Shown here: piece by piece, positions 1 to 64,000 of the stretch
Layout of the letters: each line of letters opens with the position of its first letter
Numbering within the stretch: position 1 is the first letter of the stretch
Source: a virus
Direction: 5' to 3' (one strand)
Length of the DNA stretch: 64,000 bases
IMG/VR virus record: IMGVR_UViG_3300029319_008466
Location: 18,991 to 82,990 of that record
The notes under the pieces: generated by a model
Told to the model about the DNA's origin: nothing
What the model saw: the letters and a program-made list of their open reading frames with translations, nothing else
The model's database searches: none
Program-made: the position numbers and the translations under genes

Positions 1-282
1 GTCAGAACGGTGAAAATGTCGTTAGAAAACGGAGATATGATTGAGCTATTAAATTATAAATCACATCCAGAAAAGCCCGATATGAGCAGAAAAATAACAC
101 AAATTGGATGCTCTCATGTTGCCCTAACTGTTCCCGATTTGGATGAATTATATAATAACTTAAAACGACAGCACGTTGTCTTTAATAGTCCTCCGCAGTA
201 TTCTCCTGATGGATATGCAAAGGTTACTTTCTGTAAAGATCCAGATGGGTCGCTTGTTGAATTAGTGGAGGTGCTGGTTTGA
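1..282 (+). CDS. VOC (glyoxalase-type) protein, 5' truncated
   Basis: The reading frame is open to the left edge of the window, so the true start lies outside; the first in-frame ATG (base 16) is probably internal. The visible ~93 residues end in a typical vicinal-oxygen-chelate half: a hydrophobic strand beginning CSHVALTVPDLDELY, then KVTFCKDPDGSLVELVEVL, where the final Glu is the usual metal-ligand position. VOC proteins include lyases, epimerases and dioxygenases, so the substrate cannot be read from this fragment. It overlaps the next gene by 4 bases (TTGA), placing it in the same transcript as the sugar genes. A role in sugar or keto-acid chemistry is inferred from context only. Confidence 0.75.
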   Translation, partial: VRTVKMSLENGDMIELLNYKSHPEKPDMSRKITQIGCSHVALTVPDLDELYNNLKRQHVVFNSPPQYSPDGYAKVTFCKDPDGSLVELVEVLV

Positions 283-1019
283 GCTTTATAGAAAACTTGT
301 TTTCGTTGCAGGGGAAAGTCGCAATTGTAACCGGCTCGGCTCGTGGCAATGGTAAAGCAATTGCAGAAGGTCTGCTTTCGGCTGGTGCTACGGTTGTTGC
401 AGTTGATATAATAGAACAAGAGATTGGTTGCAAAAAAGTTTTATGTGATATTACGGACACAAAACAATTAAACAATTTGGTACAAAACACGATAGAAGAG
501 TATGGGAAAATTGATATATTAGTAAACAATGCCGGAGTTAGTCTTGGAAGTGAGGATGAAGAGTACCCAGATCATCTTTGGGAAAAAACATTAGATGTCA
601 ATATTACGGCACCATTTAGGCTGACAAAGCTTGTTTCCGAACACATGAAAGGTCAAAATAGCGGATCGATAATAAACATAACAAGCTTAAATGCCGAGCT
701 TGCATTTCCAAACAACCCTGCTTATATGGCATCTAAGGGTGCGTTAAAACAATTTACAAAATCACTGGCATATGATTTGGGGTCTTACGGAATTCGTGCC
801 AATAATGTTGGTCCCGGTTATATCAAAACTGATATGACTAAAAAAAGCTGGAAAGATCCAGAAATGAATAAAATAAGAAAAAATAGAACTTTATTAGGTA
901 GATGGGGATATCCAGAGGATTTGGTGGGAACAGTTGTATTTTTATCTTCTAATGCTTCGCGTTTTGTAACTGGTCAGGATTTATATGTGGATGGCGGCTG
1001 GCTCATGAAGGGATTATAA
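279..1019 (+). CDS. short-chain dehydrogenase/reductase (SDR)
   Basis: A 246-aa classical SDR. The NAD(P)-binding glycine motif TGSARGNG is at residues 18-25, NNAG at 83-86, the catalytic Ser near 136, and Tyr149-x-x-x-Lys153 (YMASK) completes the active site. Length is normal for the family (about 250 aa). The likely start is TTG at 279, which overlaps the upstream stop as TTGA and has a good GGAGG seven bases upstream; no in-frame ATG fits better. Closest well-known relatives by motif are 3-oxoacyl-ACP reductase/gluconate dehydrogenase-type SDRs. Within this cluster it probably oxidises or reduces a sugar or sugar-derived ketone, but the substrate is not evident. Confidence 0.88.
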   Translation: MSFIENLFSLQGKVAIVTGSARGNGKAIAEGLLSAGATVVAVDIIEQEIGCKKVLCDITDTKQLNNLVQNTIEEYGKIDILVNNAGVSLGSEDEEYPDHLWEKTLDVNITAPFRLTKLVSEHMKGQNSGSIINITSLNAELAFPNNPAYMASKGALKQFTKSLAYDLGSYGIRANNVGPGYIKTDMTKKSWKDPEMNKIRKNRTLLGRWGYPEDLVGTVVFLSSNASRFVTGQDLYVDGGWLMKGL

Positions 1020-1020
1020 A

Positions 1021-1812
1021 ATGCACTATAATTTTACAGCTTTTGATGAATTTGAGATATTTTCTTCCAAGAGCAATATAGAGCAATATAGAGAGTTTAA
1101 GCTCAACGAAGTTCAGAAAAATGTTTCTTTTATAAAAAGGCATTTTAAAAACAAAATAGATGTTTTAGAGATTGGCTCTGGAAATTCAAAGTTCTTATAT
1201 GCTTTGGAGCAACACAATCTTTTGAATTTTGGATATGGCGTAGATGTCAGCAAGAGCAGAGTGGACTTTGCTGACGAATGGAAGAGGGATTTAAGATTAA
1301 ATAATATACACAACATGCACAAAAATATATTAGATTCAGATATGAGTGAGTTCCCACAAGTTGATTTAATATATTGTGTCGATATGGCCTTTCAACTTTT
1401 CGATCCAGCGTCTCAAGGCAGTGATATAAAATTTTTAAATAGTTGCTATAAAAAACTAAAGAAGGGGGGTAAAATAATATTAGAACTGGACAACAATAGT
1501 AAAATATTAAAAAGCCTTGAAAACAACGAGGCCAAGTTATGGCAGGAGTTTGACAGCTCAGATCCCTGGAGGTATCTGTTGTGGGATTGCAACTATGAAC
1601 CAAAAAGATCGTATTTACATATCAAAAAAACTTTTATAAAAAGAGATCTATCTGAAATTTCTAGAAATAACATATGTTTAAGAGTTTATACACACAACGA
1701 CATAATTAATATACTAGACAAACTTTCTTTTAAAAAAATGCAAATATATAACCACTGGGATAAGAAAGGCGACATGTCTGATGATGAATTTATAATTATA
1801 GGAGAAAAATAA
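1021..1812 (+). CDS. class I SAM-dependent methyltransferase
   Basis: A 263-aa protein with the SAM-binding motif I VLEIGSGNS at residues 48-56 on a Rossmann strand, an acidic post-I region (YGVDVSKSRVDFAD), and a motif II-like segment (VDLIYCVDMAF) near residue 120. These are the hallmarks of small-molecule class I methyltransferases. The start ATG lies one base after the SDR stop and the stop overlaps the next start by one base (TAATG), suggesting translational coupling. In a sugar cluster the simplest reading is O- or N-methylation of a sugar or glycan; this is inferred from context. Confidence 0.82.
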   Translation: MHYNFTAFDEFEIFSSKSNIEQYREFKLNEVQKNVSFIKRHFKNKIDVLEIGSGNSKFLYALEQHNLLNFGYGVDVSKSRVDFADEWKRDLRLNNIHNMHKNILDSDMSEFPQVDLIYCVDMAFQLFDPASQGSDIKFLNSCYKKLKKGGKIILELDNNSKILKSLENNEAKLWQEFDSSDPWRYLLWDCNYEPKRSYLHIKKTFIKRDLSEISRNNICLRVYTHNDIINILDKLSFKKMQIYNHWDKKGDMSDDEFIIIGEK

Positions 1813-3422
1813 TGGCAAAACAAGATAAGGTTCGTAAAACACCACAAATTAAGCCACCAGTTTTTTCGGCAAATGTGGATTTCAAACCAAAAAAAAATAA
1901 AGGATATCAAAACAGGGTACTTTTATTAAATCCTCCGACCGATAGAACTCAATTTGTGGGATCTGACAATTATTTCCCTCTTGGGCTCATAATGCTTGCA
2001 ACAGTTCTTCGAGGAAATGATGATGTAGCAGAAATTATGGATATTAATAATGATTTCTTTCATCGTGATTTGGATGATGATCTTTTTATACAATATATGA
2101 ATGAGGTTGTACTACCATATGTTGAAGAATTCAAGCCCGATATGGTTGGCATTGGCGGCACTTTTTCTGGAGCATTTAAATATACGAAAATTATTGCAAG
2201 AATGGTGAAAAATAAGTTTCCAACCATCCCCACTATCGTAGGTGGAAATCATGCTAGCACATTTAAGGGAATGGTACTGGAAAGGTTTAGGTATATAGAT
2301 TATGTTATGATTGGGGAGGGAGAATATACTTTTCCTGAATTTTTACACTCAGTTATACACAAAAACAACGAAGGGCTTGAGCTTGTTGATGGCATATGTT
2401 ATAGAAAAGGCGGACACAGAGCGGTGCCCTATGATGTATCACTTCAGGACGACCACACACCGGCAGCCGAAATTATTACACAACAAAAGAAATTTTATAT
2501 TAATAATTTAGATGAATTGCCAAAACCGGATTTTGACATTGTTGGTGTTGATAAATATTATATGGATACATCAGATTGGTATAATCCTCACAATATAGAA
2601 GTTGGACAACCATTTCCCATTATATCCAGTAGAAGTTGTCCCATGAGATGCACATTTTGTAATATGTGGCACGTCCATGGTCCAAAAATAAGATATAGAA
2701 GCGCAGAAGATGTTGTTGACGAAATAGAATATTTATATCACACACACAATGCAAGATATTTCCAATTTATGGATGATAACTTTACATTTGATAAAAAACG
2801 TGTTATTAAAATGATGACCGAGATTAAAAGAAGAGGATTGAAAATCTCATATGATACTCCGAACGGTATTGCAATTAATCGACTGGACGAGGATGTTATT
2901 CGAGCAATGGTAGAAGGTGGTTTGATTAGAATAAGCATTGCAATTGAGAGCGGTTCACAAAAAATAAGAGAGATTATGATGAAAGGCCTCAAACAAGACA
3001 AGATTTATGAAGCGGCGAATGAATTGGCAAAGTATCCACACGTATTTGTAAAAGCATTTTTTATTGTTGGAATGCCCGAGGAAACAGAAGAGACCTTAGA
3101 AGAAACAAGAAGTATGATTAAAACTCTTCCAATAGATAAATTCTCTATCAATTACGCTACGCCATTTCCTGGTACTGCATTGTTTAATCAATGTAAAGCA
3201 AAGGGAATGTTGCGCTATGAAGTAGAAGACTATGTTGAGATTGATGGTCATCAATTAAGATCAGATAGACCTCATTTTAAGCCATACGAATTAACCGAAC
3301 AGCAATTGATGGATTTTATTGAGTGGGGTGATGAGTATATTAAAACACTCCCAGATAAGACCGGAAAATATGACCCACGAGGTGCTGGCGACATTGCCTC
3401 CTATGGTAGTGTATTTAACTGA
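1812..3422 (+). CDS. B12-binding radical SAM enzyme
   Basis: A 536-aa protein with two recognisable domains. Residues about 30-200 resemble a cobalamin-binding Rossmann domain (opening strand RVLLLNPPTDR, later VGIGGTFSGAF and IPTIVGGNHAS). Residues about 265-480 are a radical SAM domain with the [4Fe-4S] cluster motif Cys276-x3-Cys280-x2-Cys283 (CPMRCTFC). The later GMPEETEETLEET segment is typical of B12-radical SAM (BchE/P-methylase-like) proteins. Known members methylate unactivated carbons or rearrange rings. Beside sugar-nucleotide enzymes, C-methylation of a sugar is a plausible job (inference). It would depend on host cobalamin. The start overlaps the previous stop by one base. Confidence 0.88.
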   Translation: MAKQDKVRKTPQIKPPVFSANVDFKPKKNKGYQNRVLLLNPPTDRTQFVGSDNYFPLGLIMLATVLRGNDDVAEIMDINNDFFHRDLDDDLFIQYMNEVVLPYVEEFKPDMVGIGGTFSGAFKYTKIIARMVKNKFPTIPTIVGGNHASTFKGMVLERFRYIDYVMIGEGEYTFPEFLHSVIHKNNEGLELVDGICYRKGGHRAVPYDVSLQDDHTPAAEIITQQKKFYINNLDELPKPDFDIVGVDKYYMDTSDWYNPHNIEVGQPFPIISSRSCPMRCTFCNMWHVHGPKIRYRSAEDVVDEIEYLYHTHNARYFQFMDDNFTFDKKRVIKMMTEIKRRGLKISYDTPNGIAINRLDEDVIRAMVEGGLIRISIAIESGSQKIREIMMKGLKQDKIYEAANELAKYPHVFVKAFFIVGMPEETEETLEETRSMIKTLPIDKFSINYATPFPGTALFNQCKAKGMLRYEVEDYVEIDGHQLRSDRPHFKPYELTEQQLMDFIEWGDEYIKTLPDKTGKYDPRGAGDIASYGSVFN

Positions 3423-3433
3423 CAGAGGTGTAA

Positions 3434-3790
3434 GTGTCAAGTTTGAAAATGAATTATGTCCCTAAAGGGTGGGGATTTGAGAAGTGGATTGTAAATTGCG
3501 ATGAATATTGTGGAAAATTACTTTATTTTGTTAAAGGCAAACGATGTTCTTGGCACTACCACGAACTAAAAGATGAAGTTTTCTATATTCAGTCTGGGAA
3601 AATGTTGGTAAAATATTCTGATGATGACGATATTGAAAATGCAAAAGAACTAATATTAGAAAAAGGCGATAACTTTCACGTTTATCGAGGGTTGCGCCAT
3701 CAAATGATTGCTCTGCAAGATACAGAATTGTTTGAGTTTTCAACCCAACACTTTGATAGTGATAGCTATAGGATTCAAAAAGGTGATTGA
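3434..3790 (+). CDS. small cupin-domain protein
   Basis: A 118-aa single-domain cupin. Cupin motif 1 contains His41-Tyr-His43 followed by Glu48 and GKM; motif 2 contains the GDNFHVYRGLRHQM stretch with a further His. Probable start is GTG at 3434, preceded by AGAGG; ATG at 3449 is an alternative that would remove five residues. Size and motif resemble the sugar-phosphate isomerase/mannose-6-phosphate isomerase-type cupins found in O-antigen clusters. It may isomerise or bind a sugar, but no catalytic assignment can be made. The stop overlaps the next ATG by one base. Confidence 0.78.
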   Translation: MSSLKMNYVPKGWGFEKWIVNCDEYCGKLLYFVKGKRCSWHYHELKDEVFYIQSGKMLVKYSDDDDIENAKELILEKGDNFHVYRGLRHQMIALQDTELFEFSTQHFDSDSYRIQKGD

Positions 3791-4095
3791 TGATTTATTA
3801 CATCGATATAGATGAGACAATCTGCTATTATGACGGAGACAGACATTATCCAGATGCTCTGCCAAATCAGGAAAGGATAAGCAAGATTAACGCCCTATAC
3901 GATGAAGGGCATAAAGTTGTTTATTGGACTGCCCGAGGCGGAACCACCGGAATTGACTGGACAGACACAACACGCGAACAGTTAATCAAATGGGGTGCAA
4001 AACACGACGAACTAAAAATGTGGAAGCCAGCATATGATGTTTTTATATGTGATAAGGCAATAAATTCAGAGAGGTTTTTCAATGAAGAAGGTTAA
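3790..4095 (+). CDS. small HAD-like phosphatase
   Basis: About 101 aa. HAD motif I is Asp6-Ile-Asp8-Glu-Thr10 (DIDET), and motif II is likely VVYWTARGG near residue 48. The C-terminal FICDKAINS resembles the motif IV acidic region. There is no large cap domain, so it belongs with the minimal, KdsC/capsule-phosphatase-like members. I chose ATG at 3790, overlapping the cupin stop (TGATG), over the in-frame TTG one codon earlier. A sugar phosphatase or a phosphate-removing step in the cluster is plausible. It overlaps the downstream glycosyltransferase by 14 bases. Confidence 0.75.
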   Translation: MIYYIDIDETICYYDGDRHYPDALPNQERISKINALYDEGHKVVYWTARGGTTGIDWTDTTREQLIKWGAKHDELKMWKPAYDVFICDKAINSERFFNEEG

Positions 4096-4996
4096 GGTTA
4101 ATTTATTTGACAGCCTGGGTCCAGACAATTATTATGAGTATTGGCAAAGCCACAATTTTTCTAGTGAATTCGAGCCCAAGAAAGTTCAATGGGTTTATGA
4201 AAGCCGTGGTAAGGGGTATGAAAAATATGATGGTGTCACAGTTTTTACAGACAAAGATATACTGTCTCCGTGGGTTGATCGGGTTGATACAAAATATAAA
4301 ATAGCATGGCTCGTAGAGTGCAAAGCGATTCATCCTTTTTCATATAAACAAGTTGTACAATTTGAAGATAAGTTTGATTATATTTTTACCTTCGACGAAG
4401 AGTTGTTAAAAAGGGGTGACAAGTATATTAAAAACCTTATAGGGACTTCCCGAGTTTCAAATGAAGATGCGGGTGTACACCCTAAAACAAAGCTTCTGTC
4501 ACTAATCGCATCAAAAAAACAATGGACAAAAGGGCACAAACTTAGACATATTGTAGCGGAATCTATCAAGGATAAATATCCTGTGGACCTCTGGGGCACT
4601 GCGTATAAGCCATTTGGACTAAACAATCAGGGTCTTTCCGCCGCTGCAATCCGAGAGGGTAAAAGCGAGCCATTAAGAGATTATAATTTTAGCATTACAA
4701 TAATGAACTCGAAAGAAAATAATTATTTTACCGAAACTTTAGTCGATGTTTTCAGACATGGAACAATACCGATTTTTTGGGGTTGTGAAAACATTGGAGA
4801 ATACTTTAATGAAAAGGGAATTTTAAAATTTAATAGTGCCTCTGAATTAATAACGATACTTGACAACTTAACTCCAGAGTTGTATAATGAAAAAATAGAA
4901 TACGTTAAAGAAAATTATGAATTAGCAAAAAAGTATGTTTCTATGGACGATACTTTTGCAACCAATTTAATTGAAAGGGTATTGAAAAATGAGTAG
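4082..4996 (+). CDS. GT10-family (fucosyltransferase-like) glycosyltransferase
   Basis: A 304-aa protein. The C-terminal half (residues about 199-234) carries the GT10 alpha-1,3-fucosyltransferase signature: YNFSITIMNSK, then YFTETLVDVFRHGTIPIFWG. In known GT10 enzymes this segment binds the GDP-sugar donor. The N-terminal half has the expected strand with FTFDEELL near residues 100-107. It is soluble-looking with no membrane segment. With a Gmd-like GDP-mannose dehydratase encoded downstream, a GDP-deoxyhexose donor is a natural guess. It is the only clear transferase in the visible cluster, so it may be the step that places the sugar on its acceptor, which is unknown. A sigma70-consensus promoter lies inside its 3' end. 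Confidence 0.82.
   Translation: MKKVKVNLFDSLGPDNYYEYWQSHNFSSEFEPKKVQWVYESRGKGYEKYDGVTVFTDKDILSPWVDRVDTKYKIAWLVECKAIHPFSYKQVVQFEDKFDYIFTFDEELLKRGDKYIKNLIGTSRVSNEDAGVHPKTKLLSLIASKKQWTKGHKLRHIVAESIKDKYPVDLWGTAYKPFGLNNQGLSAAAIREGKSEPLRDYNFSITIMNSKENNYFTETLVDVFRHGTIPIFWGCENIGEYFNEKGILKFNSASELITILDNLTPELYNEKIEYVKENYELAKKYVSMDDTFATNLIERVLKNE
4860..4888 (+). promoter_or_regulatory. exact sigma70 consensus promoter inside the GT10 gene
   Basis: TTGACA at 4860-4865 and TATAAT at 4883-4888 are separated by exactly 17 bases. Both hexamers match the bacterial housekeeping consensus perfectly. It lies about 100 bases upstream of the ATG at 4989, so it could start an internal transcript for the downstream sugar genes. 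It is within coding sequence (LDNLTPELYNE), so chance cannot be excluded; a matching promoter before the primase gene supports host sigma70 use by this phage. Confidence 0.55.
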
Positions 4997-5399
4997 TAGA
5001 AAATATTTACCAACACTATCAGAACTGGTGGATAGGCTTTCAATTGTACAGTTAAAAGAAGTTTTTATTACAGAACACAAGGAAGAATATGCACAAGAGA
5101 TATCTGATATATGTCACGATATTGAAATAATATTGGAAAATTCGGATAGTATTACTGCCGATACGGTGCGTGCAATTGTGGTTTTATCACAAATGAACTT
5201 GCATATTTGGCATAATGAATCAAACTATCGAAAGGGAATTAAAGATGGCAACAACCTTGAGCTTACCCATGGGTTAAATGGAATTCGCAATACGGCAAAA
5301 AACAAGATACAAGAAATTGTTGGTGGTCGTAAAGATTACAAAATAGATTGTCTAGCGGCTGAGTTTAAGGATTGGGAAGTTAGTTGGAAAAATGATTAA
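4989..5399 (+). CDS. uncharacterised protein in the sugar cluster
   Basis: 136 aa, mostly predicted helical by eye, with a charged N-terminal stretch (ELVDRLSIVQLKEVF) and a central MNLHIWHNES segment. I do not recognise a domain. It overlaps the glycosyltransferase by 8 bases and the RmlC-type gene by 8 bases, so it is certainly translated as part of the operon. There are no cysteine pairs, signal peptide or membrane segment. It may be a helper or accessory subunit of a neighbouring enzyme; no function is claimed. Confidence 0.7.
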   Translation: MSSRKYLPTLSELVDRLSIVQLKEVFITEHKEEYAQEISDICHDIEIILENSDSITADTVRAIVVLSQMNLHIWHNESNYRKGIKDGNNLELTHGLNGIRNTAKNKIQEIVGGRKDYKIDCLAAEFKDWEVSWKND

Positions 5400-5865
5400 G
5401 GATGTGAAGTATTACGAGCCCGATGCTTATACAGATTATAGAGGTGATCTGTGGACTCTGTGGCAATCAGGAGATTGTGATTTAAGCTTTAATCATGATA
5501 AGGTTTCCACTTCTCGTAAGAATGTGCTTCGCGGAATTCATGGCGATTTTAAATCTTGGAAATTAGTAACTTGTTTACATGGAGAACTGTACTTTGTAAT
5601 GGTTGACAATCGCAAAAATTCTGAAACCTATAAAATGTGGAATTGGACAATACTAAGCCCCCACAACAAGAAACAAGTTCTTTTACCACCTGGCGTCGGC
5701 AATGGTTTTTTGGTTTTAAGTGATCATTCTGTTTTTCATTATAAGTGGGCATATGAAGGAAAATACCCAGATGTACAAGATCAGTTTACTATTAAATGGA
5801 ATGATTCGTCCATAAATATTGATTGGCCAATTACAAACCCTATTTTACAACCAAGAGATAAATAA
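5392..5865 (+). CDS. RmlC-like sugar epimerase (dTDP-4-keto-6-deoxyhexose 3,5-epimerase family)
   Basis: 157 aa, slightly shorter than the typical RmlC (about 180 aa). The family landmarks are present: YRGDLWTLW near residues 16-24, LRGIHGD near 45-51 carrying the catalytic His, then a beta-rich core with GELYFVMVDNR and LLPPGVGNGFLVLSD, which corresponds to the RmlC P-P-G-x-x-H/N-G-F strand. In that last motif the usual His is Asn. RmlC enzymes epimerise C3 and/or C5 of nucleotide-bound 4-keto-6-deoxy sugars, fitting the Gmd-like enzyme downstream. The donor nucleotide is unknown. Confidence 0.82.
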   Translation: MIKDVKYYEPDAYTDYRGDLWTLWQSGDCDLSFNHDKVSTSRKNVLRGIHGDFKSWKLVTCLHGELYFVMVDNRKNSETYKMWNWTILSPHNKKQVLLPPGVGNGFLVLSDHSVFHYKWAYEGKYPDVQDQFTIKWNDSSINIDWPITNPILQPRDK

Positions 5866-6497
5866 TGAATGTAAAAATACCACCTCATTTGCGGAAAGTG
5901 AGGGATGTAAGTTTAACTCCGCAAGAACTAATTGATTTTGAAGCAAAGGTCAGAGACTATTATGAAGCTGGTAAAATTAAAGGACCAATTCATTTAGCTA
6001 AAAACAATGAAAATGAACTAATACATATTTTTCAATATATCAGCAAAGATGATTGGGTTTTTGTGCCATGGAGAAATCATTATCAGGCGCTTTTGCACGG
6101 AGTGAATCCAGACAAACTATTAAATTGGATCATAGAGGGCAGGAGTATGGGCACTAATAATGTAAATCCAAATTTTTATGCATCATCTATTGTGGGAGGT
6201 ATTATTCCTATCGCTGTGGGTGCCGCTGTAGCCCTTAAGAGAAAAGAAACGACTCGTCGTGTGTGGTGTTTTGTGGGAGACATGACAATGGAAACTGGCG
6301 TGTTTCATGAGGCATATAAATATGTTAAGAACTTTGATCTACCATTACAGTGGGTTATAGAGGATAATAATATGAGCGTTCACACTCCTACCGAAATGGC
6401 GTGGAATAATAAACAAAGAGTTCCTGAAGATGTAATCTATTATGAGTATGAAATGGGCTATCCTCATCACGGAACTGGCAAGTGGGTGAATTTTTAA
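5865..6497 (+). CDS. mini E1-alpha-like thiamine-diphosphate enzyme subunit
   Basis: A 210-aa protein matching the pyrophosphate-binding half of E1 alpha/transketolase enzymes. The ThDP-Mg motif begins GDMTMETGVFHEA (residues about 138-150) and ends near EDNNMSVHTP, about 28 residues later. Upstream, VPWRNHYQALLHG and the SMGTNN-to-ASSIVGG stretch match the E1 alpha active-site region. Normal E1 alpha chains are 320-400 aa, so this is reduced to the cofactor domain. It sits two bases before its partner at 6499. In antibiotic-sugar pathways (for example AviB1/AviB2) such pairs attach a two-carbon unit to a keto sugar; a similar role here is inferred. Confidence 0.85.
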   Translation: MNVKIPPHLRKVRDVSLTPQELIDFEAKVRDYYEAGKIKGPIHLAKNNENELIHIFQYISKDDWVFVPWRNHYQALLHGVNPDKLLNWIIEGRSMGTNNVNPNFYASSIVGGIIPIAVGAAVALKRKETTRRVWCFVGDMTMETGVFHEAYKYVKNFDLPLQWVIEDNNMSVHTPTEMAWNNKQRVPEDVIYYEYEMGYPHHGTGKWVNF

Positions 6498-6498
6498 A

Positions 6499-7035
6499 AT
6501 GCGCTATAAAGAAGAAATTATTAGAGCAATGAATTGGCTTGCAGAGAAAGAAGATACCGTATTTTTGGGACAAGCTTGCAAGGTCAGTGGCCACGCTATA
6601 TCAAGTACTATTACAGACGTTCCACAAGAAAAACGTATTGAGCTTCCTGTATTTGAAGAAACACAACTCGGAATATCTACAGGCATGGCTTTAGAGGGTT
6701 ATGTGCCCATCACCATGTACCCCAGATTTGATTTTTTTATTTTAGCAATGAATCAGTTGGTCAATCATTTGGATAAAATGAGAGACATGTCAAAAAATGA
6801 CATGAAACCAAAAGTAATTATCCGTGTCGCTGTTGGGGCAAAAACACCAATTGATGCCGGACCACAACACACTCAAAACCATACTGATGCGTTGAGGTTA
6901 ATGCTTACTGATGTCAATGTTGTCGAACTTACAGAGCCAGAGCAAGTATTTCCATCTTTCAAAGAGGCATATGAAAGAGAAGACGGGCGAGCAACCTTGT
7001 TGGTAGAACATGGAGAGTTTTATGTCTCAAAATAA
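6499..7035 (+). CDS. mini E1-beta-like thiamine-diphosphate enzyme subunit
   Basis: A 178-aa protein equal to the pyrimidine-binding domain of E1 beta. FEETQLGISTGMALEGYVPI (from about residue 53) includes the conserved Glu that activates ThDP. The DFFILAMNQLVNHLDKMRDMS helix and GPQHTQNHTDALRLM follow in standard order. The usual C-terminal transketolase_C domain (about 120 aa) is missing. The subunit interface needed for ThDP binding can still form with the alpha partner. Together the pair would make a minimal ThDP enzyme, probably dependent on the neighbouring sugar genes for substrate. Confidence 0.85.
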   Translation: MRYKEEIIRAMNWLAEKEDTVFLGQACKVSGHAISSTITDVPQEKRIELPVFEETQLGISTGMALEGYVPITMYPRFDFFILAMNQLVNHLDKMRDMSKNDMKPKVIIRVAVGAKTPIDAGPQHTQNHTDALRLMLTDVNVVELTEPEQVFPSFKEAYEREDGRATLLVEHGEFYVSK

Positions 7036-8203
7036 ATTTAACTGGTCGTTAATTAATGACAACATCACCATTGAAGATAAGCTGGCAATGGTTTCGTTTA
7101 TATCTGCACCAAATGTGAGATTTACAAATGGAGCCAAGGTCAGAGAATTCGAATCAGCATGGTCGGAATGGGAGGGTGTTAAAAATACCACATTTGTAAA
7201 CTCTGGAGCCAGCGCCAATTATATTATGATGTCTGTCGTTAAAGAGTTGAAAGGCGCAGGCGAGGTTGTTGTTCCCCCTCTCGGCTGGGTTTCTGATATC
7301 TCTCCTGTTGTTAATTTAGGAATGACCCCTGTGTTTGTTGACATTGACCCTAAAACACTTTGCATCAGTTATGAAAACATAGTACAAGCAGTTACTGAAG
7401 AAACAGTGGCTATTGTTATTGTGCATGCTTTGGGGTTTAATGGTATTGATCAACGAATTATTGATTTTGCAAAAGAAAGACAAATCATACTTATTGAGGA
7501 TTGTTGTGAAGCCCACGGCGCGACATATAATGGACAAAGAGTAGGTAGCTTTGGAGATATGTCTAATTTTTCGTTTTATTTTGGACATCATATTACTACA
7601 ATTGAGGGCGGCGTTGTTTGTACAAACAACGACACGCTTCATGAGTATGTGAGACTTTTTCGTTCGCATGGCATGACGAGAGAAACATCAGCACAATTTC
7701 AAAAAGAATATCAAGAAAAGTATCCTAATTTAAATCCGTTATTCACTTTTGCCGTACCGGGATATAATATGAGAAATGCAGAAATTAATGCAGTTTTAGG
7801 TCTGCAACAAATGAAAAGACTTGATTACAATATCCAAAGAAGAATTGATAATATGAAATTATGGAATTCGAGTTTGAATTCTGCAATTTATTATACTGAT
7901 TTTATTTTGGAAGGTAATAGCAACTTTGCATTGCCGCTTGTTTTGAGGCAACCTAATAAAGAAAGATTTAATAATATTTGCTCCATTTTGGAACAAGAGA
8001 GGGTAGAATATCGAACGGGCACAGCGGGTGGTGGTAATCAAACGTTGCAACCTTATTTGGTGGAAGGTAAGTACGATTATAGAGTAGTCGGCGATCTAGA
8101 TTATGTAAACCACATCCACCACTATTCTTTATATATTGGGAACCACCCAGAATTAAAAGATAAACAAATTATTGAATTATGTAATAGGATTAACAATGTT
8201 TAA
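7022..8203 (+). CDS. DegT-fold PLP/PMP enzyme, probable sugar 3-dehydratase (ColD/RfbH type)
   Basis: About 393 aa, DegT/DnrJ/EryC1 family. The PLP-pocket Asp is in IEDCCEAHGA (about residue 161), and the lysine loop reads SFYFGHHITTIEGG. By alignment, His189 occupies the position where aminotransferases carry the Schiff-base lysine. Known members with His there (ColD, RfbH/E1) are 3-dehydratases that remove the C3 hydroxyl of nucleotide sugars to give 3,6-dideoxyhexoses. I chose ATG 7022 because GGAG lies seven bases upstream; ATG 7010 would add four residues. No partner ferredoxin-type E3 reductase was seen, which favours ColD-like chemistry (inference). Confidence 0.85.
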   Translation: MSQNKFNWSLINDNITIEDKLAMVSFISAPNVRFTNGAKVREFESAWSEWEGVKNTTFVNSGASANYIMMSVVKELKGAGEVVVPPLGWVSDISPVVNLGMTPVFVDIDPKTLCISYENIVQAVTEETVAIVIVHALGFNGIDQRIIDFAKERQIILIEDCCEAHGATYNGQRVGSFGDMSNFSFYFGHHITTIEGGVVCTNNDTLHEYVRLFRSHGMTRETSAQFQKEYQEKYPNLNPLFTFAVPGYNMRNAEINAVLGLQQMKRLDYNIQRRIDNMKLWNSSLNSAIYYTDFILEGNSNFALPLVLRQPNKERFNNICSILEQERVEYRTGTAGGGNQTLQPYLVEGKYDYRVVGDLDYVNHIHHYSLYIGNHPELKDKQIIELCNRINNV

Positions 8204-9155
8204 AAATAAAAGAGTGCTTGTAACCGGCGGCCACGGCATGATTGGTCGTGAGTTGGTGAAATTGTTGGTTGACCTTGGCGCACTTGTAACAGTCGCAGAT
8301 ATTAGTGAAAACACAAATCTTGAAGGAGTTGAATATAAACAAGTCGATTTATGCTTTTTTGACCAATGTATGGAAGTTTGTAAGGACCAGGAGATTGTTT
8401 TTAATTTAGCGGGCATTAAAGGTTCTCCAAAAATGTGCGCAGAACAACCCGCAGATTTTATGGTACCCATGCTTCAATTCAACACAAACATGATGGAAGC
8501 CGCCATGAAGCACGAAGTCGAGTGGTATTTATATACAAGCTCAGTCGGTGTATACAAGCCCGCAGAAGTCTTAAAAGAAGACGATGTTTGGTCCACGTTC
8601 CCATCGCCAAATGACAGATTTGCCGGATGGGCAAAAAGAATTGGAGAATTGCAAGCTGAAGCATATGCGATCCAACATGGTAAAAGCAATATATCAATTG
8701 TTAGACCTGCAAATGTGTATGGAAATAATGACAACTTTAATCCAGCAAACGCCATGGTTATTCCTTCGTTAATTAGAAAGGCTCATGAAAATGATGTTCT
8801 TGAGGTATGGGGTGATGGAACGGCAATCCGTGATTTTATTCATGCCAAAGATGTTGCACTGGGAATGCTCCACGTTGTTGAAAACGGAATTACAAAGCCC
8901 GTTAACTTAGGTAGTGGAGATGGCGTTGCGATTAAAACTATTGCTGAAATTGTTGCAAAGAGATTTGGTAAGGAAATAAAGTGGCTAACTGACAAGCCCA
9001 CAGGAGACGCCAGAAGAGTTTTTGATATGAGCAGGGCGTATGATTGTGGATTTAAACCAAGTGTTAGTGTTGAGAATGGCATTAATGATACAATTGATTG
9101 GTTTTTAGAAAATAAGGAAATAATCGACAAGAGATATAATGCCTTTACAAAATGA
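8196..9155 (+). CDS. NAD(P)-dependent epimerase/dehydratase, catalytic Tyr position altered
   Basis: About 319 aa, extended SDR. The nucleotide-binding motif is Gly11-x-x-Gly14-x-x-Gly17, with YLYTSSVGVY as the Ser strand and the RPANVYG and VWGDGTAIRDFIHAKDVA segments typical of sugar-nucleotide epimerases. The YxxxK position reads FAGWAK: Lys147 is present but the residue four before it is Ala143, not Tyr. ATG 8196 overlaps the previous stop by 8 bases; an in-frame TTG at 8172 is less likely. Relatives include GDP-fucose synthase-like and UDP-hexose epimerases; the exact reaction is open. Confidence 0.83.
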   Translation: MFKNKRVLVTGGHGMIGRELVKLLVDLGALVTVADISENTNLEGVEYKQVDLCFFDQCMEVCKDQEIVFNLAGIKGSPKMCAEQPADFMVPMLQFNTNMMEAAMKHEVEWYLYTSSVGVYKPAEVLKEDDVWSTFPSPNDRFAGWAKRIGELQAEAYAIQHGKSNISIVRPANVYGNNDNFNPANAMVIPSLIRKAHENDVLEVWGDGTAIRDFIHAKDVALGMLHVVENGITKPVNLGSGDGVAIKTIAEIVAKRFGKEIKWLTDKPTGDARRVFDMSRAYDCGFKPSVSVENGINDTIDWFLENKEIIDKRYNAFTK

Positions 9156-9879
9156 TAAAGTTTTAATCACCGGCACTAAAAGCGGACTCGGTAAGTATTT
9201 GTCAAAGCAGTTTACTGAGTGTTTTTGCCTCAACAGGGAAAACAAACAAGATGTTATAGATAAGGCGCTACAAGTACAATTAATTGTTCATTGTGCCTTT
9301 AACACAAAGCAAGACGCCAACACATATCAATTGTTAAAAGATAATATATTTTTAACAGAACAGTTGTGCAATTTAAGTTTAAGCCGCTTCTTTGACAACA
9401 AGTTTGTATATATTTCTTCCGTTGATGTGCATAATAAGAAAAAAACAAATTATAACACCATGAAGCTTTATGCAGAGTCTATTGTTAAAAATCATTGTAA
9501 TAATTATTTGATCCTAAGATGTCCCGCACTGTTGGGTGCCGACATGAGAAAAAACAATTTTCTCAAAATTGTTGAAGATAAAAATCCTAAACTATCTTTG
9601 ACAAAAGAATCAAGCTTTAATTTTATAACACACCATGATATACTTAAAATCATAAGATATGCTTATAATAACAACATAAGCGGCACCTATGATGTTGTTT
9701 CGCATGGAGATATTACTTTAGAACAAGTTGCCTCGATGTGTAAAAAATCTTGTTCATTTGGTGATTACACATACAATACACCAAACGTCACTAATCAAAA
9801 ACTTCTTGCTGATTTTGATTTTATGAATAAAAGTTCTGTGCAAGTGGTACAAAAATTTATAAAGGAACACTATGGCTGA
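9139..9879 (+). CDS. NAD(P)-dependent sugar reductase/epimerase, RmlD-like
   Basis: 246 aa, shorter than a typical extended SDR (about 300 aa). The N-terminal motif is TGTKSGLGKYL; FVYISSVDV gives the Ser strand and YNTMK supplies a regular Tyr-x3-Lys. The C-terminal half is compact (VVSHGDITLEQVASMCKK). It resembles RmlD-type reductases that act last on a 4-keto sugar, but could be another epimerase. It overlaps the upstream gene by 17 bases and the next by 8, so it is clearly embedded in the sugar operon. Confidence 0.78.
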   Translation: MPLQNDKVLITGTKSGLGKYLSKQFTECFCLNRENKQDVIDKALQVQLIVHCAFNTKQDANTYQLLKDNIFLTEQLCNLSLSRFFDNKFVYISSVDVHNKKKTNYNTMKLYAESIVKNHCNNYLILRCPALLGADMRKNNFLKIVEDKNPKLSLTKESSFNFITHHDILKIIRYAYNNNISGTYDVVSHGDITLEQVASMCKKSCSFGDYTYNTPNVTNQKLLADFDFMNKSSVQVVQKFIKEHYG

Positions 9880-10843
9880 AAAACAAAAAATGTTAATCTG
9901 CGGTGCTACAGGGTTTATAGGGAGAAATTTACTTGAAAGGTATTGCTATGACGAAAAATATTCAGTTCGAGCAGTTTATAACATAAAACCAGCGCTGGAA
10001 CAATACAATGTAGAGTGGGTTCATGCTGATTTAAACAATATTAAAGATGTAAGGCGCGTTTTGCAGGATATCGATATTGTGTTACAGTTTGCGGCAACAA
10101 CATCTGGGGCGAACGATATTATTAATCGTCCGCACATACATGTTACAGATAATGCTGTCATGAATAGTTTGATTTTAAGAGAATGTTACGAACAGCATAT
10201 AAAACACGTTGTTTTTCCAAGCTGTACGGTCATGTACCAACCAGCAGATTATGCTCAAAAAGAATCTGATTGGAATGCACAGGATGAAATATTTCACACC
10301 TATTTTGGAGTTGGAAATACAAAAGTATATATTGAGAAAATGTGTGATTTCTTTTCTAGATTAGGCAGGACTAAACACACAGTGATGAGACATTCAAACA
10401 TGTATGGACCTTATGATAAATATGACTTGGAGCGCTCACATGTTTTTGGCGCAACAGTAACAAAGGTTATGACAAACACAAGTGGCATTCTTAATGTTTG
10501 GGGCACCGGGGAAGGCGCAAGAGACCTGTTGCATGTAGATGATTTAGTTAACTTTATTGATTGCGCTATAGAGAAGCAAGAATCTAATTATGAACTCTTT
10601 AATGTTGGGCTGGGCAAAGCTACAAAAATAATAGATTTAATCAAAAGCATTATTCATCATTCAGGAAAAAACCTGCAAATAGAATATGATTTATCTAAAC
10701 CTACAATACCCACTTCTTTGTTTCTTGATTGTACAAAGGCAAAAGAACTTCTCGGGTGGGAGCCACAAATCTCTATAGATAAGGGAATTGTTAGAACATT
10801 ACAGTGGTATAAAAATAACATTATGGATAAAACAAATGAGTAA
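9872..10843 (+). CDS. NAD(P)-dependent epimerase/reductase, GDP-fucose synthase-like
   Basis: 323 aa, extended SDR: GATGFIGRNLLER at residues about 11-23, FPSCTVMY as the Ser strand, then MRHSNMYGPYDKYD, which resembles the NLYGPHDNF segment of GDP-L-fucose synthase. The active-site helix reads YFGVGNTKVYIEK; Lys151 is present but the position four earlier is Val147 instead of Tyr. Thus two of the four epimerases here lack the canonical Tyr. A GDP-4-keto-6-deoxy sugar substrate is plausible given the Gmd-like gene just downstream. Confidence 0.82.
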   Translation: MAEKQKMLICGATGFIGRNLLERYCYDEKYSVRAVYNIKPALEQYNVEWVHADLNNIKDVRRVLQDIDIVLQFAATTSGANDIINRPHIHVTDNAVMNSLILRECYEQHIKHVVFPSCTVMYQPADYAQKESDWNAQDEIFHTYFGVGNTKVYIEKMCDFFSRLGRTKHTVMRHSNMYGPYDKYDLERSHVFGATVTKVMTNTSGILNVWGTGEGARDLLHVDDLVNFIDCAIEKQESNYELFNVGLGKATKIIDLIKSIIHHSGKNLQIEYDLSKPTIPTSLFLDCTKAKELLGWEPQISIDKGIVRTLQWYKNNIMDKTNE

Positions 10844-11849
10844 AAAAGTTGCGCTAATTACTGGAATAACGGGAATGGTTGGTTCCCATCTGGTTGATTA
10901 TTTGCTTGACAATACCGATTGGCAAATCCATGGATTTCTAAGATGGAATGATAGGCTTGATAATATAGAACATTTAATTCCCTTAATCAACAAAGAAGAA
11001 AGAATAAAATTATTTTATGGAGATCTTAACGATCTAAGTTCTTTGCTTACTTTGGTCCAGAGTTCTAATCCAGATTATGTTTTTCACTTGGCAGCGCAAA
11101 GTTACCCTCGAACAAGTTTTGATGCACCTTTAGAAACATTAGAAACAAACATCTTAGGTACGGCAAAGTTGTTAGACGCAATTAGAACCCTGGGTAAGAA
11201 TCCGATAATTCACGTCTGTGCCTCATCCGAGGTTTTTGGGCGCGTACCAAAAGAGTTTTTGCCAATTCACGAAGATGTAACTTTCCACCCAGCTTCTCCT
11301 TACGCTATATCTAAAGTTGGAACTGATTTAGTTGGAAGATTTTATGCCGAAGCTTATGATATGACAGTAATGACAACTCGCATGTTTACACATACCGGCC
11401 CACGCCGTGGGGATGTGTTTGCAGAATCAACTTTTGCGAAACAAATAGCCTTAATTGAAAGCGGACTGCTTCCCCCGGTCGTACAAGTTGGCAATTTAGA
11501 TTCAATGAGAACATGGGCTGATGTCAGAGATGCGGTTAGAGCTTATCATCTGCTTGTTACTAAAAATCCAATCCCAGGTGAATACTATAATATTGGCGGT
11601 ACATTTTCTTGCACCATAGGCGATATGTTAAAGTACTTAATAAGCTTGTCCACCGTAGAGCATATAAGGATTAAAACAGACCCTAATCGACTTCGACCAA
11701 TCGATGCAGATCTGCAAATACCTGATACACAAAAATTTACAAACCACACTGGGTGGGTTCCTGAGATTTCTTTTCAAAAAACAATGGAAGACTTGTTAAA
11801 CTACTGGAGAAAGCAGGTAAAAAGCGGGAGAGGGTTCCTTAAGCGATAA
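10836..11849 (+). CDS. GDP-mannose 4,6-dehydratase-like enzyme
   Basis: About 337 aa. Extended SDR with TGITGMVGSHLVDYLL at residues 9-24, the E-V-F-G-R-V segment, and an intact Tyr156-Ala-Ile-Ser-Lys160. The MFTHTGPRRGDVFAESTFAKQIA region matches Gmd enzymes (NHESPRRGxxFVTRKI) better than other dehydratases. Gmd makes GDP-4-keto-6-deoxymannose, the branch point to fucose, rhamnose, perosamine and colitose. ATG 10836 overlaps the preceding stop by 8 bases; the longer in-frame start at 10788 would extend deep into the upstream gene and is unlikely. Confidence 0.85.
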   Translation: MSKKVALITGITGMVGSHLVDYLLDNTDWQIHGFLRWNDRLDNIEHLIPLINKEERIKLFYGDLNDLSSLLTLVQSSNPDYVFHLAAQSYPRTSFDAPLETLETNILGTAKLLDAIRTLGKNPIIHVCASSEVFGRVPKEFLPIHEDVTFHPASPYAISKVGTDLVGRFYAEAYDMTVMTTRMFTHTGPRRGDVFAESTFAKQIALIESGLLPPVVQVGNLDSMRTWADVRDAVRAYHLLVTKNPIPGEYYNIGGTFSCTIGDMLKYLISLSTVEHIRIKTDPNRLRPIDADLQIPDTQKFTNHTGWVPEISFQKTMEDLLNYWRKQVKSGRGFLKR

Positions 11850-12593
11850 ATGAAACAATCAAAGAAAATACTTGTAATTGGTGAAAGCTGTAGAGACATC
11901 TTTAACTACGGTACGTGCAAAAGACTATGCCCAGAGGCACCTGCTCCTATTTTTAATCCACAAAATACAATTGAAAATGGCGGCATGGCTCTAAATGTGT
12001 ACAACAATGTGGCATCCCTATCAGTCGAAGTCGATATTCAGACTAACAAAAATTGGGCAGATATTACAAAAACTAGATTTATAGAAACATCATCAAATCA
12101 TATGTTTATGAGGGTCGATGTTGGTGATCACACATACACTTTAAGTGATATAAAAAATATTAAATATGATGAATACCATGCAATTATTATTTCAGATTAC
12201 AATAAGGGGTATATCAGTGAAGAGCAAATACAAGAAATATCATTAAACCACAATCGTGTTTTCTTAGACACAAAAAAGATTTTAGGAGCTTGGTGTAAAG
12301 ACGTACATTTTATTAAAATTAATGAACAAGAGTATTTAAAAAACAAATATTTCATAACAGAAAACCTTCTTGATAAAACAATAATCACCCTTGGGCCCAA
12401 AGGGGCAAGCTTTAAAAATATTGTGTATCCTGTTGCAAAAGTCGAAATTAGAGACGTTGCTGGCGCAGGAGATTCTTTTATTGCCGGTCTGGTTGTTAAA
12501 TACATTCAAGATGAAAATATAATAGATGCAATAAAATTTGCTAATTCTTGTGCAACCAGGGTGGTTCAAAAACGAGGCGTGAGCATTGTATGA
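11850..12593 (+). CDS. PfkB-family kinase, HldE N-terminal-domain-like
   Basis: 247 aa, PfkB carbohydrate kinase fold. The N-terminal RLCPEAPAPIF followed by ENGGMALNVYNN corresponds to the HldE substrate region (RISPEAPVPVV and GGAANVA). The anion-hole/catalytic motif GAGDSF contains the base Asp208. HldE kinases phosphorylate D-glycero-manno-heptose 7-phosphate at C1. It is shorter than the HldE kinase domain (about 318 aa). It begins on the base after the Gmd-like stop and overlaps the nucleotidyltransferase by ATGA, so the two halves of HldE are encoded as coupled separate proteins. Confidence 0.83.
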   Translation: MKQSKKILVIGESCRDIFNYGTCKRLCPEAPAPIFNPQNTIENGGMALNVYNNVASLSVEVDIQTNKNWADITKTRFIETSSNHMFMRVDVGDHTYTLSDIKNIKYDEYHAIIISDYNKGYISEEQIQEISLNHNRVFLDTKKILGAWCKDVHFIKINEQEYLKNKYFITENLLDKTIITLGPKGASFKNIVYPVAKVEIRDVAGAGDSFIAGLVVKYIQDENIIDAIKFANSCATRVVQKRGVSIV

Positions 12594-13000
12594 CAACAAT
12601 ATGGACAAACGGCTGTTTTGATGTGTTACATAGGGGGCATATAGAACTATTTAAATATGCAAAATCTTTGGGAACCAAATTGGTCGTCGGTATCGATTCC
12701 GACGATAAAGTGGCAAAAGATAAAGGCAGCAATAGACCTATAAATTACGCTAAAGATAGAAAGTTTATTTTAGAATCTATAAAATATATTGATGAAGTAT
12801 TGATCTTTAAATCAGCCCATGAATTAGAAAATTTAATTAAAAACACAAAACCGGATATAATGATAGTGGGATCCGATTGGAAAAACAAGAACGTTGTGGG
12901 TGAGCAATTTGCTGGAAAACTGCTGTTCTTTGATCGAGTCGGAAATTATTCAACTACAAATATTCTAAAACAAAAAGGAAACAACAACAATGACAAATAA
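12590..13000 (+). CDS. cytidylyltransferase-fold nucleotidyltransferase, HldE C-terminal-domain-like
   Basis: 136 aa with the nucleotidyltransferase motif NGCFDVLHRGHIEL (His14-x-Gly-His17) at the N-terminus, GIDSDDKVAKDKG, and a C-terminal YSTTNIL segment matching the (S/T)T(S/T)xI motif of HldE/RfaE2. In HldE this domain makes ADP-heptose from heptose 1-phosphate. Start is ATG 12590 overlapping the kinase stop as ATGA; the upstream in-frame start at 12548 would lie inside the kinase. Substrate may be a heptose or another sugar 1-phosphate; the pairing with the PfkB kinase supports heptose (inference). Confidence 0.86.
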   Translation: MTTIWTNGCFDVLHRGHIELFKYAKSLGTKLVVGIDSDDKVAKDKGSNRPINYAKDRKFILESIKYIDEVLIFKSAHELENLIKNTKPDIMIVGSDWKNKNVVGEQFAGKLLFFDRVGNYSTTNILKQKGNNNNDK

Positions 13001-13271
13001 TACATTTAAATTATCAGATCAAGCTTTGGGAGCAATTATGATGGCCCTCCAGCATTCTTTGATGAACCAGACAGATATTGTTCCAGTTTTAAAAGATTTT
13101 GATCTTGTAAATACAGCAGACGGCTTGATTGTTCAAGCACCGCCTTCAGTAGTATTTAATGATCCAGACTGTGAAGTTCCAGGTCTTATAGGCGATGGCA
13201 CAGAGGAGAGAAAATCAGGAGGCGAAGTGTTTGCAAACTATCTTAAAGAATTAGAAAAGAGTGGAGTGTAA
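12990..13271 (+). CDS. conserved-looking small phage protein of unknown function
   Basis: 93 aa, acidic C-terminus, no cysteines in pairs, no signal or membrane segment. The N-terminal LSDQALGAIMMALQHSLMNQTDIV helix is followed by a polar segment. I have an impression of similar small proteins next to phage head/tail genes, but cannot name the family. It overlaps the nucleotidyltransferase by 11 bases, and marks the switch from sugar genes to core phage genes. Confidence 0.65.
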   Translation: MTNNTFKLSDQALGAIMMALQHSLMNQTDIVPVLKDFDLVNTADGLIVQAPPSVVFNDPDCEVPGLIGDGTEERKSGGEVFANYLKELEKSGV

Positions 13272-13281
13272 TTAAAAAAAG

Positions 13282-13557
13282 ATGCCAAAATACATATATA
13301 GATGTATTGAGTGCGATCAGGTATATGAGATCGTCCATGGCTTTAATGAGACTATTGAGTCATGTGGGCAAATCAATGATGAGAGCAAGTGCGATATCGA
13401 ATCACCACTTGAAAGAATACCTCAGAATATAAACTATGCAAAGAAAATAGAACGAAAACCACAAGCAGGTCAAGTGGTTAATGAATTTATAAAGAATACA
13501 AAAAAAGATATTCGAGAGTATAAGAAAGAAATGAAAGACTGGAAGCCCAAAAAATGA
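13282..13557 (+). CDS. FmdB-type zinc-ribbon protein
   Basis: 91 aa. The N-terminus PKYIYRCIECDQVYEIVHG is the classic FmdB/CxxC zinc-ribbon opening with Cys8 and Cys11; Cys28 and Cys37 are the likely second metal pair, more widely spaced than usual. The C-terminal third is very Lys-rich. FmdB-like ribbons are frequent in phages close to structural or transcription genes, with unproven roles. Here it sits just before the late sigma factor, so a role in transcription is possible but unproven. Confidence 0.78.
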   Translation: MPKYIYRCIECDQVYEIVHGFNETIESCGQINDESKCDIESPLERIPQNINYAKKIERKPQAGQVVNEFIKNTKKDIREYKKEMKDWKPKK

Positions 13558-13871
13558 ATTTTTTATTTTTTACAATTTTGATATTTTCAATAGTACTTAA
13601 CGCTATGCTGATTTGGTATACCAAGAAGTTACTACAAAAATTATCATTTGTATATGACAACATAGAGGCAATGAAAACTTTAAATACGCCTTTCTTAGAA
13701 CATATTCAAGGTCTTAACGAAATGGAGATGTACTATGGAGATCCAACGCTACAAGGGTTATTGGATCATGCAAGTTATATAACAGAGCAATATAGCATAT
13801 TTAGTGAAATATTTGATGAGTTGCAATTTGGGGTAGAAGAAATACAGCAGGAACAGGAAAAAGATGCCTAG
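13554..13871 (+). CDS. small membrane-anchored protein
   Basis: 105 aa. Residues about 3-24 form one strongly hydrophobic segment (LFFTILIFSIVLNAMLIWY), followed by KK, which suggests an N-out or N-in single-pass anchor. The remainder is an acidic helical domain ending in a Gln/Glu-rich tail. The ATG overlaps the zinc-ribbon stop (ATGA), and the end overlaps the sigma gene by 8 bases. I do not recognise the family; no function is claimed. Confidence 0.68.
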   Translation: MNFLFFTILIFSIVLNAMLIWYTKKLLQKLSFVYDNIEAMKTLNTPFLEHIQGLNEMEMYYGDPTLQGLLDHASYITEQYSIFSEIFDELQFGVEEIQQEQEKDA

Positions 13872-14553
13872 AAAAAAGAAGTCAGGTAGACACTATTTTA
13901 CCAAAGACCACGAAAATGCAATCATACAGTATGTTGCAACAGATGATCAGAAACTAAGAACACAACTTTATATTGACTACATTGGACCAGCATTTAATGA
14001 AATGGTTGATAAGATAGTTTATACATACAAGTTTACCACCCTTCCAAACATAGATGCTCTTAAAGATGAGTGTAAAGTTTGGCTCACAACAATTTTGGAC
14101 AAGTATGACCCAAGCAAGGGGTCTAAAGCATTTTCTTATTTTAGCGTGATTACAAAAAATTGGTTTATTCACAAAGTTAAGAAAAATGCCAAAAGAGCTA
14201 GAGTTGAGGTTCTGTATGACGAGCTACCAAAAGAGATAGAAAATGAGCACATTGTATCTAATAACAAATATCACGAAACCCGCGAGGAGCGAGAGTTTTG
14301 GAAGTTTCTTTGGGTAGAGATGGAAAGCTGGGACACTGGTAACTTAAAAGAAAATGAAAAAAAAGTATTAGAGGCTATTAAAATACTTCTTGACTCAATC
14401 GACGAAGAGGGGATGATTTATAATAAAAAAGCAATATATCTTTATCTACGAGAAATTACCGGTCTTAACACAAAACAGATTGTCAACAATCTTAATAAAC
14501 TTCGTATAAAGTATCGTATATTTAAGAAAAATTGGGTTAATGGCAAAATATAA
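13864..14553 (+). CDS. late-transcription sigma factor, T4 gp55-like
   Basis: 229 aa. The central segment (residues about 60-105: LKDECKVWLTTILDKYDPSK then SKAFSYFSVITKNWFIHKVKK) is the region 2 core-binding and -10-recognition part of reduced sigma factors, including the aromatic-rich SYFSVITKNWFI helix used for promoter melting. The C-terminal third could hold a small region 4-like helix-turn-helix (LREITGLNTKQIVNNLNKLR). T4 gp55 directs host RNA polymerase to late promoters. It sits directly upstream of the tail module and is the natural candidate to read the CTAWTTA sites found there (inference). Confidence 0.8.
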   Translation: MPRKKKSGRHYFTKDHENAIIQYVATDDQKLRTQLYIDYIGPAFNEMVDKIVYTYKFTTLPNIDALKDECKVWLTTILDKYDPSKGSKAFSYFSVITKNWFIHKVKKNAKRARVEVLYDELPKEIENEHIVSNNKYHETREEREFWKFLWVEMESWDTGNLKENEKKVLEAIKILLDSIDEEGMIYNKKAIYLYLREITGLNTKQIVNNLNKLRIKYRIFKKNWVNGKI

Positions 14554-14565
14554 ACTTCGTCGCTT

Positions 14566-14572
14566 CTAATTA
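14566..14572 (+). promoter_or_regulatory. CTAWTTA motif, putative late promoter element
   Basis: CTAATTA, 18 bases before the ATG at 14591, with GGAG in between. It follows the sigma gene stop and opens the tail block. Confidence 0.5.
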
Positions 14573-14590
14573 TTATGGAGCACGAATATC

Positions 14591-14878
14591 ATGAAAAAAA
14601 CAGACAACTATCTTGATGAAGCTATTGAAAACATTCGCAAAGATCGCGAGATTACAAAAGAACTGTTAAACGATTTAATAATATATCTAAGCAAAGACGA
14701 AGCACGCCACACGGAAGTCGGCACCGTTGCTGCTAAATATGTTGAAACACTTCAACGATCCAATGAACAGCTTGTAAAAGTTGTTACACTGTTAGAGAAA
14801 AAAAAGAGTACGTCCGTTGGTTTAACTGATGATGATAAGTCGGAAATATTCGACTTGCTAAACGGGGATGCAAACTAA
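14591..14878 (+). CDS. small coiled-coil phage protein
   Basis: 95 aa, highly charged and helical (NYLDEAIENIRKDREITKEL; YVETLQRSNEQLVKVVTLLEKKK), ending with an acidic LTDDDKSEIFDLL. The first gene after a CTAATTA site and GGAG Shine-Dalgarno. The shape resembles some small terminase-type or packaging-linked phage proteins, but this is only a weak impression. It overlaps the hub-like gene start by one base. Confidence 0.68.
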   Translation: MKKTDNYLDEAIENIRKDREITKELLNDLIIYLSKDEARHTEVGTVAAKYVETLQRSNEQLVKVVTLLEKKKSTSVGLTDDDKSEIFDLLNGDAN

Positions 14879-16212
14879 TGGCAACGTGGCCGACAAAAGC
14901 TTTAATTTTTGAAGATATTATTGATACAATACTTTCGGAACTTGAGCACAATTCCCCACGAACTACATCAAGACATTATGGTTTTCAAGCCAACGAAAGC
15001 ACAGCTTTGCGCGGCTTGGTTAATGAGGTTGAGAGAATAAAAATAAATTCCCGCGCGAGTACAGAATACACCGGAATTGTCTTAGAATATGTAAACAGAG
15101 GACCAGATGGACCAACTCCCTCACGAAGTGCAACAAATTCATCGAAAAACAATCTAAGACCCACTGCTATTCCTTATCGTGTTGCAGCAAGTAATGAAGG
15201 AGACGACAGTTTGGTAGCTAATGCACTATTAAATACTCGTCCGAAATATCCTGAATTTAGAGTATATGTACCCTATTTTGATTTGAAGGTTTCCGGGGCT
15301 CCACCTCAAATAAGAAACAATGTTCTTGTAAATTCTGCAAACTATCGAACATGTGTGATTTTAGATGAAAATTTAATTGGAAAAGCCCCGCCTGTTGGGT
15401 CTCTTGTTAAAGTAAAATATACAAATCCAACCGAACAACAAGGGTTATATCTTTCTTCAATAATTACATCAGACCAGCGTTTTGTGAAAGCAATAACAGC
15501 CCAAATGACAGTCGAAAACACTGCACAAGAAGCATTTGAATGTGAAGGCGCATGCGATGAAGTGCAGCATGCAACCGGTGATCCAATTGGCTCAGAAGCC
15601 GGGTATCCAGAAGAGTTTTATATTAATGGGCACCTTCTTTATCCATTTAGAGAAAACGAGCAAGTTAATTTAATAGTGTTTTATCATGGTATTGGCTATG
15701 GCAACCAAGCCTATGTTTTAAAAAAAATACAAGAAATTGAAGAAGCAAACCCCGACGTTTTTGCCAATAGTATGTTCTTGGTTCCAAATGGATATGCCAC
15801 AAGCCTCAAAGTTGTTAATGGGGTAATTGATACGTTGTCCGAAACTCATAACGTAACAATAAACAATAAAAGCTTAGGGGGCTGGAGCGCCGGTTCGATT
15901 GGCTTTATGACTGCGTATAGTGAAGATGGAAGCTTAGAGGGCACTTGGGATAGGACAATGTTAGCCGATCCATCTCCAGACATAGCTGCTTTTGGTGAAA
16001 ATCAAGAGATTATTCCAAAAAATGTATATATGCTCTATAATCCAGACAACTGGGGTGAGACTGAAAATATGCCCGATCTTTCAAATAGGCAAGAAAAACT
16101 AGCAGAAAACATTAAACAAGCCGGAGGTACAGCCGAGCTTTCGAATGACAGTCATGGCAAAATTTTAACAACTGTATTAAAACAAATTGGACCCACCACT
16201 TCATGGAATTAA
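14878..16212 (+). CDS. baseplate hub-like protein with C-terminal alpha/beta hydrolase domain
   Basis: 444 aa, probably two-part. Residues about 130-215 contain an OB-like segment (APPVGSLVKVKYTNPTEQQG) of the kind in gp5-type hub proteins. Residues about 240-444 look like an alpha/beta hydrolase: LIVFYHGIGYG strand, GGWSAGS nucleophile elbow (GxSxG, Ser337) and a C-terminal NDSHGKIL with the likely catalytic His426. T4 gp5 carries a lysozyme at this position. An esterase or deacetylase here would instead de-acylate a surface glycan during entry (inference). A separate peptidoglycan peptidase follows immediately. Confidence 0.68.
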   Translation: MATWPTKALIFEDIIDTILSELEHNSPRTTSRHYGFQANESTALRGLVNEVERIKINSRASTEYTGIVLEYVNRGPDGPTPSRSATNSSKNNLRPTAIPYRVAASNEGDDSLVANALLNTRPKYPEFRVYVPYFDLKVSGAPPQIRNNVLVNSANYRTCVILDENLIGKAPPVGSLVKVKYTNPTEQQGLYLSSIITSDQRFVKAITAQMTVENTAQEAFECEGACDEVQHATGDPIGSEAGYPEEFYINGHLLYPFRENEQVNLIVFYHGIGYGNQAYVLKKIQEIEEANPDVFANSMFLVPNGYATSLKVVNGVIDTLSETHNVTINNKSLGGWSAGSIGFMTAYSEDGSLEGTWDRTMLADPSPDIAAFGENQEIIPKNVYMLYNPDNWGETENMPDLSNRQEKLAENIKQAGGTAELSNDSHGKILTTVLKQIGPTTSWN

Positions 16213-16224
16213 AAGGAGAAAAAA

Positions 16225-17181
16225 ATGGGAAACGACCCTAGACCACTAAATCAGCAAGCAACTCCATTGGTGCAAAACTGTCAATCTGGCGAAACACCGG
16301 GACCACAAGCACTGGGCCCTCAAGACGAGATGGCGGCGATGTCTCTGTCACCGGCAGAACATGGGCGCTGGGAGTTGTGGTACAACAAAAGACTAATTGG
16401 GCACACCAATAGAATAATAACAGTCGATGAAAGCACCGGAGCGAAACTTCCTGAAGAAACAGCCGGATTTTTTGATGAAATGAGATTCGCCGCAGCGCAA
16501 GATGGTATCACACTCGGGCTTAAAGATGGCTGGAGAACGATTGGGGCACAAAAATATTATTACAAGGGCTGGACAGCCAAACAAGCTGCCAAAGCAGACG
16601 GTAGTTTTCAATCACGCCAAAACGAAATAATTTCGTATTTCGACCCAGAAGAAAATAGACACTATAGTGGCAAACTAAAGGGATTTAACCCCGCAGCATC
16701 TCCCGGCAGATCAAATCATCATTGGGGCGGCGCAGTCGATATTAAAGCAGGTACGTGGAGAGATACAGGGGGGCATGTATACCAGTGGTTGGTATATAAT
16801 GCTCATAAATATGGCTGGGTACGAACCGTGTGGAACGAAAGGTGGCACTGGGAATATTGGGGAAACTGGGCAGGAGAGCAGGCTAGACCTGAATGGGCAA
16901 AAGGATGGCACACACCCGCTACGATGTTCCAATACGTCCCAGCCGATCACACGTTATATGACGGCGGAGGTAGTACCAAATCACCAATTACCACTGGAAG
17001 ATGGGGTGATCACAGCGACAACCCTTTGGGAGCTAATCACCCAGATAACGCATCCAAGGGAAAAACAAATACTTGGATTGGATATGATGGGAGAAATTTA
17101 GCTGAAGATGTTTTATCTCACCGTTCCGACATGGCGATCTGGGAAGATGGCAGAGTCTATGTTCCCTCGCCTTTTCAATAG
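16225..17181 (+). CDS. VanY/M15-type peptidoglycan peptidase
   Basis: 318 aa. The Zn peptidase motifs of the LAS/M15B group are all visible: Ser163-x-His165-x-x-Gly168 followed by AVDI with Asp172, and the C-terminal RWHWEY with His208 and Glu210 near residues 206-211. DGWRT precedes them. Such domains cut D-Ala-containing peptidoglycan cross-links. The first 50 residues and the C-terminal 85 are low-complexity and structural-looking, suggesting a virion-bound enzyme rather than a free endolysin. The context is between a hub-like and a spike-like gene. GGAG lies 8 bases before the ATG. Confidence 0.83.
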   Translation: MGNDPRPLNQQATPLVQNCQSGETPGPQALGPQDEMAAMSLSPAEHGRWELWYNKRLIGHTNRIITVDESTGAKLPEETAGFFDEMRFAAAQDGITLGLKDGWRTIGAQKYYYKGWTAKQAAKADGSFQSRQNEIISYFDPEENRHYSGKLKGFNPAASPGRSNHHWGGAVDIKAGTWRDTGGHVYQWLVYNAHKYGWVRTVWNERWHWEYWGNWAGEQARPEWAKGWHTPATMFQYVPADHTLYDGGGSTKSPITTGRWGDHSDNPLGANHPDNASKGKTNTWIGYDGRNLAEDVLSHRSDMAIWEDGRVYVPSPFQ

Positions 17182-17197
17182 ATAATCACATTAGCAA

Positions 17198-17204
17198 CTA
17201 TTTA
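17198..17204 (+). promoter_or_regulatory. CTAWTTA motif immediately before an ATG without Shine-Dalgarno
   Basis: CTATTTA ends five bases before the ATG at 17210. No purine-rich ribosome-binding site is visible, so a transcript started ~6 bases downstream would be leaderless. Confidence 0.5.
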
Positions 17205-17209
17205 AAGAT

Positions 17210-18169
17210 ATGGCAAATACTACAAAAAGTGTGTGTTTAGATGGCTTAGATGAAAGCACTATAAAGGCAGCGGAGCAAAACGAAGAATATCAAAGTGGCA
17301 ACAGGGGAAGAGGTGTCAACGGCGACACTATACTTGAAGCAATTCCCGAACATGATCAAACACCTTGTGAAAAAGTATATAACCACCATAATTCATGGAT
17401 TGTTCTTGGAAGAGATCGCAATGGTGGCAAAAGTAGTGGATATGGTGGAAAAGGGCATACACAAGCACACTCAATCGACATAGTAGTGGGCAAAGGTGGT
17501 CATTGCGGAGATTTTGACGATGGTCAGTTACTTCCTCCAAATTTTGTTGCTGATACTGCTAGAATTTATATAAGCCAAAAGACAGATATTGATGAATACT
17601 TTGGAATCAATGCTGGTCAAATGGGACAGTCTGTTGCCAAGTCCGGCATAGGAATTAAAGCAGATGCTGTTCGAATTGTCGGCACCGAGGGTATAAAACT
17701 TGTTACAAGAACTGAATCTCAAAATTCAAAAAATGGATTTGCTCCATATAATGGAATAGAAATTATTGCGGGCAACGATGACTCTTCGTTACAGTCCATG
17801 GTTAAGGGCGATGACTTGCTCGAATGTCTAAAGGAACTAGAACAAAGAATAAATGATATATCCGATTATCTTACGCAATTCGCAGATGCACAAATAGAAT
17901 TTAATGCTAAAGTAAAAGATCACACTCATCCCTTAAACGGATCCGCAATAGACCCCCTTTCTGGGCTAATTCCTATCGATCCAACATCTACTGCAAAATC
18001 TTCTTTAAATCTTAGAACGCCTGCCGCAATTGCGAACTCAAAAATAAACAATATGTCACTCGATCTATATAATGCTCATCGACCAAATTTAAACGTGTTT
18101 TGGCGCAACAAATATTTAAGCTCTGCCGGAGATAATTATATACTAAGCCGATACAATAAGGTGAATTAA
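17210..18169 (+). CDS. spike/hub-associated structural protein
   Basis: 319 aa. Contains SWIVLGRDR followed by a Gly-rich SGYGGKGHTQ region and a beta-rich stretch (IGIKADAVRIVGTEGIKLVTR) that looks like repeating strands of a small beta-helix or gp5/gpV C-terminal-type spike. Residues about 205-245 are a helical segment. I associate this arrangement with phage baseplate spike proteins near M15 peptidases, without a precise family name. No enzymatic motif seen. Two bases separate it from the next gene. Confidence 0.6.
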   Translation: MANTTKSVCLDGLDESTIKAAEQNEEYQSGNRGRGVNGDTILEAIPEHDQTPCEKVYNHHNSWIVLGRDRNGGKSSGYGGKGHTQAHSIDIVVGKGGHCGDFDDGQLLPPNFVADTARIYISQKTDIDEYFGINAGQMGQSVAKSGIGIKADAVRIVGTEGIKLVTRTESQNSKNGFAPYNGIEIIAGNDDSSLQSMVKGDDLLECLKELEQRINDISDYLTQFADAQIEFNAKVKDHTHPLNGSAIDPLSGLIPIDPTSTAKSSLNLRTPAAIANSKINNMSLDLYNAHRPNLNVFWRNKYLSSAGDNYILSRYNKVN

Positions 18170-18170
18170 G

Positions 18171-21100
18171 ATGTCAATTTGGGGTAACAAACCATCGTCT
18201 GAATCTTTTCCATTTATAGAGATTGATGATTGGCAATATAAAGATGAGTGTCATCCATACACCGATGGAGAAGGTTTTTTATATATTGTTGTGGAAAGTG
18301 AGTATTTGTCACCCGGAAACGATAAAGAAAACCGATTAGCTGAAGCAAGAAGATATGGCGTAGAAAAATTACTTCAATTTTATGGAAAAATGCAAGACGA
18401 GGCGACAGTTGACCAACTTGATTCTGTTGCAGAAACTCCCGATTATCTTGTAAATTATAGACCATGCGGCAACATGATAGTTCTCGTAAGGGTACCAGTT
18501 GAAACTTTTGAAGCTATAGCTGATGATGACACTGAATGTGATGTAGCACAAAGACTGCCAAACCAAGTATCTGCTTTTTTATCCGTTGAAAATTATAGGC
18601 AACAAATTGAATATGTTGTCAACGTAGTTGAATCTTTTATTCCTTTTATTGCGGCATCGGACCAATTTATTACAAATATTAATATAATCAAGGAAATGCG
18701 AAGACTGAGAAGAACCGCTGATGTTATAGAAAGATACTTTAATTTAAACAATATTTCTGCTTCAAACACAACAGAGTGCCCTCCGAACCTTGAAGATGTT
18801 TTAGAAATTGTTTATTCAGTGGAATACGACGTAATGTTTGCACTAATTGAAGGCAAGCAATACACAATTGGATATAACTGTTTTGTTGAAAACCCTTTAT
18901 TAAATCACCTAACAACGGCTCATCTTTTGGCCAACTTAGGAGCAATGGAGGGTGAGCTTATATATGCATATAATGACTCTTTTAACATATTTGATTTTTT
19001 AGAAAAATATCTTTTGCCAACTCCTATAATAATGCCAAAAGAAAAAGCAACAGATGGTCTTGCAAAATATGATGAAAACGGATTACCGCTTTCTCTGGCA
19101 GATATTGCAAAAATAATTACTTTAGATTTAGATGTTAACCTGTGCCCTACTGAAGAAGAGCGACTACAGCGTGAAAGAGTAATCTTGAGTCCCGTAACAA
19201 GAGCAAGCATCGCTCGCGCAGCAACTCAAGCAGAAGAATTTGTTGGAGACAATAAGCTTTCCTCAAAAGGAGTGCAGGATCTTGTCGAACAAATGAGCGC
19301 CATAAAAGGTTCTTTTACTTCAAAACAGGGTGCCGAGGAAGCGCTTGATCAACTTTATAACAACACAATGGCAAAAATAAACATTGGTTGTGTGCTGAAT
19401 GAAACACTTCAGTGTCTTTTGGAAAAATCTATAACGCTCTTGGGTGAAGAACTTTTTGATGACCCGGATCTAGAAAAAATTATTAATATCAGAAAAGGCA
19501 CTTTGGGACAGTTTGTGGATGGTGAGTGCAATCTTAAAAAATGTGATGGAACTCCAATGATAAATGCAGATATTGGGTTTCCTGTATTCCAGGGAATCAC
19601 AATACCTGATAATTTTCCAACGCTTAATTTCCTTGGCTCAACTTTTGAGAATGCTTTAGAGCAGTTGTATCTTGAACTTATCAATGCTTTGTCATCGTTA
19701 GTTTTGGGCGTGTTACAAAATTCTTGCGAATTGTTGTACAAAACTGCAACAGAAGGGATTGATGTTTCCTATGGAATGTTGGAAGATAATCTTCAAGATT
19801 GGATATCTAAATCAATAGGTGTAAACTATGAAGACTTAAACGATCCAGAAGCTTGGAGTGATGCTCTTCAAAAATCAGGCGGTACTGGTTTTTTGGGAAC
19901 TGTGGGAAATTACGTTTCCAGAATGGAGGACTCTTTTGAATCGGTAATTTCAGGTACCGGAATTAGTATGAATTTGCCAATACCCGATCCAAACAATGCA
20001 TGGAATTTTAATACTGAAGAAGTGTTTATTTCTCCGCAAGTGCTATCTCAATTTTTCTCTGATACAAAAGATGCCGCAGAAAATGTTCAATCAATATTAT
20101 CTCCAGCGGAGTCGAGAGATGTATATAAGGGTATTGCGAATGATGAAACTCTCACATTGATGTACAAGTGTGTGAACAAAGCTAATCCTAGTTTTGGTGC
20201 CCTTTTTAAAAACAAACATGAAATGGGTGATTTGTTTTCTGGATTGGGAAAGCTTGTTGATAATGAATTTCTTGATAGCCCGCTTCCCCTTGCCACAACG
20301 GTACCCACGGATCTTTGCAATATTACCAACTCTGATAGTGCCGCCACAATAAGAGAGATACTGCTTAGTGAAAAAGATGATGAATTAACGACAGAAGAGA
20401 TTAATGAAATATTAGATAAAGAAAAAAAACGCACTAAACAGAAATTAATACAAACATTTGAAATTTTGGAATTATATCAAAACGGAAATATTATATCAGG
20501 TTTCCCAAAACTTTACGGCGGAGAAGGCGCTTTAATACCCGAAGCCCCTCCAATTATTAGTAATATAATAAAAAATTCAGTAGATGGGCTATTTGGCAGC
20601 GCAATATCTGATTTTTCAACAAATATTGCCAACTATCAAGATTATTGGTTTGAAGACCCCGAGTTGGGACTTCCAAAAATAAAATTTGTATCAGTCCAAA
20701 CAACCCCCACGACAGTGTATTACAATGAAGATGGAAAGTTATTGGGGTATGATTTCGCGGATGCGTATTTATCTAAAGATGGACCCATATACGAGATCAT
20801 AAAATATGTAAAAGATACTCCGACACAAGAAGGCACCACCGCCTATGTTTATAGCTACCCTGCAAAGTTCAGAGTGAGTCCATTTAGAGCGCTTTATAAA
20901 AACACAATTAATCCATTAACATCTGGGCAAAACTCAGAGCGAATATTGTTAGATGATCAATTGAAAAATATATCATTTTTTAGCAAAGCAGAATTGAATA
21001 AGCGCCCAACGCAAACCAGTGAGTATGAGGAAAACGCAGTTAAATACGATACTACTGATTATGATATTGGAAACAAAACCAATACCTTGGGTCAGACTAG

Positions 21101-23501
21101 TTTCAGAAACCAATATGAGTATAAAAAAGAGTATAATTTTGAAATTAACTATCCTTTTCGTTGGTTGTCGGAATACGGTCTTAATAGAGAGGAAATAGGA
21201 AATGCGGATATTTTCAAACAAATAATAAGGAACTCTTTAAACAAATATTTCACCTACTCACAAGATGCTACGCACATTGATGCAATTGTAGATGCACTTG
21301 GTGTGTCCACTATTAATGAAAACATGTGGCTTGGATCCTCTAATTATGCCAACTTATTACAAAATATATTAAAAAGGTCAATAGAGCACGTCGCGCCTCT
21401 TGGTGAATATCGGGCCCCGTCCTCAAGAGGTACGCCAGAATGGTCCATCCAAAGAGATAATGCGACGGCATGGAATACAAAGCTTGGTGAAATAGACTTA
21501 ACATACAACAGTTCAGATATTTTTGGCTATAATACTCTCAAACAACAATCTGCCGATTTTTTAAACAACATCCTTAATATTGATAAAGCTGTTTTTTGTG
21601 ACCCCCTTACACCTTTGAATAGAACAGGTGTAACATATGCAATAAAGATGCTAATAAGATCTTTTTTCGTTGAGCAGTCATATACAACAGTCCAAGTTTT
21701 TAATGCATTCGATGTATCATCTTATGGCGAATCACAATTATTTATTGACTATTTGTATAGCAAAATGGAAATTTATTTAGACAAAGTTTACGCTAATTTT
21801 GAAACCCTTGATGGTCGGTTGTGGCAAGCTTTATTAGACGAGTGTCAAAATATATATGATATTCGAATAGCACTCGGAGAAGAGTTGCCGACAGTTAACA
21901 GTTCCGAGGGCATTTTTAAATACTTTATTCAAGAAGAACTAATAGAGATTCATGCAAATATAGAAAATGCCATAGATACACTGTATCCAGATTATGAGAC
22001 ATTTAACCATTTTATAATTGATAAATTGTTTCCAAGTTTGGCTGCCAGCACCAACGCTGTTGAACAAAAATACGAGGCTTCGATTCCATCGAAACAGTCA
22101 GGAACTTTTACACAAAATGTAGTGGTAGGAACTCCTGATTTCCGCTCTGGAAAGATGCTTCCACCTGACGCTTCAGATGCTTGGTTTGAGGCATTGGCAA
22201 ATACATCAGATATAATAGAAAAACCAAAGTGGGAGGATGTGAACTTTAGTTTTCCAGCATATTTTGATGAATCTCACAAAGAACAGATGAAGCAAGATTT
22301 TGAAGAAATTATAAATACATATTGGGATGCACTTCGCGAAGCCCGAGAAAGCGCCTCCAATAATACTGCCGACGACATCTACCCTGAAATACCTCAAGAT
22401 TTAAGAGATCTCAACAGGAAAACCTTTGATAAAAACACATTAGAACAGGTCGTTATTGATGATTCCAAAGATATACAAGAAACAAAAATTTCTTCTTATC
22501 AGTTTGAAAACGTAGGCTTTGGCGAGGAATCATACCAATACCCAAACGTTGCCACAGTAACTATTGGAATTAACTTTAATATAGACATTACTGCTGATGT
22601 ACAAGTAGAATATGACGCAACAAGTGAGTATTTAGCAGGACAAGAAGACTCTCCAATCTACAATTCATTCGAGATTTATAATCGAGTCAGCGATGATCCA
22701 GATTCTGTGGAGAAAGAAGGGACAATCGACATTCAAGACAGTGAAGTAGAAATAAACGTTGGCGGGCCTCTTATTGAATCTTATGTAGAGTACAAAAAGA
22801 AGGGTGGAGACACCAACGTGATGGGAGTTAACGCTTTTGTAAGGGAGCAATTATCAAATGAAAAATTAGATGCAAAGTTTAAAGATGTGTATGAATATAT
22901 AATATTTGGTAGAAGAGTGTGTCTTATCTCTGAGCCTTCTTTCTCAGACACAACCGCCAACTCAACCCCATCGCAACGGAAGACTGGAACAGTTAAAGAC
23001 GAAGTTGGCAAATTAACAAACGTTACCTCGGTATCAGAAAAATATAAAGTGTTTGAAATGAAAAAACAAGAAAGAAGAATTAATGGACGACAAACAGCAT
23101 ATGATTATATTTCAATACCCCTTGTCTCTGTTGAGTGCGAATACAGCCCATCTGATCTAACTTCAGATACGACGATTGAACAGGTGTTAAAAACATTCGA
23201 AGACGAATATCACCAAAAAGTAAAAAATGATCTTAAAGCGCGATTGTTCGAAACAGATGAATTTAAGCTCTTGTTCGAACACTTGTTTCCTATGCGAGAT
23301 ATAGTGTCTTTGTTGTCCATATTCGAAGACGCTTATTTATCTGATTCTGATTTAAGACCAAAAACTGCGGCATCGCCGATTCAACAGATTATGGATGATA
23401 CAAAATTATCAATATTACAAGTATTTGTAGCATCTTTATATGGAAATGGGAAAATATCTTACCCTGATCCATTTATTGAAAAAGCCGGTGGCTTCTTATA
23501 A
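18171..23501 (+). CDS. very large (1776 aa) baseplate/tail structural protein
   Basis: I do not recognise a family. It lies between a spike-like gene and the gp25 homolog, so it is most likely a baseplate or tail component. N-terminal ~150 aa are alpha/beta (WQYKDECHPYTDGEGFLYIV); the middle is rich in acidic and asparagine residues with many short helices; residues about 1425-1475 are predicted beta with a VATVTIGINFNIDITADVQV strand. No signal peptide, transmembrane span or catalytic motif was noted. It is not a coiled-coil tape measure by eye. Confidence 0.65.
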   Translation: MSIWGNKPSSESFPFIEIDDWQYKDECHPYTDGEGFLYIVVESEYLSPGNDKENRLAEARRYGVEKLLQFYGKMQDEATVDQLDSVAETPDYLVNYRPCGNMIVLVRVPVETFEAIADDDTECDVAQRLPNQVSAFLSVENYRQQIEYVVNVVESFIPFIAASDQFITNINIIKEMRRLRRTADVIERYFNLNNISASNTTECPPNLEDVLEIVYSVEYDVMFALIEGKQYTIGYNCFVENPLLNHLTTAHLLANLGAMEGELIYAYNDSFNIFDFLEKYLLPTPIIMPKEKATDGLAKYDENGLPLSLADIAKIITLDLDVNLCPTEEERLQRERVILSPVTRASIARAATQAEEFVGDNKLSSKGVQDLVEQMSAIKGSFTSKQGAEEALDQLYNNTMAKINIGCVLNETLQCLLEKSITLLGEELFDDPDLEKIINIRKGTLGQFVDGECNLKKCDGTPMINADIGFPVFQGITIPDNFPTLNFLGSTFENALEQLYLELINALSSLVLGVLQNSCELLYKTATEGIDVSYGMLEDNLQDWISKSIGVNYEDLNDPEAWSDALQKSGGTGFLGTVGNYVSRMEDSFESVISGTGISMNLPIPDPNNAWNFNTEEVFISPQVLSQFFSDTKDAAENVQSILSPAESRDVYKGIANDETLTLMYKCVNKANPSFGALFKNKHEMGDLFSGLGKLVDNEFLDSPLPLATTVPTDLCNITNSDSAATIREILLSEKDDELTTEEINEILDKEKKRTKQKLIQTFEILELYQNGNIISGFPKLYGGEGALIPEAPPIISNIIKNSVDGLFGSAISDFSTNIANYQDYWFEDPELGLPKIKFVSVQTTPTTVYYNEDGKLLGYDFADAYLSKDGPIYEIIKYVKDTPTQEGTTAYVYSYPAKFRVSPFRALYKNTINPLTSGQNSERILLDDQLKNISFFSKAELNKRPTQTSEYEENAVKYDTTDYDIGNKTNTLGQTSFRNQYEYKKEYNFEINYPFRWLSEYGLNREEIGNADIFKQIIRNSLNKYFTYSQDATHIDAIVDALGVSTINENMWLGSSNYANLLQNILKRSIEHVAPLGEYRAPSSRGTPEWSIQRDNATAWNTKLGEIDLTYNSSDIFGYNTLKQQSADFLNNILNIDKAVFCDPLTPLNRTGVTYAIKMLIRSFFVEQSYTTVQVFNAFDVSSYGESQLFIDYLYSKMEIYLDKVYANFETLDGRLWQALLDECQNIYDIRIALGEELPTVNSSEGIFKYFIQEELIEIHANIENAIDTLYPDYETFNHFIIDKLFPSLAASTNAVEQKYEASIPSKQSGTFTQNVVVGTPDFRSGKMLPPDASDAWFEALANTSDIIEKPKWEDVNFSFPAYFDESHKEQMKQDFEEIINTYWDALREARESASNNTADDIYPEIPQDLRDLNRKTFDKNTLEQVVIDDSKDIQETKISSYQFENVGFGEESYQYPNVATVTIGINFNIDITADVQVEYDATSEYLAGQEDSPIYNSFEIYNRVSDDPDSVEKEGTIDIQDSEVEINVGGPLIESYVEYKKKGGDTNVMGVNAFVREQLSNEKLDAKFKDVYEYIIFGRRVCLISEPSFSDTTANSTPSQRKTGTVKDEVGKLTNVTSVSEKYKVFEMKKQERRINGRQTAYDYISIPLVSVECEYSPSDLTSDTTIEQVLKTFEDEYHQKVKNDLKARLFETDEFKLLFEHLFPMRDIVSLLSIFEDAYLSDSDLRPKTAASPIQQIMDDTKLSILQVFVASLYGNGKISYPDPFIEKAGGFL

Positions 23502-23508
23502 GATAAAA

Positions 23509-23515
23509 CTATTTA
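23509..23515 (+). promoter_or_regulatory. CTAWTTA motif, putative late promoter element
   Basis: CTATTTA 18 bases before the gp25 start, which has an AGAGGTG Shine-Dalgarno. Upstream AAGATAAAA is shared with the site at 45632. Confidence 0.5.
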
Positions 23516-23533
23516 CATAACAGAGGTGCGCTT

Positions 23534-23935
23534 ATGCCTGGAATATCTCCAAAATTACCATTATCTTTAGATCCGGTTGACGGCTATAGATTAAACAAAA
23601 ATCTTAAACAAGTAATACAGCAAAATTTAAAAATGTTAGTTTTAACTGCACCAGGAGAAAGAATTATGATTCCTGAATTTGGTGTCGGGTTAAGAAATTA
23701 TTTATTTAGAAACGCAACCAATCACACATTCATGGAAATCGAAAATCGGATAATGCAACAAGCCAGTTACTATATGCCAGGAATCAATATTAACAAAGTT
23801 GAGTTTCGCACGGAACGTCGCGACGAAGCATCAATGGTGATTGAAGGCACATCCCCCACAAACTACCTACAGATTAGAATAATATATGATGTGCCATCGC
23901 TGTTTATTTCTAATGCTTTGACAATTAATTTATGA
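23534..23935 (+). CDS. baseplate wedge protein, T4 gp25-like
   Basis: 133 aa, the usual length. The gp25/GPW signature LTAPGERIMIPEFGVGLRNYLF is present (residues about 36-57), preceded by a helix QVIQQNLKMLVL and followed by beta strands ending in NYLQIRIIYDV. gp25 is a conserved wedge protein also seen in type VI secretion (TssE). Its SD is AGAGGTG. It defines the start of a wedge block with the gp6 homolog next. Confidence 0.9.
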   Translation: MPGISPKLPLSLDPVDGYRLNKNLKQVIQQNLKMLVLTAPGERIMIPEFGVGLRNYLFRNATNHTFMEIENRIMQQASYYMPGININKVEFRTERRDEASMVIEGTSPTNYLQIRIIYDVPSLFISNALTINL

Positions 23936-23942
23936 GTTGTTG

Positions 23943-23949
23943 ATATTTA
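23943..23949 (+). promoter_or_regulatory. near-match to the CTAWTTA motif
   Basis: ATATTTA differs only at the first base. It lies 18 bases before the GTG at 23968, with AGAGGA between. Confidence 0.4.
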
Positions 23950-23967
23950 CTATAAGAGGAATTTTTT

Positions 23968-25770
23968 GTGCCAAAAAGAAGAGAAAACATCGATATAAAT
24001 TATCTTAGCAGAGACTTTCAATCAATAAAAGATGATTTGACCGAATATGCTAGAAGATATTATCCTGACACATTCAGAGATTTTAGCGATGCTGGCTTTG
24101 GCGCTCTAATGCTTGATATGGTCTCATATGTTGGCGATGTTATGTCTTTTTACTTAGACTATCAAGCGAATGAAAGTTTTCTTTCAACTGCTGTCGAATA
24201 TGAGAACGTTTTAAAACACGGTCAATCGATGGGGTATAAGCACCAAGGCGCTAATTCTACTTATGGTACCGTAACACTTTACATTACAGTTCCCTCGGCA
24301 GACAACGGAGTTGGGCCCAACGATGCTGCAATACCAATATTGAAAGCAGGAACACAGTTTATGTCTGAAAACAATTCTATTTTTACACTAATGGAAGATG
24401 TGAATTTTGCTGATTCTGTAAATGATATGGTAGTTGCCAACACAAGCACATCTACCGGAATGCCGTCTCAATATGCTATAAGAGCCACCGGACAAGTCGT
24501 GTCTGGAGAAAATAGATTTAAACGATTTACGGTCGGATCTTTTCAAAAATTTAGAGTTTTAAATCTTGGCGGCAATAATGTTACAGAAATCTTATCTGTT
24601 TATGATAGCAACGGAAATAGCTATTATGAGGTAGAACACCTTTCCCAAGATACAATTTATTTGCCAATTACAAACACGGATACAACGACCAACGTGCAAA
24701 CACCAACTATAATCAAACCAGTTGTTGTGCCCAGGAGATTTATTGTTGGTAAAAATCGATTTTCGACAAACTTAATTTTTGGATATGGTTCTGATACAGA
24801 GCTAAATGCATCATCTTTAGTAGATCCCGCTAGTATTGTCATGGACTTGCATGCAAAAAACTATGTTACCGACCGTGCGCTTGATCCTTCAAATCTTGTC
24901 AAAACTGATAAATTTGGCGTAGGTCCATCAAATACTGACATATTAGTTACTTACCGCACAAACACAAACGAAAATTCAAATGCATCATCCAACACAATAA
25001 CAAGAGTTGTCAGCGCGGATATGCAATTTAAAGATCCGGTTATGCTTAATACAGGAATAATGAATTCTGTGCAATATAGTTTAGAGGTTAACAACGAAGA
25101 ACCAATTCAAGGCGATGTATCGCCGCCAAACCTAATTGAACTAAGAGAATTAATCCAAGGATCATTCTCAGCACATAACAGGGCGGTTACGGCAGAAGAT
25201 TATAAGGCATTAATTTATACCATACCATCTCGTTTTGGAACTGTATATAGGTGTTCTGTTGTGCAAGATGTTGATTCAAATTTAAGAAATATTAATATTT
25301 ATACAATTTGTCGCTCAAACAATGGGTACTTAGAAGTCACAAACAATGTTTTGAAAGAAAATATTAAGACATGGTTAAATACTAAAAGAATGATAAATGA
25401 TTCAATTGATATTTTAGACGCAAAAATTGTAAATCTTGGAATAGAATTTGAATTATTATCAGAGCTTTCAGTAAATAAAACAGTTGTTCTAAACAATGCT
25501 ATATCCGCATTGAGTCGGTATCTTTTAGACCCTGGCGAAGTTGGAGAACATTTTGGAATTACGGATATATATTCTATCTTAAATGATGTTCCGGGTGTAG
25601 CAGACGCAACTTATGTGAGTGTTTATCAAAAAAGAGGCACTGGATATTCCAGCGTTAGTATGGATGTTAAGAGTCAAATGACTGCTGATGGTAGATTTAT
25701 AAAAGCTCCTAAAAATGTTATATTTGAGGTTAAATATCCAAGCTCTGATATTCAAGGGACAATCAAATAA
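23968..25770 (+). CDS. baseplate wedge protein, T4 gp6/J-like
   Basis: 600 aa. GTG start with AGAGGA upstream. The N-terminal FRDFSDAGFGALMLDMVSYVGDVMSFYLDYQANESFL is the characteristic opening of gp6/Baseplate_J proteins. The C-terminal half carries RAVTAEDYKALIYTIPSRFG and VYRCSVVQDVD, typical of Baseplate_J. Length matches T4 gp6 (660 aa). gp6 dimers form the wedge ring around the hub. The stop overlaps the next start by one base. Confidence 0.88.
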   Translation: MPKRRENIDINYLSRDFQSIKDDLTEYARRYYPDTFRDFSDAGFGALMLDMVSYVGDVMSFYLDYQANESFLSTAVEYENVLKHGQSMGYKHQGANSTYGTVTLYITVPSADNGVGPNDAAIPILKAGTQFMSENNSIFTLMEDVNFADSVNDMVVANTSTSTGMPSQYAIRATGQVVSGENRFKRFTVGSFQKFRVLNLGGNNVTEILSVYDSNGNSYYEVEHLSQDTIYLPITNTDTTTNVQTPTIIKPVVVPRRFIVGKNRFSTNLIFGYGSDTELNASSLVDPASIVMDLHAKNYVTDRALDPSNLVKTDKFGVGPSNTDILVTYRTNTNENSNASSNTITRVVSADMQFKDPVMLNTGIMNSVQYSLEVNNEEPIQGDVSPPNLIELRELIQGSFSAHNRAVTAEDYKALIYTIPSRFGTVYRCSVVQDVDSNLRNINIYTICRSNNGYLEVTNNVLKENIKTWLNTKRMINDSIDILDAKIVNLGIEFELLSELSVNKTVVLNNAISALSRYLLDPGEVGEHFGITDIYSILNDVPGVADATYVSVYQKRGTGYSSVSMDVKSQMTADGRFIKAPKNVIFEVKYPSSDIQGTIK

Positions 25771-27341
25771 TGGGTATTAAAAGATATACGGCGACAGAAG
25801 ATACAACAATTACCAACGCTTATAAGCCAAACTTAACAAGTCGTGCCACAGGTTCAAATATGGGTTTGTCTGATTCGCTAGAGGTGTTTAGGATTTATGG
25901 TCAAGAATCTTCTGGCTCAAGCGAACTGTCAAGGATACTTGTTAAATTTCCTGTCACGGGAAGCAATTCAATTAAATCAGATCGTGCAGCAGGCACTATT
26001 CCAGAAAGTGGTAGTGTCAATTTTTACCTTCGCATGTTCAATGCTGAACACCCCTTTACATTGCCGCGAAATTTTAGTTTAACTGTAGCTGCTATTTCTC
26101 GTTCTTGGAATGAAGGTACTGGAATGGACATGGATGCATATTCCGATTTGGGTGCGACCAACTGGCTATCCGCCTCCAGTGGTTCCGCTGGCGCTGTTTT
26201 ATGGACTTCTCAAGGAGGCGATCTTCATGCCTCTCCAACGTACACAGTAGACTTTGATAAGGGCACTGAAGATATTGAACTGGATATTACCGCATTAGTT
26301 GAGCAGTGGATATCTGGTTCGGCAGCAGGCGGTAGTGGAATGGGGCCAGGACCGGGAACCACAAAAGGAAAACAAAATTATGGTGCAGCTATATATTTAA
26401 CAAACGAAACGGCATATTCTTCTTCATATACAAAAAAGTTTTTTGCCAGAGGATCTGAGTATTTTTTCAAACGCCCAATAATTGAAGCAAGGTGGGATTC
26501 TGCAAGAAAAGATAACAGAGGCAATTTCTTTTACAGTAGCTCTTTGGCTCCAGCGGTTGATAACTTAAACACATTATACTTGTACAACTATGTTCGTGGA
26601 AGATTGGTGGATATTCCTGGTCTTGGTAGCACCAACAAAATATATGTAAGCCTTTTTTCTGGCACAGCCGACAATACAACGACTTCCGGCTCTGCGCTTA
26701 ATTTGTCAGCCGGTGGCGGGGTTGTCACAACTGGTCACATTAATGCCACAGGAAGTAAAATCGCTACAGGAATATATTCGTGCTCACTGGCGTTGACTGC
26801 TGCGAATCCTAATAATGTTGGTCACTACCCTGGTACAAATTTAACAAAAATATTTGACGTGTGGCACACAAAGAGCGACGGTGCATCTATTGGTAGCATT
26901 GTGTATCATACTGGAAGTTTTAAGCCACAAGTGTTAGATTCCTCTGTTCCAAACCCTTATTCAAAATATGTTCTAAATATAACCAATTTAAGAGATGTAT
27001 ATTACACAGACGAAACTGTGCAATTTAGGGTGTATACGCGGCAAAAAGACTGGAACCCTACAATTTGGACTAAGGCAAGTATAGATCCCGAGCTTGAAAT
27101 TATAGAAAGTGGCGCTTATAAAGTTGTTAGAATTATTGATAATTTTGACGCCATTCCGTTTGGAACGGGCAGTGACTTGCAGACCCAAGTTTCATATGAT
27201 GTAAGTGGAAGCTATTTTACGTTAGACATGAACATGTTAGAGACGGGATACGCATATGGAATTAAGTTTGCTTTTTATGATGGTGTAGCAGCAACATGGA
27301 ATGAGTATCCTGACGTATTTAAATTTAGAGTAGAGGATTGA
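25770..27341 (+). CDS. baseplate-associated structural protein with DNRLRE-like N-terminus
   Basis: 523 aa. The N-terminal ~200 residues (ATEDTTITNAY, SRILVKFPVTGS, VNFYLRMFN, DIELDITALVEQWIS) follow the DNRLRE/CBM-like repeat layout seen in secreted and phage structural proteins. The C-terminal half has Ser/Gly-rich strands and a final Ig-like beta region. It follows gp6 with a one-base overlap. No active-site motif; an external wedge or carbohydrate-contacting role is inferred. Confidence 0.68.
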   Translation: MGIKRYTATEDTTITNAYKPNLTSRATGSNMGLSDSLEVFRIYGQESSGSSELSRILVKFPVTGSNSIKSDRAAGTIPESGSVNFYLRMFNAEHPFTLPRNFSLTVAAISRSWNEGTGMDMDAYSDLGATNWLSASSGSAGAVLWTSQGGDLHASPTYTVDFDKGTEDIELDITALVEQWISGSAAGGSGMGPGPGTTKGKQNYGAAIYLTNETAYSSSYTKKFFARGSEYFFKRPIIEARWDSARKDNRGNFFYSSSLAPAVDNLNTLYLYNYVRGRLVDIPGLGSTNKIYVSLFSGTADNTTTSGSALNLSAGGGVVTTGHINATGSKIATGIYSCSLALTAANPNNVGHYPGTNLTKIFDVWHTKSDGASIGSIVYHTGSFKPQVLDSSVPNPYSKYVLNITNLRDVYYTDETVQFRVYTRQKDWNPTIWTKASIDPELEIIESGAYKVVRIIDNFDAIPFGTGSDLQTQVSYDVSGSYFTLDMNMLETGYAYGIKFAFYDGVAATWNEYPDVFKFRVED

Positions 27342-27342
27342 T

Positions 27343-30300
27343 ATGGCAATAAAAGATCTTTTTAATCAAAGAAGTTCTAACGTTGTCGTCTCCTCTAGTG
27401 CGTTAATTTTGGGAGAGGATGTAGAGTCATTAGGATATATCTCTGCTTTTGTTGAAGACGAGCAGCGGGTAGAACCACATGTTAATTTTACAAAGCCTGA
27501 AAATTTTGCCAAATATGGTTCCGCAGAACAGTATTATGACCAATCTATTAAATGGATCTATGGAGAATATCCGTATGATGGATCGTTAAAAGAAAAATAT
27601 GAATGGCAAAATAATTCTACATTATTAGATTTATACATTTATGATAATAGGTATCCAAAAACAACAGGATATGCTAACTTTTCAAGCGATGGTTGGGGCA
27701 CACTAACTGCCTCTATGGTTATTGGCTATGGCGCACCAGCGACCACTAACTATGAATATATTAATTTTAAAGGCGGACCTAATTCGGAGTTTGGTTCGTC
27801 ACTGGGTACTTCATCTTTAAAAGATGTTTTTGATTCAAAGTCAAATATTTGGGATAGTACTGTAACTGGGGCAGCCGGACCCATTACGGCAACAAGAGAA
27901 TCAAATCTTAAAACTGATCTCGCCGAGGGCGTCACGGTTGAGTTCTGGCTAAAGACGGGCTCCCTGAGCAATGCACTAACAGAGAAACAAGTTGTTTTTG
28001 ATCTTTGGAATGGACAGGGTTCTTCGAGCGCTGATTATGGTCGTTTAAGAATTGAAATTGACCCTCTTTTAAGTGCATCATCACCTTTCAGGGTTACTGT
28101 ATTATCTGGCGCTGTAGGACTTAGCACCTCGTCTTTGGAAATTGGCTCCAGTCTTGATTTAAATTCTTTTTCCGACTGGAATCATTATGCTTTTAGTTTT
28201 GTCAACAATGGCGACAACATTACAACCAAGCTGTATGTTAATGGAGATTTGGATGAAACCATAACTACCGGCTCCAGTATTGGTGAGGTTAGAAAAGATT
28301 TACAGGCCAATATAGGCGCTCTTTTGACTGGTACGTTTAACATGAGGGCAACCCCTACTGGTCCGAATCTTGGCTGGGGTAAGCTCTCTGGGTCGATGGA
28401 TGAGTTTAGGTTCTGGAAAACAAAAAGAAGCTCAAAAGATATTGGTCGATACTGGTTCACTAGCAACTTAGGAGGAGGCACTAACACTGACAATGCTAAT
28501 TTAGATTTAGGTGTATATTATAAATTTAATGAGGGCATTGTAGACGATAGCGGAATAGACAGTATAGTTTTAGATTATTCAGGAAGAGTTACAAATGGTA
28601 CATGGACTGGCTATCCAAGCTCAAATGCACGAAATACAGGATCCGCTATTGTCTCCGCTAGTGCAGGAGTTGAGGATTTAGATCCAATTATATACCCGAC
28701 ACACGCCGACGTGAGCAGTCTTAGCACAGAATTGCTTGCTTCTGGAACGCTTTGGGATTATGAGAACAACTCATCTTTATATTATTCAATGCCAGCTTGG
28801 ATTATTGAAGAAGATGAGGGAAATGGTGGAAGCACAGGAAATTTAAAAAAATTAACCCAAATAATGGGCACCTATTTAGATAATTTAGATCTTTTAATAG
28901 GAGAGCTTCCTAAGTTAAATGTTGCATCTTATCCAAGCAGCAGTGTGCGCGGAAAACTTAATAAACCATATCCATACATGCAAACCGCAGTCGGGTCACT
29001 TGGAATGCATGCGCCTGAATTATTTTCAAATAGTGATCTTATTGAATATTTTGGAAACAGAAACGAAACGGTAGAATTTGAAGAAGAGATTCATGATGTA
29101 AAGAATTTAATTTATAATAACATCTACAACAACTTGCCCGACATATACAAAGCCAAAGGAACCGACAAGGCTTTTAGAAACTTAATTCGTTGTTTCGGCG
29201 TCGGTGACGACTTAATAAGACTAAACATATACTCAAATAACGATACTTATAAGTTTGAAACCAAAAGAAGGCAAGCATCTTACAAAACAAAAGCTGCAAA
29301 TTTTAACAATGTAGACAGATTTAATAGCACAGTTTATCAATATGCAGATTCCACTAATCCAAATAGTGTTTCTTATATCTCGGGTAGTTCGACAGACAGC
29401 AAAACATATGAAGATTCTTTTCCAATTACATTAGAGACGGAAATAATTTTCCCACAAAAAATACCAGCAACAGAAGACAATGCTGGATCTCAAGAATTTA
29501 GGCATATTACGGCATCTCTTTTTGGAATGCACACAGCAATAGCATCTCAGTCTATGGCTGGAACAGAAACCGACACAACATGGCATACAACTGATAATGC
29601 CAACCTTCAAGTTTATGCAATAAGAAGTGGCACCCTTACTAAAAATGTCAAATTCATGTTGACATCTTCAGCCCCTGCACACATTCCAGAATTGACAAGC
29701 AATTTCTTTTTTAACGTCTATGAAAATCAAAAATGGAATTTTGCTGTCAGATTAAAGCCTCATGGATACCCACAAGCATTTGCTAGCGGAGCACTGGACA
29801 ACAACTATATAGTTGAATTTTATGGTGTAAGTTACATTGGTGATAGAAAAGTTGATGAATTTATCGTAAGCGGAACAGTTGCAAAAGATGCAGCAGAAAC
29901 TTTTCTAACTTCTCCAAAAAGAATATACGCTGGCGCACACCGAACTAACTTTACAGGCGCTGTGTTGCAGCGAACAGATGTAAAAATAACATCTTGTAGA
30001 TATTGGTTTGATTATTTGAATAATGAAGCAATTCAAAATCACGCTATGGATCCAGGCAATTTTGGAAACCCAAATCCATCAAGAGATGCTTTTTTTCTGG
30101 AAACAGATTTATCCAACGTCGAGGTGCCAGAAATTGAATCTCTGGCACTGTCTTGGAATTTCGAATCACTAACCGGATCTAATGCATCTGGTCAATTCAC
30201 TGTTCAGGATGTTTCGTCTGGGTCTGTGGCCGAAGTGGGTAGATACAATTGGTTAGGAAAAATTCTTAAGTATCAACACACTGGTCGAGGCGATTTATTT

Positions 30301-33300
30301 CCTGCAAATTCTACTGGATCAATTGAAACACAGTATTTGCACGCAGCCCGACAACAGTTACCAGAAACAGTATTTGGCGACGACAATATACGTGTTCTTT
30401 CTCAAGCTGAAACAGAAGTTTTTACGAAAGAAACAAGACCGTATAAAACATATTACGCTTTTGAAAAAAGTATGTATCAAGTAATTTCTGATGAAATAAT
30501 ACGATATTTTGGATCAATAGTTGACTTTAACAATTTAATTGGTGAGCCAGTTAATCGATATAGACCCGAATATAAAAGCTTAAAATATCTACGTCAGTTT
30601 TTCTTTGAAAGAATTGGCAACACTCCAGATTTAGATAAATTTGTAGAATATTATAAATGGATTGATTCAACACTTGAAGCCATGTTGATGGAGCTTGTGC
30701 CAGCTTCTGCACAGACTAGTGATGGTATTGATAACATTGTTGAGAGTCACGTATTAGAAAGAAACAAGTATCAAAATAAATTTCCAACACTTGAGTTTGT
30801 TAGACCCGACCCAGAGGGCGCAACTATTACAATCAATAAACTTCTTTATAGTTGGAAAACCAATCATCACCCATTAACCGGATCTGATAAAAATAAAGAA
30901 CTTAATCCAAATGTTGGACTACAAGCAACAAACTGTGGCTGGTGGAAAGGTAGAGCAGAGAGAGATGTAACCCCTCTTAATAGCGGAGATACGGGAATTG
31001 ATTCGGATAGAAACAGGGTTTTAAGTGCATCACTTCAGGCTCTTGAAAGAAACTGGTCTACAGTACAGAGATATGTCGTTGAAAAAACAAAAGTTATTCA
31101 TGGTGGGGTTAACTATTCTGACAACAAAAAACAACATTTTTATCGCGGTATTAATTTTCCACACGGTTCTGTGACAAGCATAGGTATACCACAAAACGTG
31201 TTAAAAGCCGATCAAGTCGAGCTTATACCTTTAAAAGATTGTGATGATGTCGGATCTGTTTTTGGTTTTGGTAGCATTGCAGATGCGGCTCGCTCTGGTA
31301 GCGATGGAAGTTACGAAGTTTACCCCAAAAGAAAATATAGCTATGGCACCAGAATTGGTAGAAAAACATTTGATTCTGGTTCTTTTGATGGTATTAAAGC
31401 TGAAATCGCAATGCCCTTTAATATTATGAGTGCGTCAACAGCCATGAAGGGATACAACAAGGGTATTCACGAGGGCTTTCACTCTGGAACTCAGCTCACC
31501 AACCTTCATAATGATGGATATGGTCAACTAAATGAAGTTCCAATGCAAGGACCATTTACTGAAAAATATGTGGGAGGTCATCAAGCTCGACATGTTAGAC
31601 TTAATTATTCTTCTTCAACACGGGTTGCGGGTGATAGAGCAGCAACTGTCAACAACTTGGATGGACAATATACACGACCAGAAGCATATCGTATTTTGCT
31701 CGGCGGCGGAGCCGGGAGTTCGGGTTCGATTGGAATTACCGGACCTGATTATGGTGGTCCATACCCCGACGTTGAAAGATACAGAGCGTGGTTTTTCCGA
31801 GAAGAAACAGCAAAGCGTCCCGTAAATATTAGAAACATTTTACAAACAACCGCATCAGTTGATACGGTTTTATCCGGTGTGCTTCAGCATGGTCCAATTG
31901 GCAACTACGAAAAAACTTATCAAGTTGTACAAACTTCTGGTCGCAGTACAAACAATTTTTGGTTTAATGATAATGGCGCTACACTTCCTACAATGTATAT
32001 TTCCGACAAACCAAAGACAACCAATGTTCATACGCTTGTAGGAGTGCGTATTAACGCAACACAGGTCGAACGCCGAGGTAACACTTTCATACCAGGAACT
32101 TACTACGAAGCGGGGGTTAGCGAATTTATTATGGGTCTTCATAAAAATTCAAACCTTTATGCTCCACAAGACGGCACGATTCCTGCTGCAAGAAGAGCCG
32201 ACAGAACGGTTTATCAACTTCCAAGTAGAACCAAACAAGACGCTGTTATTGTTGAAAGATTTTCCGCTCCTGGTGGTCCAGAAATCAGCTCTCTTGGCTT
32301 CTTAGATATTATGGCAGCCGAGAAGTCGGTATATAATGCGCTGCCCTTTAGAAACCTTACAGTGAGGGGTTCTGGATCTGGCGAACCTTCAATCTCTGGC
32401 ACCATGAGGATAGTTGATCACACCGGACACAGACGAGGTTTACGAACACTGCTTTCTCTCCACTGCGGACCCTTTGGTACAGATGGGACATTTGGTAAAA
32501 TTAATCAATATACATCTGAAGAGCGCCTTGCACAAGGTGATGCGGTTTCTGCCTCATTCCATAAAACTAATAGAAACGCACGACTTGTAATTAAAACCGA
32601 TGTTAATACAAGTTTTGATTCTAAGTTTCAGTATGGCACTGGCTCTGTTTACGACAACTGGTATGTGCAGCACCCCATACCACAAAATGATTTTCAATAT
32701 TCATGGATTAGTGGTTCTTTCTTGTCTGGAAATGCACCGTTTGCTCATGCCCCAAGATCAGGATTCGGCTCTGGATCTTCGGGATTTTTTAGTGCAATAA
32801 CATTTATGTCATCTAGTTTGCCCAACTATGCTGCGGGAGTATATTCGAATGGACAGGCTGCACCACGCTTAACACCTGTGGATTTTGTTGGATTAAATAC
32901 TTTATTCTATGAGGCATCGGACACTGATACAAGAATTTTTGGCGGCACTGAAGGGGCAGGCGGGACAATCACTCTCCAGTTGCAAGCCTCGGCATCGGAA
33001 TATTTAAATACAAGCATTGCCGCCTTGGACCACACTGCCTCAACGAACGGCATATTGAACAATAGAAATGGTCCATTCGGCTTCAATTCTTGGAAACAAG
33101 TTCGAGTTGGCAACAGTGCTATGGCGCGTGCCATGAGAAAAGACAACATAGTCAGCACTATTGATCCCGCAACGTTGTCCGAAAACCAACCAGGGTTACA
33201 TTATTATAATTGGTTGCCAAGTCCTTCAACTAATGCTCAAATTTTTGGACCACCGTTATCCGGTCCATCTAAAACCACTCCTGTTTCTAATGTACTTAAA

Positions 33301-36300
33301 TCAGTTTTACAGTATCATGAGCCAAACTTGTTGCAAAAATATTATCCCTTTTCTATAAACGCAACTTTAGATCCATCTTTTTGGCCAAGCAGTGGATTCA
33401 AAAAAGAAGTTAAAGTAGATGCATATGCAGCTTATGGAAATAAAAAACATCATTTTTCTAATTCTAAATTAAACAATGCGCTTTTAATATCCGATGATGT
33501 GCTAACCCCTGCCGATGAATTGTTTGATGAAGTTACAGACGATCTAAAAGGCACCCTCAATAGTGTTAAATATTCTGAAGCACTTTACCCCAAGGAGCTA
33601 AATGTTTATCGCCCACATATTCGCAAAAGAACAACATTTAAATCATTTTGGAGAAATGTGCGGCAAGATCGAACTGAAAAAGATGAAACTTCGCCACTCG
33701 CCAGTAGTGTAAAGAATTCGCAAGGCATACCAATGGCAACGCAAAGTATCTGGCCATTGGACGGAAGATTAAGTATTGATCCACAAGTTACAACTGATGC
33801 TTTTGTTAATGTTGCCGCCAACGCCTTGACCAGAGGCGGCGGCGAAGGAGAACTTCAAAACTCAGTCAACACAGTTCACAGCCCTTATCACTCCGAAGGG
33901 TTTTCGTGTAGTGATGCTGGTGGCGACAGGGACATTACTGGATCTGCGACTTATAATAGGCGACACTTGAACATAACCGGGTCAAGCGCATGGTCTTATT
34001 CTAGCAATGCTGCCAACGCTATCACTTATAGAGGCGACTTAGTTCCTTTTTCGGGCGATGCTCCATGGGATGCGGCCGCTCAATCAGGCAAATATCCATT
34101 TTATGATTCATATTCAGACTATGTTCACCAAATGAGGTTGATTGGAAAAGATTATTCAATTATTCCAGAATATAGAATGAGCGAAAGAATGGATGATGTT
34201 ATAGAGGAGGGGATAGATCCTTTCAACGATGCATCGTTATTTTCTTTAACTGGTGCAGTCGCAACTGCTCGCTCAAGTGAACAGACAGAATTTTATAAAA
34301 CGTATAGCCATTCAGATTTTATGAAATATTTTGATGTTGTTCAAAATGATCTTTACACTTCAGAATGGTCATATTCAGCGGAAGAAGGAATTCCTGGTCC
34401 CACATCGCTCACAGTTCGTTGTAAAGCATTGCTAAAATTGTTGCCGTATGAGGGTTTTTATCCTGCCCAGAGAACGTTACAATTAGCAAGTCTTTTTTCA
34501 AAATCGTATGGTGAATATGTTGATTTAACTGGATCTACGCCTGCGATTAGCTATAACCCCCGTGAATCCCGCTGGAGGGCTTTCTTGGCACCAATGTTTG
34601 CTCCGGGTATTATGTTTAACACAATTAAATCGGGTATTGCTGTTGATTATCCTGTTATGACTGGCGGCTGTGTTTTGGATTTCGCCCCTTCTGCTGATAG
34701 GAAAAACTATGCACTCGCGGAGCCAGTTTATTTTTCTTTCCGTGTGCCCTTTGAAGCGCTCGTCGAACCAGAAAATTATATCGCCAATCACGAAATTATA
34801 GATCTTGAAGTTCACCCTTCTGCTGCTATTAATGCAACCGCTTCATGGAATGGTGAGGGTGACAGTCGATATAAACTTGCCATGCACAACTTTTTAGCAG
34901 AGACGCCAGATTTTTTCTTGGAAAATCAAACATTTACGTCTTTCTTTTCAAATCCCTCTTCTAAGTGGAAAAGTTTTGATCGCTCTAAAAGTTATAAAAT
35001 GAGGGTAAAAATTCGCAAGTCATATGCATCAAACTGGAGTGGCGACCCTTTGTTGGAGATGCCCGGTGGACCTCCTCAAATTGTTTCGGGCTCTGAAACC
35101 ATAGTTATGTATAGTCGCCCATCTGCTTTTGGTCCTCCCACTATGGGAAGCCCAACCGGCAGCAAACCAGAGCAACATGGCGCAGGCGGCGGATCTTTTG
35201 AGGGATACAACGCTCCGTTTACGCCTCCCTATTATGACGGTTCAGCCTGGGTTGATTTAGAATATAATCCAAGCCTACATGCTGATCCCAACCCCTCTAG
35301 TGTTAATGATTTGCTTACCAAAATTACTGCTTCTTATTTAAGATACGAAAACTGGGCAGGAGATGTCGAAGGCTTGGGAGGGCCCCAATATGGAGAATAT
35401 ATTAACCACAATGCGGTGCAAATATCCTCATCAGTAAATCTTTTTGGCACCACTAATGGTCTCAAAGATTTACTCAAATATAGCGGAGTTGATGCATCAG
35501 GAGAAGAACAGTGGGTTATACAAACAAAGTTTGAAACTCCAATACTTAATTTTATCGGTGCCCGCGACACGGCAACTTCGATTGCATCGCTTTCTTTTGC
35601 TGCGGCGGCCTCATATTGCTCAGGAGGTGCGTACACAAGACCGATTGGAATGTGGCACCAGTATGGTAGATTACCCGAAGGATCCGAGGGAATTTATTTA
35701 GGCATACAAGACTTTCCAAAACCCATACTGAGCCAACATAACTCCAGTGGATCATTAGCAGATGCTGTTGGTTTTAATAAAAAAGATGAAAAACTCGGAA
35801 AAGTCGCGGCATCCAAAACAATTCGAGAAGCTGTTGTTGCTGTTCCGTTTGTTGAAAGAACAAATAACAGGAAATTCTTTGAAATTGATCGACATAAGAT
35901 TGATACAATATTACAAAATCCAACTGCCACGTCATACACACCAGATGATTCAATCAAACATATGGTTGATGCAATGCAAAGATATGTATTTCCACCAAGT
36001 ATGGATTTTATAAATTATCCAAACGAAGTCGGAGCATGTTTTTCAATGTATATTTTTGAATTCGAGCACCAATTGAACCAACAAGATCTTGTTGATATAT
36101 GGCAAAACTTACCACCTCGCATCGGAAGAGCATTTGATCCAGATGCACCATTGGACACGGATGAAATAATGCAGACCAAAGAGGTTACACACGTATTGAA
36201 CAATAAAGAATTATTAGAAGATGTAGACTCTAAGCTTCAGTGGATGGTGTTTAAAGTAAAACAACGTGCCCAAACAAATTATTGGAAAAAAACCGTAGCA

Positions 36301-36648
36301 AACAATCCCGATCTTTCGTTACCTTCGGATGTTGCAAATGCATTTACAGAACTTGAATTGCAAGAATCCGCCTTTTCTACTGGACCCTCTTCACTTGGTT
36401 TGCAAGAACAAATTGCCAAAACAATAAACGAGCCAATAACTAAATACGCCGCAGGCGGCGCTGGACAAGGCGGAATACTCAAAATTGATAAACAAATAGT
36501 GAACTATAATTGGCCATACGATTTCTTTTCTTTAGTTGAGCTTGTAAAGCTTGAACAGGATGTGATATTCGAACAACAAGAAATGGCAGGATCTGGTGGA
36601 TCCCAGGTGCCCACCACTGGTGAAGAACAGCAAGAGGAGGACGCATAA
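27343..36648 (+). CDS. giant (3101 aa) baseplate/tail protein with a LamG domain
   Basis: Features in order: residues ~195-370 are a LamG/concanavalin-type beta sandwich (GVTVEFWLKTGS, WNHYAFSFVN, LYVNGDLDETI, MDEFRFWKTKRS); residues ~590-625 contain NLPDIYKAKGTDKAFRNLIRCFG, the helix and FG turn seen in P2 gpI-type baseplate proteins. The rest is beta-rich with Ser/Gly/Asn loops (~residues 1500-2500) and a late helical part (~2900-3060). C-terminus is acidic. At ~340 kDa it is unusually large. It probably links baseplate wedges to fibres; the LamG part may bind glycans (inference). Confidence 0.75.
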   Translation: MAIKDLFNQRSSNVVVSSSALILGEDVESLGYISAFVEDEQRVEPHVNFTKPENFAKYGSAEQYYDQSIKWIYGEYPYDGSLKEKYEWQNNSTLLDLYIYDNRYPKTTGYANFSSDGWGTLTASMVIGYGAPATTNYEYINFKGGPNSEFGSSLGTSSLKDVFDSKSNIWDSTVTGAAGPITATRESNLKTDLAEGVTVEFWLKTGSLSNALTEKQVVFDLWNGQGSSSADYGRLRIEIDPLLSASSPFRVTVLSGAVGLSTSSLEIGSSLDLNSFSDWNHYAFSFVNNGDNITTKLYVNGDLDETITTGSSIGEVRKDLQANIGALLTGTFNMRATPTGPNLGWGKLSGSMDEFRFWKTKRSSKDIGRYWFTSNLGGGTNTDNANLDLGVYYKFNEGIVDDSGIDSIVLDYSGRVTNGTWTGYPSSNARNTGSAIVSASAGVEDLDPIIYPTHADVSSLSTELLASGTLWDYENNSSLYYSMPAWIIEEDEGNGGSTGNLKKLTQIMGTYLDNLDLLIGELPKLNVASYPSSSVRGKLNKPYPYMQTAVGSLGMHAPELFSNSDLIEYFGNRNETVEFEEEIHDVKNLIYNNIYNNLPDIYKAKGTDKAFRNLIRCFGVGDDLIRLNIYSNNDTYKFETKRRQASYKTKAANFNNVDRFNSTVYQYADSTNPNSVSYISGSSTDSKTYEDSFPITLETEIIFPQKIPATEDNAGSQEFRHITASLFGMHTAIASQSMAGTETDTTWHTTDNANLQVYAIRSGTLTKNVKFMLTSSAPAHIPELTSNFFFNVYENQKWNFAVRLKPHGYPQAFASGALDNNYIVEFYGVSYIGDRKVDEFIVSGTVAKDAAETFLTSPKRIYAGAHRTNFTGAVLQRTDVKITSCRYWFDYLNNEAIQNHAMDPGNFGNPNPSRDAFFLETDLSNVEVPEIESLALSWNFESLTGSNASGQFTVQDVSSGSVAEVGRYNWLGKILKYQHTGRGDLFPANSTGSIETQYLHAARQQLPETVFGDDNIRVLSQAETEVFTKETRPYKTYYAFEKSMYQVISDEIIRYFGSIVDFNNLIGEPVNRYRPEYKSLKYLRQFFFERIGNTPDLDKFVEYYKWIDSTLEAMLMELVPASAQTSDGIDNIVESHVLERNKYQNKFPTLEFVRPDPEGATITINKLLYSWKTNHHPLTGSDKNKELNPNVGLQATNCGWWKGRAERDVTPLNSGDTGIDSDRNRVLSASLQALERNWSTVQRYVVEKTKVIHGGVNYSDNKKQHFYRGINFPHGSVTSIGIPQNVLKADQVELIPLKDCDDVGSVFGFGSIADAARSGSDGSYEVYPKRKYSYGTRIGRKTFDSGSFDGIKAEIAMPFNIMSASTAMKGYNKGIHEGFHSGTQLTNLHNDGYGQLNEVPMQGPFTEKYVGGHQARHVRLNYSSSTRVAGDRAATVNNLDGQYTRPEAYRILLGGGAGSSGSIGITGPDYGGPYPDVERYRAWFFREETAKRPVNIRNILQTTASVDTVLSGVLQHGPIGNYEKTYQVVQTSGRSTNNFWFNDNGATLPTMYISDKPKTTNVHTLVGVRINATQVERRGNTFIPGTYYEAGVSEFIMGLHKNSNLYAPQDGTIPAARRADRTVYQLPSRTKQDAVIVERFSAPGGPEISSLGFLDIMAAEKSVYNALPFRNLTVRGSGSGEPSISGTMRIVDHTGHRRGLRTLLSLHCGPFGTDGTFGKINQYTSEERLAQGDAVSASFHKTNRNARLVIKTDVNTSFDSKFQYGTGSVYDNWYVQHPIPQNDFQYSWISGSFLSGNAPFAHAPRSGFGSGSSGFFSAITFMSSSLPNYAAGVYSNGQAAPRLTPVDFVGLNTLFYEASDTDTRIFGGTEGAGGTITLQLQASASEYLNTSIAALDHTASTNGILNNRNGPFGFNSWKQVRVGNSAMARAMRKDNIVSTIDPATLSENQPGLHYYNWLPSPSTNAQIFGPPLSGPSKTTPVSNVLKSVLQYHEPNLLQKYYPFSINATLDPSFWPSSGFKKEVKVDAYAAYGNKKHHFSNSKLNNALLISDDVLTPADELFDEVTDDLKGTLNSVKYSEALYPKELNVYRPHIRKRTTFKSFWRNVRQDRTEKDETSPLASSVKNSQGIPMATQSIWPLDGRLSIDPQVTTDAFVNVAANALTRGGGEGELQNSVNTVHSPYHSEGFSCSDAGGDRDITGSATYNRRHLNITGSSAWSYSSNAANAITYRGDLVPFSGDAPWDAAAQSGKYPFYDSYSDYVHQMRLIGKDYSIIPEYRMSERMDDVIEEGIDPFNDASLFSLTGAVATARSSEQTEFYKTYSHSDFMKYFDVVQNDLYTSEWSYSAEEGIPGPTSLTVRCKALLKLLPYEGFYPAQRTLQLASLFSKSYGEYVDLTGSTPAISYNPRESRWRAFLAPMFAPGIMFNTIKSGIAVDYPVMTGGCVLDFAPSADRKNYALAEPVYFSFRVPFEALVEPENYIANHEIIDLEVHPSAAINATASWNGEGDSRYKLAMHNFLAETPDFFLENQTFTSFFSNPSSKWKSFDRSKSYKMRVKIRKSYASNWSGDPLLEMPGGPPQIVSGSETIVMYSRPSAFGPPTMGSPTGSKPEQHGAGGGSFEGYNAPFTPPYYDGSAWVDLEYNPSLHADPNPSSVNDLLTKITASYLRYENWAGDVEGLGGPQYGEYINHNAVQISSSVNLFGTTNGLKDLLKYSGVDASGEEQWVIQTKFETPILNFIGARDTATSIASLSFAAAASYCSGGAYTRPIGMWHQYGRLPEGSEGIYLGIQDFPKPILSQHNSSGSLADAVGFNKKDEKLGKVAASKTIREAVVAVPFVERTNNRKFFEIDRHKIDTILQNPTATSYTPDDSIKHMVDAMQRYVFPPSMDFINYPNEVGACFSMYIFEFEHQLNQQDLVDIWQNLPPRIGRAFDPDAPLDTDEIMQTKEVTHVLNNKELLEDVDSKLQWMVFKVKQRAQTNYWKKTVANNPDLSLPSDVANAFTELELQESAFSTGPSSLGLQEQIAKTINEPITKYAAGGAGQGGILKIDKQIVNYNWPYDFFSLVELVKLEQDVIFEQQEMAGSGGSQVPTTGEEQQEEDA

Positions 36649-36734
36649 TGCTTGATGTCCCAATCGAAATAGAAAGAGAGGAATCAGGTGGCGGCATGTC
36701 AATGCAAACTACTTCTGGTGAAGAAGACAGCTAA
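36648..36734 (+). CDS. possible 28-aa peptide
   Basis: ATG overlaps the upstream stop (TAATG). The peptide MLDVPIEIEREESGGGMSMQ... ends TSGEEDS. Its tail echoes the C-terminal Gly/Ser then Glu-rich end of the 3101-aa protein. No independent Shine-Dalgarno beyond the overlap context, so translation would depend on coupling. Could be non-coding. Confidence 0.3.
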   Translation: MLDVPIEIEREESGGGMSMQTTSGEEDS

Positions 36735-36737
36735 CGC

Positions 36738-36744
36738 CTAATTA
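36738..36744 (+). promoter_or_regulatory. CTAWTTA motif seven bases before an ATG without Shine-Dalgarno
   Basis: CTAATTA precedes the ATG at 36752. Only ATAGTAT lies between, so no ribosome-binding site is possible there. Confidence 0.5.
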
Positions 36745-36751
36745 ATAGTAT

Positions 36752-37867
36752 ATGGAGTTTTTTAATAAAAAAGAAGAAGTAATTGATCTAAAACTTACAC
36801 AATATGGTAGATACCTTTTGTCACTGGGTCAGTTTAAGCCCACTTATTACGCATTTTATGATGAAGAGATATTATATGACTCCAATTACGGCGGAATTTC
36901 GGAGGATCAAAATAGTTCAGAACCAAGGATTCAAGAAAACACTCCAAGTTTAAAATTGCAACATCTTTATCACAGCATTGATGATGAAATGTTGAGAGCC
37001 TCACAGGTTCAAGAACTGGGCTATGAAAAAGTTGCTGCAAAAATAATTCAACCAACTCCAGAAAAAACACAAACTTTGCAAAAACCTTTAGGGCACTCAC
37101 GCTTAGGTTCAAATAAAGTTCCCGCTTGGCAGATAACCGCGCTTGGTGGAAAAATTTTAACAGCAAGCACTGAAGCAACTTTAACACTTAGTGGCTCCGA
37201 GACTATTTTGGAAATTCCACAAATTGAGGCAGAAATAAAATATACTGTATCAATTGAACAACATCAGCTTGATTTAATCGAGTCAATAAATGAAGGAATT
37301 TTGTCTGGAGAATTGGACGATGAAAATCATAGCATGATGCGCGATCTTATAGAGCAATCTGGTGGCGAAAATTTTGATGAATTGTCGTATGAGATTAAAG
37401 TATACGAAGATGGAAGTTACTTCGCAATTGATGCAGACCAGTTAATATTGGAAATAGTCGAAGAACATGCCCCAATGGGCAACAAGAATTTCGAAATAGA
37501 AGTTTTTGAAAGAGAAGATAAAAAAACAAACAAAACAGCAAACACAACAACCGTTACAAAATTAAATCAACTTAGTTTTATTTCAAAACCCGAACTTGTT
37601 GTTAATGATATATTGTTAGATGAAGATGAATCATACACTGGTGAAGAACCAGCAATTGATACAAGTTGTGTTGATTATTACTTTGATGTTGAAGTGGATG
37701 GTGAAATTGATCCATTAATAATTTGTAACAAGCTACAGAACGCAGATCTAGATGAGTACAAGTTCGCATTTAAAGATTTTAGATGTGAAGATTTCACACA
37801 ATCAGCTTATAAATTTCTTAGCCCTTATGCGGAAAAAGATGATGAAACAGGGTGTGGGGAGACGTAA
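36752..37867 (+). CDS. tail structural protein, recurrent marine-phage type
   Basis: 371 aa. The first 60 residues (EFFNKKEEVIDLKLTQYGRY, YYAFYDEEILYDSNYGG) have a pattern I have seen repeatedly in phage structural clusters, without an assigned function. The remainder is acidic beta-rich sequence, with three regularly spaced acidic strands. Five bases separate it from the next gene. It starts with ATGG immediately after a CTAATTA site, suggesting it may be read from a leaderless mRNA. Confidence 0.62.
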   Translation: MEFFNKKEEVIDLKLTQYGRYLLSLGQFKPTYYAFYDEEILYDSNYGGISEDQNSSEPRIQENTPSLKLQHLYHSIDDEMLRASQVQELGYEKVAAKIIQPTPEKTQTLQKPLGHSRLGSNKVPAWQITALGGKILTASTEATLTLSGSETILEIPQIEAEIKYTVSIEQHQLDLIESINEGILSGELDDENHSMMRDLIEQSGGENFDELSYEIKVYEDGSYFAIDADQLILEIVEEHAPMGNKNFEIEVFEREDKKTNKTANTTTVTKLNQLSFISKPELVVNDILLDEDESYTGEEPAIDTSCVDYYFDVEVDGEIDPLIICNKLQNADLDEYKFAFKDFRCEDFTQSAYKFLSPYAEKDDETGCGET

Positions 37868-37872
37868 TCTAA

Positions 37873-40767
37873 ATGGCTGAAAAATGTGAAATATTCGGAG
37901 ATCTTGTTCCCAATGTATACATTGATAAAATATTTTTGCAAGAAGATCGTGTTAATGTGACATTAAAATTGGTGGACCGCCCTCAAGACGGAGGATTGAC
38001 CGCTATTTTGGGACAAGTAGATTTAAACAAATACCTTAAGATACATTGTATATTAGCAACTGGTGCTGGTGCAGGTTCAGACGCAGAAGCCGTCGAAAAC
38101 GGACTAGATAACAAAGACCACATATCTCAAGGGCCCCACACACTTCCTGGGCTTTGGCGTCAGCGAGGGCTAGACACATTTAGTTCTTATGTGATCGACC
38201 AACAAGGCAATATAAATTTGGTAAAAGATTTTGAATTTTTCGCCCCTTACACTTCAAATACCGATTTTGAAAATCTTTCTGTTTTTGCATTTGCCCAACT
38301 TGACACGAAACAACTGGAATCCGATTTAAATACCTCGGCTAAAATTCCTGTGGTTTTGCCAGAAAGTTTGATTAATCTATCTAGCCCCTATATTCATGAA
38401 ATTGTAATTAAAGATTTTAAAATTGTGTCACTAATGAAGGCTTACGAGATACAAGGTACCACTTCAATTTATGTGCCGAAGACCGGATTGGGACAACATG
38501 ATCACACTTATCAAATCGACTCATCTGGAAACGGATATACAGAATATGCAGTCTCCCCCGCAGATCCCCAAATTAGACACAGGCATCGTGTTATAGCGGG
38601 TATTGTACAGGAAGCACAAAGTGCAGGCGTAGGATCTCACATTCATGAGTTAGTAGAGACATTTATTAATGTTTACAATGTTCACGATTTTAGAATCAGA
38701 AATACAATAAATGCACTTATTGCCGAATTCGATGAAATAATTGATCTTGCAACGACTAACTTTCCAGAACAAACAAAAATTTTAAATAGCGCAATTTCAC
38801 AAGATTCATATTTTACACAATTTTATGTAACCAAAGATGCAACAAAAACAGCAAGATTTTTGTTTGCATTTGATAGAGCCCGATACATTTTTGAAAACTC
38901 AGCATATTCTAAATTGATTAAAGCTATGAGTGATAATATGAAACAAAAAATATTGTCAGAATCAAAAATAACACAGTTTAAACTTGTGCGACAACAAGTA
39001 AAAGAAAACATCTCCCACAATCGATTGGGCACACCTCTTAGAGATTATAGATTTTTTGGAAATGGAACGTTTGATAAGATAGTCGTAGATTCATTAAACA
39101 ATTCTAATATAACAGAAATAGACGTATTGTTACCTGATCAAGTGGACACATCGAATTCTGATATTAGATTTTATACTGGCGAGGATATATCTATAAAATC
39201 CGAAACTGATGGAAAATTTCGTTACGCCTTGGACATGGAAATAAATGATGCATTTATATCAATTGTAAAAGAACAGCTACAGCTATTATCAAACGCAGCA
39301 GGCACTTATGCAGAATATACAACAAAGGCTCAGATACCCAATTATTACGATCATATGACAAGAACATTTTTAGTAACTAATTTTTTTGACATACCTGCTT
39401 CTTTCAGCTTTAATAAAGCGACACTGTTCGTTCCAGAGCTAACAAGGTTGACTGAAATTGTTGATGCCTACTTAAATACTTTGGGGCTTTTTGTTAATAT
39501 CTCTTCGAGACAATCAGATTTTCAACTCGCTATATTAAACTTTATACGTTCAGACATAGGCACAATTGATGGTGTATTGTTGTTCAGTGATATGCTTAAT
39601 GATTTAATCGCAGAAGTTAACAAAATTTTAAAAATCTCACACTCAGTGGGAAGCGTTGAGAGCGCATCTGCTGTAGAAAAGACAAATAAAATATTTGCGT
39701 TTGGAGGCAAAACACATACTCCCGCAATGTACCACAGACATGTATTCAAAAACGTTGTAGATGCCAGGTATTATAACGAAAAATGGGTCGATAATATTAG
39801 TAAAGAATTCGTGTCCACAGCAGCAGGTCCATTTGGTGCAATTCCCACACCAAGGTTTGCGGCTTTTGGCAGATTGAATATTTATACGGAGGATGATCTT
39901 ATAGCAGCCACTTCGACGTATTCAAAAACCGCTGAAACTACAGAGGAGCAAGCATATTACGTTTCTCCAAAATACAAGACAACACAATCGTTAAAAAAAC
40001 TGTCTGAGATTATTGCAGAATCGCCAGGCTTTTCTGAAAACCTGTTGATAGACGAGTTAAGTGCAGCAGATTTAAGTGATAAAAAGTTTGATGAAACAAT
40101 ATTATCAAGCGTTATTCCTCCGGTTGATGAGCCACCTAGTTTTGAAGTTTTGACCAATTTTCTTGTTCCAACCGTAAGCACTCCGATCCCCTGGCCAGGT
40201 CCATTCTCACCAAGTTTCAGTATATCTATGAACAAAATTTTATTAAGAGACGCCACGTTTATAGATTATGAAAAAGTTAATTTAGAACGAATGCAAACCA
40301 CTGGTCAATACTTTTTTTGTCGGCAAAGAAAGCGCTCAGACATGGAAGTCTTTGATAGCTATTTTTTATTAACGCCCTCAAGCCCTGTACCATTTGAACA
40401 AATGGAGCCAGAAGATCCGTCAACAATGGGCGAAGAAAAGCCAAGCGAGACTAAAGCAGGTCCGGTTGCTCAAGTAGCTGTACCGGGACTGGGCCCCGAT
40501 ATAACGGTTTTTGAAGATCAACAAAACAGTCAATCATATTACATTGGACCAAGAGAGTCAAAATTTCAAATTGAGCGCGATGTGCAATTGACCATCGAAG
40601 AGGAAGAAAATCCTCAAATTTACATTGGGTCGCGAGGCGGAGGCGTAGATCTCGTCGATGCTGCTGCAACAATTACTACGCTAACAAAAGAACAGAATAA
40701 AACAAAAGAAAAGAAGACAGTAAGAAAAGATGTTGTCGATGTGATCAAAGGTGGGGGGTATAACTAA
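37873..40767 (+). CDS. large (964 aa) tail structural protein
   Basis: No family recognised. Residues ~60-100 and ~230-270 contain His-rich turns (GQHDHTYQI, RHRHRVIAG, GSHIHELVE), possibly metal-binding or intersubunit contacts. The middle is helical, the C-terminal 130 residues are Pro/Glu-rich. Neighbours on both sides are structural, with the next gene starting immediately after its stop. A virion role is inferred. Confidence 0.62.
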   Translation: MAEKCEIFGDLVPNVYIDKIFLQEDRVNVTLKLVDRPQDGGLTAILGQVDLNKYLKIHCILATGAGAGSDAEAVENGLDNKDHISQGPHTLPGLWRQRGLDTFSSYVIDQQGNINLVKDFEFFAPYTSNTDFENLSVFAFAQLDTKQLESDLNTSAKIPVVLPESLINLSSPYIHEIVIKDFKIVSLMKAYEIQGTTSIYVPKTGLGQHDHTYQIDSSGNGYTEYAVSPADPQIRHRHRVIAGIVQEAQSAGVGSHIHELVETFINVYNVHDFRIRNTINALIAEFDEIIDLATTNFPEQTKILNSAISQDSYFTQFYVTKDATKTARFLFAFDRARYIFENSAYSKLIKAMSDNMKQKILSESKITQFKLVRQQVKENISHNRLGTPLRDYRFFGNGTFDKIVVDSLNNSNITEIDVLLPDQVDTSNSDIRFYTGEDISIKSETDGKFRYALDMEINDAFISIVKEQLQLLSNAAGTYAEYTTKAQIPNYYDHMTRTFLVTNFFDIPASFSFNKATLFVPELTRLTEIVDAYLNTLGLFVNISSRQSDFQLAILNFIRSDIGTIDGVLLFSDMLNDLIAEVNKILKISHSVGSVESASAVEKTNKIFAFGGKTHTPAMYHRHVFKNVVDARYYNEKWVDNISKEFVSTAAGPFGAIPTPRFAAFGRLNIYTEDDLIAATSTYSKTAETTEEQAYYVSPKYKTTQSLKKLSEIIAESPGFSENLLIDELSAADLSDKKFDETILSSVIPPVDEPPSFEVLTNFLVPTVSTPIPWPGPFSPSFSISMNKILLRDATFIDYEKVNLERMQTTGQYFFCRQRKRSDMEVFDSYFLLTPSSPVPFEQMEPEDPSTMGEEKPSETKAGPVAQVAVPGLGPDITVFEDQQNSQSYYIGPRESKFQIERDVQLTIEEEENPQIYIGSRGGGVDLVDAAATITTLTKEQNKTKEKKTVRKDVVDVIKGGGYN

Positions 40768-43527
40768 ATGGCTGTAAAAAAATGCGAAGACTTGGAAGTC
40801 TTTGCCGTAGAAGGAACCCGAGAAGGAGAAAACGGTAGCGGACAAGGAAAGGCTCCAAAGAAAAAGAAAAAAGTGCTTTTACCTTCTGCTCTTGGAAAAA
40901 CATTTCAAGCAGTTGAGAATGCAAATTTTAGTAATCCCGCTGATTCAAAACCTGCGGTGTTACAGGCAACAAAATACAATAAATTTATATTTTTCGACCC
41001 AAGTGGAGTTTTAGATCGATTTAGAGGACAGCATGGAAAATTCTGGACTTTTAATGAGGGGTTGGTTTATGTTAATCCAACTTTAGAAGCGCTTTATACA
41101 CCACCGGAAAACGCAGCGGGAAATTATGGCAGCAAGATTGGCATTTTTTCTATAGATCTCAGCCAACCGATTACCGAAATACCTCCTTCAAAATCTTCGT
41201 TGATAAGCACATATCAACAGAACATGGTAATACAAATTGCACCAGAAGTTGTTGACTCTATGGTAGATGACAACGGCAATCAAGGCACTTATAACCACGT
41301 AGCTGCCGTCTGGAACACATTCGTCAACGGTGGTACCTATAACGATTATACAGCAAAACCTTTGTTTGACGTGGACACACAGTTTACAGATCATTATTTT
41401 ACTTTAAATTTGCCATTTTCTAAAAATGAATTGGAAAGATATGTAAATCTTTTAAATCACCCCGCACAAGTTTCGGTTGAACCAGATTATGATTTTTATA
41501 TAAATTATTATGAAAACTTAATTAAAAGAAAAACAATCAAAGAAACAATGTTGCCAAACATGTATTCTCAAATTACGAGAACAAAAAACTATGAACAAAA
41601 CTTGCACGACCAGGGTGTGTTGATTACTCCAAACACTTACAGAAGAGATTATTTTAATAGGTGGGCAAAAAGAGTCCTTAACAATCCGAAACAAGCACTT
41701 GCCAGCGGAAACAAATATAAGAACATTGCAATTGGCAGTGGTGAAATTGATGTTATTTTGGGATACAAAGAGCAAGAAAATTTATACCCCATGAACATTA
41801 ATATCAATCTCCAAACTGAGCGAACTGGACATATGCTTATCGCCTGTGACGAAGCGGGCATGACCAATGACGTTATGAAGTTTGCAATGAATGAAATCAT
41901 GGAAGGTGTATCCCCAGCCGCTGGGCCTCCCAGATATGTGAACTTGTCCACGAATATAAACTTTGCACAGTCTAAACAAAAAATCGTTGTTACAGATATA
42001 GAAGACTTTACTAAAAGTAAATGGTGGATGATGCCATCAACTACAATTGAGTCTACTTCTAAAATGCAGGCAACATTAGAACAGTCTGATGTTCAGGTTA
42101 TGGATTTGGGCACTTGGTTGACAATTAATTTAGATGCAGAATCAGAAGGGACAGAATACCTTAAGAAAACCAATTTTGATCGCGATCATATTTTCTTAGG
42201 CATTAGTACAGATAAGTCTCAACAACCAAACGAGTGCAACAGTTTTGAGCAAGCATTAAAATCAATAATATTAACTGGAAAGATAAATTCAATACTGCAA
42301 GATAAATTTAGAACATTTGAAGAACTGCTGGCTGGCGAAGAGGCATATAATGAAACTCTCATTTATGAAATTGTACAATATTCTGCAAACGATACAACAA
42401 CACCACTCCAAAGAATATTTGTACCAAATACGGAAAAGCTATCCCTTTTAACTTATATCGACACACAAGTCAAATACGATAAGCAATATACATATGAAAT
42501 ATATGCACACCAATTTATTGTTGGTACAAAATATCAATATAGTGATCTTAAAATGCAAAGCCAATCGCAGTCCAATTCCAGCGCTGCCTCGATGTCAACG
42601 CAATCTTATGTCACAGATCCAGATGTTTTTTCATATGATAACCGTGTAGGTATCAAAGTTAACTTTGAGCCATCCCTTGCAATTGCTAGAGTACAAATTT
42701 ATAAACAAAATGTTAGAGTGTTAGATGATGCACCTATTGCTCCGAATGTAGATATTGTGCCATACAAAGGTGTCAATAATAATATCTTAGTCAATCTTAG
42801 CGGAAATTCAGGGAGATATATGTTGCGACCAATAATCATCAATGCAAGGGACGCAAAGTTTGTACGAAAATATAAACAATCAAGACATATTTTGCCTCAC
42901 GAAAGAATACAATTTAGTTCAGATGATCCGGTAGGCAGGTTTGAAGCTTATAGGGTTGATGAACCACCAAAGAATTATAAATCTTTTGCTGGAAAAATAT
43001 TAACAATTGTTGGCAACAACAAGGCTAGTTCTGCATCTTTTGTAGACACAATGCAACCAAACAAAAAATATTATTATACGTTTAGGGGGATTGACATTCA
43101 TGGAAATCGTTCTAATCCTACACCAGTTTACCAAGTTGAGCTAGTTGATCAAAACGGCGTAATTTTCTTTAATACCAGTATTTATGAGTTTCCAACTGAA
43201 TCGGGTCGAAAAACGCCAACAAAAATTGGCAGAAGATATCTAAAAATAAATCCAAATTTAGTGCAATCACTAATTAACTATGATATATTTCTTTCTAATT
43301 TGTCATCTGCTTATGATGCAAACAATGTAATGTTGGGGCATGCCAATAAGCCTGTTTGGAAAAAAAGGTTTAAAATTAGGGTAACGTCAAAACATTCTGG
43401 AAAGAAATTCGATATTAACTTAACCTGTAAAGTTCAATTTGATAAAAAAGACAAGAATAAAAAAACAGCATCCCAAGCTAACAGCACAAAGGGAGGCGGA
43501 ATGTCCCCTTGGTGGAACACTTCTTAA
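40768..43527 (+). CDS. large (919 aa) tail structural protein with FN3/Ig-like region
   Basis: No overall family recognised. The N-terminal 35 residues are basic and Gly/Lys-rich. Residues ~715-800 look like an FN3-type domain (FEAYRVDEPPKNY; PNKKYYYTFRGIDIHGNRSN). The C-terminal ~60 residues are Lys-rich. Central residues ~370-400 have a MTNDVMKFAMNEIMEG helix. It immediately follows the 964-aa gene, so the two are likely produced together. The role is probably in the tail or baseplate. Confidence 0.62.
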   Translation: MAVKKCEDLEVFAVEGTREGENGSGQGKAPKKKKKVLLPSALGKTFQAVENANFSNPADSKPAVLQATKYNKFIFFDPSGVLDRFRGQHGKFWTFNEGLVYVNPTLEALYTPPENAAGNYGSKIGIFSIDLSQPITEIPPSKSSLISTYQQNMVIQIAPEVVDSMVDDNGNQGTYNHVAAVWNTFVNGGTYNDYTAKPLFDVDTQFTDHYFTLNLPFSKNELERYVNLLNHPAQVSVEPDYDFYINYYENLIKRKTIKETMLPNMYSQITRTKNYEQNLHDQGVLITPNTYRRDYFNRWAKRVLNNPKQALASGNKYKNIAIGSGEIDVILGYKEQENLYPMNININLQTERTGHMLIACDEAGMTNDVMKFAMNEIMEGVSPAAGPPRYVNLSTNINFAQSKQKIVVTDIEDFTKSKWWMMPSTTIESTSKMQATLEQSDVQVMDLGTWLTINLDAESEGTEYLKKTNFDRDHIFLGISTDKSQQPNECNSFEQALKSIILTGKINSILQDKFRTFEELLAGEEAYNETLIYEIVQYSANDTTTPLQRIFVPNTEKLSLLTYIDTQVKYDKQYTYEIYAHQFIVGTKYQYSDLKMQSQSQSNSSAASMSTQSYVTDPDVFSYDNRVGIKVNFEPSLAIARVQIYKQNVRVLDDAPIAPNVDIVPYKGVNNNILVNLSGNSGRYMLRPIIINARDAKFVRKYKQSRHILPHERIQFSSDDPVGRFEAYRVDEPPKNYKSFAGKILTIVGNNKASSASFVDTMQPNKKYYYTFRGIDIHGNRSNPTPVYQVELVDQNGVIFFNTSIYEFPTESGRKTPTKIGRRYLKINPNLVQSLINYDIFLSNLSSAYDANNVMLGHANKPVWKKRFKIRVTSKHSGKKFDINLTCKVQFDKKDKNKKTASQANSTKGGGMSPWWNTS

Positions 43528-43580
43528 ACATGTGAGCTTTTAAACGCCTTAAATTTTTGGCAGTTTAATATAATCTAATA

Positions 43581-43587
43581 CTAATTA
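43581..43587 (+). promoter_or_regulatory. CTAWTTA motif, putative late promoter element
   Basis: CTAATTA 20 bases before the ATG at 43608, which has a CGGAG ribosome-binding site. The enclosing gap (43528-43607) is the longest between tail genes before 62 kb. Confidence 0.5.
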
Positions 43588-43607
43588 ATAATACGGAGAA
43601 TACATAA

Positions 43608-44510
43608 ATGGCATTTCTTGACAACTCGGGAGACATTATACTCGATGCAGTCCTAACAGATACGGGAAGAATGAGACTAGCAAAGGGTGATGGCTCTTTT
43701 AATATTGTGAAATTCGCTTTAGGCGATGATGAAATCAACTACGAACTTTACGATAAAAATCACACAAGTGGTTCCGCATATTATGATGTGGAGATTTTAC
43801 AAACACCCGTGTTGGAAGCGTTTACAAACAATGCCTCATCGATGAAGTCGAAGTTAATGACAATTTCGAGAACTAATCTTCTTTATTTGCCAGTTATGCT
43901 TAGAAATACAACTGCTGGACTTGGAAATGCTAACACAATTAATGTGCTTTCTGTTGTTGTCGATGCTGCTACTTCTGGTGACACTGGAGATAATGACATA
44001 ATTAATTATTTGGGGGCCGGTCAGTATATTGATGGATACACATTGACCAACAATACTACACCAGTTGTAATTGATCAAGGTATTCAATCTACCGATATTG
44101 GACCTGCTGCTTCCCAGACCATAGATCCAGATTTAAAAGAGACACAGTTTATTATTGAAATGGATAATCGTTTGGGCATACTGATTGATCAAAACGGAAC
44201 TGACGCAACTCCATCATTTATTGACGATGATAATATTGCTTCTTATTATCTTACAGATACAACTAATACAACTTTCTTCGATGCTCCTAATTTCTCCACA
44301 GAGCAAATTAAAGGACCGCAAGGAAATAGACTTAAATTCCTTGTCCGTCCGACCGGAGATTTGCAGGCAAGCACCTATTTGTTTACTCAAATTGGATCAA
44401 CTGACACATATACAGATGCTGTCTATATAATTGATACAACTATTAGAATTTCCGGCGCAACAACAGGATATTATGTGGATATCCCAATTAGATATATCAA
44501 GAAGCAATAA
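43608..44510 (+). CDS. tail structural protein, conserved N-terminal type
   Basis: 300 aa. The opening DNSGDIILDAVLTDTGRMRL then FNIVKFALGDDEINY is a pattern I associate with a recurrent phage tail family; I cannot give a formal name. The remainder is beta-rich with acidic turns and few helices, compatible with a trimeric or hexameric tail protein. It opens a block of three related structural genes, after the CTAATTA site and CGGAG. Confidence 0.65.
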   Translation: MAFLDNSGDIILDAVLTDTGRMRLAKGDGSFNIVKFALGDDEINYELYDKNHTSGSAYYDVEILQTPVLEAFTNNASSMKSKLMTISRTNLLYLPVMLRNTTAGLGNANTINVLSVVVDAATSGDTGDNDIINYLGAGQYIDGYTLTNNTTPVVIDQGIQSTDIGPAASQTIDPDLKETQFIIEMDNRLGILIDQNGTDATPSFIDDDNIASYYLTDTTNTTFFDAPNFSTEQIKGPQGNRLKFLVRPTGDLQASTYLFTQIGSTDTYTDAVYIIDTTIRISGATTGYYVDIPIRYIKKQ

Positions 44511-44522
44511 CAGGATTTAAAT

Positions 44523-45623
44523 ATGGCTACAACATTTAAGACATTAACCGCAAACGACATTACAAATACAAGAACTTTGCTTCACGAGGCCATTCCCTTG
44601 ACCGGAACAATCTCTTCTGGTACTTATAATGCGGAGGGATCTGATGAAAACATTAAAACGTTTTCTCATGGAATGTTTGAGTCCGTATTTGACTATCCTT
44701 ATTTAAGCTCCTCTGCTAATCATATTTACGATATTAGTTACGGAATTTCAACTGGTTCCGTTTTTTCTGCGTCTACAACAATCCAAGGCGCAAAGAAGGT
44801 AAATATTTATAATCAAATGGCATCTGTGCTTGTTGGACATGATTCTGTCGGCAAAATCCAACGATTTGATCAAGATGGTGATTTAGCCGGTGGCGGCTTC
44901 AAGATCAATGACGCTGTGTTTTTCAATTTCTCAAGACTTTTAGTAAAAGATGAGATTAAAAAAGGCAGCTTCTCTCTGCAATTTTTAACAGGTGCAACTC
45001 CACTTCCTCTTGCACGCACACACCCTGTAACAATCAGTGATTATCAGGCTTCAAGTAGCTATCTTGTTAACTCACCCGCAGGTGAATATGGACTGCTTTA
45101 TACATCATCTTCACCAGATAATACATTTCCTGTTGGTTTAGTATATTATCAAGCAGGCGTAGCAGTACTCACGGGCGCTTGTTTTTCTGCATCCTCCAAT
45201 GCAGGGAATGACTCCAAAGACGGAGGTGGGCTACCCCTTCAACACACTGTAATACGCATGGGCCCCGGATATGATAGCTCAAGCTATCAAGGGCTGGCTA
45301 CTGGTTCAACTATTGAAACTATGGCAGATTCAGTTCGAAATAGAATTGTCAATGTTTCTTTCAATAATACTGTTGAATTGAATTCTACTATATATTTCTG
45401 CCGAGCCAATCATGACGAATTTAATTATAGCTCAAACCCAACTTATCTTACCGCAAGCCAGATACGTGTAAAGAATACTACAACAGATAATCCAGTTGCA
45501 TATATTACAACAGTTGGACTATATTCTTCTGATAATGAGTTAATGGCGGTTGCTAAATTAAGTGAGCCACTTAAGAAAGATCCGAGCACCGAATTAACTC
45601 TTCGTGTTAGGCTAGATTATTAA
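44523..45623 (+). CDS. tail structural protein, paralog of the gene at 45644
   Basis: 366 aa, beta-rich. Shared with the next protein: a central KGSFSLQF strand (KGSVDLKF in the paralog), a HDEFNYSSNPTYL segment (KGEYNHSNNPTFR in the paralog), and the end YITTVGLYSSDNELMAVAKL versus YISSIGIYDENRNLIGIAKV, both closing with PLKK/PVKK and a strand ending RLDY/KLDI. These are clear signs of gene duplication. Virion role inferred from the neighbourhood. Confidence 0.68.
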   Translation: MATTFKTLTANDITNTRTLLHEAIPLTGTISSGTYNAEGSDENIKTFSHGMFESVFDYPYLSSSANHIYDISYGISTGSVFSASTTIQGAKKVNIYNQMASVLVGHDSVGKIQRFDQDGDLAGGGFKINDAVFFNFSRLLVKDEIKKGSFSLQFLTGATPLPLARTHPVTISDYQASSSYLVNSPAGEYGLLYTSSSPDNTFPVGLVYYQAGVAVLTGACFSASSNAGNDSKDGGGLPLQHTVIRMGPGYDSSSYQGLATGSTIETMADSVRNRIVNVSFNNTVELNSTIYFCRANHDEFNYSSNPTYLTASQIRVKNTTTDNPVAYITTVGLYSSDNELMAVAKLSEPLKKDPSTELTLRVRLDY

Positions 45624-45631
45624 GATAAAAG

Positions 45632-45638
45632 CTATTTA
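45632..45638 (+). promoter_or_regulatory. CTAWTTA motif five bases before an ATG without Shine-Dalgarno
   Basis: CTATTTA followed by GTATA and then ATG at 45644. Upstream AAGATAAAAG closely resembles the flank of the 23509 site. Confidence 0.5.
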
Positions 45639-45643
45639 GTATA

Positions 45644-46843
45644 ATGGCTTATAAAAAATTCAAAAACAATGATATATTTTATAATACTCTGGAAATGCAT
45701 CCAAAGTATGATTTTGTCATATATGACAGTAAAATTTATCTAAACAATCGCGGCGCAGTGTCTGGCGTACTTGTATCAAATGCCGGGGATGTTCCAACAG
45801 GTCATGTAAGCTTATACGAGTTGAATGTTGATAGGGCATCTGGAAATAAAATATACCCTTTTGTTAGTAAAGATGGAACACTCACTAATTTTAAAACAAT
45901 ATCTACTTCAAGTTTTAAATCTGATTATGCTTACGGAGACTCAATTACTGGATCATATCCAATGTCTTCTAGTATAGTGCGGGAGTTTTTTGCTTTTACT
46001 CCAACTTCTCGCACTGGGTCTGTTAGTCATTTATCAACACTAAAAAACACTTTAAATTTTTACAAGCCAATGAGCAACCATTATGCATTCGATGGACCTC
46101 TTGGCGATAAGGGCAAACAAAATGTCAATCTTATAAGTATTCCATCAATTATTTTTGGCTCCAAACTTAAAAAAGGTTCGGTAGATTTAAAATTTTATGT
46201 AAGCGGTACTGTAGTGGGGCAGCTTCAAGACTTAAATCGAGATGGCGAGTTAATCCAAGTGGGACCACCAGGAAGCACAGAGTCGGGGAGTGTAGCTGGA
46301 GTTGTGTTATATAATGAAGGGTTTATATTATTAACAGGAAGTTGGGAAATGAATACCGGACCTTATGCTGGTCCTTTTGCTGGTGAAAAATACACAGGCG
46401 GGAATGTCTTGGCTCCTAAATGGATTTATTTCGGAGCAGGGGCAAACGATGGAATTGCAACACCAAATGTAATTTCTTCTAGTTTTGGATTATCTTTTAA
46501 AAGCACGACAAAAACTCAAACTATTACAATGTTGGCACATGCGCTCAAAGGCGAATATAATCATTCAAATAATCCAACCTTTAGGATATCGGGTTCCAAT
46601 CCACATCGCCTTACCCCTTTTACAAGCAGCGTGGCCTATAAAGAACCAAAAAACCTTTTTATAAAAAACATTGTTTCTTCGTCTTACCCAGACCCAACAG
46701 CGAGCTTTCAAAAGACAACATATATTTCTTCAATTGGAATTTACGACGAAAACAGAAATTTAATTGGTATTGCAAAGGTGGCAACACCAGTTAAAAAAAC
46801 AGAGAATAGAGAATTTACATTCAAACTCAAACTTGATATATAA
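45644..46843 (+). CDS. tail structural protein, paralog of the gene at 44523
   Basis: 399 aa. Matches the preceding protein along its central and C-terminal parts (see that entry), with a longer N-terminal part. Ser/Gly-rich loops and a beta-rich layout suggest a trimeric fibre or tail sleeve. No enzymatic motif. Stop overlaps the following RuvC-like start by one base (TAATG), so late tail genes read directly into DNA-processing genes. Confidence 0.68.
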   Translation: MAYKKFKNNDIFYNTLEMHPKYDFVIYDSKIYLNNRGAVSGVLVSNAGDVPTGHVSLYELNVDRASGNKIYPFVSKDGTLTNFKTISTSSFKSDYAYGDSITGSYPMSSSIVREFFAFTPTSRTGSVSHLSTLKNTLNFYKPMSNHYAFDGPLGDKGKQNVNLISIPSIIFGSKLKKGSVDLKFYVSGTVVGQLQDLNRDGELIQVGPPGSTESGSVAGVVLYNEGFILLTGSWEMNTGPYAGPFAGEKYTGGNVLAPKWIYFGAGANDGIATPNVISSSFGLSFKSTTKTQTITMLAHALKGEYNHSNNPTFRISGSNPHRLTPFTSSVAYKEPKNLFIKNIVSSSYPDPTASFQKTTYISSIGIYDENRNLIGIAKVATPVKKTENREFTFKLKLDI

Positions 46844-47373
46844 TGAAAATACTGGGACTTGACATAAGTTCCTCTAAGATCGGCATTGCACTTCTCAATG
46901 GAGAAGAAATTATTATTAGCGAAGTGCTGAAGTTTAAGCCAAAAACATCCTTAGAGGAGCGTGCTGAAATATTTGAACGTCGAATGCGACAAATAAACAA
47001 ACAACACGTTGTTTACGATGTGTTTGTGGAACAACCTGCTATGATGTTTAAAGGCGGCAAAACCACTGCATTTACTATGGCAACATTACAAAGATTCAAT
47101 GGAATGTGTTGCTATATTGTAAATATTGTTTTTGAAATGGAGGCGGAACTTATCAACCCCAACTCTGCTCGATCAACTCTTGGTATAAAAACTCCAAGAG
47201 GTATACCCCCAAGGGCAAAGAAAAATTTTATTATCGAAAGAATGTCCGAAAGATTCGGAGATAACTTTACATATAATATGACTCGCCAAGGAAATCCACA
47301 ACCAGGAACTGACGACAGAGCCGATGCACTCGTTGTTGCCTTAGCAGGACCATTAATAGTTGACAGCAAATAA
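46843..47373 (+). CDS. RuvC-like Holliday junction resolvase
   Basis: 176 aa, RuvC-like RNase H fold. Asp7 in GLDISSSKIG opens the first strand, Glu63 lies in VFVEQPAM, and the C-terminal DDRADALVVALAG supplies the last acidic pair. Length equals bacterial RuvC (~173 aa). In phages these enzymes resolve branched DNA before packaging; T4 uses the unrelated gp49. Overlapping the paralogous tail gene by one base, it begins the recombination/replication trio with primase and SbcDC. Confidence 0.82.
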   Translation: MKILGLDISSSKIGIALLNGEEIIISEVLKFKPKTSLEERAEIFERRMRQINKQHVVYDVFVEQPAMMFKGGKTTAFTMATLQRFNGMCCYIVNIVFEMEAELINPNSARSTLGIKTPRGIPPRAKKNFIIERMSERFGDNFTYNMTRQGNPQPGTDDRADALVVALAGPLIVDSK

Positions 47374-47388
47374 GCTTCGTGTTATAAT
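47360..47388 (+). promoter_or_regulatory. exact sigma70 consensus promoter before the primase
   Basis: TTGACA at 47360-47365, 17-base spacer, TATAAT at 47383-47388, plus an extended TG two bases upstream (TGTTATAAT). All elements match consensus. The ATG of the primase is only six bases beyond TATAAT, so the expected start of transcription falls on or at the ATG: a probable leaderless early/middle mRNA. Confidence 0.75.
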
Positions 47389-47394
47389 ATATCT

Positions 47395-48330
47395 ATGCAG
47401 AAAAAGTTTAAGATTATATCCGCGATTCTCGGAGATAGCTACCGCTCAAATGATGAATATCTTTTTGCGTGTCCGTATTGTAAACATCATAAAAAAAAGC
47501 TTTCAGTAAATATTGAAAAAAATGTCTATAAGTGTTGGATATGTGAAACTCTTGGAAGAGATTTACGTCGCCTTGTTCGTCGCTTTGGAGACTTTAGTCA
47601 GCTACAAGAGTGGGATAAATTAACAAACCGCATTAATATTAATGAATTTGATGATTTGTTTATGGATACAGGAAAAGAGCCAGACACCCCAGTTTATCTC
47701 GGCATGCCTCATGGTTTTTCTTCATTAAATAACGAATGTTCACTATCTGCCACTCCTGCTTTGAACTATCTTAAGAAACGTGATATAATAGAAGAAGATA
47801 TCTTGTACTGGAAGATGGGGTATTGTATTGATGGCAGGTATGCCAAACGTATTATTATTCCATCTTTTGATAAGAACGGGGATTTAAATTATTTTGTGGC
47901 AAGAAGTTTTTCTTCTGATTCTCGCAAATACCTTAATCCTCCCTGCTCAAAAGATGTCATATTTAACGAACTTTATCTTGAGTGGGATACAGATTTGGTT
48001 ATAACCGAGGGTGTGTTTGATGCAATTGTCGCAGGCCCAAATGCTGTGCCACTACTCGGCTCAACATTGCGTCCTAACTCAAAGTTGTTTATGAAAATTG
48101 TTCAAAATGACACACCAGTTTTTCTTGCACTGGATCCAGATGCGGAAAAGAAAGAACAAAGAATTATAAAACTTTTTTTGACATATGGTCTGGAAGTATA
48201 TAAAGTAGATATAAGCGGATATGAAGACGTATCCGAGATGGGCAGAGAAGAGTTTATTAGAAGAAAGGAAAACGCTATTGCTGTTATGGAAGGTGATTAT
48301 CTTTTAGAACAAGCAATTGCTAATATTTAA
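47395..48330 (+). CDS. DnaG-type DNA primase, T4 gp61-like
   Basis: 311 aa. An N-terminal zinc-binding site is formed by Cys26-x2-Cys29 and Cys47-x2-Cys50 (CPYC and CWIC). The TOPRIM catalytic core has VITEGVFDAIVAG (~residue 202) with the metal-binding Glu and ALDPDAEKK (~247) with the DxD. Length is close to T4 gp61 (342 aa). Primases lay down primers for lagging-strand synthesis. No Shine-Dalgarno precedes the ATG, consistent with the promoter lying six bases upstream. Confidence 0.88.
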   Translation: MQKKFKIISAILGDSYRSNDEYLFACPYCKHHKKKLSVNIEKNVYKCWICETLGRDLRRLVRRFGDFSQLQEWDKLTNRININEFDDLFMDTGKEPDTPVYLGMPHGFSSLNNECSLSATPALNYLKKRDIIEEDILYWKMGYCIDGRYAKRIIIPSFDKNGDLNYFVARSFSSDSRKYLNPPCSKDVIFNELYLEWDTDLVITEGVFDAIVAGPNAVPLLGSTLRPNSKLFMKIVQNDTPVFLALDPDAEKKEQRIIKLFLTYGLEVYKVDISGYEDVSEMGREEFIRRKENAIAVMEGDYLLEQAIANI

Positions 48331-48339
48331 TGGGGTTAC

Positions 48340-51300
48340 ATGTATAAAATTGCACATATTGCGGACACGCATATTAAAAATCTGAAGTATCATTACGAGT
48401 ATCGTATTATCTTCAAGGAACTATACGAAAAGTTAGACAAAGAAGCTCCTGACTTTATCGTCCATTGTGGTGATCTTGCACACACAAAGACACAGCTATC
48501 ACCAGAATATTTTGAACTTGCAACAGAGTTTATAAAGAATGTGGCGGACATCGCGCCATTAGTAATCATTCCAGGCAATCATGATGGCAACTTAAAAAAC
48601 AGCAACCGTCAGGATGCTATTACGCCCATTATTCAAGCCCTGGAGCATCCGAACATTTTCTTTTTCAAGAACTCGGGAGAATTCCATGCCACGCCCGAGC
48701 TTTGTTTCAACATTCTTTCAGTATTTGACGAGGACAACTGGATTGACCCAACCGATACTAGTAAAATTAATATTGCCCTATATCACGGATCTATCTCAAA
48801 TTGTAAAACCGATATTGGTTGGGTGATGGAACACGGTGAGCACGAACTTTCTATCTTTAAGAAGTTTGATTATGGTATGCTCGGTGATATCCACAAAGCG
48901 CAAGCTCTTGATTTTCAAGGTCGTGTGCGCTATTGCGGCTCCACGGTTCAGCAAAACCATGGCGAAACAAATGATAAGGGTTTTGGCATCTGGGAAATTC
49001 AAGATAAGAGAAAGTTCACTTATCGACATGTCGAGCTTATCAATCCCAAGCCCTTTATAACCATCGAGCTTACCCCCAAGGGCAAGATGCCTAAAGGTAT
49101 CGATGTCCCTGAAGGGTCGCGAATTCGCCTTGTGTCTAACAACAATCTGCCTTTAGACAAAATGAAACGCGCTGTTGATGTTGCAAGGCACAGATTTAAA
49201 CCAGAAAATATTACATTCCTTAATCGCGCCCTGGGTAAAAGATCTGACTTTGCTCTTTCGAATGATGACTTTATGAAAGAAAATCTTCGTGACATTTCAG
49301 TTCAAAAAAGATTAATTCGAGAGTTCTTGAAAGAGTATGAAGTTGAGGAAGAAGTTTTAAATCGAATCTTGGATCTTAACGTTAAATATAATACCGTTAT
49401 CGAAGAAAGTGAGGAAGTTGCTCGAAATATTAACTGGGAACTAAATTCTTTTGAGTTTGATAATTTGTTTAATTATGGCGAGAGTAACAGTATTAATTTT
49501 GAAAAACTCACAGGTATTGTCGGCATATTCGGAAAAAACTATTCAGGCAAGTCCAGCATCATTGATGCTGCCCTATATACGCTGTTCAACTCCACCTCGA
49601 AAAATGAACGTAAAAATCTTAACGTAATTAATCAAAACAAAGACAGAGGCTCTGGGCGGCTCAATATTTCTATTGGTGATCGACAGTTTCTTGTCGAAAG
49701 GGAGAGTGAAAAATATATCAAAAAACTAAAAGGGGATGAGACAGTTGAGGCGAAAACAGATGTCAATTTTACAGAATTCGATGCCATTATGGACGAGGCT
49801 GTAAGTCACAATGGGTTGTCAAGAAATGATACCGACAAGAACATTCGTAAAATGTTTGGAACACTTGATGATTTCTTGTTAACCTCAATGGCGTCTCAAT
49901 TGGATTCTCTCACATTTATCAAAGAAGGATCCACGAAACGTAAAGAGATTCTTGCCAAATTTCTTGATCTTGAAATCTTTGACAAAAAATATAAAATGGC
50001 CAAGGAAGACGCATCTGATCTACGCGGAGCATTAAAGAGGTTAGAGGGTAGAGAATTTGACGAAGACATCGAAGCGGCAAAAGAAGAGATAGAACAGAGT
50101 GAATTCAGCATTGAGGAACACAAACAAAGATGTAAACAATATCAACAACAAATGGAAGATACAAGAACATTGCTGACGGAGGTAGAAAATAAGATAACCT
50201 CTATTCCTATAGATGTAATTGATATCGAGGCAGCAAGAAATACTCTAAAAGGCAAGAAAAATAATGTTCACACGTTATTAAAAAGAAATGAAGAACTTAC
50301 TAATAAAAATAATGAAAATAATCAAATTTCCATAAAACTGGCAAGTTTCTTAAAAGAGTACAATGTTGATAGCCTATATGATAAAAAGCAAGAAGTTGAC
50401 AATAAAACAAGTGAATACGAGGAGCTACTTGCTGTTTTAAAAATTAAAAATAAAGATGTTGACACTTACAAGAAAAAAGTTAAATTGTTGGAAAATCATG
50501 AGTACGATCCTGATTGTAAATTCTGTTGCGAAAATAAGTTCGTTAAAGAAGCACACAAAGCAAAACAGAAGTTACCCGACATGCTTTCTGAAATTACAGA
50601 TCTTCGTAAACAAAGTGTGGATCTGTTAGAGCAGATTGATGAGCTTGATGTTGATAAGTTGGCTGATTATATTGAAAAGTATGATAAGCTGGTTGAGCGC
50701 AAAAAAGAAGTGGCTCAACAGATATCTGTTTCTGATTTGGAAATACAGAATAACGTATCAAAGCTTGAAATTTTTAAACATGAGATAGACAATGTAGCAA
50801 AGCAAATATCACTATATGAAGACAATAGAGAGTCAATTGAAAACCTTGAGCAACTTGTTGTAAAAAGGAATGAATATGCCACACTCCTTGCCCGAACCGA
50901 AGAACGCTGCAATGAATGCAAACAACAATTAAACGATCTATACATTAGTCATGGATCGTATGAGCAGAAATTGCAAAACTTAATCGAACAAAAGAAGGAA
51001 CTTTCAGAATTACGAGAAGAGTATTCCGCCTATGACTTGTTTATGCGATGCATGCATACCAGTGGCATTTCTTATGATATTATAAAAAAGAAGCTACCAG
51101 CAGTTAATCAGGAAATCGCAAAAGTCTTGGCCAATATAGTAAATTTTGAAGCGTTTTTTGAAGACGAAGGCAGAAAACTAAATGTGTATATTAAACACCC
51201 CAGCCATGAACCGCGACCAATTGAGATGGGATCTGGTGCTGAAAAAACAATTGCCTCGATGGCTATACGACTCGCACTTCTTCACGTAAGTAATTTGCCA

Positions 51301-51501
51301 ACACCGAACGTCTTTATTATGGACGAGCCAGGCACCGCACTCGATGCTGAAAACATGGAAGGATTCGTTCGTATTTTGGACATGGTTAAAAATTATTATA
51401 AAACTGTTGTATTAATATCACACGTTGATGCCTTGAAAGACTGTGTGGATCATGTTATTAATGTTGAAAAGGAAAATGGTTATGCAAAAGTCAATGTTTG
51501 A
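48340..51501 (+). CDS. single-chain SbcD-SbcC (Mre11-Rad50; gp47-gp46) fusion
   Basis: 1053 aa. The N-terminal ~340 residues are a metallophosphoesterase: ADTH (~8-11), CGDLAH (~44-49), GNHD (~79-82), YHGS (~147) and GDIHK (~182). Residues ~380-1053 are an SMC/Rad50-type ATPase: Walker A GKNYSGKSS (~399-407), long coiled coils on both sides of a zinc hook Cys726-x-x-Cys729, signature MGSGAEKTIASMA (~964) and Walker B VFIMDEPGTALD (~990). T4 and most bacteria encode these as two proteins. The complex processes DNA ends in recombination. No frameshift separates the halves. Confidence 0.9.
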   Translation: MYKIAHIADTHIKNLKYHYEYRIIFKELYEKLDKEAPDFIVHCGDLAHTKTQLSPEYFELATEFIKNVADIAPLVIIPGNHDGNLKNSNRQDAITPIIQALEHPNIFFFKNSGEFHATPELCFNILSVFDEDNWIDPTDTSKINIALYHGSISNCKTDIGWVMEHGEHELSIFKKFDYGMLGDIHKAQALDFQGRVRYCGSTVQQNHGETNDKGFGIWEIQDKRKFTYRHVELINPKPFITIELTPKGKMPKGIDVPEGSRIRLVSNNNLPLDKMKRAVDVARHRFKPENITFLNRALGKRSDFALSNDDFMKENLRDISVQKRLIREFLKEYEVEEEVLNRILDLNVKYNTVIEESEEVARNINWELNSFEFDNLFNYGESNSINFEKLTGIVGIFGKNYSGKSSIIDAALYTLFNSTSKNERKNLNVINQNKDRGSGRLNISIGDRQFLVERESEKYIKKLKGDETVEAKTDVNFTEFDAIMDEAVSHNGLSRNDTDKNIRKMFGTLDDFLLTSMASQLDSLTFIKEGSTKRKEILAKFLDLEIFDKKYKMAKEDASDLRGALKRLEGREFDEDIEAAKEEIEQSEFSIEEHKQRCKQYQQQMEDTRTLLTEVENKITSIPIDVIDIEAARNTLKGKKNNVHTLLKRNEELTNKNNENNQISIKLASFLKEYNVDSLYDKKQEVDNKTSEYEELLAVLKIKNKDVDTYKKKVKLLENHEYDPDCKFCCENKFVKEAHKAKQKLPDMLSEITDLRKQSVDLLEQIDELDVDKLADYIEKYDKLVERKKEVAQQISVSDLEIQNNVSKLEIFKHEIDNVAKQISLYEDNRESIENLEQLVVKRNEYATLLARTEERCNECKQQLNDLYISHGSYEQKLQNLIEQKKELSELREEYSAYDLFMRCMHTSGISYDIIKKKLPAVNQEIAKVLANIVNFEAFFEDEGRKLNVYIKHPSHEPRPIEMGSGAEKTIASMAIRLALLHVSNLPTPNVFIMDEPGTALDAENMEGFVRILDMVKNYYKTVVLISHVDALKDCVDHVINVEKENGYAKVNV

Positions 51502-51503
51502 AA

Positions 51504-51510
51504 CTATTTA
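51504..51510 (+). promoter_or_regulatory. CTAWTTA motif before the lysis-like block
   Basis: CTATTTA lies three bases after the SbcDC stop and 26 bases before the ATG at 51537. The predicted start of transcription (~51516) falls inside the left arm of the hairpin described next. Confidence 0.5.
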
Positions 51511-51513
51511 TCT

Positions 51514-51534
51514 TATAGCCAAAGGAGGGCTATA
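51514..51534 (+). promoter_or_regulatory. perfect 7-bp leader hairpin with Shine-Dalgarno in its loop
   Basis: TATAGCC (51514-51520) pairs with GGCTATA (51528-51534). The seven-base loop is AAAGGAG, which with the next G forms a strong Shine-Dalgarno for the ATG at 51537. The right arm ends two bases before that ATG, where the 30S ribosome must bind. Such a hairpin would probably lower translation from read-through messages. Confidence 0.6.
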
Positions 51535-51536
51535 TT

Positions 51537-51725
51537 ATGAGTAGACATGCAATTTTAGACAAGATAATGGCAAAAGCCATCTCACGAAAATTATTTACCT
51601 TTTTAACAGCAACGGGATTGATGTTGTGGAGTGACCTATCATCAGACACCTGGGGCATGATCGCTATGGTTTATATTGGCACACAAGGCGCTATTGACGC
51701 TATGAAGGAATACAGGCACGGATAA
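51537..51725 (+). CDS. small two-helix membrane protein, candidate holin
   Basis: 62 aa. Two hydrophobic segments, about residues 18-32 (KLFTFLTATGLMLWS) and 38-54 (TWGMIAMVYIGTQGAI), with basic N-terminal and C-terminal ends (RHAILDKIMAK; EYRHG). This is the pattern of a class II-type holin. The next two genes look like a spanin-type pair, supporting lysis. Shares a base with the next ATG. Strong AAGGAGG ribosome-binding site, enclosed in a hairpin. Confidence 0.6.
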   Translation: MSRHAILDKIMAKAISRKLFTFLTATGLMLWSDLSSDTWGMIAMVYIGTQGAIDAMKEYRHG

Positions 51726-52129
51726 TGACTTGGTTAACATTTGTTTTATATTCTAAAAAGATTTGGGTTTGGTGTAAGCACCACTGGAAGATTCTTGCAA
51801 TTGCCCTATGGACTCTTGTTGTATTTCTAGTCGCTCGAAAAAATGTAAGAGCATATAAAAAGGTCTTAGATACTACAATCCAGAACTACAAGAAAGAGGT
51901 TGATGTTTTGGAAAACTCTCACAGACAAGAAATTGAAAAGAGAAATAAAGCGATTAAAAAACATAACGATGATATCAAAAAACTTGAAGAAAAGTACGCT
52001 GGCGATAAACATCAACTTGATGTTCAAAAGCGCTCTCGATATCTCGAACTAGTAAAAATGTACGATGTTGACCCAGAGAATATTAATAAAATTTTACAGG
52101 AAGAATTTGGATTTAAATATGAAGAATAA
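51725..52129 (+). CDS. inner-membrane coiled-coil protein, candidate i-spanin
   Basis: 134 aa. One membrane segment (residues ~21-38, WKILAIALWTLVVFLVAR) followed by about 70 residues of charged coiled coil (VDVLENSHRQEIEKRNKAI; IKKLEEKYAGDK), then an acidic C-terminal tail. This is the layout of i-spanins (inner-membrane anchor plus periplasmic coiled coil). The start overlaps the candidate holin stop by one base (ATG at 51725), and the end overlaps the next gene by 11 bases. Confidence 0.6.
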   Translation: MTWLTFVLYSKKIWVWCKHHWKILAIALWTLVVFLVARKNVRAYKKVLDTTIQNYKKEVDVLENSHRQEIEKRNKAIKKHNDDIKKLEEKYAGDKHQLDVQKRSRYLELVKMYDVDPENINKILQEEFGFKYEE

Positions 52130-52574
52130 AATTATTGCCAATATGTTAGCTTTTGGGCTAGTGTTTCCTGCCCCTATTTTTGCACAGGACATTGAAGAGG
52201 CAAAATATACACATCTTGATGCCGGGGAAACAGCGCCATTTGCAGGTATATTGTTTAATCCCGCAGCCCTTGCGGAGCTTTTGTCAGAAAAAACATTTTC
52301 TGATGAGGAGTGTGATTTAGAAGTTGAATATCAAGTGTCAAGGGCAAGGACCGAAATGCAATTAAAACTTGACTCTCTACAAATAAGTTACGATGCGTTA
52401 GAAGAAAAGCATCAACTTTTGATGGATATCAAAAATAGCGAGATAGATACTTATAGAGAGATGGCTCTTGACCAGCCAAATAAAAACAATCAATGGTGGT
52501 TAGCAGGAGGAGTGGTTGTTGGTATAGGGTTGTCCCTTGGAACGTTTTATGCCGTAACAGAAATCAATGAGTAA
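52119..52574 (+). CDS. exported protein with C-terminal membrane segment
   Basis: About 151 aa. N-terminal signal peptide (KNKIIANMLAFGLVFPAPIFA, cleavage near Ala22-Gln23), an APFAGILFNPAALAELL motif I have seen in other phage proteins, a coiled-coil middle (~65-115), and a C-terminal hydrophobic span (WWLAGGVVVGIGLSLGTFYAV). No lipobox Cys, so not an ordinary o-spanin or unimolecular spanin. It could still span the periplasm as a lysis helper (inference). ATG 52119 is preferred to a longer in-frame start at 52065 because it supplies the signal peptide. Confidence 0.6.
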   Translation: MKNKIIANMLAFGLVFPAPIFAQDIEEAKYTHLDAGETAPFAGILFNPAALAELLSEKTFSDEECDLEVEYQVSRARTEMQLKLDSLQISYDALEEKHQLLMDIKNSEIDTYREMALDQPNKNNQWWLAGGVVVGIGLSLGTFYAVTEINE

Positions 52575-52965
52575 ACCAAAAAAAGATCCAAATTATGCGC
52601 TAAGAGTTGAAAAAGCGATTGCTGATAAGTACGGAGCAGAAACCGTACAGCATCCGGCAAAGAATTGGAACTCGGATAAGGAACAAGAATACGCGGAACA
52701 ACTTAAGCTTTTGACTCAAAAGCTTGATAAAATGTCTGAAAAGATTGAAAAAGTAGAAGTTCAGGGAGTTTTGATATCAAAAAAACTACTTAATAAAGAT
52801 AGCAATAGGGTTTGTCACATATGCACTGTTTATTCGTTTGATGCGAGAGATGATGTATACATGAATAAATACGAATGCTGTTTCAAGTGTTATATTCAAT
52901 GGGTTGATGGGAGAGAAGAACGTTGGGCAACCGGATGGAGACCCAACAAAGGAGAAAATAAATAA
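52567..52965 (+). CDS. small zinc-binding-type phage protein
   Basis: 132 aa. Coiled-coil N-terminal half (residues ~35-70, LKLLTQKLDKMSEKIEKVE), then a treble-clef-like C-terminal half with CHIC and CCFKC pairs separated by about 20 residues and a Trp-rich end (GREERWATGWRP). This arrangement is commonly seen next to terminase genes, function unproven. Overlaps the previous gene by 8 bases and shares one base with the next. Confidence 0.65.
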   Translation: MSKPKKDPNYALRVEKAIADKYGAETVQHPAKNWNSDKEQEYAEQLKLLTQKLDKMSEKIEKVEVQGVLISKKLLNKDSNRVCHICTVYSFDARDDVYMNKYECCFKCYIQWVDGREERWATGWRPNKGENK

Positions 52966-53477
52966 TGGCAACAGTTTTAGATATCGTAAGGGGCATTTCG
53001 CAAGCAGCGGCAAACGCTTACGATGGTTCACAATATGACAATTACTCTCTTGATGGAGAAGCAAGAAAAATTGGTCTCAAAAGAGAAGAGGGGGATCCAA
53101 TTCTTGATTCCCGAGTCGTCGATGGATTTTCTGTTAAATTTCATGGCAACCTTCTGTGCATCAGTTATCAAAGCGATATCAGGCTTAAAGATGTGTACGC
53201 GGGTGATATTGAGGCAGACGTAGAAGAGATGATTCAAAATGTTGCGAACTTTCTCAAGAAAGAATATAAAAAGATCACTGGGGATTCTCTCTCTCTATCT
53301 CCAGAAAGCGAGGTCGATGTGTTAGTCCAAAACACTTCCAAGGTTCGCGTGTTCGTCACTGGAAAACGATTTTATAAAGTAGGAAACCTTGATGGTGTCC
53401 TTCCAGAAACCATCCCATCTGAAGATAGGTTGGATAAGTCTATTCGTGACTTTCTTGCTCTTGGTAAAAACAAATAA
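52965..53477 (+). CDS. conserved-looking head/packaging-region protein
   Basis: 170 aa, no cysteine pairs or membrane segments. It begins MATVLDIVRGISQAAANAYDGS and has an alpha/beta middle (VDGFSVKFHGNLLCISYQSD). I associate the type with genes directly upstream of large terminase in marine myoviruses, but have no family name. Seven bases lie between it and the terminase. Confidence 0.65.
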   Translation: MATVLDIVRGISQAAANAYDGSQYDNYSLDGEARKIGLKREEGDPILDSRVVDGFSVKFHGNLLCISYQSDIRLKDVYAGDIEADVEEMIQNVANFLKKEYKKITGDSLSLSPESEVDVLVQNTSKVRVFVTGKRFYKVGNLDGVLPETIPSEDRLDKSIRDFLALGKNK

Positions 53478-53484
53478 TGCTTAG

Positions 53485-55074
53485 ATGTCGTTTGAACTCA
53501 CAAAAAATGAAATATTAAAAGAAATATTAAAAAGCGGGAAAGACCCCGTTTATTTCATTAACAACTACGCAAGAATTGCCCACCCTCTCGACGGACTGAT
53601 TCCGTTTAAATTATATCCTTTTCAGGAAAAATTATTATACGACTTCAATGACCACCGTTTTAATGTAATTCTTAAGGCGCGTCAATTGGGAATTTCTACC
53701 ACAACGGCTGCTTATGTCGCGTGGATGATGTTGTTCCATCGTAATAAAAATATTTTGGTTATTGCCACTAAGTTTCAGACGGCAGGAAATCTCGTAAAAA
53801 AAGTTAAACACATTATTAAGAACCTGCCTCCTTGGTTGCAAATAGCCAACATTGATATTGACAACCGTGCATCGTTCGTGTTGTCAAACGGATCTGAGAT
53901 TAAAGCTTCTTCCACATCGGGTGATGCTGGTCGTTCAGAGGCGTTATCTCTTCTCGTAATCGATGAGGCTGCTCACGTCGAAGGTCTCGATGAACTGTGG
54001 ACAGGCTTATATCCTACGCTATCAACAGGTGGTCGCTGTATTGCTCTTTCCACTCCCAACGGTGTTGGTAATTGGTTTCATCAAGTTTATGTGGACGCTG
54101 AACAAGAACAAAATGATTTCTTTCCGACAGTTTTGCCTTGGGATGTTCACCCCGATAGAGACCTTGAGTGGTTTGATAAGGAAACGCGCAACATGTCCCG
54201 GCGTCAAATTGCACAAGAGTTGGAGTGCAATTTCAATATGTCTGGCGAGACGGTTATACACCCCGATGATCTAACTTGGATTGAAAGTACAGTTAAAGAA
54301 CCTCAGTATCGAACTGGGTTTGACAGAAACTTGTGGATTTGGGAAAAATCTATAGATGGCTGCAACTATCTTCTTTCGGCAGATGTGGCCCGAGGTGATG
54401 GAAAAGATAGCTCCACACTGCATGTCTTAAAACTTGAAACAATGGAAATTGTTGCAGAATACCAAGGAAAGCCGACACCAGATGTTTATGCGGATATGTT
54501 AAACAGTATCGGGCGAGAATATAACAACGGAATGATAGTTGTAGAAAATAACTCGGTTGGCTTTGCTGTATTATCAAAATTAAAAGAACTGGGTTATAAT
54601 AACATATATTTCTCTATTAAGTCCACTCATCAATATGTTGAACAAATTCAAGGAGAACATATGTCAAATGCTATCGCTGGTTTTTCTACCACCTCTAAGA
54701 CCCGGCCTCTTATCATAGCAAAAATGGAGGAATTCATTAGAAATAAACTAATTACCATATATTCTTCGCGAACTCTAAATGAGTTCAAGACTTTTATCTG
54801 GAACAACGGTCGTCCCGAGGCAATGAGGAGTTATAATGATGACTTAACAATGGCTCTTGCGATTGGTTGCTGGGTAAGAGACACAGCATTTGAAGCAGGT
54901 AAATTGGAGCAGCAATATAGAGATGCCTTTGTCAACTCAATGTTTGTTGCCTCTACAAAAATGAATACACAAATTAAAGGACAAGAAGGATACAGGGCAA
55001 ACGAAAATACTCTTGAACAAAAGCAGAAAGCAATACAAGATATGAAACAGTTTGGCTGGCTTTATAAAGGATAA
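53485..55074 (+). CDS. terminase large subunit, T4 gp17-like
   Basis: 529 aa. N-terminal ATPase: the Walker A-like loop reads ARQLGIST (~residue 68) where the usual Lys is replaced by Ile, a variation seen in other terminases, and Walker B/acidic LLVIDEAAH (~155) supplies the catalytic Glu. STPNG is the coupling motif. The C-terminal RNase H-like nuclease starts with SADVARGDGKD (~300) and has IVVENNSVG (~352) and NDDLTMALAIG (~455) for its metal ligands. It drives DNA packaging and cuts the concatemer. Portal follows after four bases. Confidence 0.9.
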   Translation: MSFELTKNEILKEILKSGKDPVYFINNYARIAHPLDGLIPFKLYPFQEKLLYDFNDHRFNVILKARQLGISTTTAAYVAWMMLFHRNKNILVIATKFQTAGNLVKKVKHIIKNLPPWLQIANIDIDNRASFVLSNGSEIKASSTSGDAGRSEALSLLVIDEAAHVEGLDELWTGLYPTLSTGGRCIALSTPNGVGNWFHQVYVDAEQEQNDFFPTVLPWDVHPDRDLEWFDKETRNMSRRQIAQELECNFNMSGETVIHPDDLTWIESTVKEPQYRTGFDRNLWIWEKSIDGCNYLLSADVARGDGKDSSTLHVLKLETMEIVAEYQGKPTPDVYADMLNSIGREYNNGMIVVENNSVGFAVLSKLKELGYNNIYFSIKSTHQYVEQIQGEHMSNAIAGFSTTSKTRPLIIAKMEEFIRNKLITIYSSRTLNEFKTFIWNNGRPEAMRSYNDDLTMALAIGCWVRDTAFEAGKLEQQYRDAFVNSMFVASTKMNTQIKGQEGYRANENTLEQKQKAIQDMKQFGWLYKG

Positions 55075-55078
55075 ATAA

Positions 55079-57007
55079 ATGGCAAACAAGAAAAACCCGA
55101 AAAACCCAGAATCACCTTTGTTTAGGCAATTGACACGCCTATTGTCTGGACCCCTTGTAAATTATCGCACACAAACCAGCCGCAAGCTTTCTCGTGTTCA
55201 GCTTGATAAGTTTAAGTTTCAATCTGCCGCAGGTTTAAATTTTAAAAAATCTTCGTACAATCCTTTCGAACAACTTAGCACCGCAATTATGTCTAATCAA
55301 ATGCGTGCTGAGAGATACCAAGACTTTGAGCAAATGGAGTATACACCTGAGATTGCATCAGCCCTTGATATTTATGCCGACGAAATGACCACTTCGTCAG
55401 ACCTTCAGCCCCTTCTTACCATTAAGTGCCACAACGAAGAGATTAAAGCGGTACTTAATGAACTTTATCATACTGTTCTTAATATTGATTTTAATTTATT
55501 TGGATGGAGTCGCACAATGTGTAAGTATGGCGACTTCTTTTTATATCTTGATATTGATGAGCGCCTTGGAATACAATCTGTCGTTGGCTTACCAACACAC
55601 GAGATCGAGCGCCTTGAAGGTGAAGATAAGAGCAACCCCAAGTATGTCCAATTTCAGTGGAACTCTGGTGGGCTTACTTTTGAAAATTGGCAAGTTGCAC
55701 ACTTTCGTATTCTTGGGAATGATAAGTATGCCCCTTATGGCACTTCTGTATTAGAATCGGCACGCAGAATTTTCCGTCAATTAATTCTTTTAGAAGATGC
55801 AATGATGGCTTATCGGATTGTTCGCTCTCCAGAGCGTCGTGTATTTTATATCGATGTTGGAAACGTTGCTCCTAATGATGTTGAGCAATATATGCAAAAA
55901 GTTATGACACAGATGAAGCGAAACCAAGTTGTTGATGCTAACACTGGTCGTGTTGACTTGCGCTATAATCCAATGAGTACTGAAGAAGATTACTTTATTC
56001 CCGTTCGCGGCGGTGTATCTTCTCGTGTTGAAAGTTTACCAGGCGGGTCTTTTACGGGCGATATCGACGATGTAAAATATCTTCGTGATAAATTATTTTC
56101 TGCATTAAAGGTTCCCCAATCGTATCTTACGAATCTTGAGGGTGCCGATGAAGACAAAACCACATTAGCACAAAAGGACATTCGTTTTGCAAGAACAATT
56201 CAAAGACTCCAGCGCTCGATTATTACGGAGTTAGAAAAGATTGGAATTATTCACCTTTATACTCTTGGGTATAAAGGCGCTGATCTTATTAGTTTTAAAC
56301 TGTCCCTCAATAATCCATCGAAACTTGCAGAACTTCAAGAACTTGAACATTGGAAAACCAAGTTTGATATCGCCGCCTCTGCTACAGAGGGCTATTTCTC
56401 ACGTCGCTGGGTTGCTGATCACATCTTTAACCTTTCTGAAGAAGAGTTCATTCGTAACCAACGAGAGATGTTTTTTGATCGCCGCCTTGATGCAGAACTT
56501 GAAGGCGTTGCCACTGCTGTTGAGGGCGAGGCGGGCGGCCCGCTTGGTGGGGAAACTGAAGACCTCGGCGGTGATGACGTGGACGATCTGCTTGGCGGGG
56601 AGCCAGCCGATGAAGAAGGTGGCGGACCTCTCACAGAGCCAGGTGGCGAAGAGCCAGCAGTCGAACCAGAGGAGGACACTCTTCTCGCAGCACCTGGCAA
56701 AAGAGATGATCAAAGGCGCGTTGGCAAGAGTGGTCCAAATAAACGTCGCATGCGCTCAAAAGCACGCAGTGTTGAGATCAACACTGCACGTACAAACTTC
56801 CCAGGAGGGAAAGGTTTTGAGTCATTGGGGCACCTTGGGGGTCTTTCTGGCGAGTTTAGAAAAGCCGGATTATATGAGGAAGATCACAAGCCTACTGATA
56901 ATTTAGAAGAAAGACAATTATTTGAGGTAAAACAGGAGATAAAGAAACTAATTACGGAGTTAGATAACAGCAAGTTAGGTGACAAAAATGAAAAAAACAA
57001 AACATAA
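55079..57007 (+). CDS. portal protein, T4 gp20-like
   Basis: 642 aa. The gp20 pattern is present: YTPEIASALDIYADEMTT (~95-112), VAHFRILGNDKYAPYGTSVLESAR (~210), and RSPERRVFYIDVGN (~250). The C-terminal ~110 residues beyond the core are Gly/Glu/Asp-rich (~500-540) and then basic, a low-complexity extension. The portal forms the dodecameric gate bound by the terminase and neck. Overlaps the next gene by about 20 bases. Confidence 0.88.
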   Translation: MANKKNPKNPESPLFRQLTRLLSGPLVNYRTQTSRKLSRVQLDKFKFQSAAGLNFKKSSYNPFEQLSTAIMSNQMRAERYQDFEQMEYTPEIASALDIYADEMTTSSDLQPLLTIKCHNEEIKAVLNELYHTVLNIDFNLFGWSRTMCKYGDFFLYLDIDERLGIQSVVGLPTHEIERLEGEDKSNPKYVQFQWNSGGLTFENWQVAHFRILGNDKYAPYGTSVLESARRIFRQLILLEDAMMAYRIVRSPERRVFYIDVGNVAPNDVEQYMQKVMTQMKRNQVVDANTGRVDLRYNPMSTEEDYFIPVRGGVSSRVESLPGGSFTGDIDDVKYLRDKLFSALKVPQSYLTNLEGADEDKTTLAQKDIRFARTIQRLQRSIITELEKIGIIHLYTLGYKGADLISFKLSLNNPSKLAELQELEHWKTKFDIAASATEGYFSRRWVADHIFNLSEEEFIRNQREMFFDRRLDAELEGVATAVEGEAGGPLGGETEDLGGDDVDDLLGGEPADEEGGGPLTEPGGEEPAVEPEEDTLLAAPGKRDDQRRVGKSGPNKRRMRSKARSVEINTARTNFPGGKGFESLGHLGGLSGEFRKAGLYEEDHKPTDNLEERQLFEVKQEIKKLITELDNSKLGDKNEKNKT

Positions 57008-57821
57008 TAAAAAAAGAAATACTGCTTTTTTATACGAAGCTCTCATTAGGGAGATGACAAAAGCAGTTGTTTCAAATGATACTGAAAGAAAAAATAAAAT
57101 TGTAGATATTTTAAAAGAATCTTTTTCATCTAACAAAACTTTGGGAAAAGAGTTGGGTTTGTATCGAGCGCTCCTTGATAGCTCTGAGTTAGATCCTATT
57201 ACAGCAGAAAAGCTTCTTTATCAAATCCGTGAAGCGTATTCTAATTTAAATTCGCAAGAGGTGTATGATGCACAAAGTCATGTTATTAATAGAATTAATA
57301 AAGAGGTTGGCTTAGGGGTGTATAATAATTTTGTCCCAAATTATAAGAGCATTGCCACCGTTTCACAGCTTTTTGGTGTCAAGACCGGTGCATCCGATAT
57401 TAAAAAGGGCGTCATTTTAGAACAGCAAGTTTTACAGACCATTACAAGAAAAAATAGTGACAAAACTAAAAAGCAAATGAAGCCAATTGACAATATTGTT
57501 TTTAAAACGTTCTCTGGAAAATTTAATGACGTTTATTCCGAAGGGCTTTTATCAGAGCAAAAAGAATTGCTCAATCGTTATATTCTTTCGTTTGACAGTG
57601 ACACAGATATTAAAATATATCTTAACGAAGAACTTGCCAGACTTCACACGGCACTTAAGGATGCTTTGAGTTCGAGCGATATTAAAGCAGATAAAAACAT
57701 GACCGAATCAACCAACTCAGTTATTAAAATGATTGAAGAGTTTAAAACTCAGCCGGTTGATAAAAGCCTTGTAGAAAAGGTTCTTAAAATTCAGAACTTA
57801 GTTCACGAGATTTCAGTATAA
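56988..57821 (+). CDS. head-region protein, possible scaffold/core component
   Basis: About 277 aa, Lys/Glu-rich and mostly helical, N-terminus strongly basic (KKTKHNKKRN). The later middle is charged helices. ATG 56988 is favoured because AGGTG is 6 bases upstream; GTG 56979 is an alternative. It overlaps the portal end and one base of the next gene. Position between portal and prohead protease fits a core or chaperone role; family unknown. Confidence 0.62.
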   Translation: MKKTKHNKKRNTAFLYEALIREMTKAVVSNDTERKNKIVDILKESFSSNKTLGKELGLYRALLDSSELDPITAEKLLYQIREAYSNLNSQEVYDAQSHVINRINKEVGLGVYNNFVPNYKSIATVSQLFGVKTGASDIKKGVILEQQVLQTITRKNSDKTKKQMKPIDNIVFKTFSGKFNDVYSEGLLSEQKELLNRYILSFDSDTDIKIYLNEELARLHTALKDALSSSDIKADKNMTESTNSVIKMIEEFKTQPVDKSLVEKVLKIQNLVHEISV

Positions 57822-58360
57822 TGAGTATTACAGTCAAAATTCCAAAACAACCGGAGAAACTTGGTATTAAAGAAGATATCAAGTTAAAGGTTCGCAAGAC
57901 ACTTGGAAACCAACTTGTTGTTGAAGATCATCCCGATGTTGATATCGTTATCTACCCAGATAGTAAAAAGATTTTGGCTCTTGCAAAACACGTTAACAAC
58001 GAAGAGGTATATGACACACAAGATCGCCTTTTTCTTAAATTAAGGAACGAAGGGTTGATTAAACCAGATAGTGTGCGTGCCGGATATGTTTATGGCTCGA
58101 TGGAAGCACAAATGTTCATAAACGAAGATTACGATATGGTCCAAGCAGCGCTTTATGGAATTAATAAATTTATTGTTGACGAGAAACCATATTTCGAACA
58201 TATTGAAGAATTTGAAAGAGCAGTCGATGACTATCTTACTGAGCCTACACCAGAAGATAGCACGGCACTTGGAGAAGTTCCACAAGAGCCGGTAAAGGGA
58301 ACTATTAGACCAGGGTGGATCCGAGGTCCATACGGCATGAGTATAATGAATAGGACATAA
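57821..58360 (+). CDS. head-region protein of unknown function
   Basis: 179 aa. Beta-rich N-terminal part (VDIVIYPDSKKILALAKHVN), a helical middle with EDYDMVQAALYGINKFI, then a Pro/Glu linker and a C-terminal RPGWIRGPYGMSIMNR that is basic and Gly/aromatic-rich. I do not recognise the family. Overlaps the preceding gene by one base. Likely involved in prohead assembly judging from its neighbours. Confidence 0.62.
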   Translation: MSITVKIPKQPEKLGIKEDIKLKVRKTLGNQLVVEDHPDVDIVIYPDSKKILALAKHVNNEEVYDTQDRLFLKLRNEGLIKPDSVRAGYVYGSMEAQMFINEDYDMVQAALYGINKFIVDEKPYFEHIEEFERAVDDYLTEPTPEDSTALGEVPQEPVKGTIRPGWIRGPYGMSIMNRT

Positions 58361-58361
58361 A

Positions 58362-58676
58362 ATGGAGCTTTTATATTTTGTGTTAGCGGCCTATGGGTTG
58401 ACACAAATACTTGTTTACGGAACCATTTTTAATAAAGTTCGCCCAACCAAAGGTTGGTTTGGCGAGCTTTTGTCGTGCCCAATGTGTACAGGCTTTTGGG
58501 TAGGTGCTCTTTTGTTTGGAATAAATGGTTGGACAGAACTATTTACATACGAGTATAATCTCGCCAACCTTTTAATATTGGGTTGGGTGTCATCAGGAAC
58601 ATCATATATCTTAAATGTTATATTTTGTGACAATGGTATACAAATAGGAGCTAACAATGGACAACTGGACAAATAA
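58362..58676 (+). CDS. DUF1360-type small membrane protein
   Basis: 104 aa. Hydrophobic residues ~1-20 and ~46-62 and ~68-88 suggest two to three membrane segments. LLSCPMCTGFWVGALL (Cys39, Cys42) is the DUF1360 signature. DUF1360 proteins are common in phages and bacteria with no proven role. It is odd in a head-assembly cluster. Overlaps the small ORF at 58657. Confidence 0.75.
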   Translation: MELLYFVLAAYGLTQILVYGTIFNKVRPTKGWFGELLSCPMCTGFWVGALLFGINGWTELFTYEYNLANLLILGWVSSGTSYILNVIFCDNGIQIGANNGQLDK

Positions 58677-58719
58677 GTGGATGTTACAACCCGTCAGACG
58701 CTGCTGCAAAGGATCCTAA
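58657..58719 (+). CDS. possible 20-aa peptide MDNWTNKWMLQPVRRCCKGS
   Basis: Short ORF, but with a good AGGAG seven bases before the ATG and overlapping the upstream gene. It contains Trp-rich and RRCCKG segments that look selected rather than random. A hairpin follows it. Its small size makes it uncertain. Confidence 0.45.
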   Translation: MDNWTNKWMLQPVRRCCKGS

Positions 58720-58723
58720 CTCG

Positions 58724-58740
58724 TGCAGGTAGCGCCTGCA
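58724..58740 (+). promoter_or_regulatory. 6-bp hairpin before the prohead protease
   Basis: TGCAGG (58724-58729), loop TAGCG, CCTGCA (58735-58740). There is no following T-run, so it is not a standard terminator. It could act as an RNA stabiliser or processing site, or influence translation of the protease starting at 58754. Confidence 0.4.
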
Positions 58741-58753
58741 ACTGGAATAGAAA

Positions 58754-59356
58754 ATGAACAAGTATTTATTAACAGAGTATTATGAACTATGTCCAAATGG
58801 GACATGTGATGATTTATTGACTGAAGATGAAAAACGCATGGTCCGTGAGGAAAATGCAATGTTTTTGACAGGAGTTATGCAGCGTGCCAATCATTTAAAT
58901 GGTAATCGTCGTGTCTATAGTCGTCCAATTTTAGAACGCGAAGTCGAGAATTACAACAAGTTAGTTCGCGAAAGGCGAGCACTTGGTGAATTAGATCACC
59001 CAGACTCAGCAGTTATCAACCTTGCCAATGCAGCACATCTTGTCACAGAAATTTGGTGGGATGGCGATGCTGTTATGGGTAAGGTACAAATTTTGAACAC
59101 ACCATCCGGTCAAATTTTGCGCTCTCTTGTGGAGTCAGGTATCAAGCTCGGCATTTCATCACGAGGCATGGGCTCGGTTCAGGAGCAAAATGGACAAACA
59201 ATTGTTGAAGACGATTTCCAATTGATTTGTTTTGACTTTGTATCCGAGCCTTCTACTACTGGCGCTTTTATGATGCAAGAAAACAAACAACCAAATATCA
59301 TTACAAAAGCGGATCGAATCAATCGAGCATTAAATGATGTACTGAGGAATAAATGA
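58754..59356 (+). CDS. prohead core protease, T4 gp21-like
   Basis: 200 aa. LGELDHP holds the likely catalytic His82, and LGISSRGMGS (~residues 132-141) the nucleophile Ser of the gp21/S80 family. The upstream GNRRVYSRPILEREV is the conserved helix of these proteases. It cleaves scaffold and capsid precursors during maturation. The start has only a weak GGAAT upstream, with a hairpin preceding it. Overlaps the next gene by four bases. Confidence 0.87.
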   Translation: MNKYLLTEYYELCPNGTCDDLLTEDEKRMVREENAMFLTGVMQRANHLNGNRRVYSRPILEREVENYNKLVRERRALGELDHPDSAVINLANAAHLVTEIWWDGDAVMGKVQILNTPSGQILRSLVESGIKLGISSRGMGSVQEQNGQTIVEDDFQLICFDFVSEPSTTGAFMMQENKQPNIITKADRINRALNDVLRNK

Positions 59357-59766
59357 AAAAATCAGAATTAAAACAAGTTCTCAGACCTCTTATTAAAGAA
59401 TGTATTAAAGAGGTGATATTTGAAGAAGGTGTTTTATCTAATATTGTTTCCGAGGTGGCACAAGGATTGGGAGGGCAGACTATCGTAGAGACGAAACAAG
59501 CACAGCCCGTTCAAAAAAGAGACTATGCAAAAGAAAATCTAGCCGCCACGCAAAAGCTTCAAGAAACAAGAAAACGAATGTTGGACGCAATTGGGGCAGA
59601 CTCTTATAACGGGGTCGATTTATTTGCTGGTACTACGCCCACAAGAGCCCCTGTTGAGAGCAAACAAGGTGATCCTCTTTCTGGTGTAGATCCTAGAGAT
59701 GCTGGGGTCGATCTCGAAAAACTTTTTGGAGGGGCTAGTAAAAACTGGTCACATATAATTAAATGA
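59353..59766 (+). CDS. head-assembly protein, possible small scaffold
   Basis: 137 aa. Helical, charged N-terminus (KKSELKQVLRPLIKECIKEV; VLSNIVSEVAQGL), then a polar linker and an FGGASKNW end. I have seen this N-terminal pattern just after prohead proteases; it may be a short scaffold-like protein comparable in place to gp22 but much smaller. Starts inside the protease end and overlaps the next gene by four bases. Confidence 0.6.
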   Translation: MKKSELKQVLRPLIKECIKEVIFEEGVLSNIVSEVAQGLGGQTIVETKQAQPVQKRDYAKENLAATQKLQETRKRMLDAIGADSYNGVDLFAGTTPTRAPVESKQGDPLSGVDPRDAGVDLEKLFGGASKNWSHIIK

Positions 59767-59990
59767 GCAGAGCAGTCAATCTAACCATAAAACCGTTAAA
59801 AAATAGAAAGGGAAGGTCGCCAGATTCTCCCGAAAGTATGATTCGTAGATTTATTAGGAAGTCTAAAAAGGCAGGAATTCTTGATGAAGCCAAGAAAAGA
59901 AAATATTATAAAAAGCCATCTCAAATAAAAAGAGAGAAGGCTATTCGTAGAAAAAGAGAATTAGCAAAATTAGAGAGAAAAAAGAGATAA
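59763..59990 (+). CDS. bS21-like ribosomal protein homolog
   Basis: 75 aa, very basic. Residues ~27-60 (MIRRFIRKSKKAGILDEAKK then RKYYKKPSQIKREKA) align by eye with the bS21 core RRFKRSCEKAGVLAEVRRR then FYEKPTTERKR, keeping the KAG[IV]L, Y[EK]KP and basic C-terminus. Cellular bS21 is ~70 aa and sits near the anti-Shine-Dalgarno on the 30S. Viral bS21 genes are known. A different role as a basic head or DNA-binding protein cannot be excluded. It overlaps the preceding gene by four bases. Confidence 0.8.
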   Translation: MSRAVNLTIKPLKNRKGRSPDSPESMIRRFIRKSKKAGILDEAKKRKYYKKPSQIKREKAIRRKRELAKLERKKR

Positions 59991-59997
59991 TTAGATA

Positions 59998-60004
59998 CTA
60001 ATTA
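59998..60004 (+). promoter_or_regulatory. CTAWTTA motif, putative late promoter element
   Basis: CTAATTA with 27 bases and a GGGAG Shine-Dalgarno before the ATG at 60032. Confidence 0.5.
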
Positions 60005-60031
60005 TAGAGAAAAAGTGGGAGTTTAGTACAT

Positions 60032-60463
60032 ATGGGACAAGATCCTTTTAACAGATATAAAGCAGGCATACACAACGTTGGCTCTTATCAGGTAGCGGGA
60101 ATTCCGTGGATTACTGGATCAGCAGCGTTAAAAAGAGGTCAAGAGGTTAAATATAGATTTCCTAAAGTTACAAAATCTATAACAGTTATTAATCGAAGCG
60201 CGGCAGATATTAGAGTTCATTTTCATACTACCGGCGCTGTTCATCCTTCTGGAGTGATGACTGGCTCTCATTTTGTTCTTATGGATTCTAAAGAAGATTC
60301 TTATACTTTTAATGTAAAAGCGAGTGAAATTTACGTTACTGCGCCCCATGATAATGCCAGCGACGACGCCAGTTTTACAATTATAGCCGAATTGACTGGA
60401 ATTGAAATCCCCACCGGATTTAACCTAACTGGCTCTGGTATTTCATCGCTGGATGGAACATAG
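60032..60463 (+). CDS. virion (head decoration-like) protein
   Basis: 143 aa, beta-rich. It opens MGQDPFNRYKAGIHNVGSYQVAG; the middle (KSITVINRSAADIRVHFHTTG) and the strand SEIYVTAPHDNASDDASFTI suggest a beta-sandwich. It lies soon after the protease/scaffold region, where capsid or decoration genes usually sit. No cysteine or enzymatic motif. A decoration or vertex role is inferred from position. Confidence 0.6.
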   Translation: MGQDPFNRYKAGIHNVGSYQVAGIPWITGSAALKRGQEVKYRFPKVTKSITVINRSAADIRVHFHTTGAVHPSGVMTGSHFVLMDSKEDSYTFNVKASEIYVTAPHDNASDDASFTIIAELTGIEIPTGFNLTGSGISSLDGT

Positions 60464-60475
60464 GGGCTAGTAATA

Positions 60476-62239
60476 ATGGGCTATCAAGGAAGCAATTTTG
60501 AACCAGGAATGGTGCCAGAAAGTGGCACTATCGCAGGCCCTGGAAGCTATGTCGCACTCAATGACGGTGACGAATTTATTTTAACCTCCGCTGGCGGTGG
60601 TGACACCGATCCAGGCGGCTCAAACACACAAGTTCAATTTAATGACAGCGATGAGTTTGGTGGCGACAGCGGCTTTACATACAACAAAACATCAAACACT
60701 GTGATGATTACAGGCAGCCTTCGCCTAACTGGTTCAGAGGCACCAATATTAGTAATTGAAAAAGCACCGGGAGACACTACTAAAGAAATTGTTTTTGTAG
60801 AAGAGGGAGTAGAACAGGGCGGCATTTACTTTAATAATAGCGATCATCTTTTTGTAAGAAATGAAAATAACGCCAAAGATATTATTCTTCGAATAGAGAA
60901 CTCTTCAAATGCTGGAAGAAACTTGGTTCGACTTGATGGTGAGAGTGAAGCTGTTATCGTGGGTTTTGCAAATGCTAAAACCGCAGCGACAAACAATTGT
61001 ATTCTTGATGTTGATGGAAACACTATAATAACTGGTTCATTACAAACAACCGACTTTGTTTCTGCTTCTACTGAGGTCTTTGGAGGAGATTTAAGAACAA
61101 GCGGCAATGCTTCTATAACTGGAAGTATGACATCTAATAACATTGTTGTTAATGGCGGCGGTGTTACAAACGGTGCAACAGTTTCGGTTACAGCAAACGA
61201 TACGCTCACTACCGGACAAGCTTTATATATTGACCACGATGACGCTGCTACTACTGCGGTTGGTCCCGCCAGCATCAGAGTTGATTTTGATAAAGATGGC
61301 GTCATGGGTAATAGCCAAGCTGCTACCTATAAGGGTATAGCCGTTGATATGGCAGATGCTGCGACCAATCACGCAGGATCAACAGTAAACATGCTTGGTG
61401 TGGATATTGGACTTTCGTCAGATAACCCCCAAGGCACTCTTACAAATATTGCTGCTAATCTTTCAAGTTCGGGAGCAGATAACAACTTTGGTCTTAGGAT
61501 TATAACCGATGATGCGGAAGGCAGTGCGGATATTAAAATGGACTCCTCACTAGACGGTAATGACTATGCGACTATTGCCGTTCAAGAGCATGGTGCTTTA
61601 TCAATAACCACTGTAGATGGCGGCGCTGCGGCAGCGAATATTGAAATTGAAGCAGATGGCAATATTGAAATGGAGACAGTGGCAGGCGGCCAATTCGATT
61701 TAGAGTCCAACAACGCTAACGGTCCTGGCACCGGATGGAATACTTCGGGCATGGTCTCATCTAAGGTTGCAAACATCAATGGCGAGATAGTGACCACTAT
61801 CCTTGTAGACATACAAGGGACCAGGGGTTATGATGGTACCAATGCTGACGGTCGCGTTATCGGAAGAGACGGGCAAAGCAATGCCTACTTAACCAGAGTC
61901 CAACAGGCTATAAATGGCTATGTTTACAGAATTGAATTTAGTTGCATAGAAGAGCCAAATGCCTCCTCTAATCCGCAGAAAAATATTGTTCTTTCCGCCG
62001 ACGACACAGCCCGCGCTCAAGGAGTCGATGGCAGCAGCTATGACCATCTGGTTGATTTAAATAACAACTGGGCACGAGGAACAAGCAAATCTTCTGCCGA
62101 TGGCGCTACGTTTGGAAATGGTTTAGATGATGATTATCTTTATTTAACTAATGGATCAAGCGCTGGCGACGATAATGACTACACTGCTGGAAAATTTGTC
62201 ATTAAGCTGTACGGTGCAAACTTCACTGGTCAGGGCTAA
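60476..62239 (+). CDS. large beta-rich fibre/decoration protein
   Basis: 587 aa, acidic, Gly/Ser/Asn-rich, with repeated ITGSL and DGNTIITGSL strands. The C-terminal ~170 residues (EIVTTILVDIQG, YLTRVQQAINGYVYRIEFSC, DYTAGKFVIKLYG) look like a separate compact beta domain that I associate with marine phage capsid-surface proteins. Middle residues ~350-400 are low in hydrophobics, as in trimeric fibres. It shares the TGS-type strand pattern with the next gene, suggesting common ancestry. Confidence 0.62.
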   Translation: MGYQGSNFEPGMVPESGTIAGPGSYVALNDGDEFILTSAGGGDTDPGGSNTQVQFNDSDEFGGDSGFTYNKTSNTVMITGSLRLTGSEAPILVIEKAPGDTTKEIVFVEEGVEQGGIYFNNSDHLFVRNENNAKDIILRIENSSNAGRNLVRLDGESEAVIVGFANAKTAATNNCILDVDGNTIITGSLQTTDFVSASTEVFGGDLRTSGNASITGSMTSNNIVVNGGGVTNGATVSVTANDTLTTGQALYIDHDDAATTAVGPASIRVDFDKDGVMGNSQAATYKGIAVDMADAATNHAGSTVNMLGVDIGLSSDNPQGTLTNIAANLSSSGADNNFGLRIITDDAEGSADIKMDSSLDGNDYATIAVQEHGALSITTVDGGAAAANIEIEADGNIEMETVAGGQFDLESNNANGPGTGWNTSGMVSSKVANINGEIVTTILVDIQGTRGYDGTNADGRVIGRDGQSNAYLTRVQQAINGYVYRIEFSCIEEPNASSNPQKNIVLSADDTARAQGVDGSSYDHLVDLNNNWARGTSKSSADGATFGNGLDDDYLYLTNGSSAGDDNDYTAGKFVIKLYGANFTGQG

Positions 62240-62289
62240 TAGATAACAGATAATCTTAAAATAAGACTTTCTTTATTGTTAGTTCCCTC

Positions 62290-62296
62290 CTATTTA
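62290..62296 (+). promoter_or_regulatory. CTAWTTA motif before the last fibre gene
   Basis: CTATTTA lies in the 93-base gap 62240-62332, 36 bases before the ATG at 62333, which has AAGGGAG upstream. Confidence 0.45.
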
Positions 62297-62332
62297 TAAT
62301 GAACAACCATACTTAAGGGAGCTTGATTATAG

Positions 62333-64000
62333 ATGGGTGAATTTTCATGGGCATATGTTGAGGGCGCTGGATCTACGGCAAGCGGACCTACAGGGTCTCT
62401 TCAATTTCGGGCTGGTGACGATAGAGGGCAGCCCACGCTAACCGGTAGTTCCAGATTAATCTTTAATACGGCTTCTCAGGATCACGCCCTCACACTTACC
62501 GGCTCATTTAATATTAGTGGCAACTTAAATGTTGCTGGCAACATTACTACAATTTCTGCAAGTAATTTGTCAATACAAGATTCAATAATTGGTCTTGGGT
62601 TCGGTACGGGAAGTAACCACACAGGTGTAGCTGGTGATCGCGGGTTTGTCTTTGGAATTACCGGCAACGAAAACAAAGCGCTTTTTTGGGATCAAACATC
62701 TGGTTCTTTTGTTGTAGGGAAAGTTGTATCACAAGCCCCTCACGCTTTGTCGCTTGATGTGTCTGAGGCAAATCTTAGCACCTTTAAAGCGGGCGGTGTC
62801 ATGGTATCTGGTGCAACTGGAGTTCGCGTAGATCGTGGGCCACTTTCCGCTTCTGGTCGTGGTTATTTTACAGATGTTGTGCAAATGGCAGGCACTCTTA
62901 ATGTTTCTGGCTCCGCAAGATTCCTTTCGCAAATAACTGCTTCAAGCTTAAATGCACATGGTGATATTAAGGCTACCGGGTCTTTTTCTGGGTCCGGTGC
63001 TATCTTTACAGATGATGTGCAAATAGCAGATAGCCTACACGTCTCGGGCGCAACTTTAATCGGTCATGGTCTAGCCCCAGTTGCAGGAAGTTCACATCAA
63101 GTAACGGGCGCTATTTATGTTACCTCAAGTCAGGCAAGTCATTTTTCTGGATCACTTGATGTTGTCGGAGGCATTACAGCAACTTCTGGATTTTCTGGCT
63201 CAACCGCCATCTTTACAGATGATGTGCAAATGGCTGATGATCTTGGCGTTTCCGGTTCTTCAAAATTTGTTGGGTTTGTTTCTGCTTCTAATGAGATTTT
63301 TGGATACTCTATTAGGACAAGCGGAGACATCGCATCTTCAGGATCCATTATTTTAAATGACGGTGGTTCACTAAAAGAGGGCGGTGGCACCGCAGCATTT
63401 ACATTTGACGACAGTGGACACGTTACAAAAATTGGACAAGGCTCTCCATCAAGCAATGATGTTTTGAAATGGGATGGTTCTAAGTGGGCACCCGCAGCAG
63501 ATGCGACTACTACTATTTCAAATGATGCTGATAACAGAATTACAACCGCCAAGGGAGATGGTGACTTAAACGCTGAAGCCAATGCAACATTTGATGGAAG
63601 TGAGTTGAGAATTATTGGTCGCATGTCAGGCACGAGCTTAAATGCACATGGTGACATTAAGGCTACCGGATCTTTCTCCGGCTCAGGTGCTATCTTTACA
63701 AACAATGTACAAATGGCAAGCACTCTTAATGTTTCTGGTTCTGCAAGATTCCTTTCGCAAATAACTGCTTCAAGCTTAAATGCACATGGCGACATTAAGA
63801 CTACCGGATCTTTCTCCGGCTCAGGTGCTATCTTTACAGATGATGTTATAATGGCAGATAGCCTACACGTCTCGGGCGCAACTTTAATCGGTCATGGTCT
63901 AGCCCCAGTTGCAGGAAGCTCGCATCAAGTAACGGGCGCTATTTATGTTACCTCAAGTCAGGCAAGTCATTTTTCTGGATCACTTGATGTTGTCGGAGGT
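62333..64000 (+). CDS. tail-fibre-type repeat protein, 3' truncated by the window
   Basis: The frame is open for all 556 codons from ATG 62333 to the end of the window; the stop is outside. The N-terminal 130 residues (SFNISGNLNVAGNITTISASNL) resemble trimeric fibre start regions; the rest is made of repeating beta modules such as SLNAHGDIKATGSFSGSGAIF and SGATLIGHGLAPVAGSSH. The translation is Ser/Gly-rich and low in charge. The Shine-Dalgarno is AAGGGAG. DNA repeats inside it (see below) suggest fast evolution by duplication and recombination, as in host-range fibres. Confidence 0.72.
   Translation, partial: MGEFSWAYVEGAGSTASGPTGSLQFRAGDDRGQPTLTGSSRLIFNTASQDHALTLTGSFNISGNLNVAGNITTISASNLSIQDSIIGLGFGTGSNHTGVAGDRGFVFGITGNENKALFWDQTSGSFVVGKVVSQAPHALSLDVSEANLSTFKAGGVMVSGATGVRVDRGPLSASGRGYFTDVVQMAGTLNVSGSARFLSQITASSLNAHGDIKATGSFSGSGAIFTDDVQIADSLHVSGATLIGHGLAPVAGSSHQVTGAIYVTSSQASHFSGSLDVVGGITATSGFSGSTAIFTDDVQMADDLGVSGSSKFVGFVSASNEIFGYSIRTSGDIASSGSIILNDGGSLKEGGGTAAFTFDDSGHVTKIGQGSPSSNDVLKWDGSKWAPAADATTTISNDADNRITTAKGDGDLNAEANATFDGSELRIIGRMSGTSLNAHGDIKATGSFSGSGAIFTNNVQMASTLNVSGSARFLSQITASSLNAHGDIKTTGSFSGSGAIFTDDVIMADSLHVSGATLIGHGLAPVAGSSHQVTGAIYVTSSQASHFSGSLDVVGG
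62882..63172 (+). repeat. long direct repeat inside the fibre gene, copy 1
   Basis: 291 bases nearly identical to 63710-64000, offset exactly 828 bases (276 codons). The last ~145 bases differ at only two positions by eye. Because both copies lie in the same frame, they give near-identical protein modules. Confidence 0.85.
63635..63772 (+). repeat. 138-base tandem-like unit in the fibre gene
   Basis: Begins with the SLNAHGDIK codons; the same segment restarts at 63773, 138 bases (46 codons) later, and also occurs at 62945. The shared part covers about the first 65-70 bases, through GSGAIFT, with a few changes. Confidence 0.7.
63710..64000 (+). repeat. long direct repeat inside the fibre gene, copy 2
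   Basis: Second copy of the 62882-63172 segment, running to the end of the window; the repeat may continue beyond it. Confidence 0.85.

Follow-up and report, generated by a model that had tools for sequence, protein, structure and literature searches.

An AT-rich heptamer before structural genes

The short gaps between structural genes of IMG/VR virus record IMGVR_UViG_3300029319_008466 repeatedly contain the same heptamer, raising the question of whether this element is a promoter and, if so, which factor reads it. In the 64,000-nucleotide stretch analysed here (positions 18,991 to 82,990 of the record; hereafter, the window), a sequence-only reading had listed nine exact copies of CTAWTTA, from 14566 to 62290, and proposed that they are late promoters read by a phage-encoded sigma factor. 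All nine copies are found where that reading placed them. It described them as occupying nearly all gaps of 17 b or more, about 400 b in total; after base 13,000, an exact site is present in nine of the 12 such gaps (those at 23936, 47374 and 58677 lack one), and the total is 599 b. As argued below, CTANTTA very probably serves as the on-switch for late genes in a large and poorly known group of phages related to T4, represented by at least 597 tblastn-confirmed stretches in IMG/VR, and is unlike the textbook T4 switch.

Base composition, stop codons and gaps rich in A+T could yield such words as a by-product. Indeed, the gaps are AT-rich, and the window as a whole is not enriched in CTAWTTA, with 24 copies on both strands (20 on the plus and 4 on the minus strand) versus 29.5 expected. 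However, in the 26 co-directional gaps (882 b) of the whole 82,990-base record, the heptamer occurs nine times on the coding strand and never on the other strand, with 0.28 copies expected from shuffled sequences. The enrichment extends beyond the window, as the initial reading had required of a genuine element: the gene gaps of ten virus records, including this one, contain 153 sense and 12 antisense copies, with 12.2 expected, and those of 14 records contain 207 and 17, respectively. CTATTTA is the most enriched 7-mer in the gaps of the ten records and, across the 14, is found in 144 sense copies compared to 8.5 expected (17 times). A one-base scan bore out the core of the proposed consensus, except at the fourth position, which tolerates any base (T 144, A 63, G 27 and C 25 in sense orientation; 9, 8, 1 and 2 in antisense), so that the motif is better written CTANTTA; changes at any other position leave at most 2.7 times the expectation. 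Antisense, shuffle and one-base controls thus rule out chance from base composition, and, considering also the conservation before orthologs described below, the by-product explanation retains hardly any probability.

Two details of the initial reading fared less well. The one-mismatch variant ATATTTA is present at 23943, as reported, but is near background in the clade (30 sense and 26 antisense copies, 18.5 expected). The sequence AAGATAAAA, noted upstream of both the 23509 and the 45632 site, is ruled out as a common element, because GATAAAA lies within 14 b upstream of only one of 248 sites in the relatives. One record runs against the pattern: G003, with a sigma factor 70% identical to that of the window, has a single site in 23 gaps (656 b).

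Conservation before orthologous genes

The sites crowd within 40 b before gene starts and recur before orthologous genes, as predicted for genuine promoters by the initial reading. A site precedes 44 of the 102 orthologs of site-bearing genes versus nine of the 234 orthologs of site-less genes (Fisher p 3e-18; antisense control, p 0.17), and seven of these nine belong to gene 23968, which in the window is preceded by ATATTTA. The remaining 58 of the 102 orthologs lack an exact site.

All sites described here are on the plus strand. Those at some distance from the gene include the putative late promoter −10-like element CTAATTA at 14566–14572, 18 b before gene 14591 (site in 2 of 13 orthologs), and CTATTTA at 23509–23515, 18 b before the baseplate wedge gene 23534 (5 of 15). 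The ATATTTA variant at 23943–23949, weak on its own, precedes the baseplate wedge gene 23968, before which 7 of 15 orthologs carry CTAWTTA. CTAATTA at 43581–43587, located 20 b before gene 43608, is conserved in 11 of 14 orthologs, and the ortholog in Flavobacterium phage immuto has ATATTTA at the corresponding place. The terminase-portal genes are preceded by CTATTTA at 51504–51510, with 26 b between it and gene 51537 (5 of 7 orthologs), and CTAATTA at 59998–60004 lies 27 b before gene 60032 (8 of 10). The least supported site is CTATTTA at 62290–62296, followed after 36 b by the called start of the reading frame that opens at 62333 and remains open to the window end; none of three homologs has the site. 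A further CTAATTA, absent from the initial list, lies in the 3′-terminal part of the portal gene, at 56948–56954, and the start called at 56979 follows 24 b later. It is a probable extra promoter, as a site is found within about 110 b in seven of ten orthologs, outside the 40 b adjoining the start.

Spacing to the start codon

Three further sites abut their genes: CTATTTA at 17198–17204, 5 b before the ATG of gene 17210 (site in 1 of 13 orthologs, with the same arrangement in record G001), CTAATTA at 36738–36744, 7 b before the ATG of gene 36752 (CTAWTTA in 1 of 12), and CTATTTA at 45632–45638, 5 b before the ATG of gene 45644 (5 of 14). The start codons of genes 36752 and 45644 are backed by conserved N-termini, and most orthologs of the former have no site so close. 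This arrangement is part of a general pattern, in which the distance between site and start has two peaks, at 3–9 b and 16–45 b, separated by a dip at 10–15 b. A Shine-Dalgarno sequence accompanies 167 of 212 sites in the far peak but only two of 72 in the near peak, and we therefore predict leaderless late mRNAs for the latter class, including the three sites above. When aligned with the T4 element TATAAATA, CTANTTA fills positions −12 to −6, so that the RNA would be expected to start about 6 b after the last A; the ATG spacing peak near 5 b agrees with initiation at this distance downstream of the element.

A candidate upstream element at a minority of sites

A minority of sites are preceded by a phased RGNNTTTT near −35, which expectation maximization (EM) recovers without a seed motif. 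At fixed upstream positions, hairpins excluded, TTT is found at 68 of 235 sites versus 20.2 expected, and GG at 54 versus 23.6. The element rises above background at about a fifth of the leadered sites, is absent from about 70%, and in some records, such as G010, barely exceeds the controls. In the window, GGCAGTTT at 43559–43566 (plus strand), a single instance that fits the EM-found element, is the candidate −35-like component of the 43581 promoter. The GG and TTT signals could also stem from terminators, that is, a stem followed by a T-run. A possible hairpin is present at 43 of 206 sites, and without these, TTT still occurs at 51 of 163 sites versus 6–25 in other windows, which disposes of this candidate explanation. 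A second set of 67 loci outside the joined records yielded 38 distinct sites from 25 loci, and here the element was not seen (TTT at one of 38 sites, 1–2 in controls); 18 of these 38 sites are copies of one site behind the sigma gene, within 60 b of its end, which corresponds to 14566 in the window.

Genes behind the sites

The genes downstream of CTANTTA with an assigned function (six among 17 scanned) all encode virion or lysis proteins; among the genes downstream of sigma70-type promoters, none of the nine with an assigned function does (19 scanned). The two promoter types seldom coincide: of 2080 genes, 277 have a CTAWTTA site and 147 a sigma70-type site, with only six carrying both versus 19.6 expected. 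Judging from sequence, the replication genes have a separate TTGACA promoter. Hence, CTANTTA sites display the T4-type trait of lying before virion genes and apart from early promoters. Four features support the late-promoter reading: the sites are biased to one strand, keep characteristic distances from start codons, precede genes of the expected functional class and seldom share a gene with a sigma70-type promoter.

The coding-strand location and the proximity to start codons would also be consistent with an element that acts at the RNA level before virion genes, signalling processing or translation. However, the sites 3–9 b before the ATG occupy the place of the Shine-Dalgarno sequence, the dip at 10–15 b is explained by a promoter, part of the sites have a phased element about 20 b upstream, and the genes concerned rarely carry a sigma70-type promoter, making a role in RNA very improbable.

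The phage sigma factor

The proposed reader of the late promoter is the phage sigma factor, a 229-aa protein encoded at 13864–14553 (plus strand), with a sigma-2 domain at approximately residues 14–114 and a predicted sigma-4-like helix-turn-helix (HTH) domain at approximately 137–227. Its initial description as gp55-like is apt for the sigma-2 domain, which matches the late sigma family phrog_234 (E 6.7e-7, residues 28–115, sigma-2 part only), although this ties it just weakly to late sigmas with a name. It is probably not a plain gp55, because a sigma-4 domain is predicted for the C-terminal part. Profile searches with Pfam sigma region 2 gave a weak match in seven of 35 members (best E 0.026), with none of the 23 models listed belonging to region 4, and the sequence search against solved structures returned two weak matches, neither to a sigma. 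In the AlphaFold models, the sigma-2 part aligns with sigma-E region 2 (VIA-align; Z 9.5, 2.5 Å, 91 residues), and the C-terminal fold aligns best with sigma region 4 (Z 7.8–8.0), including that of sigma-H (Z 7.8, 2.5 Å, 74 residues). The C-terminal 100-residue model has a pLDDT of 83.9 and pTM of 0.71, and the full sigma model a pTM of 0.42. Foldseek found no match to either model in the PDB at E 0.001 or better; in a viral structure library, the best matches were an entry without a name (E 1.4e-4), and phage sigma factors (from E 2.9e-3 upwards), among them a Vibrio phage late sigma (E 0.021). The T4 gp55 structures are not among the best 50 structural matches listed, which excludes nothing. 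Similarly, the sliding clamp gp45 (PF02916) was matched in none of 12 records searched and in none of the controls either.

Alternatively, CTANTTA could be a late promoter read by something else, either an alternative sigma of the host or an RNA polymerase that another phage factor has modified. Other candidates do exist, as a small protein containing an HTH of the sigma-4 type is encoded in nine of 17 records and a second full sigma in G010. However, the small protein was not detected in G012 and G014, both of which carry the motif, whereas a phrog_234-type sigma of conserved sequence is present in 12 of 12 records searched; the 80 relatives retained are 62–89% identical. Furthermore, in distant phages whose sigma is 28% identical, the motif is similar but has shifted to ATATTTA, which would be expected of a sigma and a motif that change together. 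We therefore consider another reader unlikely. The small protein is not required for reading the upstream element either, because G012 lacks it yet shows upstream TTT at nine of 27 sites versus 0–4.

A probable variant late promoter

Taken together, these observations are best explained, with a probability of roughly 0.84, by CTANTTA being the −10-like element of a variant gp55-type late promoter, partly two-part, that is read by the phage sigma; promoter activity, start points and which protein reads which element are what we infer from sequence. The −10-like element, with the refined consensus ACTANTTAT and the best form ACTATTTAT, would be read in this phage and its relatives by the sigma-2 domain of the phage factor together with host RNA polymerase. 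Where RGNNTTTT is present two helical turns farther upstream, as at a minority of the leadered sites, it would probably be contacted by the C-terminal sigma-4-like domain. Sites 16–45 b before a gene would yield mRNAs with a Shine-Dalgarno leader, those 3–9 b before the ATG leaderless or nearly leaderless mRNAs, and early and replication genes would be transcribed from ordinary sigma70-type TTGACA/TATAAT promoters. More tentatively, the late sigma may combine a gp55-like sigma-2 with its own sigma-4 to read RGNNTTTT-N12/13-ACTANTTAT, and at some genes the −10 element would also give rise to leaderless mRNAs; we rate this two-part architecture at slightly below even odds, down from even because the 38 sites of the second set lack the upstream element.

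A promoter code readable from sequence would make late operons and their start points predictable in metagenomes. If leaderless late mRNAs do exist, promoter position and translation would be directly coupled, and the two-part architecture, if true, would represent a second layout of gp55-type late transcription, with no need for a gp33-like sigma-4 stand-in.

Comparison with known systems

The T4 late promoter has no upstream element, and gp55 consists of sigma-2, a helix-loop-helix and a clamp-binding tail, according to the parts consulted of PMC2988020 and PMC7892883. Like the T4 late promoter (gp55/gp33/gp45), the present one places one strict −10-like element, with A+T-rich bases behind it, ahead of virion genes, and the phage encodes a sigma of the sigma70 family with a sigma-2 domain, which here would be the reader. 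The differences lie in the element itself, CTANTTA instead of TATAAATA (eight sense copies versus 7.3 expected in gaps of the 14 records), in the upstream element at a minority of sites and in the predicted sigma-4-like C-terminal domain. The latter recalls ECF sigmas of the Escherichia coli sigma-E type, in which sigma-2 and sigma-4 are joined by little else, as predicted here. The sigma-E −35 element, GGAACTT, contains GG, as does the one described here, but the −10 element of this type differs from CTANTTA.

Among T4-like phages, Aeromonas phage Aeh1 has a/gC at −13/−12 of its late promoter, judging from the portion of PMC2988020 consulted; in our alignment, its (A/G)CTAAATA resembles ACTANTTA but has AA at −9/−8 instead of NT. 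Phage CBB, as described in the consulted part of PMC5259590, encodes a gp55-like sigma, with no gp33 or gp45 found, and carries a late motif before structural genes, as here, but this motif, ATAAATA, is of the T4 kind. The sections seen of PMC5780444 describe the T4-like Microcystis phage Ma-LMM01 as being without gp55 and a phage-specific motif, and in the material seen on Felix O1, CTATTTA sits in a terminator table. The present motif was not found in the parts consulted of the literature on T4-like late promoters, gp33/gp55, pelagiphages and Immutovirus (including PMC5780444, PMC3037559, PMC7892883, PMC2988020 and PMC5259590).

Further parallels are offered by immuto (Immutovirus) and Microcystis phage Mel-JY01, which encode homologous sigmas (28–29% identity) in a similar sigma/baseplate gene order, and share the TATTTA core in gaps and the site before the 43608 ortholog; no promoter features are annotated in the listed stretches of either genome. 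Part of the immuto ATATTTA sites resemble another promoter class. The difference is in the first base, which is mostly A, with ATATTTA found in 31 sense and one antisense copies in immuto and in 17 and five, respectively, in Mel-JY01. With C at −12 in the group described here, A in immuto and Mel-JY01, and TA at −13/−12 in T4, these phages would form a natural series for sigma-2 recognition beside a diverging sigma, and immuto, a cultured distant relative, makes tests possible.

Source record, window genes and relatives

The source virus record comprises 82,990 bases, with the window spanning bases 18,991-82,990, and almost all window genes kept by the longest-ORF rule lie on the + strand. The T4-type parts include genes for baseplate wedge, resolvase, primase, SbcC/D-like proteins, the terminase large subunit and portal; a search of 50,697 phage records with a 24-kb stretch gave no near match at the DNA level. 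Among named or deposited phages, the window sigma has matches in just six records (28-31% identity): four of Flavobacterium phage immuto, one of Microcystis phage Mel-JY01 and one of an uncultured phage. At least 597 IMG/VR stretches encode a relative of this sigma; 80 such loci were kept for analysis. Two related records, G002 and G007, were read over 160,000 of 161,719 and 200,000 of 205,517 bases, respectively.

Window positions 279-13000 hold a block of sugar-nucleotide/lipopolysaccharide-type genes (an aminotransferase, several epimerases, heptose kinase/adenylyltransferase-like) with gaps devoid of CTAWTTA (W = A or T). All 14 genes called at 3434-13000 have homologues in the related record G013 (37-82% identity).

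A strand-biased motif in gene gaps

The nine exact CTATTTA/CTAATTA sites that the sequence-only reading had proposed as late promoters, at 14566, 17198, 23509, 36738, 43581, 45632, 51504, 59998 and 62290, are present as described, and after base 13,000 of the window they occupy 9 of the 12 gaps of at least 17 bases. The 26 co-directional gaps of the source record (882 b) contain nine sense and no antisense sites (0.28 expected). Over the whole window, CTAWTTA is not enriched (24 occurrences versus 29.5 expected); the signal therefore comes from where the sites lie and on which strand. The predicted enrichment extends beyond the window: ten records, including the source record, carry 153 sense and 12 antisense gap sites (12.2 expected), and 14 records carry 207 and 17, with G003 as an outlier having a single gap site. 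When 7-mers in the gaps of the window and the 80 loci were ranked without a preset motif, CTAATTA (31 sense, 4 antisense) and CTATTTA (26, 3) took the top two places; the counts include the nine window sites, as well as orthologous sites shared by loci near the window. In the gaps of the ten records, CTATTTA has the highest z among 7-mers with at least 15 occurrences, followed by CTTGACA, which contains TTGACA, the -35 word of ordinary sigma70 promoters.

The consensus itself required amendment. T and A are indeed commonest at the fourth base of CTANTTA, but the restriction to W was not borne out (sense T 144, A 63, G 27, C 25; antisense 9, 8, 1, 2). When CTATTTA was changed one base at a time, only this position proved free; the remaining variants do not exceed 2.7 times expectation and, small counts excepted, lack strong coding-sense strand bias, ATATTTA being found 30 times sense versus 26 antisense. 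The extended form ACTATTTAT occurs 72 times sense and never antisense (0.9 expected), and the T4 late motif TATAAATA is at background on the sense strand (8 versus 7.3 expected). At window positions 62933-64000, two similar stretches 828 b apart carry CTATTTA in the same context (63111, 63939); both copies lie within an open reading frame and look like repeat copies rather than promoters.

Orthologous genes and functional classes

Conservation upstream of orthologues, on which the proposal depended, was found across 13 records: with window sites at most 60 b from the gene and orthologue sites within about 80 b, 44 of 102 orthologues of site-bearing genes have a site, against 9 of 234 for genes without one (p 3e-18). 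Gene 23968, with the window site ATATTTA, accounts for seven of those nine, and the antisense control gave 3/102 versus 2/234 (p 0.17). In a wider test that also takes in immuto and Mel-JY01, support is strongest for genes 43608 (11/14), 60032 (8/10), 51537 (5/7) and 56979 (7/10), middling for 45644 (5/14) and 23534 (5/15), and weak for 14591 (2/13), 17210 (1/13), 36752 (1/12) and the frame at 62333 (0/3); the predicted promoters thus shift between neighbouring genes. The structural region also includes a single gene for 3101 aa (27343-36648); each of the 13 relatives compared has a homologue (32-58% identity in its best-matching piece), in no case preceded by CTAWTTA.

Within 110 b, 277 of the 2080 forward genes in 11 records longer than 140 kb carry CTAWTTA and 147 carry a TTGACA/TATAAT-type promoter; 6 genes carry both, versus 19.6 expected. 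PHROG scans of the related records G009 and G007 covered 17 of 65 CTANTTA genes and 19 of 26 sigma70-type genes, mostly larger ones, selection not being strictly by size. Six CTANTTA genes received a function (tail fibre, two baseplate wedge, two head-tail adaptor and one tape-measure/endolysin-like), as did nine sigma70-type genes (DNA polymerase, an ATPase, two primases, two single-strand binding proteins, exonuclease, Hsp20 and an excisionase-type regulator), none of these nine having a virion gene as best match. Judging from these sequence patterns, CTANTTA is with high probability a late promoter element.

Leader length and upstream element

Across 409 genes of 14 records, with start codons called mechanically, the distance from motif end to start has two peaks. 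The near peak, at 3-9 b, comprises 72 genes, of which 58 start with ATG and only 2 have a Shine-Dalgarno word (ATG in 42 of 43 at 5-8 b); 21 genes fall at 10-15 b and 212 at 16-45 b, of which 167 have a Shine-Dalgarno word (overall baseline, 1109/2283). If T4 numbering applies, with the element at -12 to -6, a start codon lying 5 b further downstream would be +1. Leaderless transcription at near sites is a well-supported prediction. The called ATGs of 36752 and 45644 are backed by orthologue N-termini; for 17210, only the near relative G001 aligns from residue 1. Most 36752 and several 45644 orthologues lack an equally close site, so the arrangement is not fixed.

Upstream, sites prefer G at -21/-20 and T at -17 to -14, TTT being strongest with long leaders (46/86). 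Terminator hairpins do not account for this signal, which persists once possible hairpins are excluded (TTT 68/235, where shifted windows average 20.2; GG 54 versus 23.6). Expectation maximization without a seed motif recovers R-G-R-C-T-T-T-T, peaking at -22/-21. The element marks a minority of sites, unevenly from record to record, and was not seen in a second set, made up of 38 sites at other loci (TTT 1/38), a weak check given that 18 of the 38 are one orthologous site, but still no confirmation. A two-part promoter architecture is a weaker prediction than the leaderless class.

The sigma factor

Residues 28-115 of the product of the sigma gene (13864-14553; 229 aa) match phrog_234, late sigma transcription factor, with E 6.7e-7. 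Mean column identity across 35 aligned sigmas is 70%, with the C-terminal stretch NKKAIYLYLREITGLNTKQVVNNLNK among the best-conserved parts. The full model (pLDDT 78.2, pTM 0.42) resembles sigma-E region 2 (4lup; Z 9.5, 2.5 Å, 91 residues) and, at residues 137-227, sigma-H region 4 (3mzy; Z 8.0, 2.4 Å, 73 residues). With the C-terminal 100 residues modelled alone (pLDDT 83.9, pTM 0.71), 3mzy again ranks first (Z 7.8, 2.5 Å, 74 residues) and the first ten structural matches hold sigma or sigma-containing entries. Because Z below 8 may occur commonly and the sigma models have weak Foldseek E-values, the modelled C-terminal sigma-4 domain is probable rather than proven.

Nine of 17 records encode a small conserved protein that combines a cysteine cluster at its N-terminus with a sigma70 region-4-type HTH (G002:C1:131475-131726, L089; G009 136730-137053, L137; G010 79551-79784, L170; six further records). 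The eight copies read have 76-108 aa (PF04545, best E 8.5e-10), and five match phrog_351, RNA polymerase sigma factor; at an E cutoff of 0.001, nothing in the phages collection matched the G010 copy. This protein might assist in the manner of gp33 or compete with the host sigma. G010 also encodes an additional full sigma besides the late sigma (G010:C1:106174-106848; region 2, E 1.4e-13; region 4, E 1e-5).

The window sigma likely reads CTANTTA. We place at about 0.84 the probability of the whole reading, a late -10-like element read by this sigma, with an upstream element at a minority of sites and a leaderless subset; the second set, in which the upstream element was unconfirmed, lowered it from 0.85. 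For the same reason, a late sigma joining sigma-2 with its own sigma-4 domain and reading a two-part late promoter with a leaderless subset went from an even chance to slightly below even.

Comparison with known late promoters

Immuto gaps (139,827 of 160,410 b) contain ATATTTA 31 times sense and once antisense (CTATTTA, 12 and 4), and those of Mel-JY01 (179,372 of 190,001 b) 17 and 5 times; both phages have ATATTTA upstream of the 43608 orthologue. The immuto count mixes two classes, as 15 sites form a second set, ATATTTAGRTAT, which looks like another promoter class (record 22,093-75,017; L195, L201). These units stand ahead of small genes and in this differ from the sites that precede virion genes; most have AGTTG some 20 b upstream, and ten of the fifteen continue as CAATAATTAAAA.

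In the available text of PMC2988020, the Aeh1 late promoter has a/gC at -13/-12. Together with immuto and Mel-JY01 ATATTTA and T4 TATAAATA, this suggests one promoter family in which the -12 and -9/-8 bases drift with the sigma, under our own alignment of positions. The parts consulted of PMC2988020 and PMC7892883 state that T4 late promoters have no upstream element, whereas here a candidate element is seen at a minority of sites. T4 gp55, as outlined in the available portion of PMC7892883, consists of sigma-2, a helix-loop-helix and a clamp-binding tail. The description of the window sigma as gp55-like holds for its phrog_234 match and sigma-2 fold, but probably not for its C-terminal part, a predicted sigma-4 domain. 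We regard the CTANTTA promoter as a variant within the gp55-type late promoters and not as a separate kind of system.

Follow-up and report, generated by a model that had tools for sequence, protein, structure and literature searches.

Does a phage keep a lysis-type gene silent on RNA that reads in from an upstream operon, and release it only on RNA from the gene's own late promoter? The question is raised by a site ahead of a gene for a 62-aa protein in the window (the whole stretch of 64,000 nucleotides of viral DNA analysed here), whose source is a marine phage, a distant relative of T4. The original prediction, made from the sequence alone, had noticed a promoter-like CTATTTA followed by a hairpin over the ribosome-binding site, and had proposed that early read-through RNA folds over this site and late RNA does not, as for T4 genes e, soc and 49. 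In this work, we combine RNA folding, profile searches and a comparison across relatives to evaluate that proposal; the features concerned are collected in Table 1.

Table 1 Features of the window that bear on the putative gate.
Feature	Position	Strand	Remark
gp55-like late sigma factor	13864..14553	+	phrog_234 profile match; proposed reader of CTAWTTA
sigma70-type promoter TTGACA-17-TATAAT	47360..47388	+	6 nt before primase ATG; conserved in relatives
SbcCD fusion gene	48340..51501	+	last gene of the upstream operon; stop 51499-51501, 2 nt before the promoter box
late-promoter-like box CTATTTAT	51504..51511	+	also the outer-stem left arm in read-through RNA
inner stem left arm TATAGCC	51514..51520	+	sequence
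predicted late transcription start region	51515..51518	+	inferred from short-spaced genes
Shine-Dalgarno AAAGGAGG	51521..51528	+	AAAGGAG (51521-51527) is the hairpin loop
inner stem right arm GGCTATA	51528..51534	+	sequence
outer stem right arm AUGAGUAG	51537..51544	+	start codon and next five bases; RNAfold
62-aa holin-like gene	51537..51725	+	predicted two-helix hairpin
134-aa gene	51725..52129	+	N-terminal membrane segment, coiled coil; same position as the Rz-like spanin match in L115
151-aa gene	52119..52574	+	signal-peptide-like N-terminus, C-terminal membrane segment

A predicted hairpin encloses the start of the 62-aa gene

On re-checking, the arms of the inner 7-bp stem (51514-51520 and 51528-51534) are fully complementary, AAAGGAG lies in the hairpin loop ahead of the ATG at 51537, and CTATTTA (51504-51510) ends three bases from the start of the stem, all as originally described. 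The spacing of two bases before the ATG holds for the end of the stem but not for the Shine-Dalgarno sequence, as GGAGG (51524-51528) ends 8 nt before the ATG. Overlooked at first was an outer 8-bp helix, found with RNAfold, in which CUAUUUAU (51504-51511) pairs with AUGAGUAG (51537-51544). Inner and outer stems together comprise 15 bp and pair the start codon with promoter sequence, and the AUG is predicted to be unpaired with a probability of 0.01 in read-through RNA.

The segment from the promoter to ATG+14 folds with -16.4 kcal/mol (z -4.9), a stability that none of 200 shuffles reached. This is the most stable of the 55 gene starts in the window (runner-up -12.0), and a perfect 7-bp flanking stem is found at one of the 204 GGAG sites of the window, that of the 51537 gene. 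When box, Shine-Dalgarno sequence and start were held fixed, 58 of 20,000 random fillings folded equally well, corresponding to a chance of such a hairpin of about 0.003 for a single site and, with nine late promoters, of about 0.03. The hairpin structure is real; by itself, it is a weak case for a gate, and the family comparison below bears most weight.

A promoter-like box and a late sigma factor

The motif CTANTTA has 24 + strand and 4 - strand matches in the window, 8 of the 24 but none of the 4 being intergenic (binomial 5e-11), where intergenic space amounts to 602 of 62,239 bases (1%). Upstream of the 62-aa gene, the box is present in many relatives that do not carry the window's stem, as ACTATTTA, ACTAATTA or ACTACTTA, also in those with no hairpin at all. 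Aligned sites give the consensus aCTAWTTAt with no clear -35 element, and match the layout of T4 late promoters (PMC2988020) with a different box. Strand-biased, located between genes and conserved before the 62-aa gene, CTAWTTA is thus promoter-like and would act as the late promoter of this phage. The T4-like TATAAATA was also considered as the late box and rejected, as it shows no excess upstream of + strand genes. Among the top matches of an incomplete literature coverage, we found no paper describing CTATTTA as a promoter in phages. The genome itself encodes the candidate sigma factor that would read the box (phrog_234, E value 2e-8; 6.7e-7 in a PHROGs scan), and this gp55-like protein was found in 9 of the 12 records searched, the window's genome among them.

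The gap between box and ATG is bimodal, with either 4-8 nt and no Shine-Dalgarno sequence or at least 15 nt and mostly with one, and none between; short-spaced cases with a gap of 3 (L106, L118, L134 and L143) were left out because the position falls inside the SbcCD coding sequence. By analogy with the short-spaced genes, their gap suggests that late transcription starts about 5-8 nt past the box, here at about 51515-51518. Late boxes with an ATG just 5-7 nt on and no Shine-Dalgarno sequence lie at 17198-17212, 36738-36754 and 45632-45646, and in L092, L096, L100 and L117; such short-spaced boxes likely give leaderless late mRNAs.

Predicted strength of the switch

We define the opening cost of a gene start as the energy (kcal/mol) needed to open the ribosome site from -18 to +13. 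For the 62-aa gene, it is 17.4 in read-through RNA, the most occluded of the 46 ATG starts tested in the window (median 6.35), compared to about 8 in late RNA, modelled as begun 11-14 nt after the start of the box; the latter value remains higher than the window median. Identical calculations for the T4 controls give a drop from 16.8 to 5 for e, from 18.5 to 4 for 49 and from 8.9 to 7.4 for soc. The original statement that late transcripts could not form the hairpin therefore applies to the outer, AUG-covering stem, which is lost for starts at 51515-51518, but not in full to the inner stem, of which 3-6 bp may remain. In computation, the proposed T4 e/soc/49-type logic at 51504-51539 is supported, each of its elements having independent backing in the sequence, with an occlusion on par with that of T4 e and 49 and a promoter link across the family.

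A second late box in the window (62290-62346) pairs through its own sequence with the nucleotides immediately upstream of the ATG at 62333 (-12.7 kcal/mol), and the opening cost at that gene start is 13.2 versus 8.0.

Plausible read-through from the primase-SbcCD operon

Read-through was originally attributed to the early primase-SbcCD operon, and this remains plausible from the sequence. A conserved promoter of the sigma70 type belongs to the operon itself, and a scan of the + strand from 46906 to the hairpin revealed no terminator-like site; therefore, RNA should run on into the 62-aa gene. The promoter matches the sigma70 consensus at 12 of 12 positions and has a TG ahead of its -10 box, and a near-consensus promoter stands 6 nt before the primase in L008, L015, L028, L053, L078 and L086, and 4 nt before it in L013. 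A further box of the late type, which lies at 45632 ahead of the operon and was not considered at first, would give rise to this long RNA in late infection as well.

In the stretch 47360-47397, 6 nt separate the -10 box of the primase promoter from the ATG, an arrangement conserved in relatives, and the primase mRNA may likewise be leaderless.

Occlusion is associated with the late promoter across the family

The window's stem is common to only four relatives (L002, L005, L007 and L011). Third codon positions of SbcC retain 0.45-0.56 identity to the window in three of these, and the 35-nt leader is identical at 27-31 of 35 positions in all four. In the five sequences that share the stem, ATAGCC and GGCTA are invariant, the inner stem retains 5 bp or more, and 85% of cells pair over the 15 stem pairs, compared to 24-40% when slid; the outer stem is disrupted in L005 and L011. 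Covariation, which the original prediction had named as a check, is absent, with no pair changed on both sides in these five sequences. With just five sequences sharing the stem and no covariation, we dropped stem sequence conservation as proof. TAGCC-loop-GGCTA hairpins with the Shine-Dalgarno sequence in the loop and directly before an ATG also occur in L073 (4564-4580), L076 (2498-2514), L071 and L072, contigs that entered the collection by DNA pattern alone.

We then compared opening costs over non-redundant gene starts, in a test designed after a first look at the data. Copies of the 62-aa gene with an adjacent late promoter (n=24) have a median of 11.6 kcal/mol, compared to 5.3 for those without (n=32; p=6e-7) and 7.4 for other genes with a promoter (n=30; p=1.4e-5); for other promoter-less genes, the median is 7.6 (n=445). 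The association between occlusion and promoter is thus specific to the 62-aa gene, and other promoter-bearing genes show no such effect. It is stable at every fold length used (p 4e-7 to 4e-5), persists against shuffled leaders (p=1.5e-4) and has the same direction in 22 of 25 pairs of a promoter copy and its nearest promoter-less neighbour in the protein tree (p=1.3e-5). Between coarse protein clusters (5 versus 6) p is 0.09, and therefore the relatedness of the sequences is not fully removed. Starting the RNA at the predicted late site lowers the opening cost by 4 kcal/mol or more in 73% of the promoter-bearing copies, compared to 16% for a comparable truncation of others. As a family measure, z-scores from shuffling the short stretch between promoter and start gave a weak signal (p 0.018), and opening cost was used instead.

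The folds themselves differ. L033 has an 11-bp stem with the Shine-Dalgarno sequence in its loop, coding sequence in L115 pairs with the promoter box and the bases that follow it, and in L141, L016 and L017 arms upstream of the box pair with the Shine-Dalgarno and start region. Some promoter-bearing relatives (L081, L098, L110 and L145) have little structure, and close relatives with an extra gene ahead of the 62-aa gene have neither box nor hairpin. It is possible, at somewhat short of even chances, that this marine T4-related lineage keeps the gate by selection for function and not structure, with promoter copies repeatedly gaining different folds, often with the promoter as one arm, and promoter loss leading to loss of the fold.

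Close relatives in which the 62-aa gene has no late box or hairpin are L009 (2881-3610), L003, L004, L006, L008 and L010. In loci that include SbcCD (L009 and L077-L080), an additional gene of about 230 codons seems to lie between SbcCD and the 62-aa gene.

Other readings of the hairpin

The most serious alternative is that a real late promoter serves the late cassette and the hairpin next to it is a chance structure without function. The confinement of the stem sequence to four close relatives, the lack of covariation, the several promoter-bearing relatives without structure and the probability of roughly 0.03 for one such hairpin over nine late promoters are all what it would lead one to expect. 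It is nevertheless unlikely, as the stem arms are kept though synonymous sites are near saturation, and the family-wide link between promoter and occlusion is specific to the 62-aa gene.

Translational coupling is less probable still. Here, ribosomes finishing SbcCD 36 nt upstream would melt the hairpin, and the gene would depend on SbcCD translation rather than be silenced early. The SbcCD stop (51499-51501) is 2 nt away from the outer left arm, presumably within reach of the terminating ribosome, which would cover that arm and might open it; this possibility also counts against the timing gate. The inner stem, however, lies beyond the expected ribosome edge, and coupling would not account for the association of occlusion with the late promoter. 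Least probable by our estimate is a DNA operator, where the 21-bp palindrome over the predicted start site (a 7-7 inverted repeat with a 7-bp spacer) would bind a repressor or activator dimer, since the window holds no second copy above chance and relatives have unrelated sequences that preserve pairing and not a motif.

A timing gate as the favoured reading

These sequences are best explained by a T4 e/soc/49-type timing gate, a reading that we consider probable. The computation supplies the structure, the promoter motif, the sigma gene, the upstream promoter and the family-wide association of promoter and occlusion, whereas we infer the exact start site, the timing, the repression and the lysis role of the 62-aa gene. 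Early RNA from the sigma70-type promoter would pass through SbcCD into the holin-like gene and carry the full 15-bp hairpin, in which the outer stem would tie the AUG to promoter-derived sequence and the inner stem would clamp the Shine-Dalgarno sequence in a 7-nt loop, so that ribosomes load poorly. Later, the gp55-like sigma would bring the polymerase to CTATTTA, and the late RNA, starting inside the left arm, would be without the outer arm and without part or most of the inner arm, and would be translated.

The closest known counterpart is T4 gene e, for which a 100-fold repression has been reported for the long RNA (PMC3014915). Its late box lies 34 nt before the ATG, compared to 33 nt in the window, the left arm falls within or just after the box in both, the hairpins have -13.3 and -16.4 kcal/mol, respectively, with similar opening costs, and upstream RNA, which reads in at T4 e, would do so in the window as well. 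The window differs in having CTATTTA instead of TATAAATA, the Shine-Dalgarno sequence in the loop and not in the stem, the AUG in an outer stem and a gene whose 62-aa protein is unrelated to T4 lysozyme. T4 soc and gene 49 likewise have a late promoter (37 and 36 nt before the ATG) and a hairpin over the start, but they are different genes and the soc hairpin is weaker in our calculation. Ribosome-binding sites are also sequestered in transcripts from upstream promoters and freed in late ones for I-TevI, I-TevII, I-TevIII, segB and Aeh1 mobE (PMC2988022); these are homing endonuclease genes, whereas the window gene heads a lysis-like late cassette.

The lysozyme gate is known from T4 and close relatives, and some other T4-type phages have gene e without it (PMC3014915). 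If our reading is true, uncultured marine phages apply the same logic to another gene, a holin-like one, and with another late box, which would suggest that the silencing of lysis-type genes on read-through RNA is a recurrent need. If promoter and fold came and went repeatedly in dozens of relatives, this would constitute a natural experiment on the evolution of such RNA gates.

The putatively gated gene and its cassette

The original description of the downstream genes as lysis-like finds weak backing. Two holin PHROGs match at E values of about 0.085, in 4 and 2 of 15 family members, and the L115 counterpart of the 134-aa gene matches an Rz-like spanin (E value 1.8e-4), but the window's own 62-aa protein has no holin PHROG match. 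AlphaFold models this protein as a two-helix hairpin (pLDDT 69), and its hydropathy is modest, with no window of residues above 1.3. No relatives of it were found in annotated phages by tblastn and no near matches to the region by megablast. A lysis cassette led by the 62-aa gene is therefore plausible.

Further downstream, the last ORF of the window contains a near-identical repeat (63041-63160 and 63869-63988, about 828 bases apart) and probably encodes a repetitive fibre-type protein.
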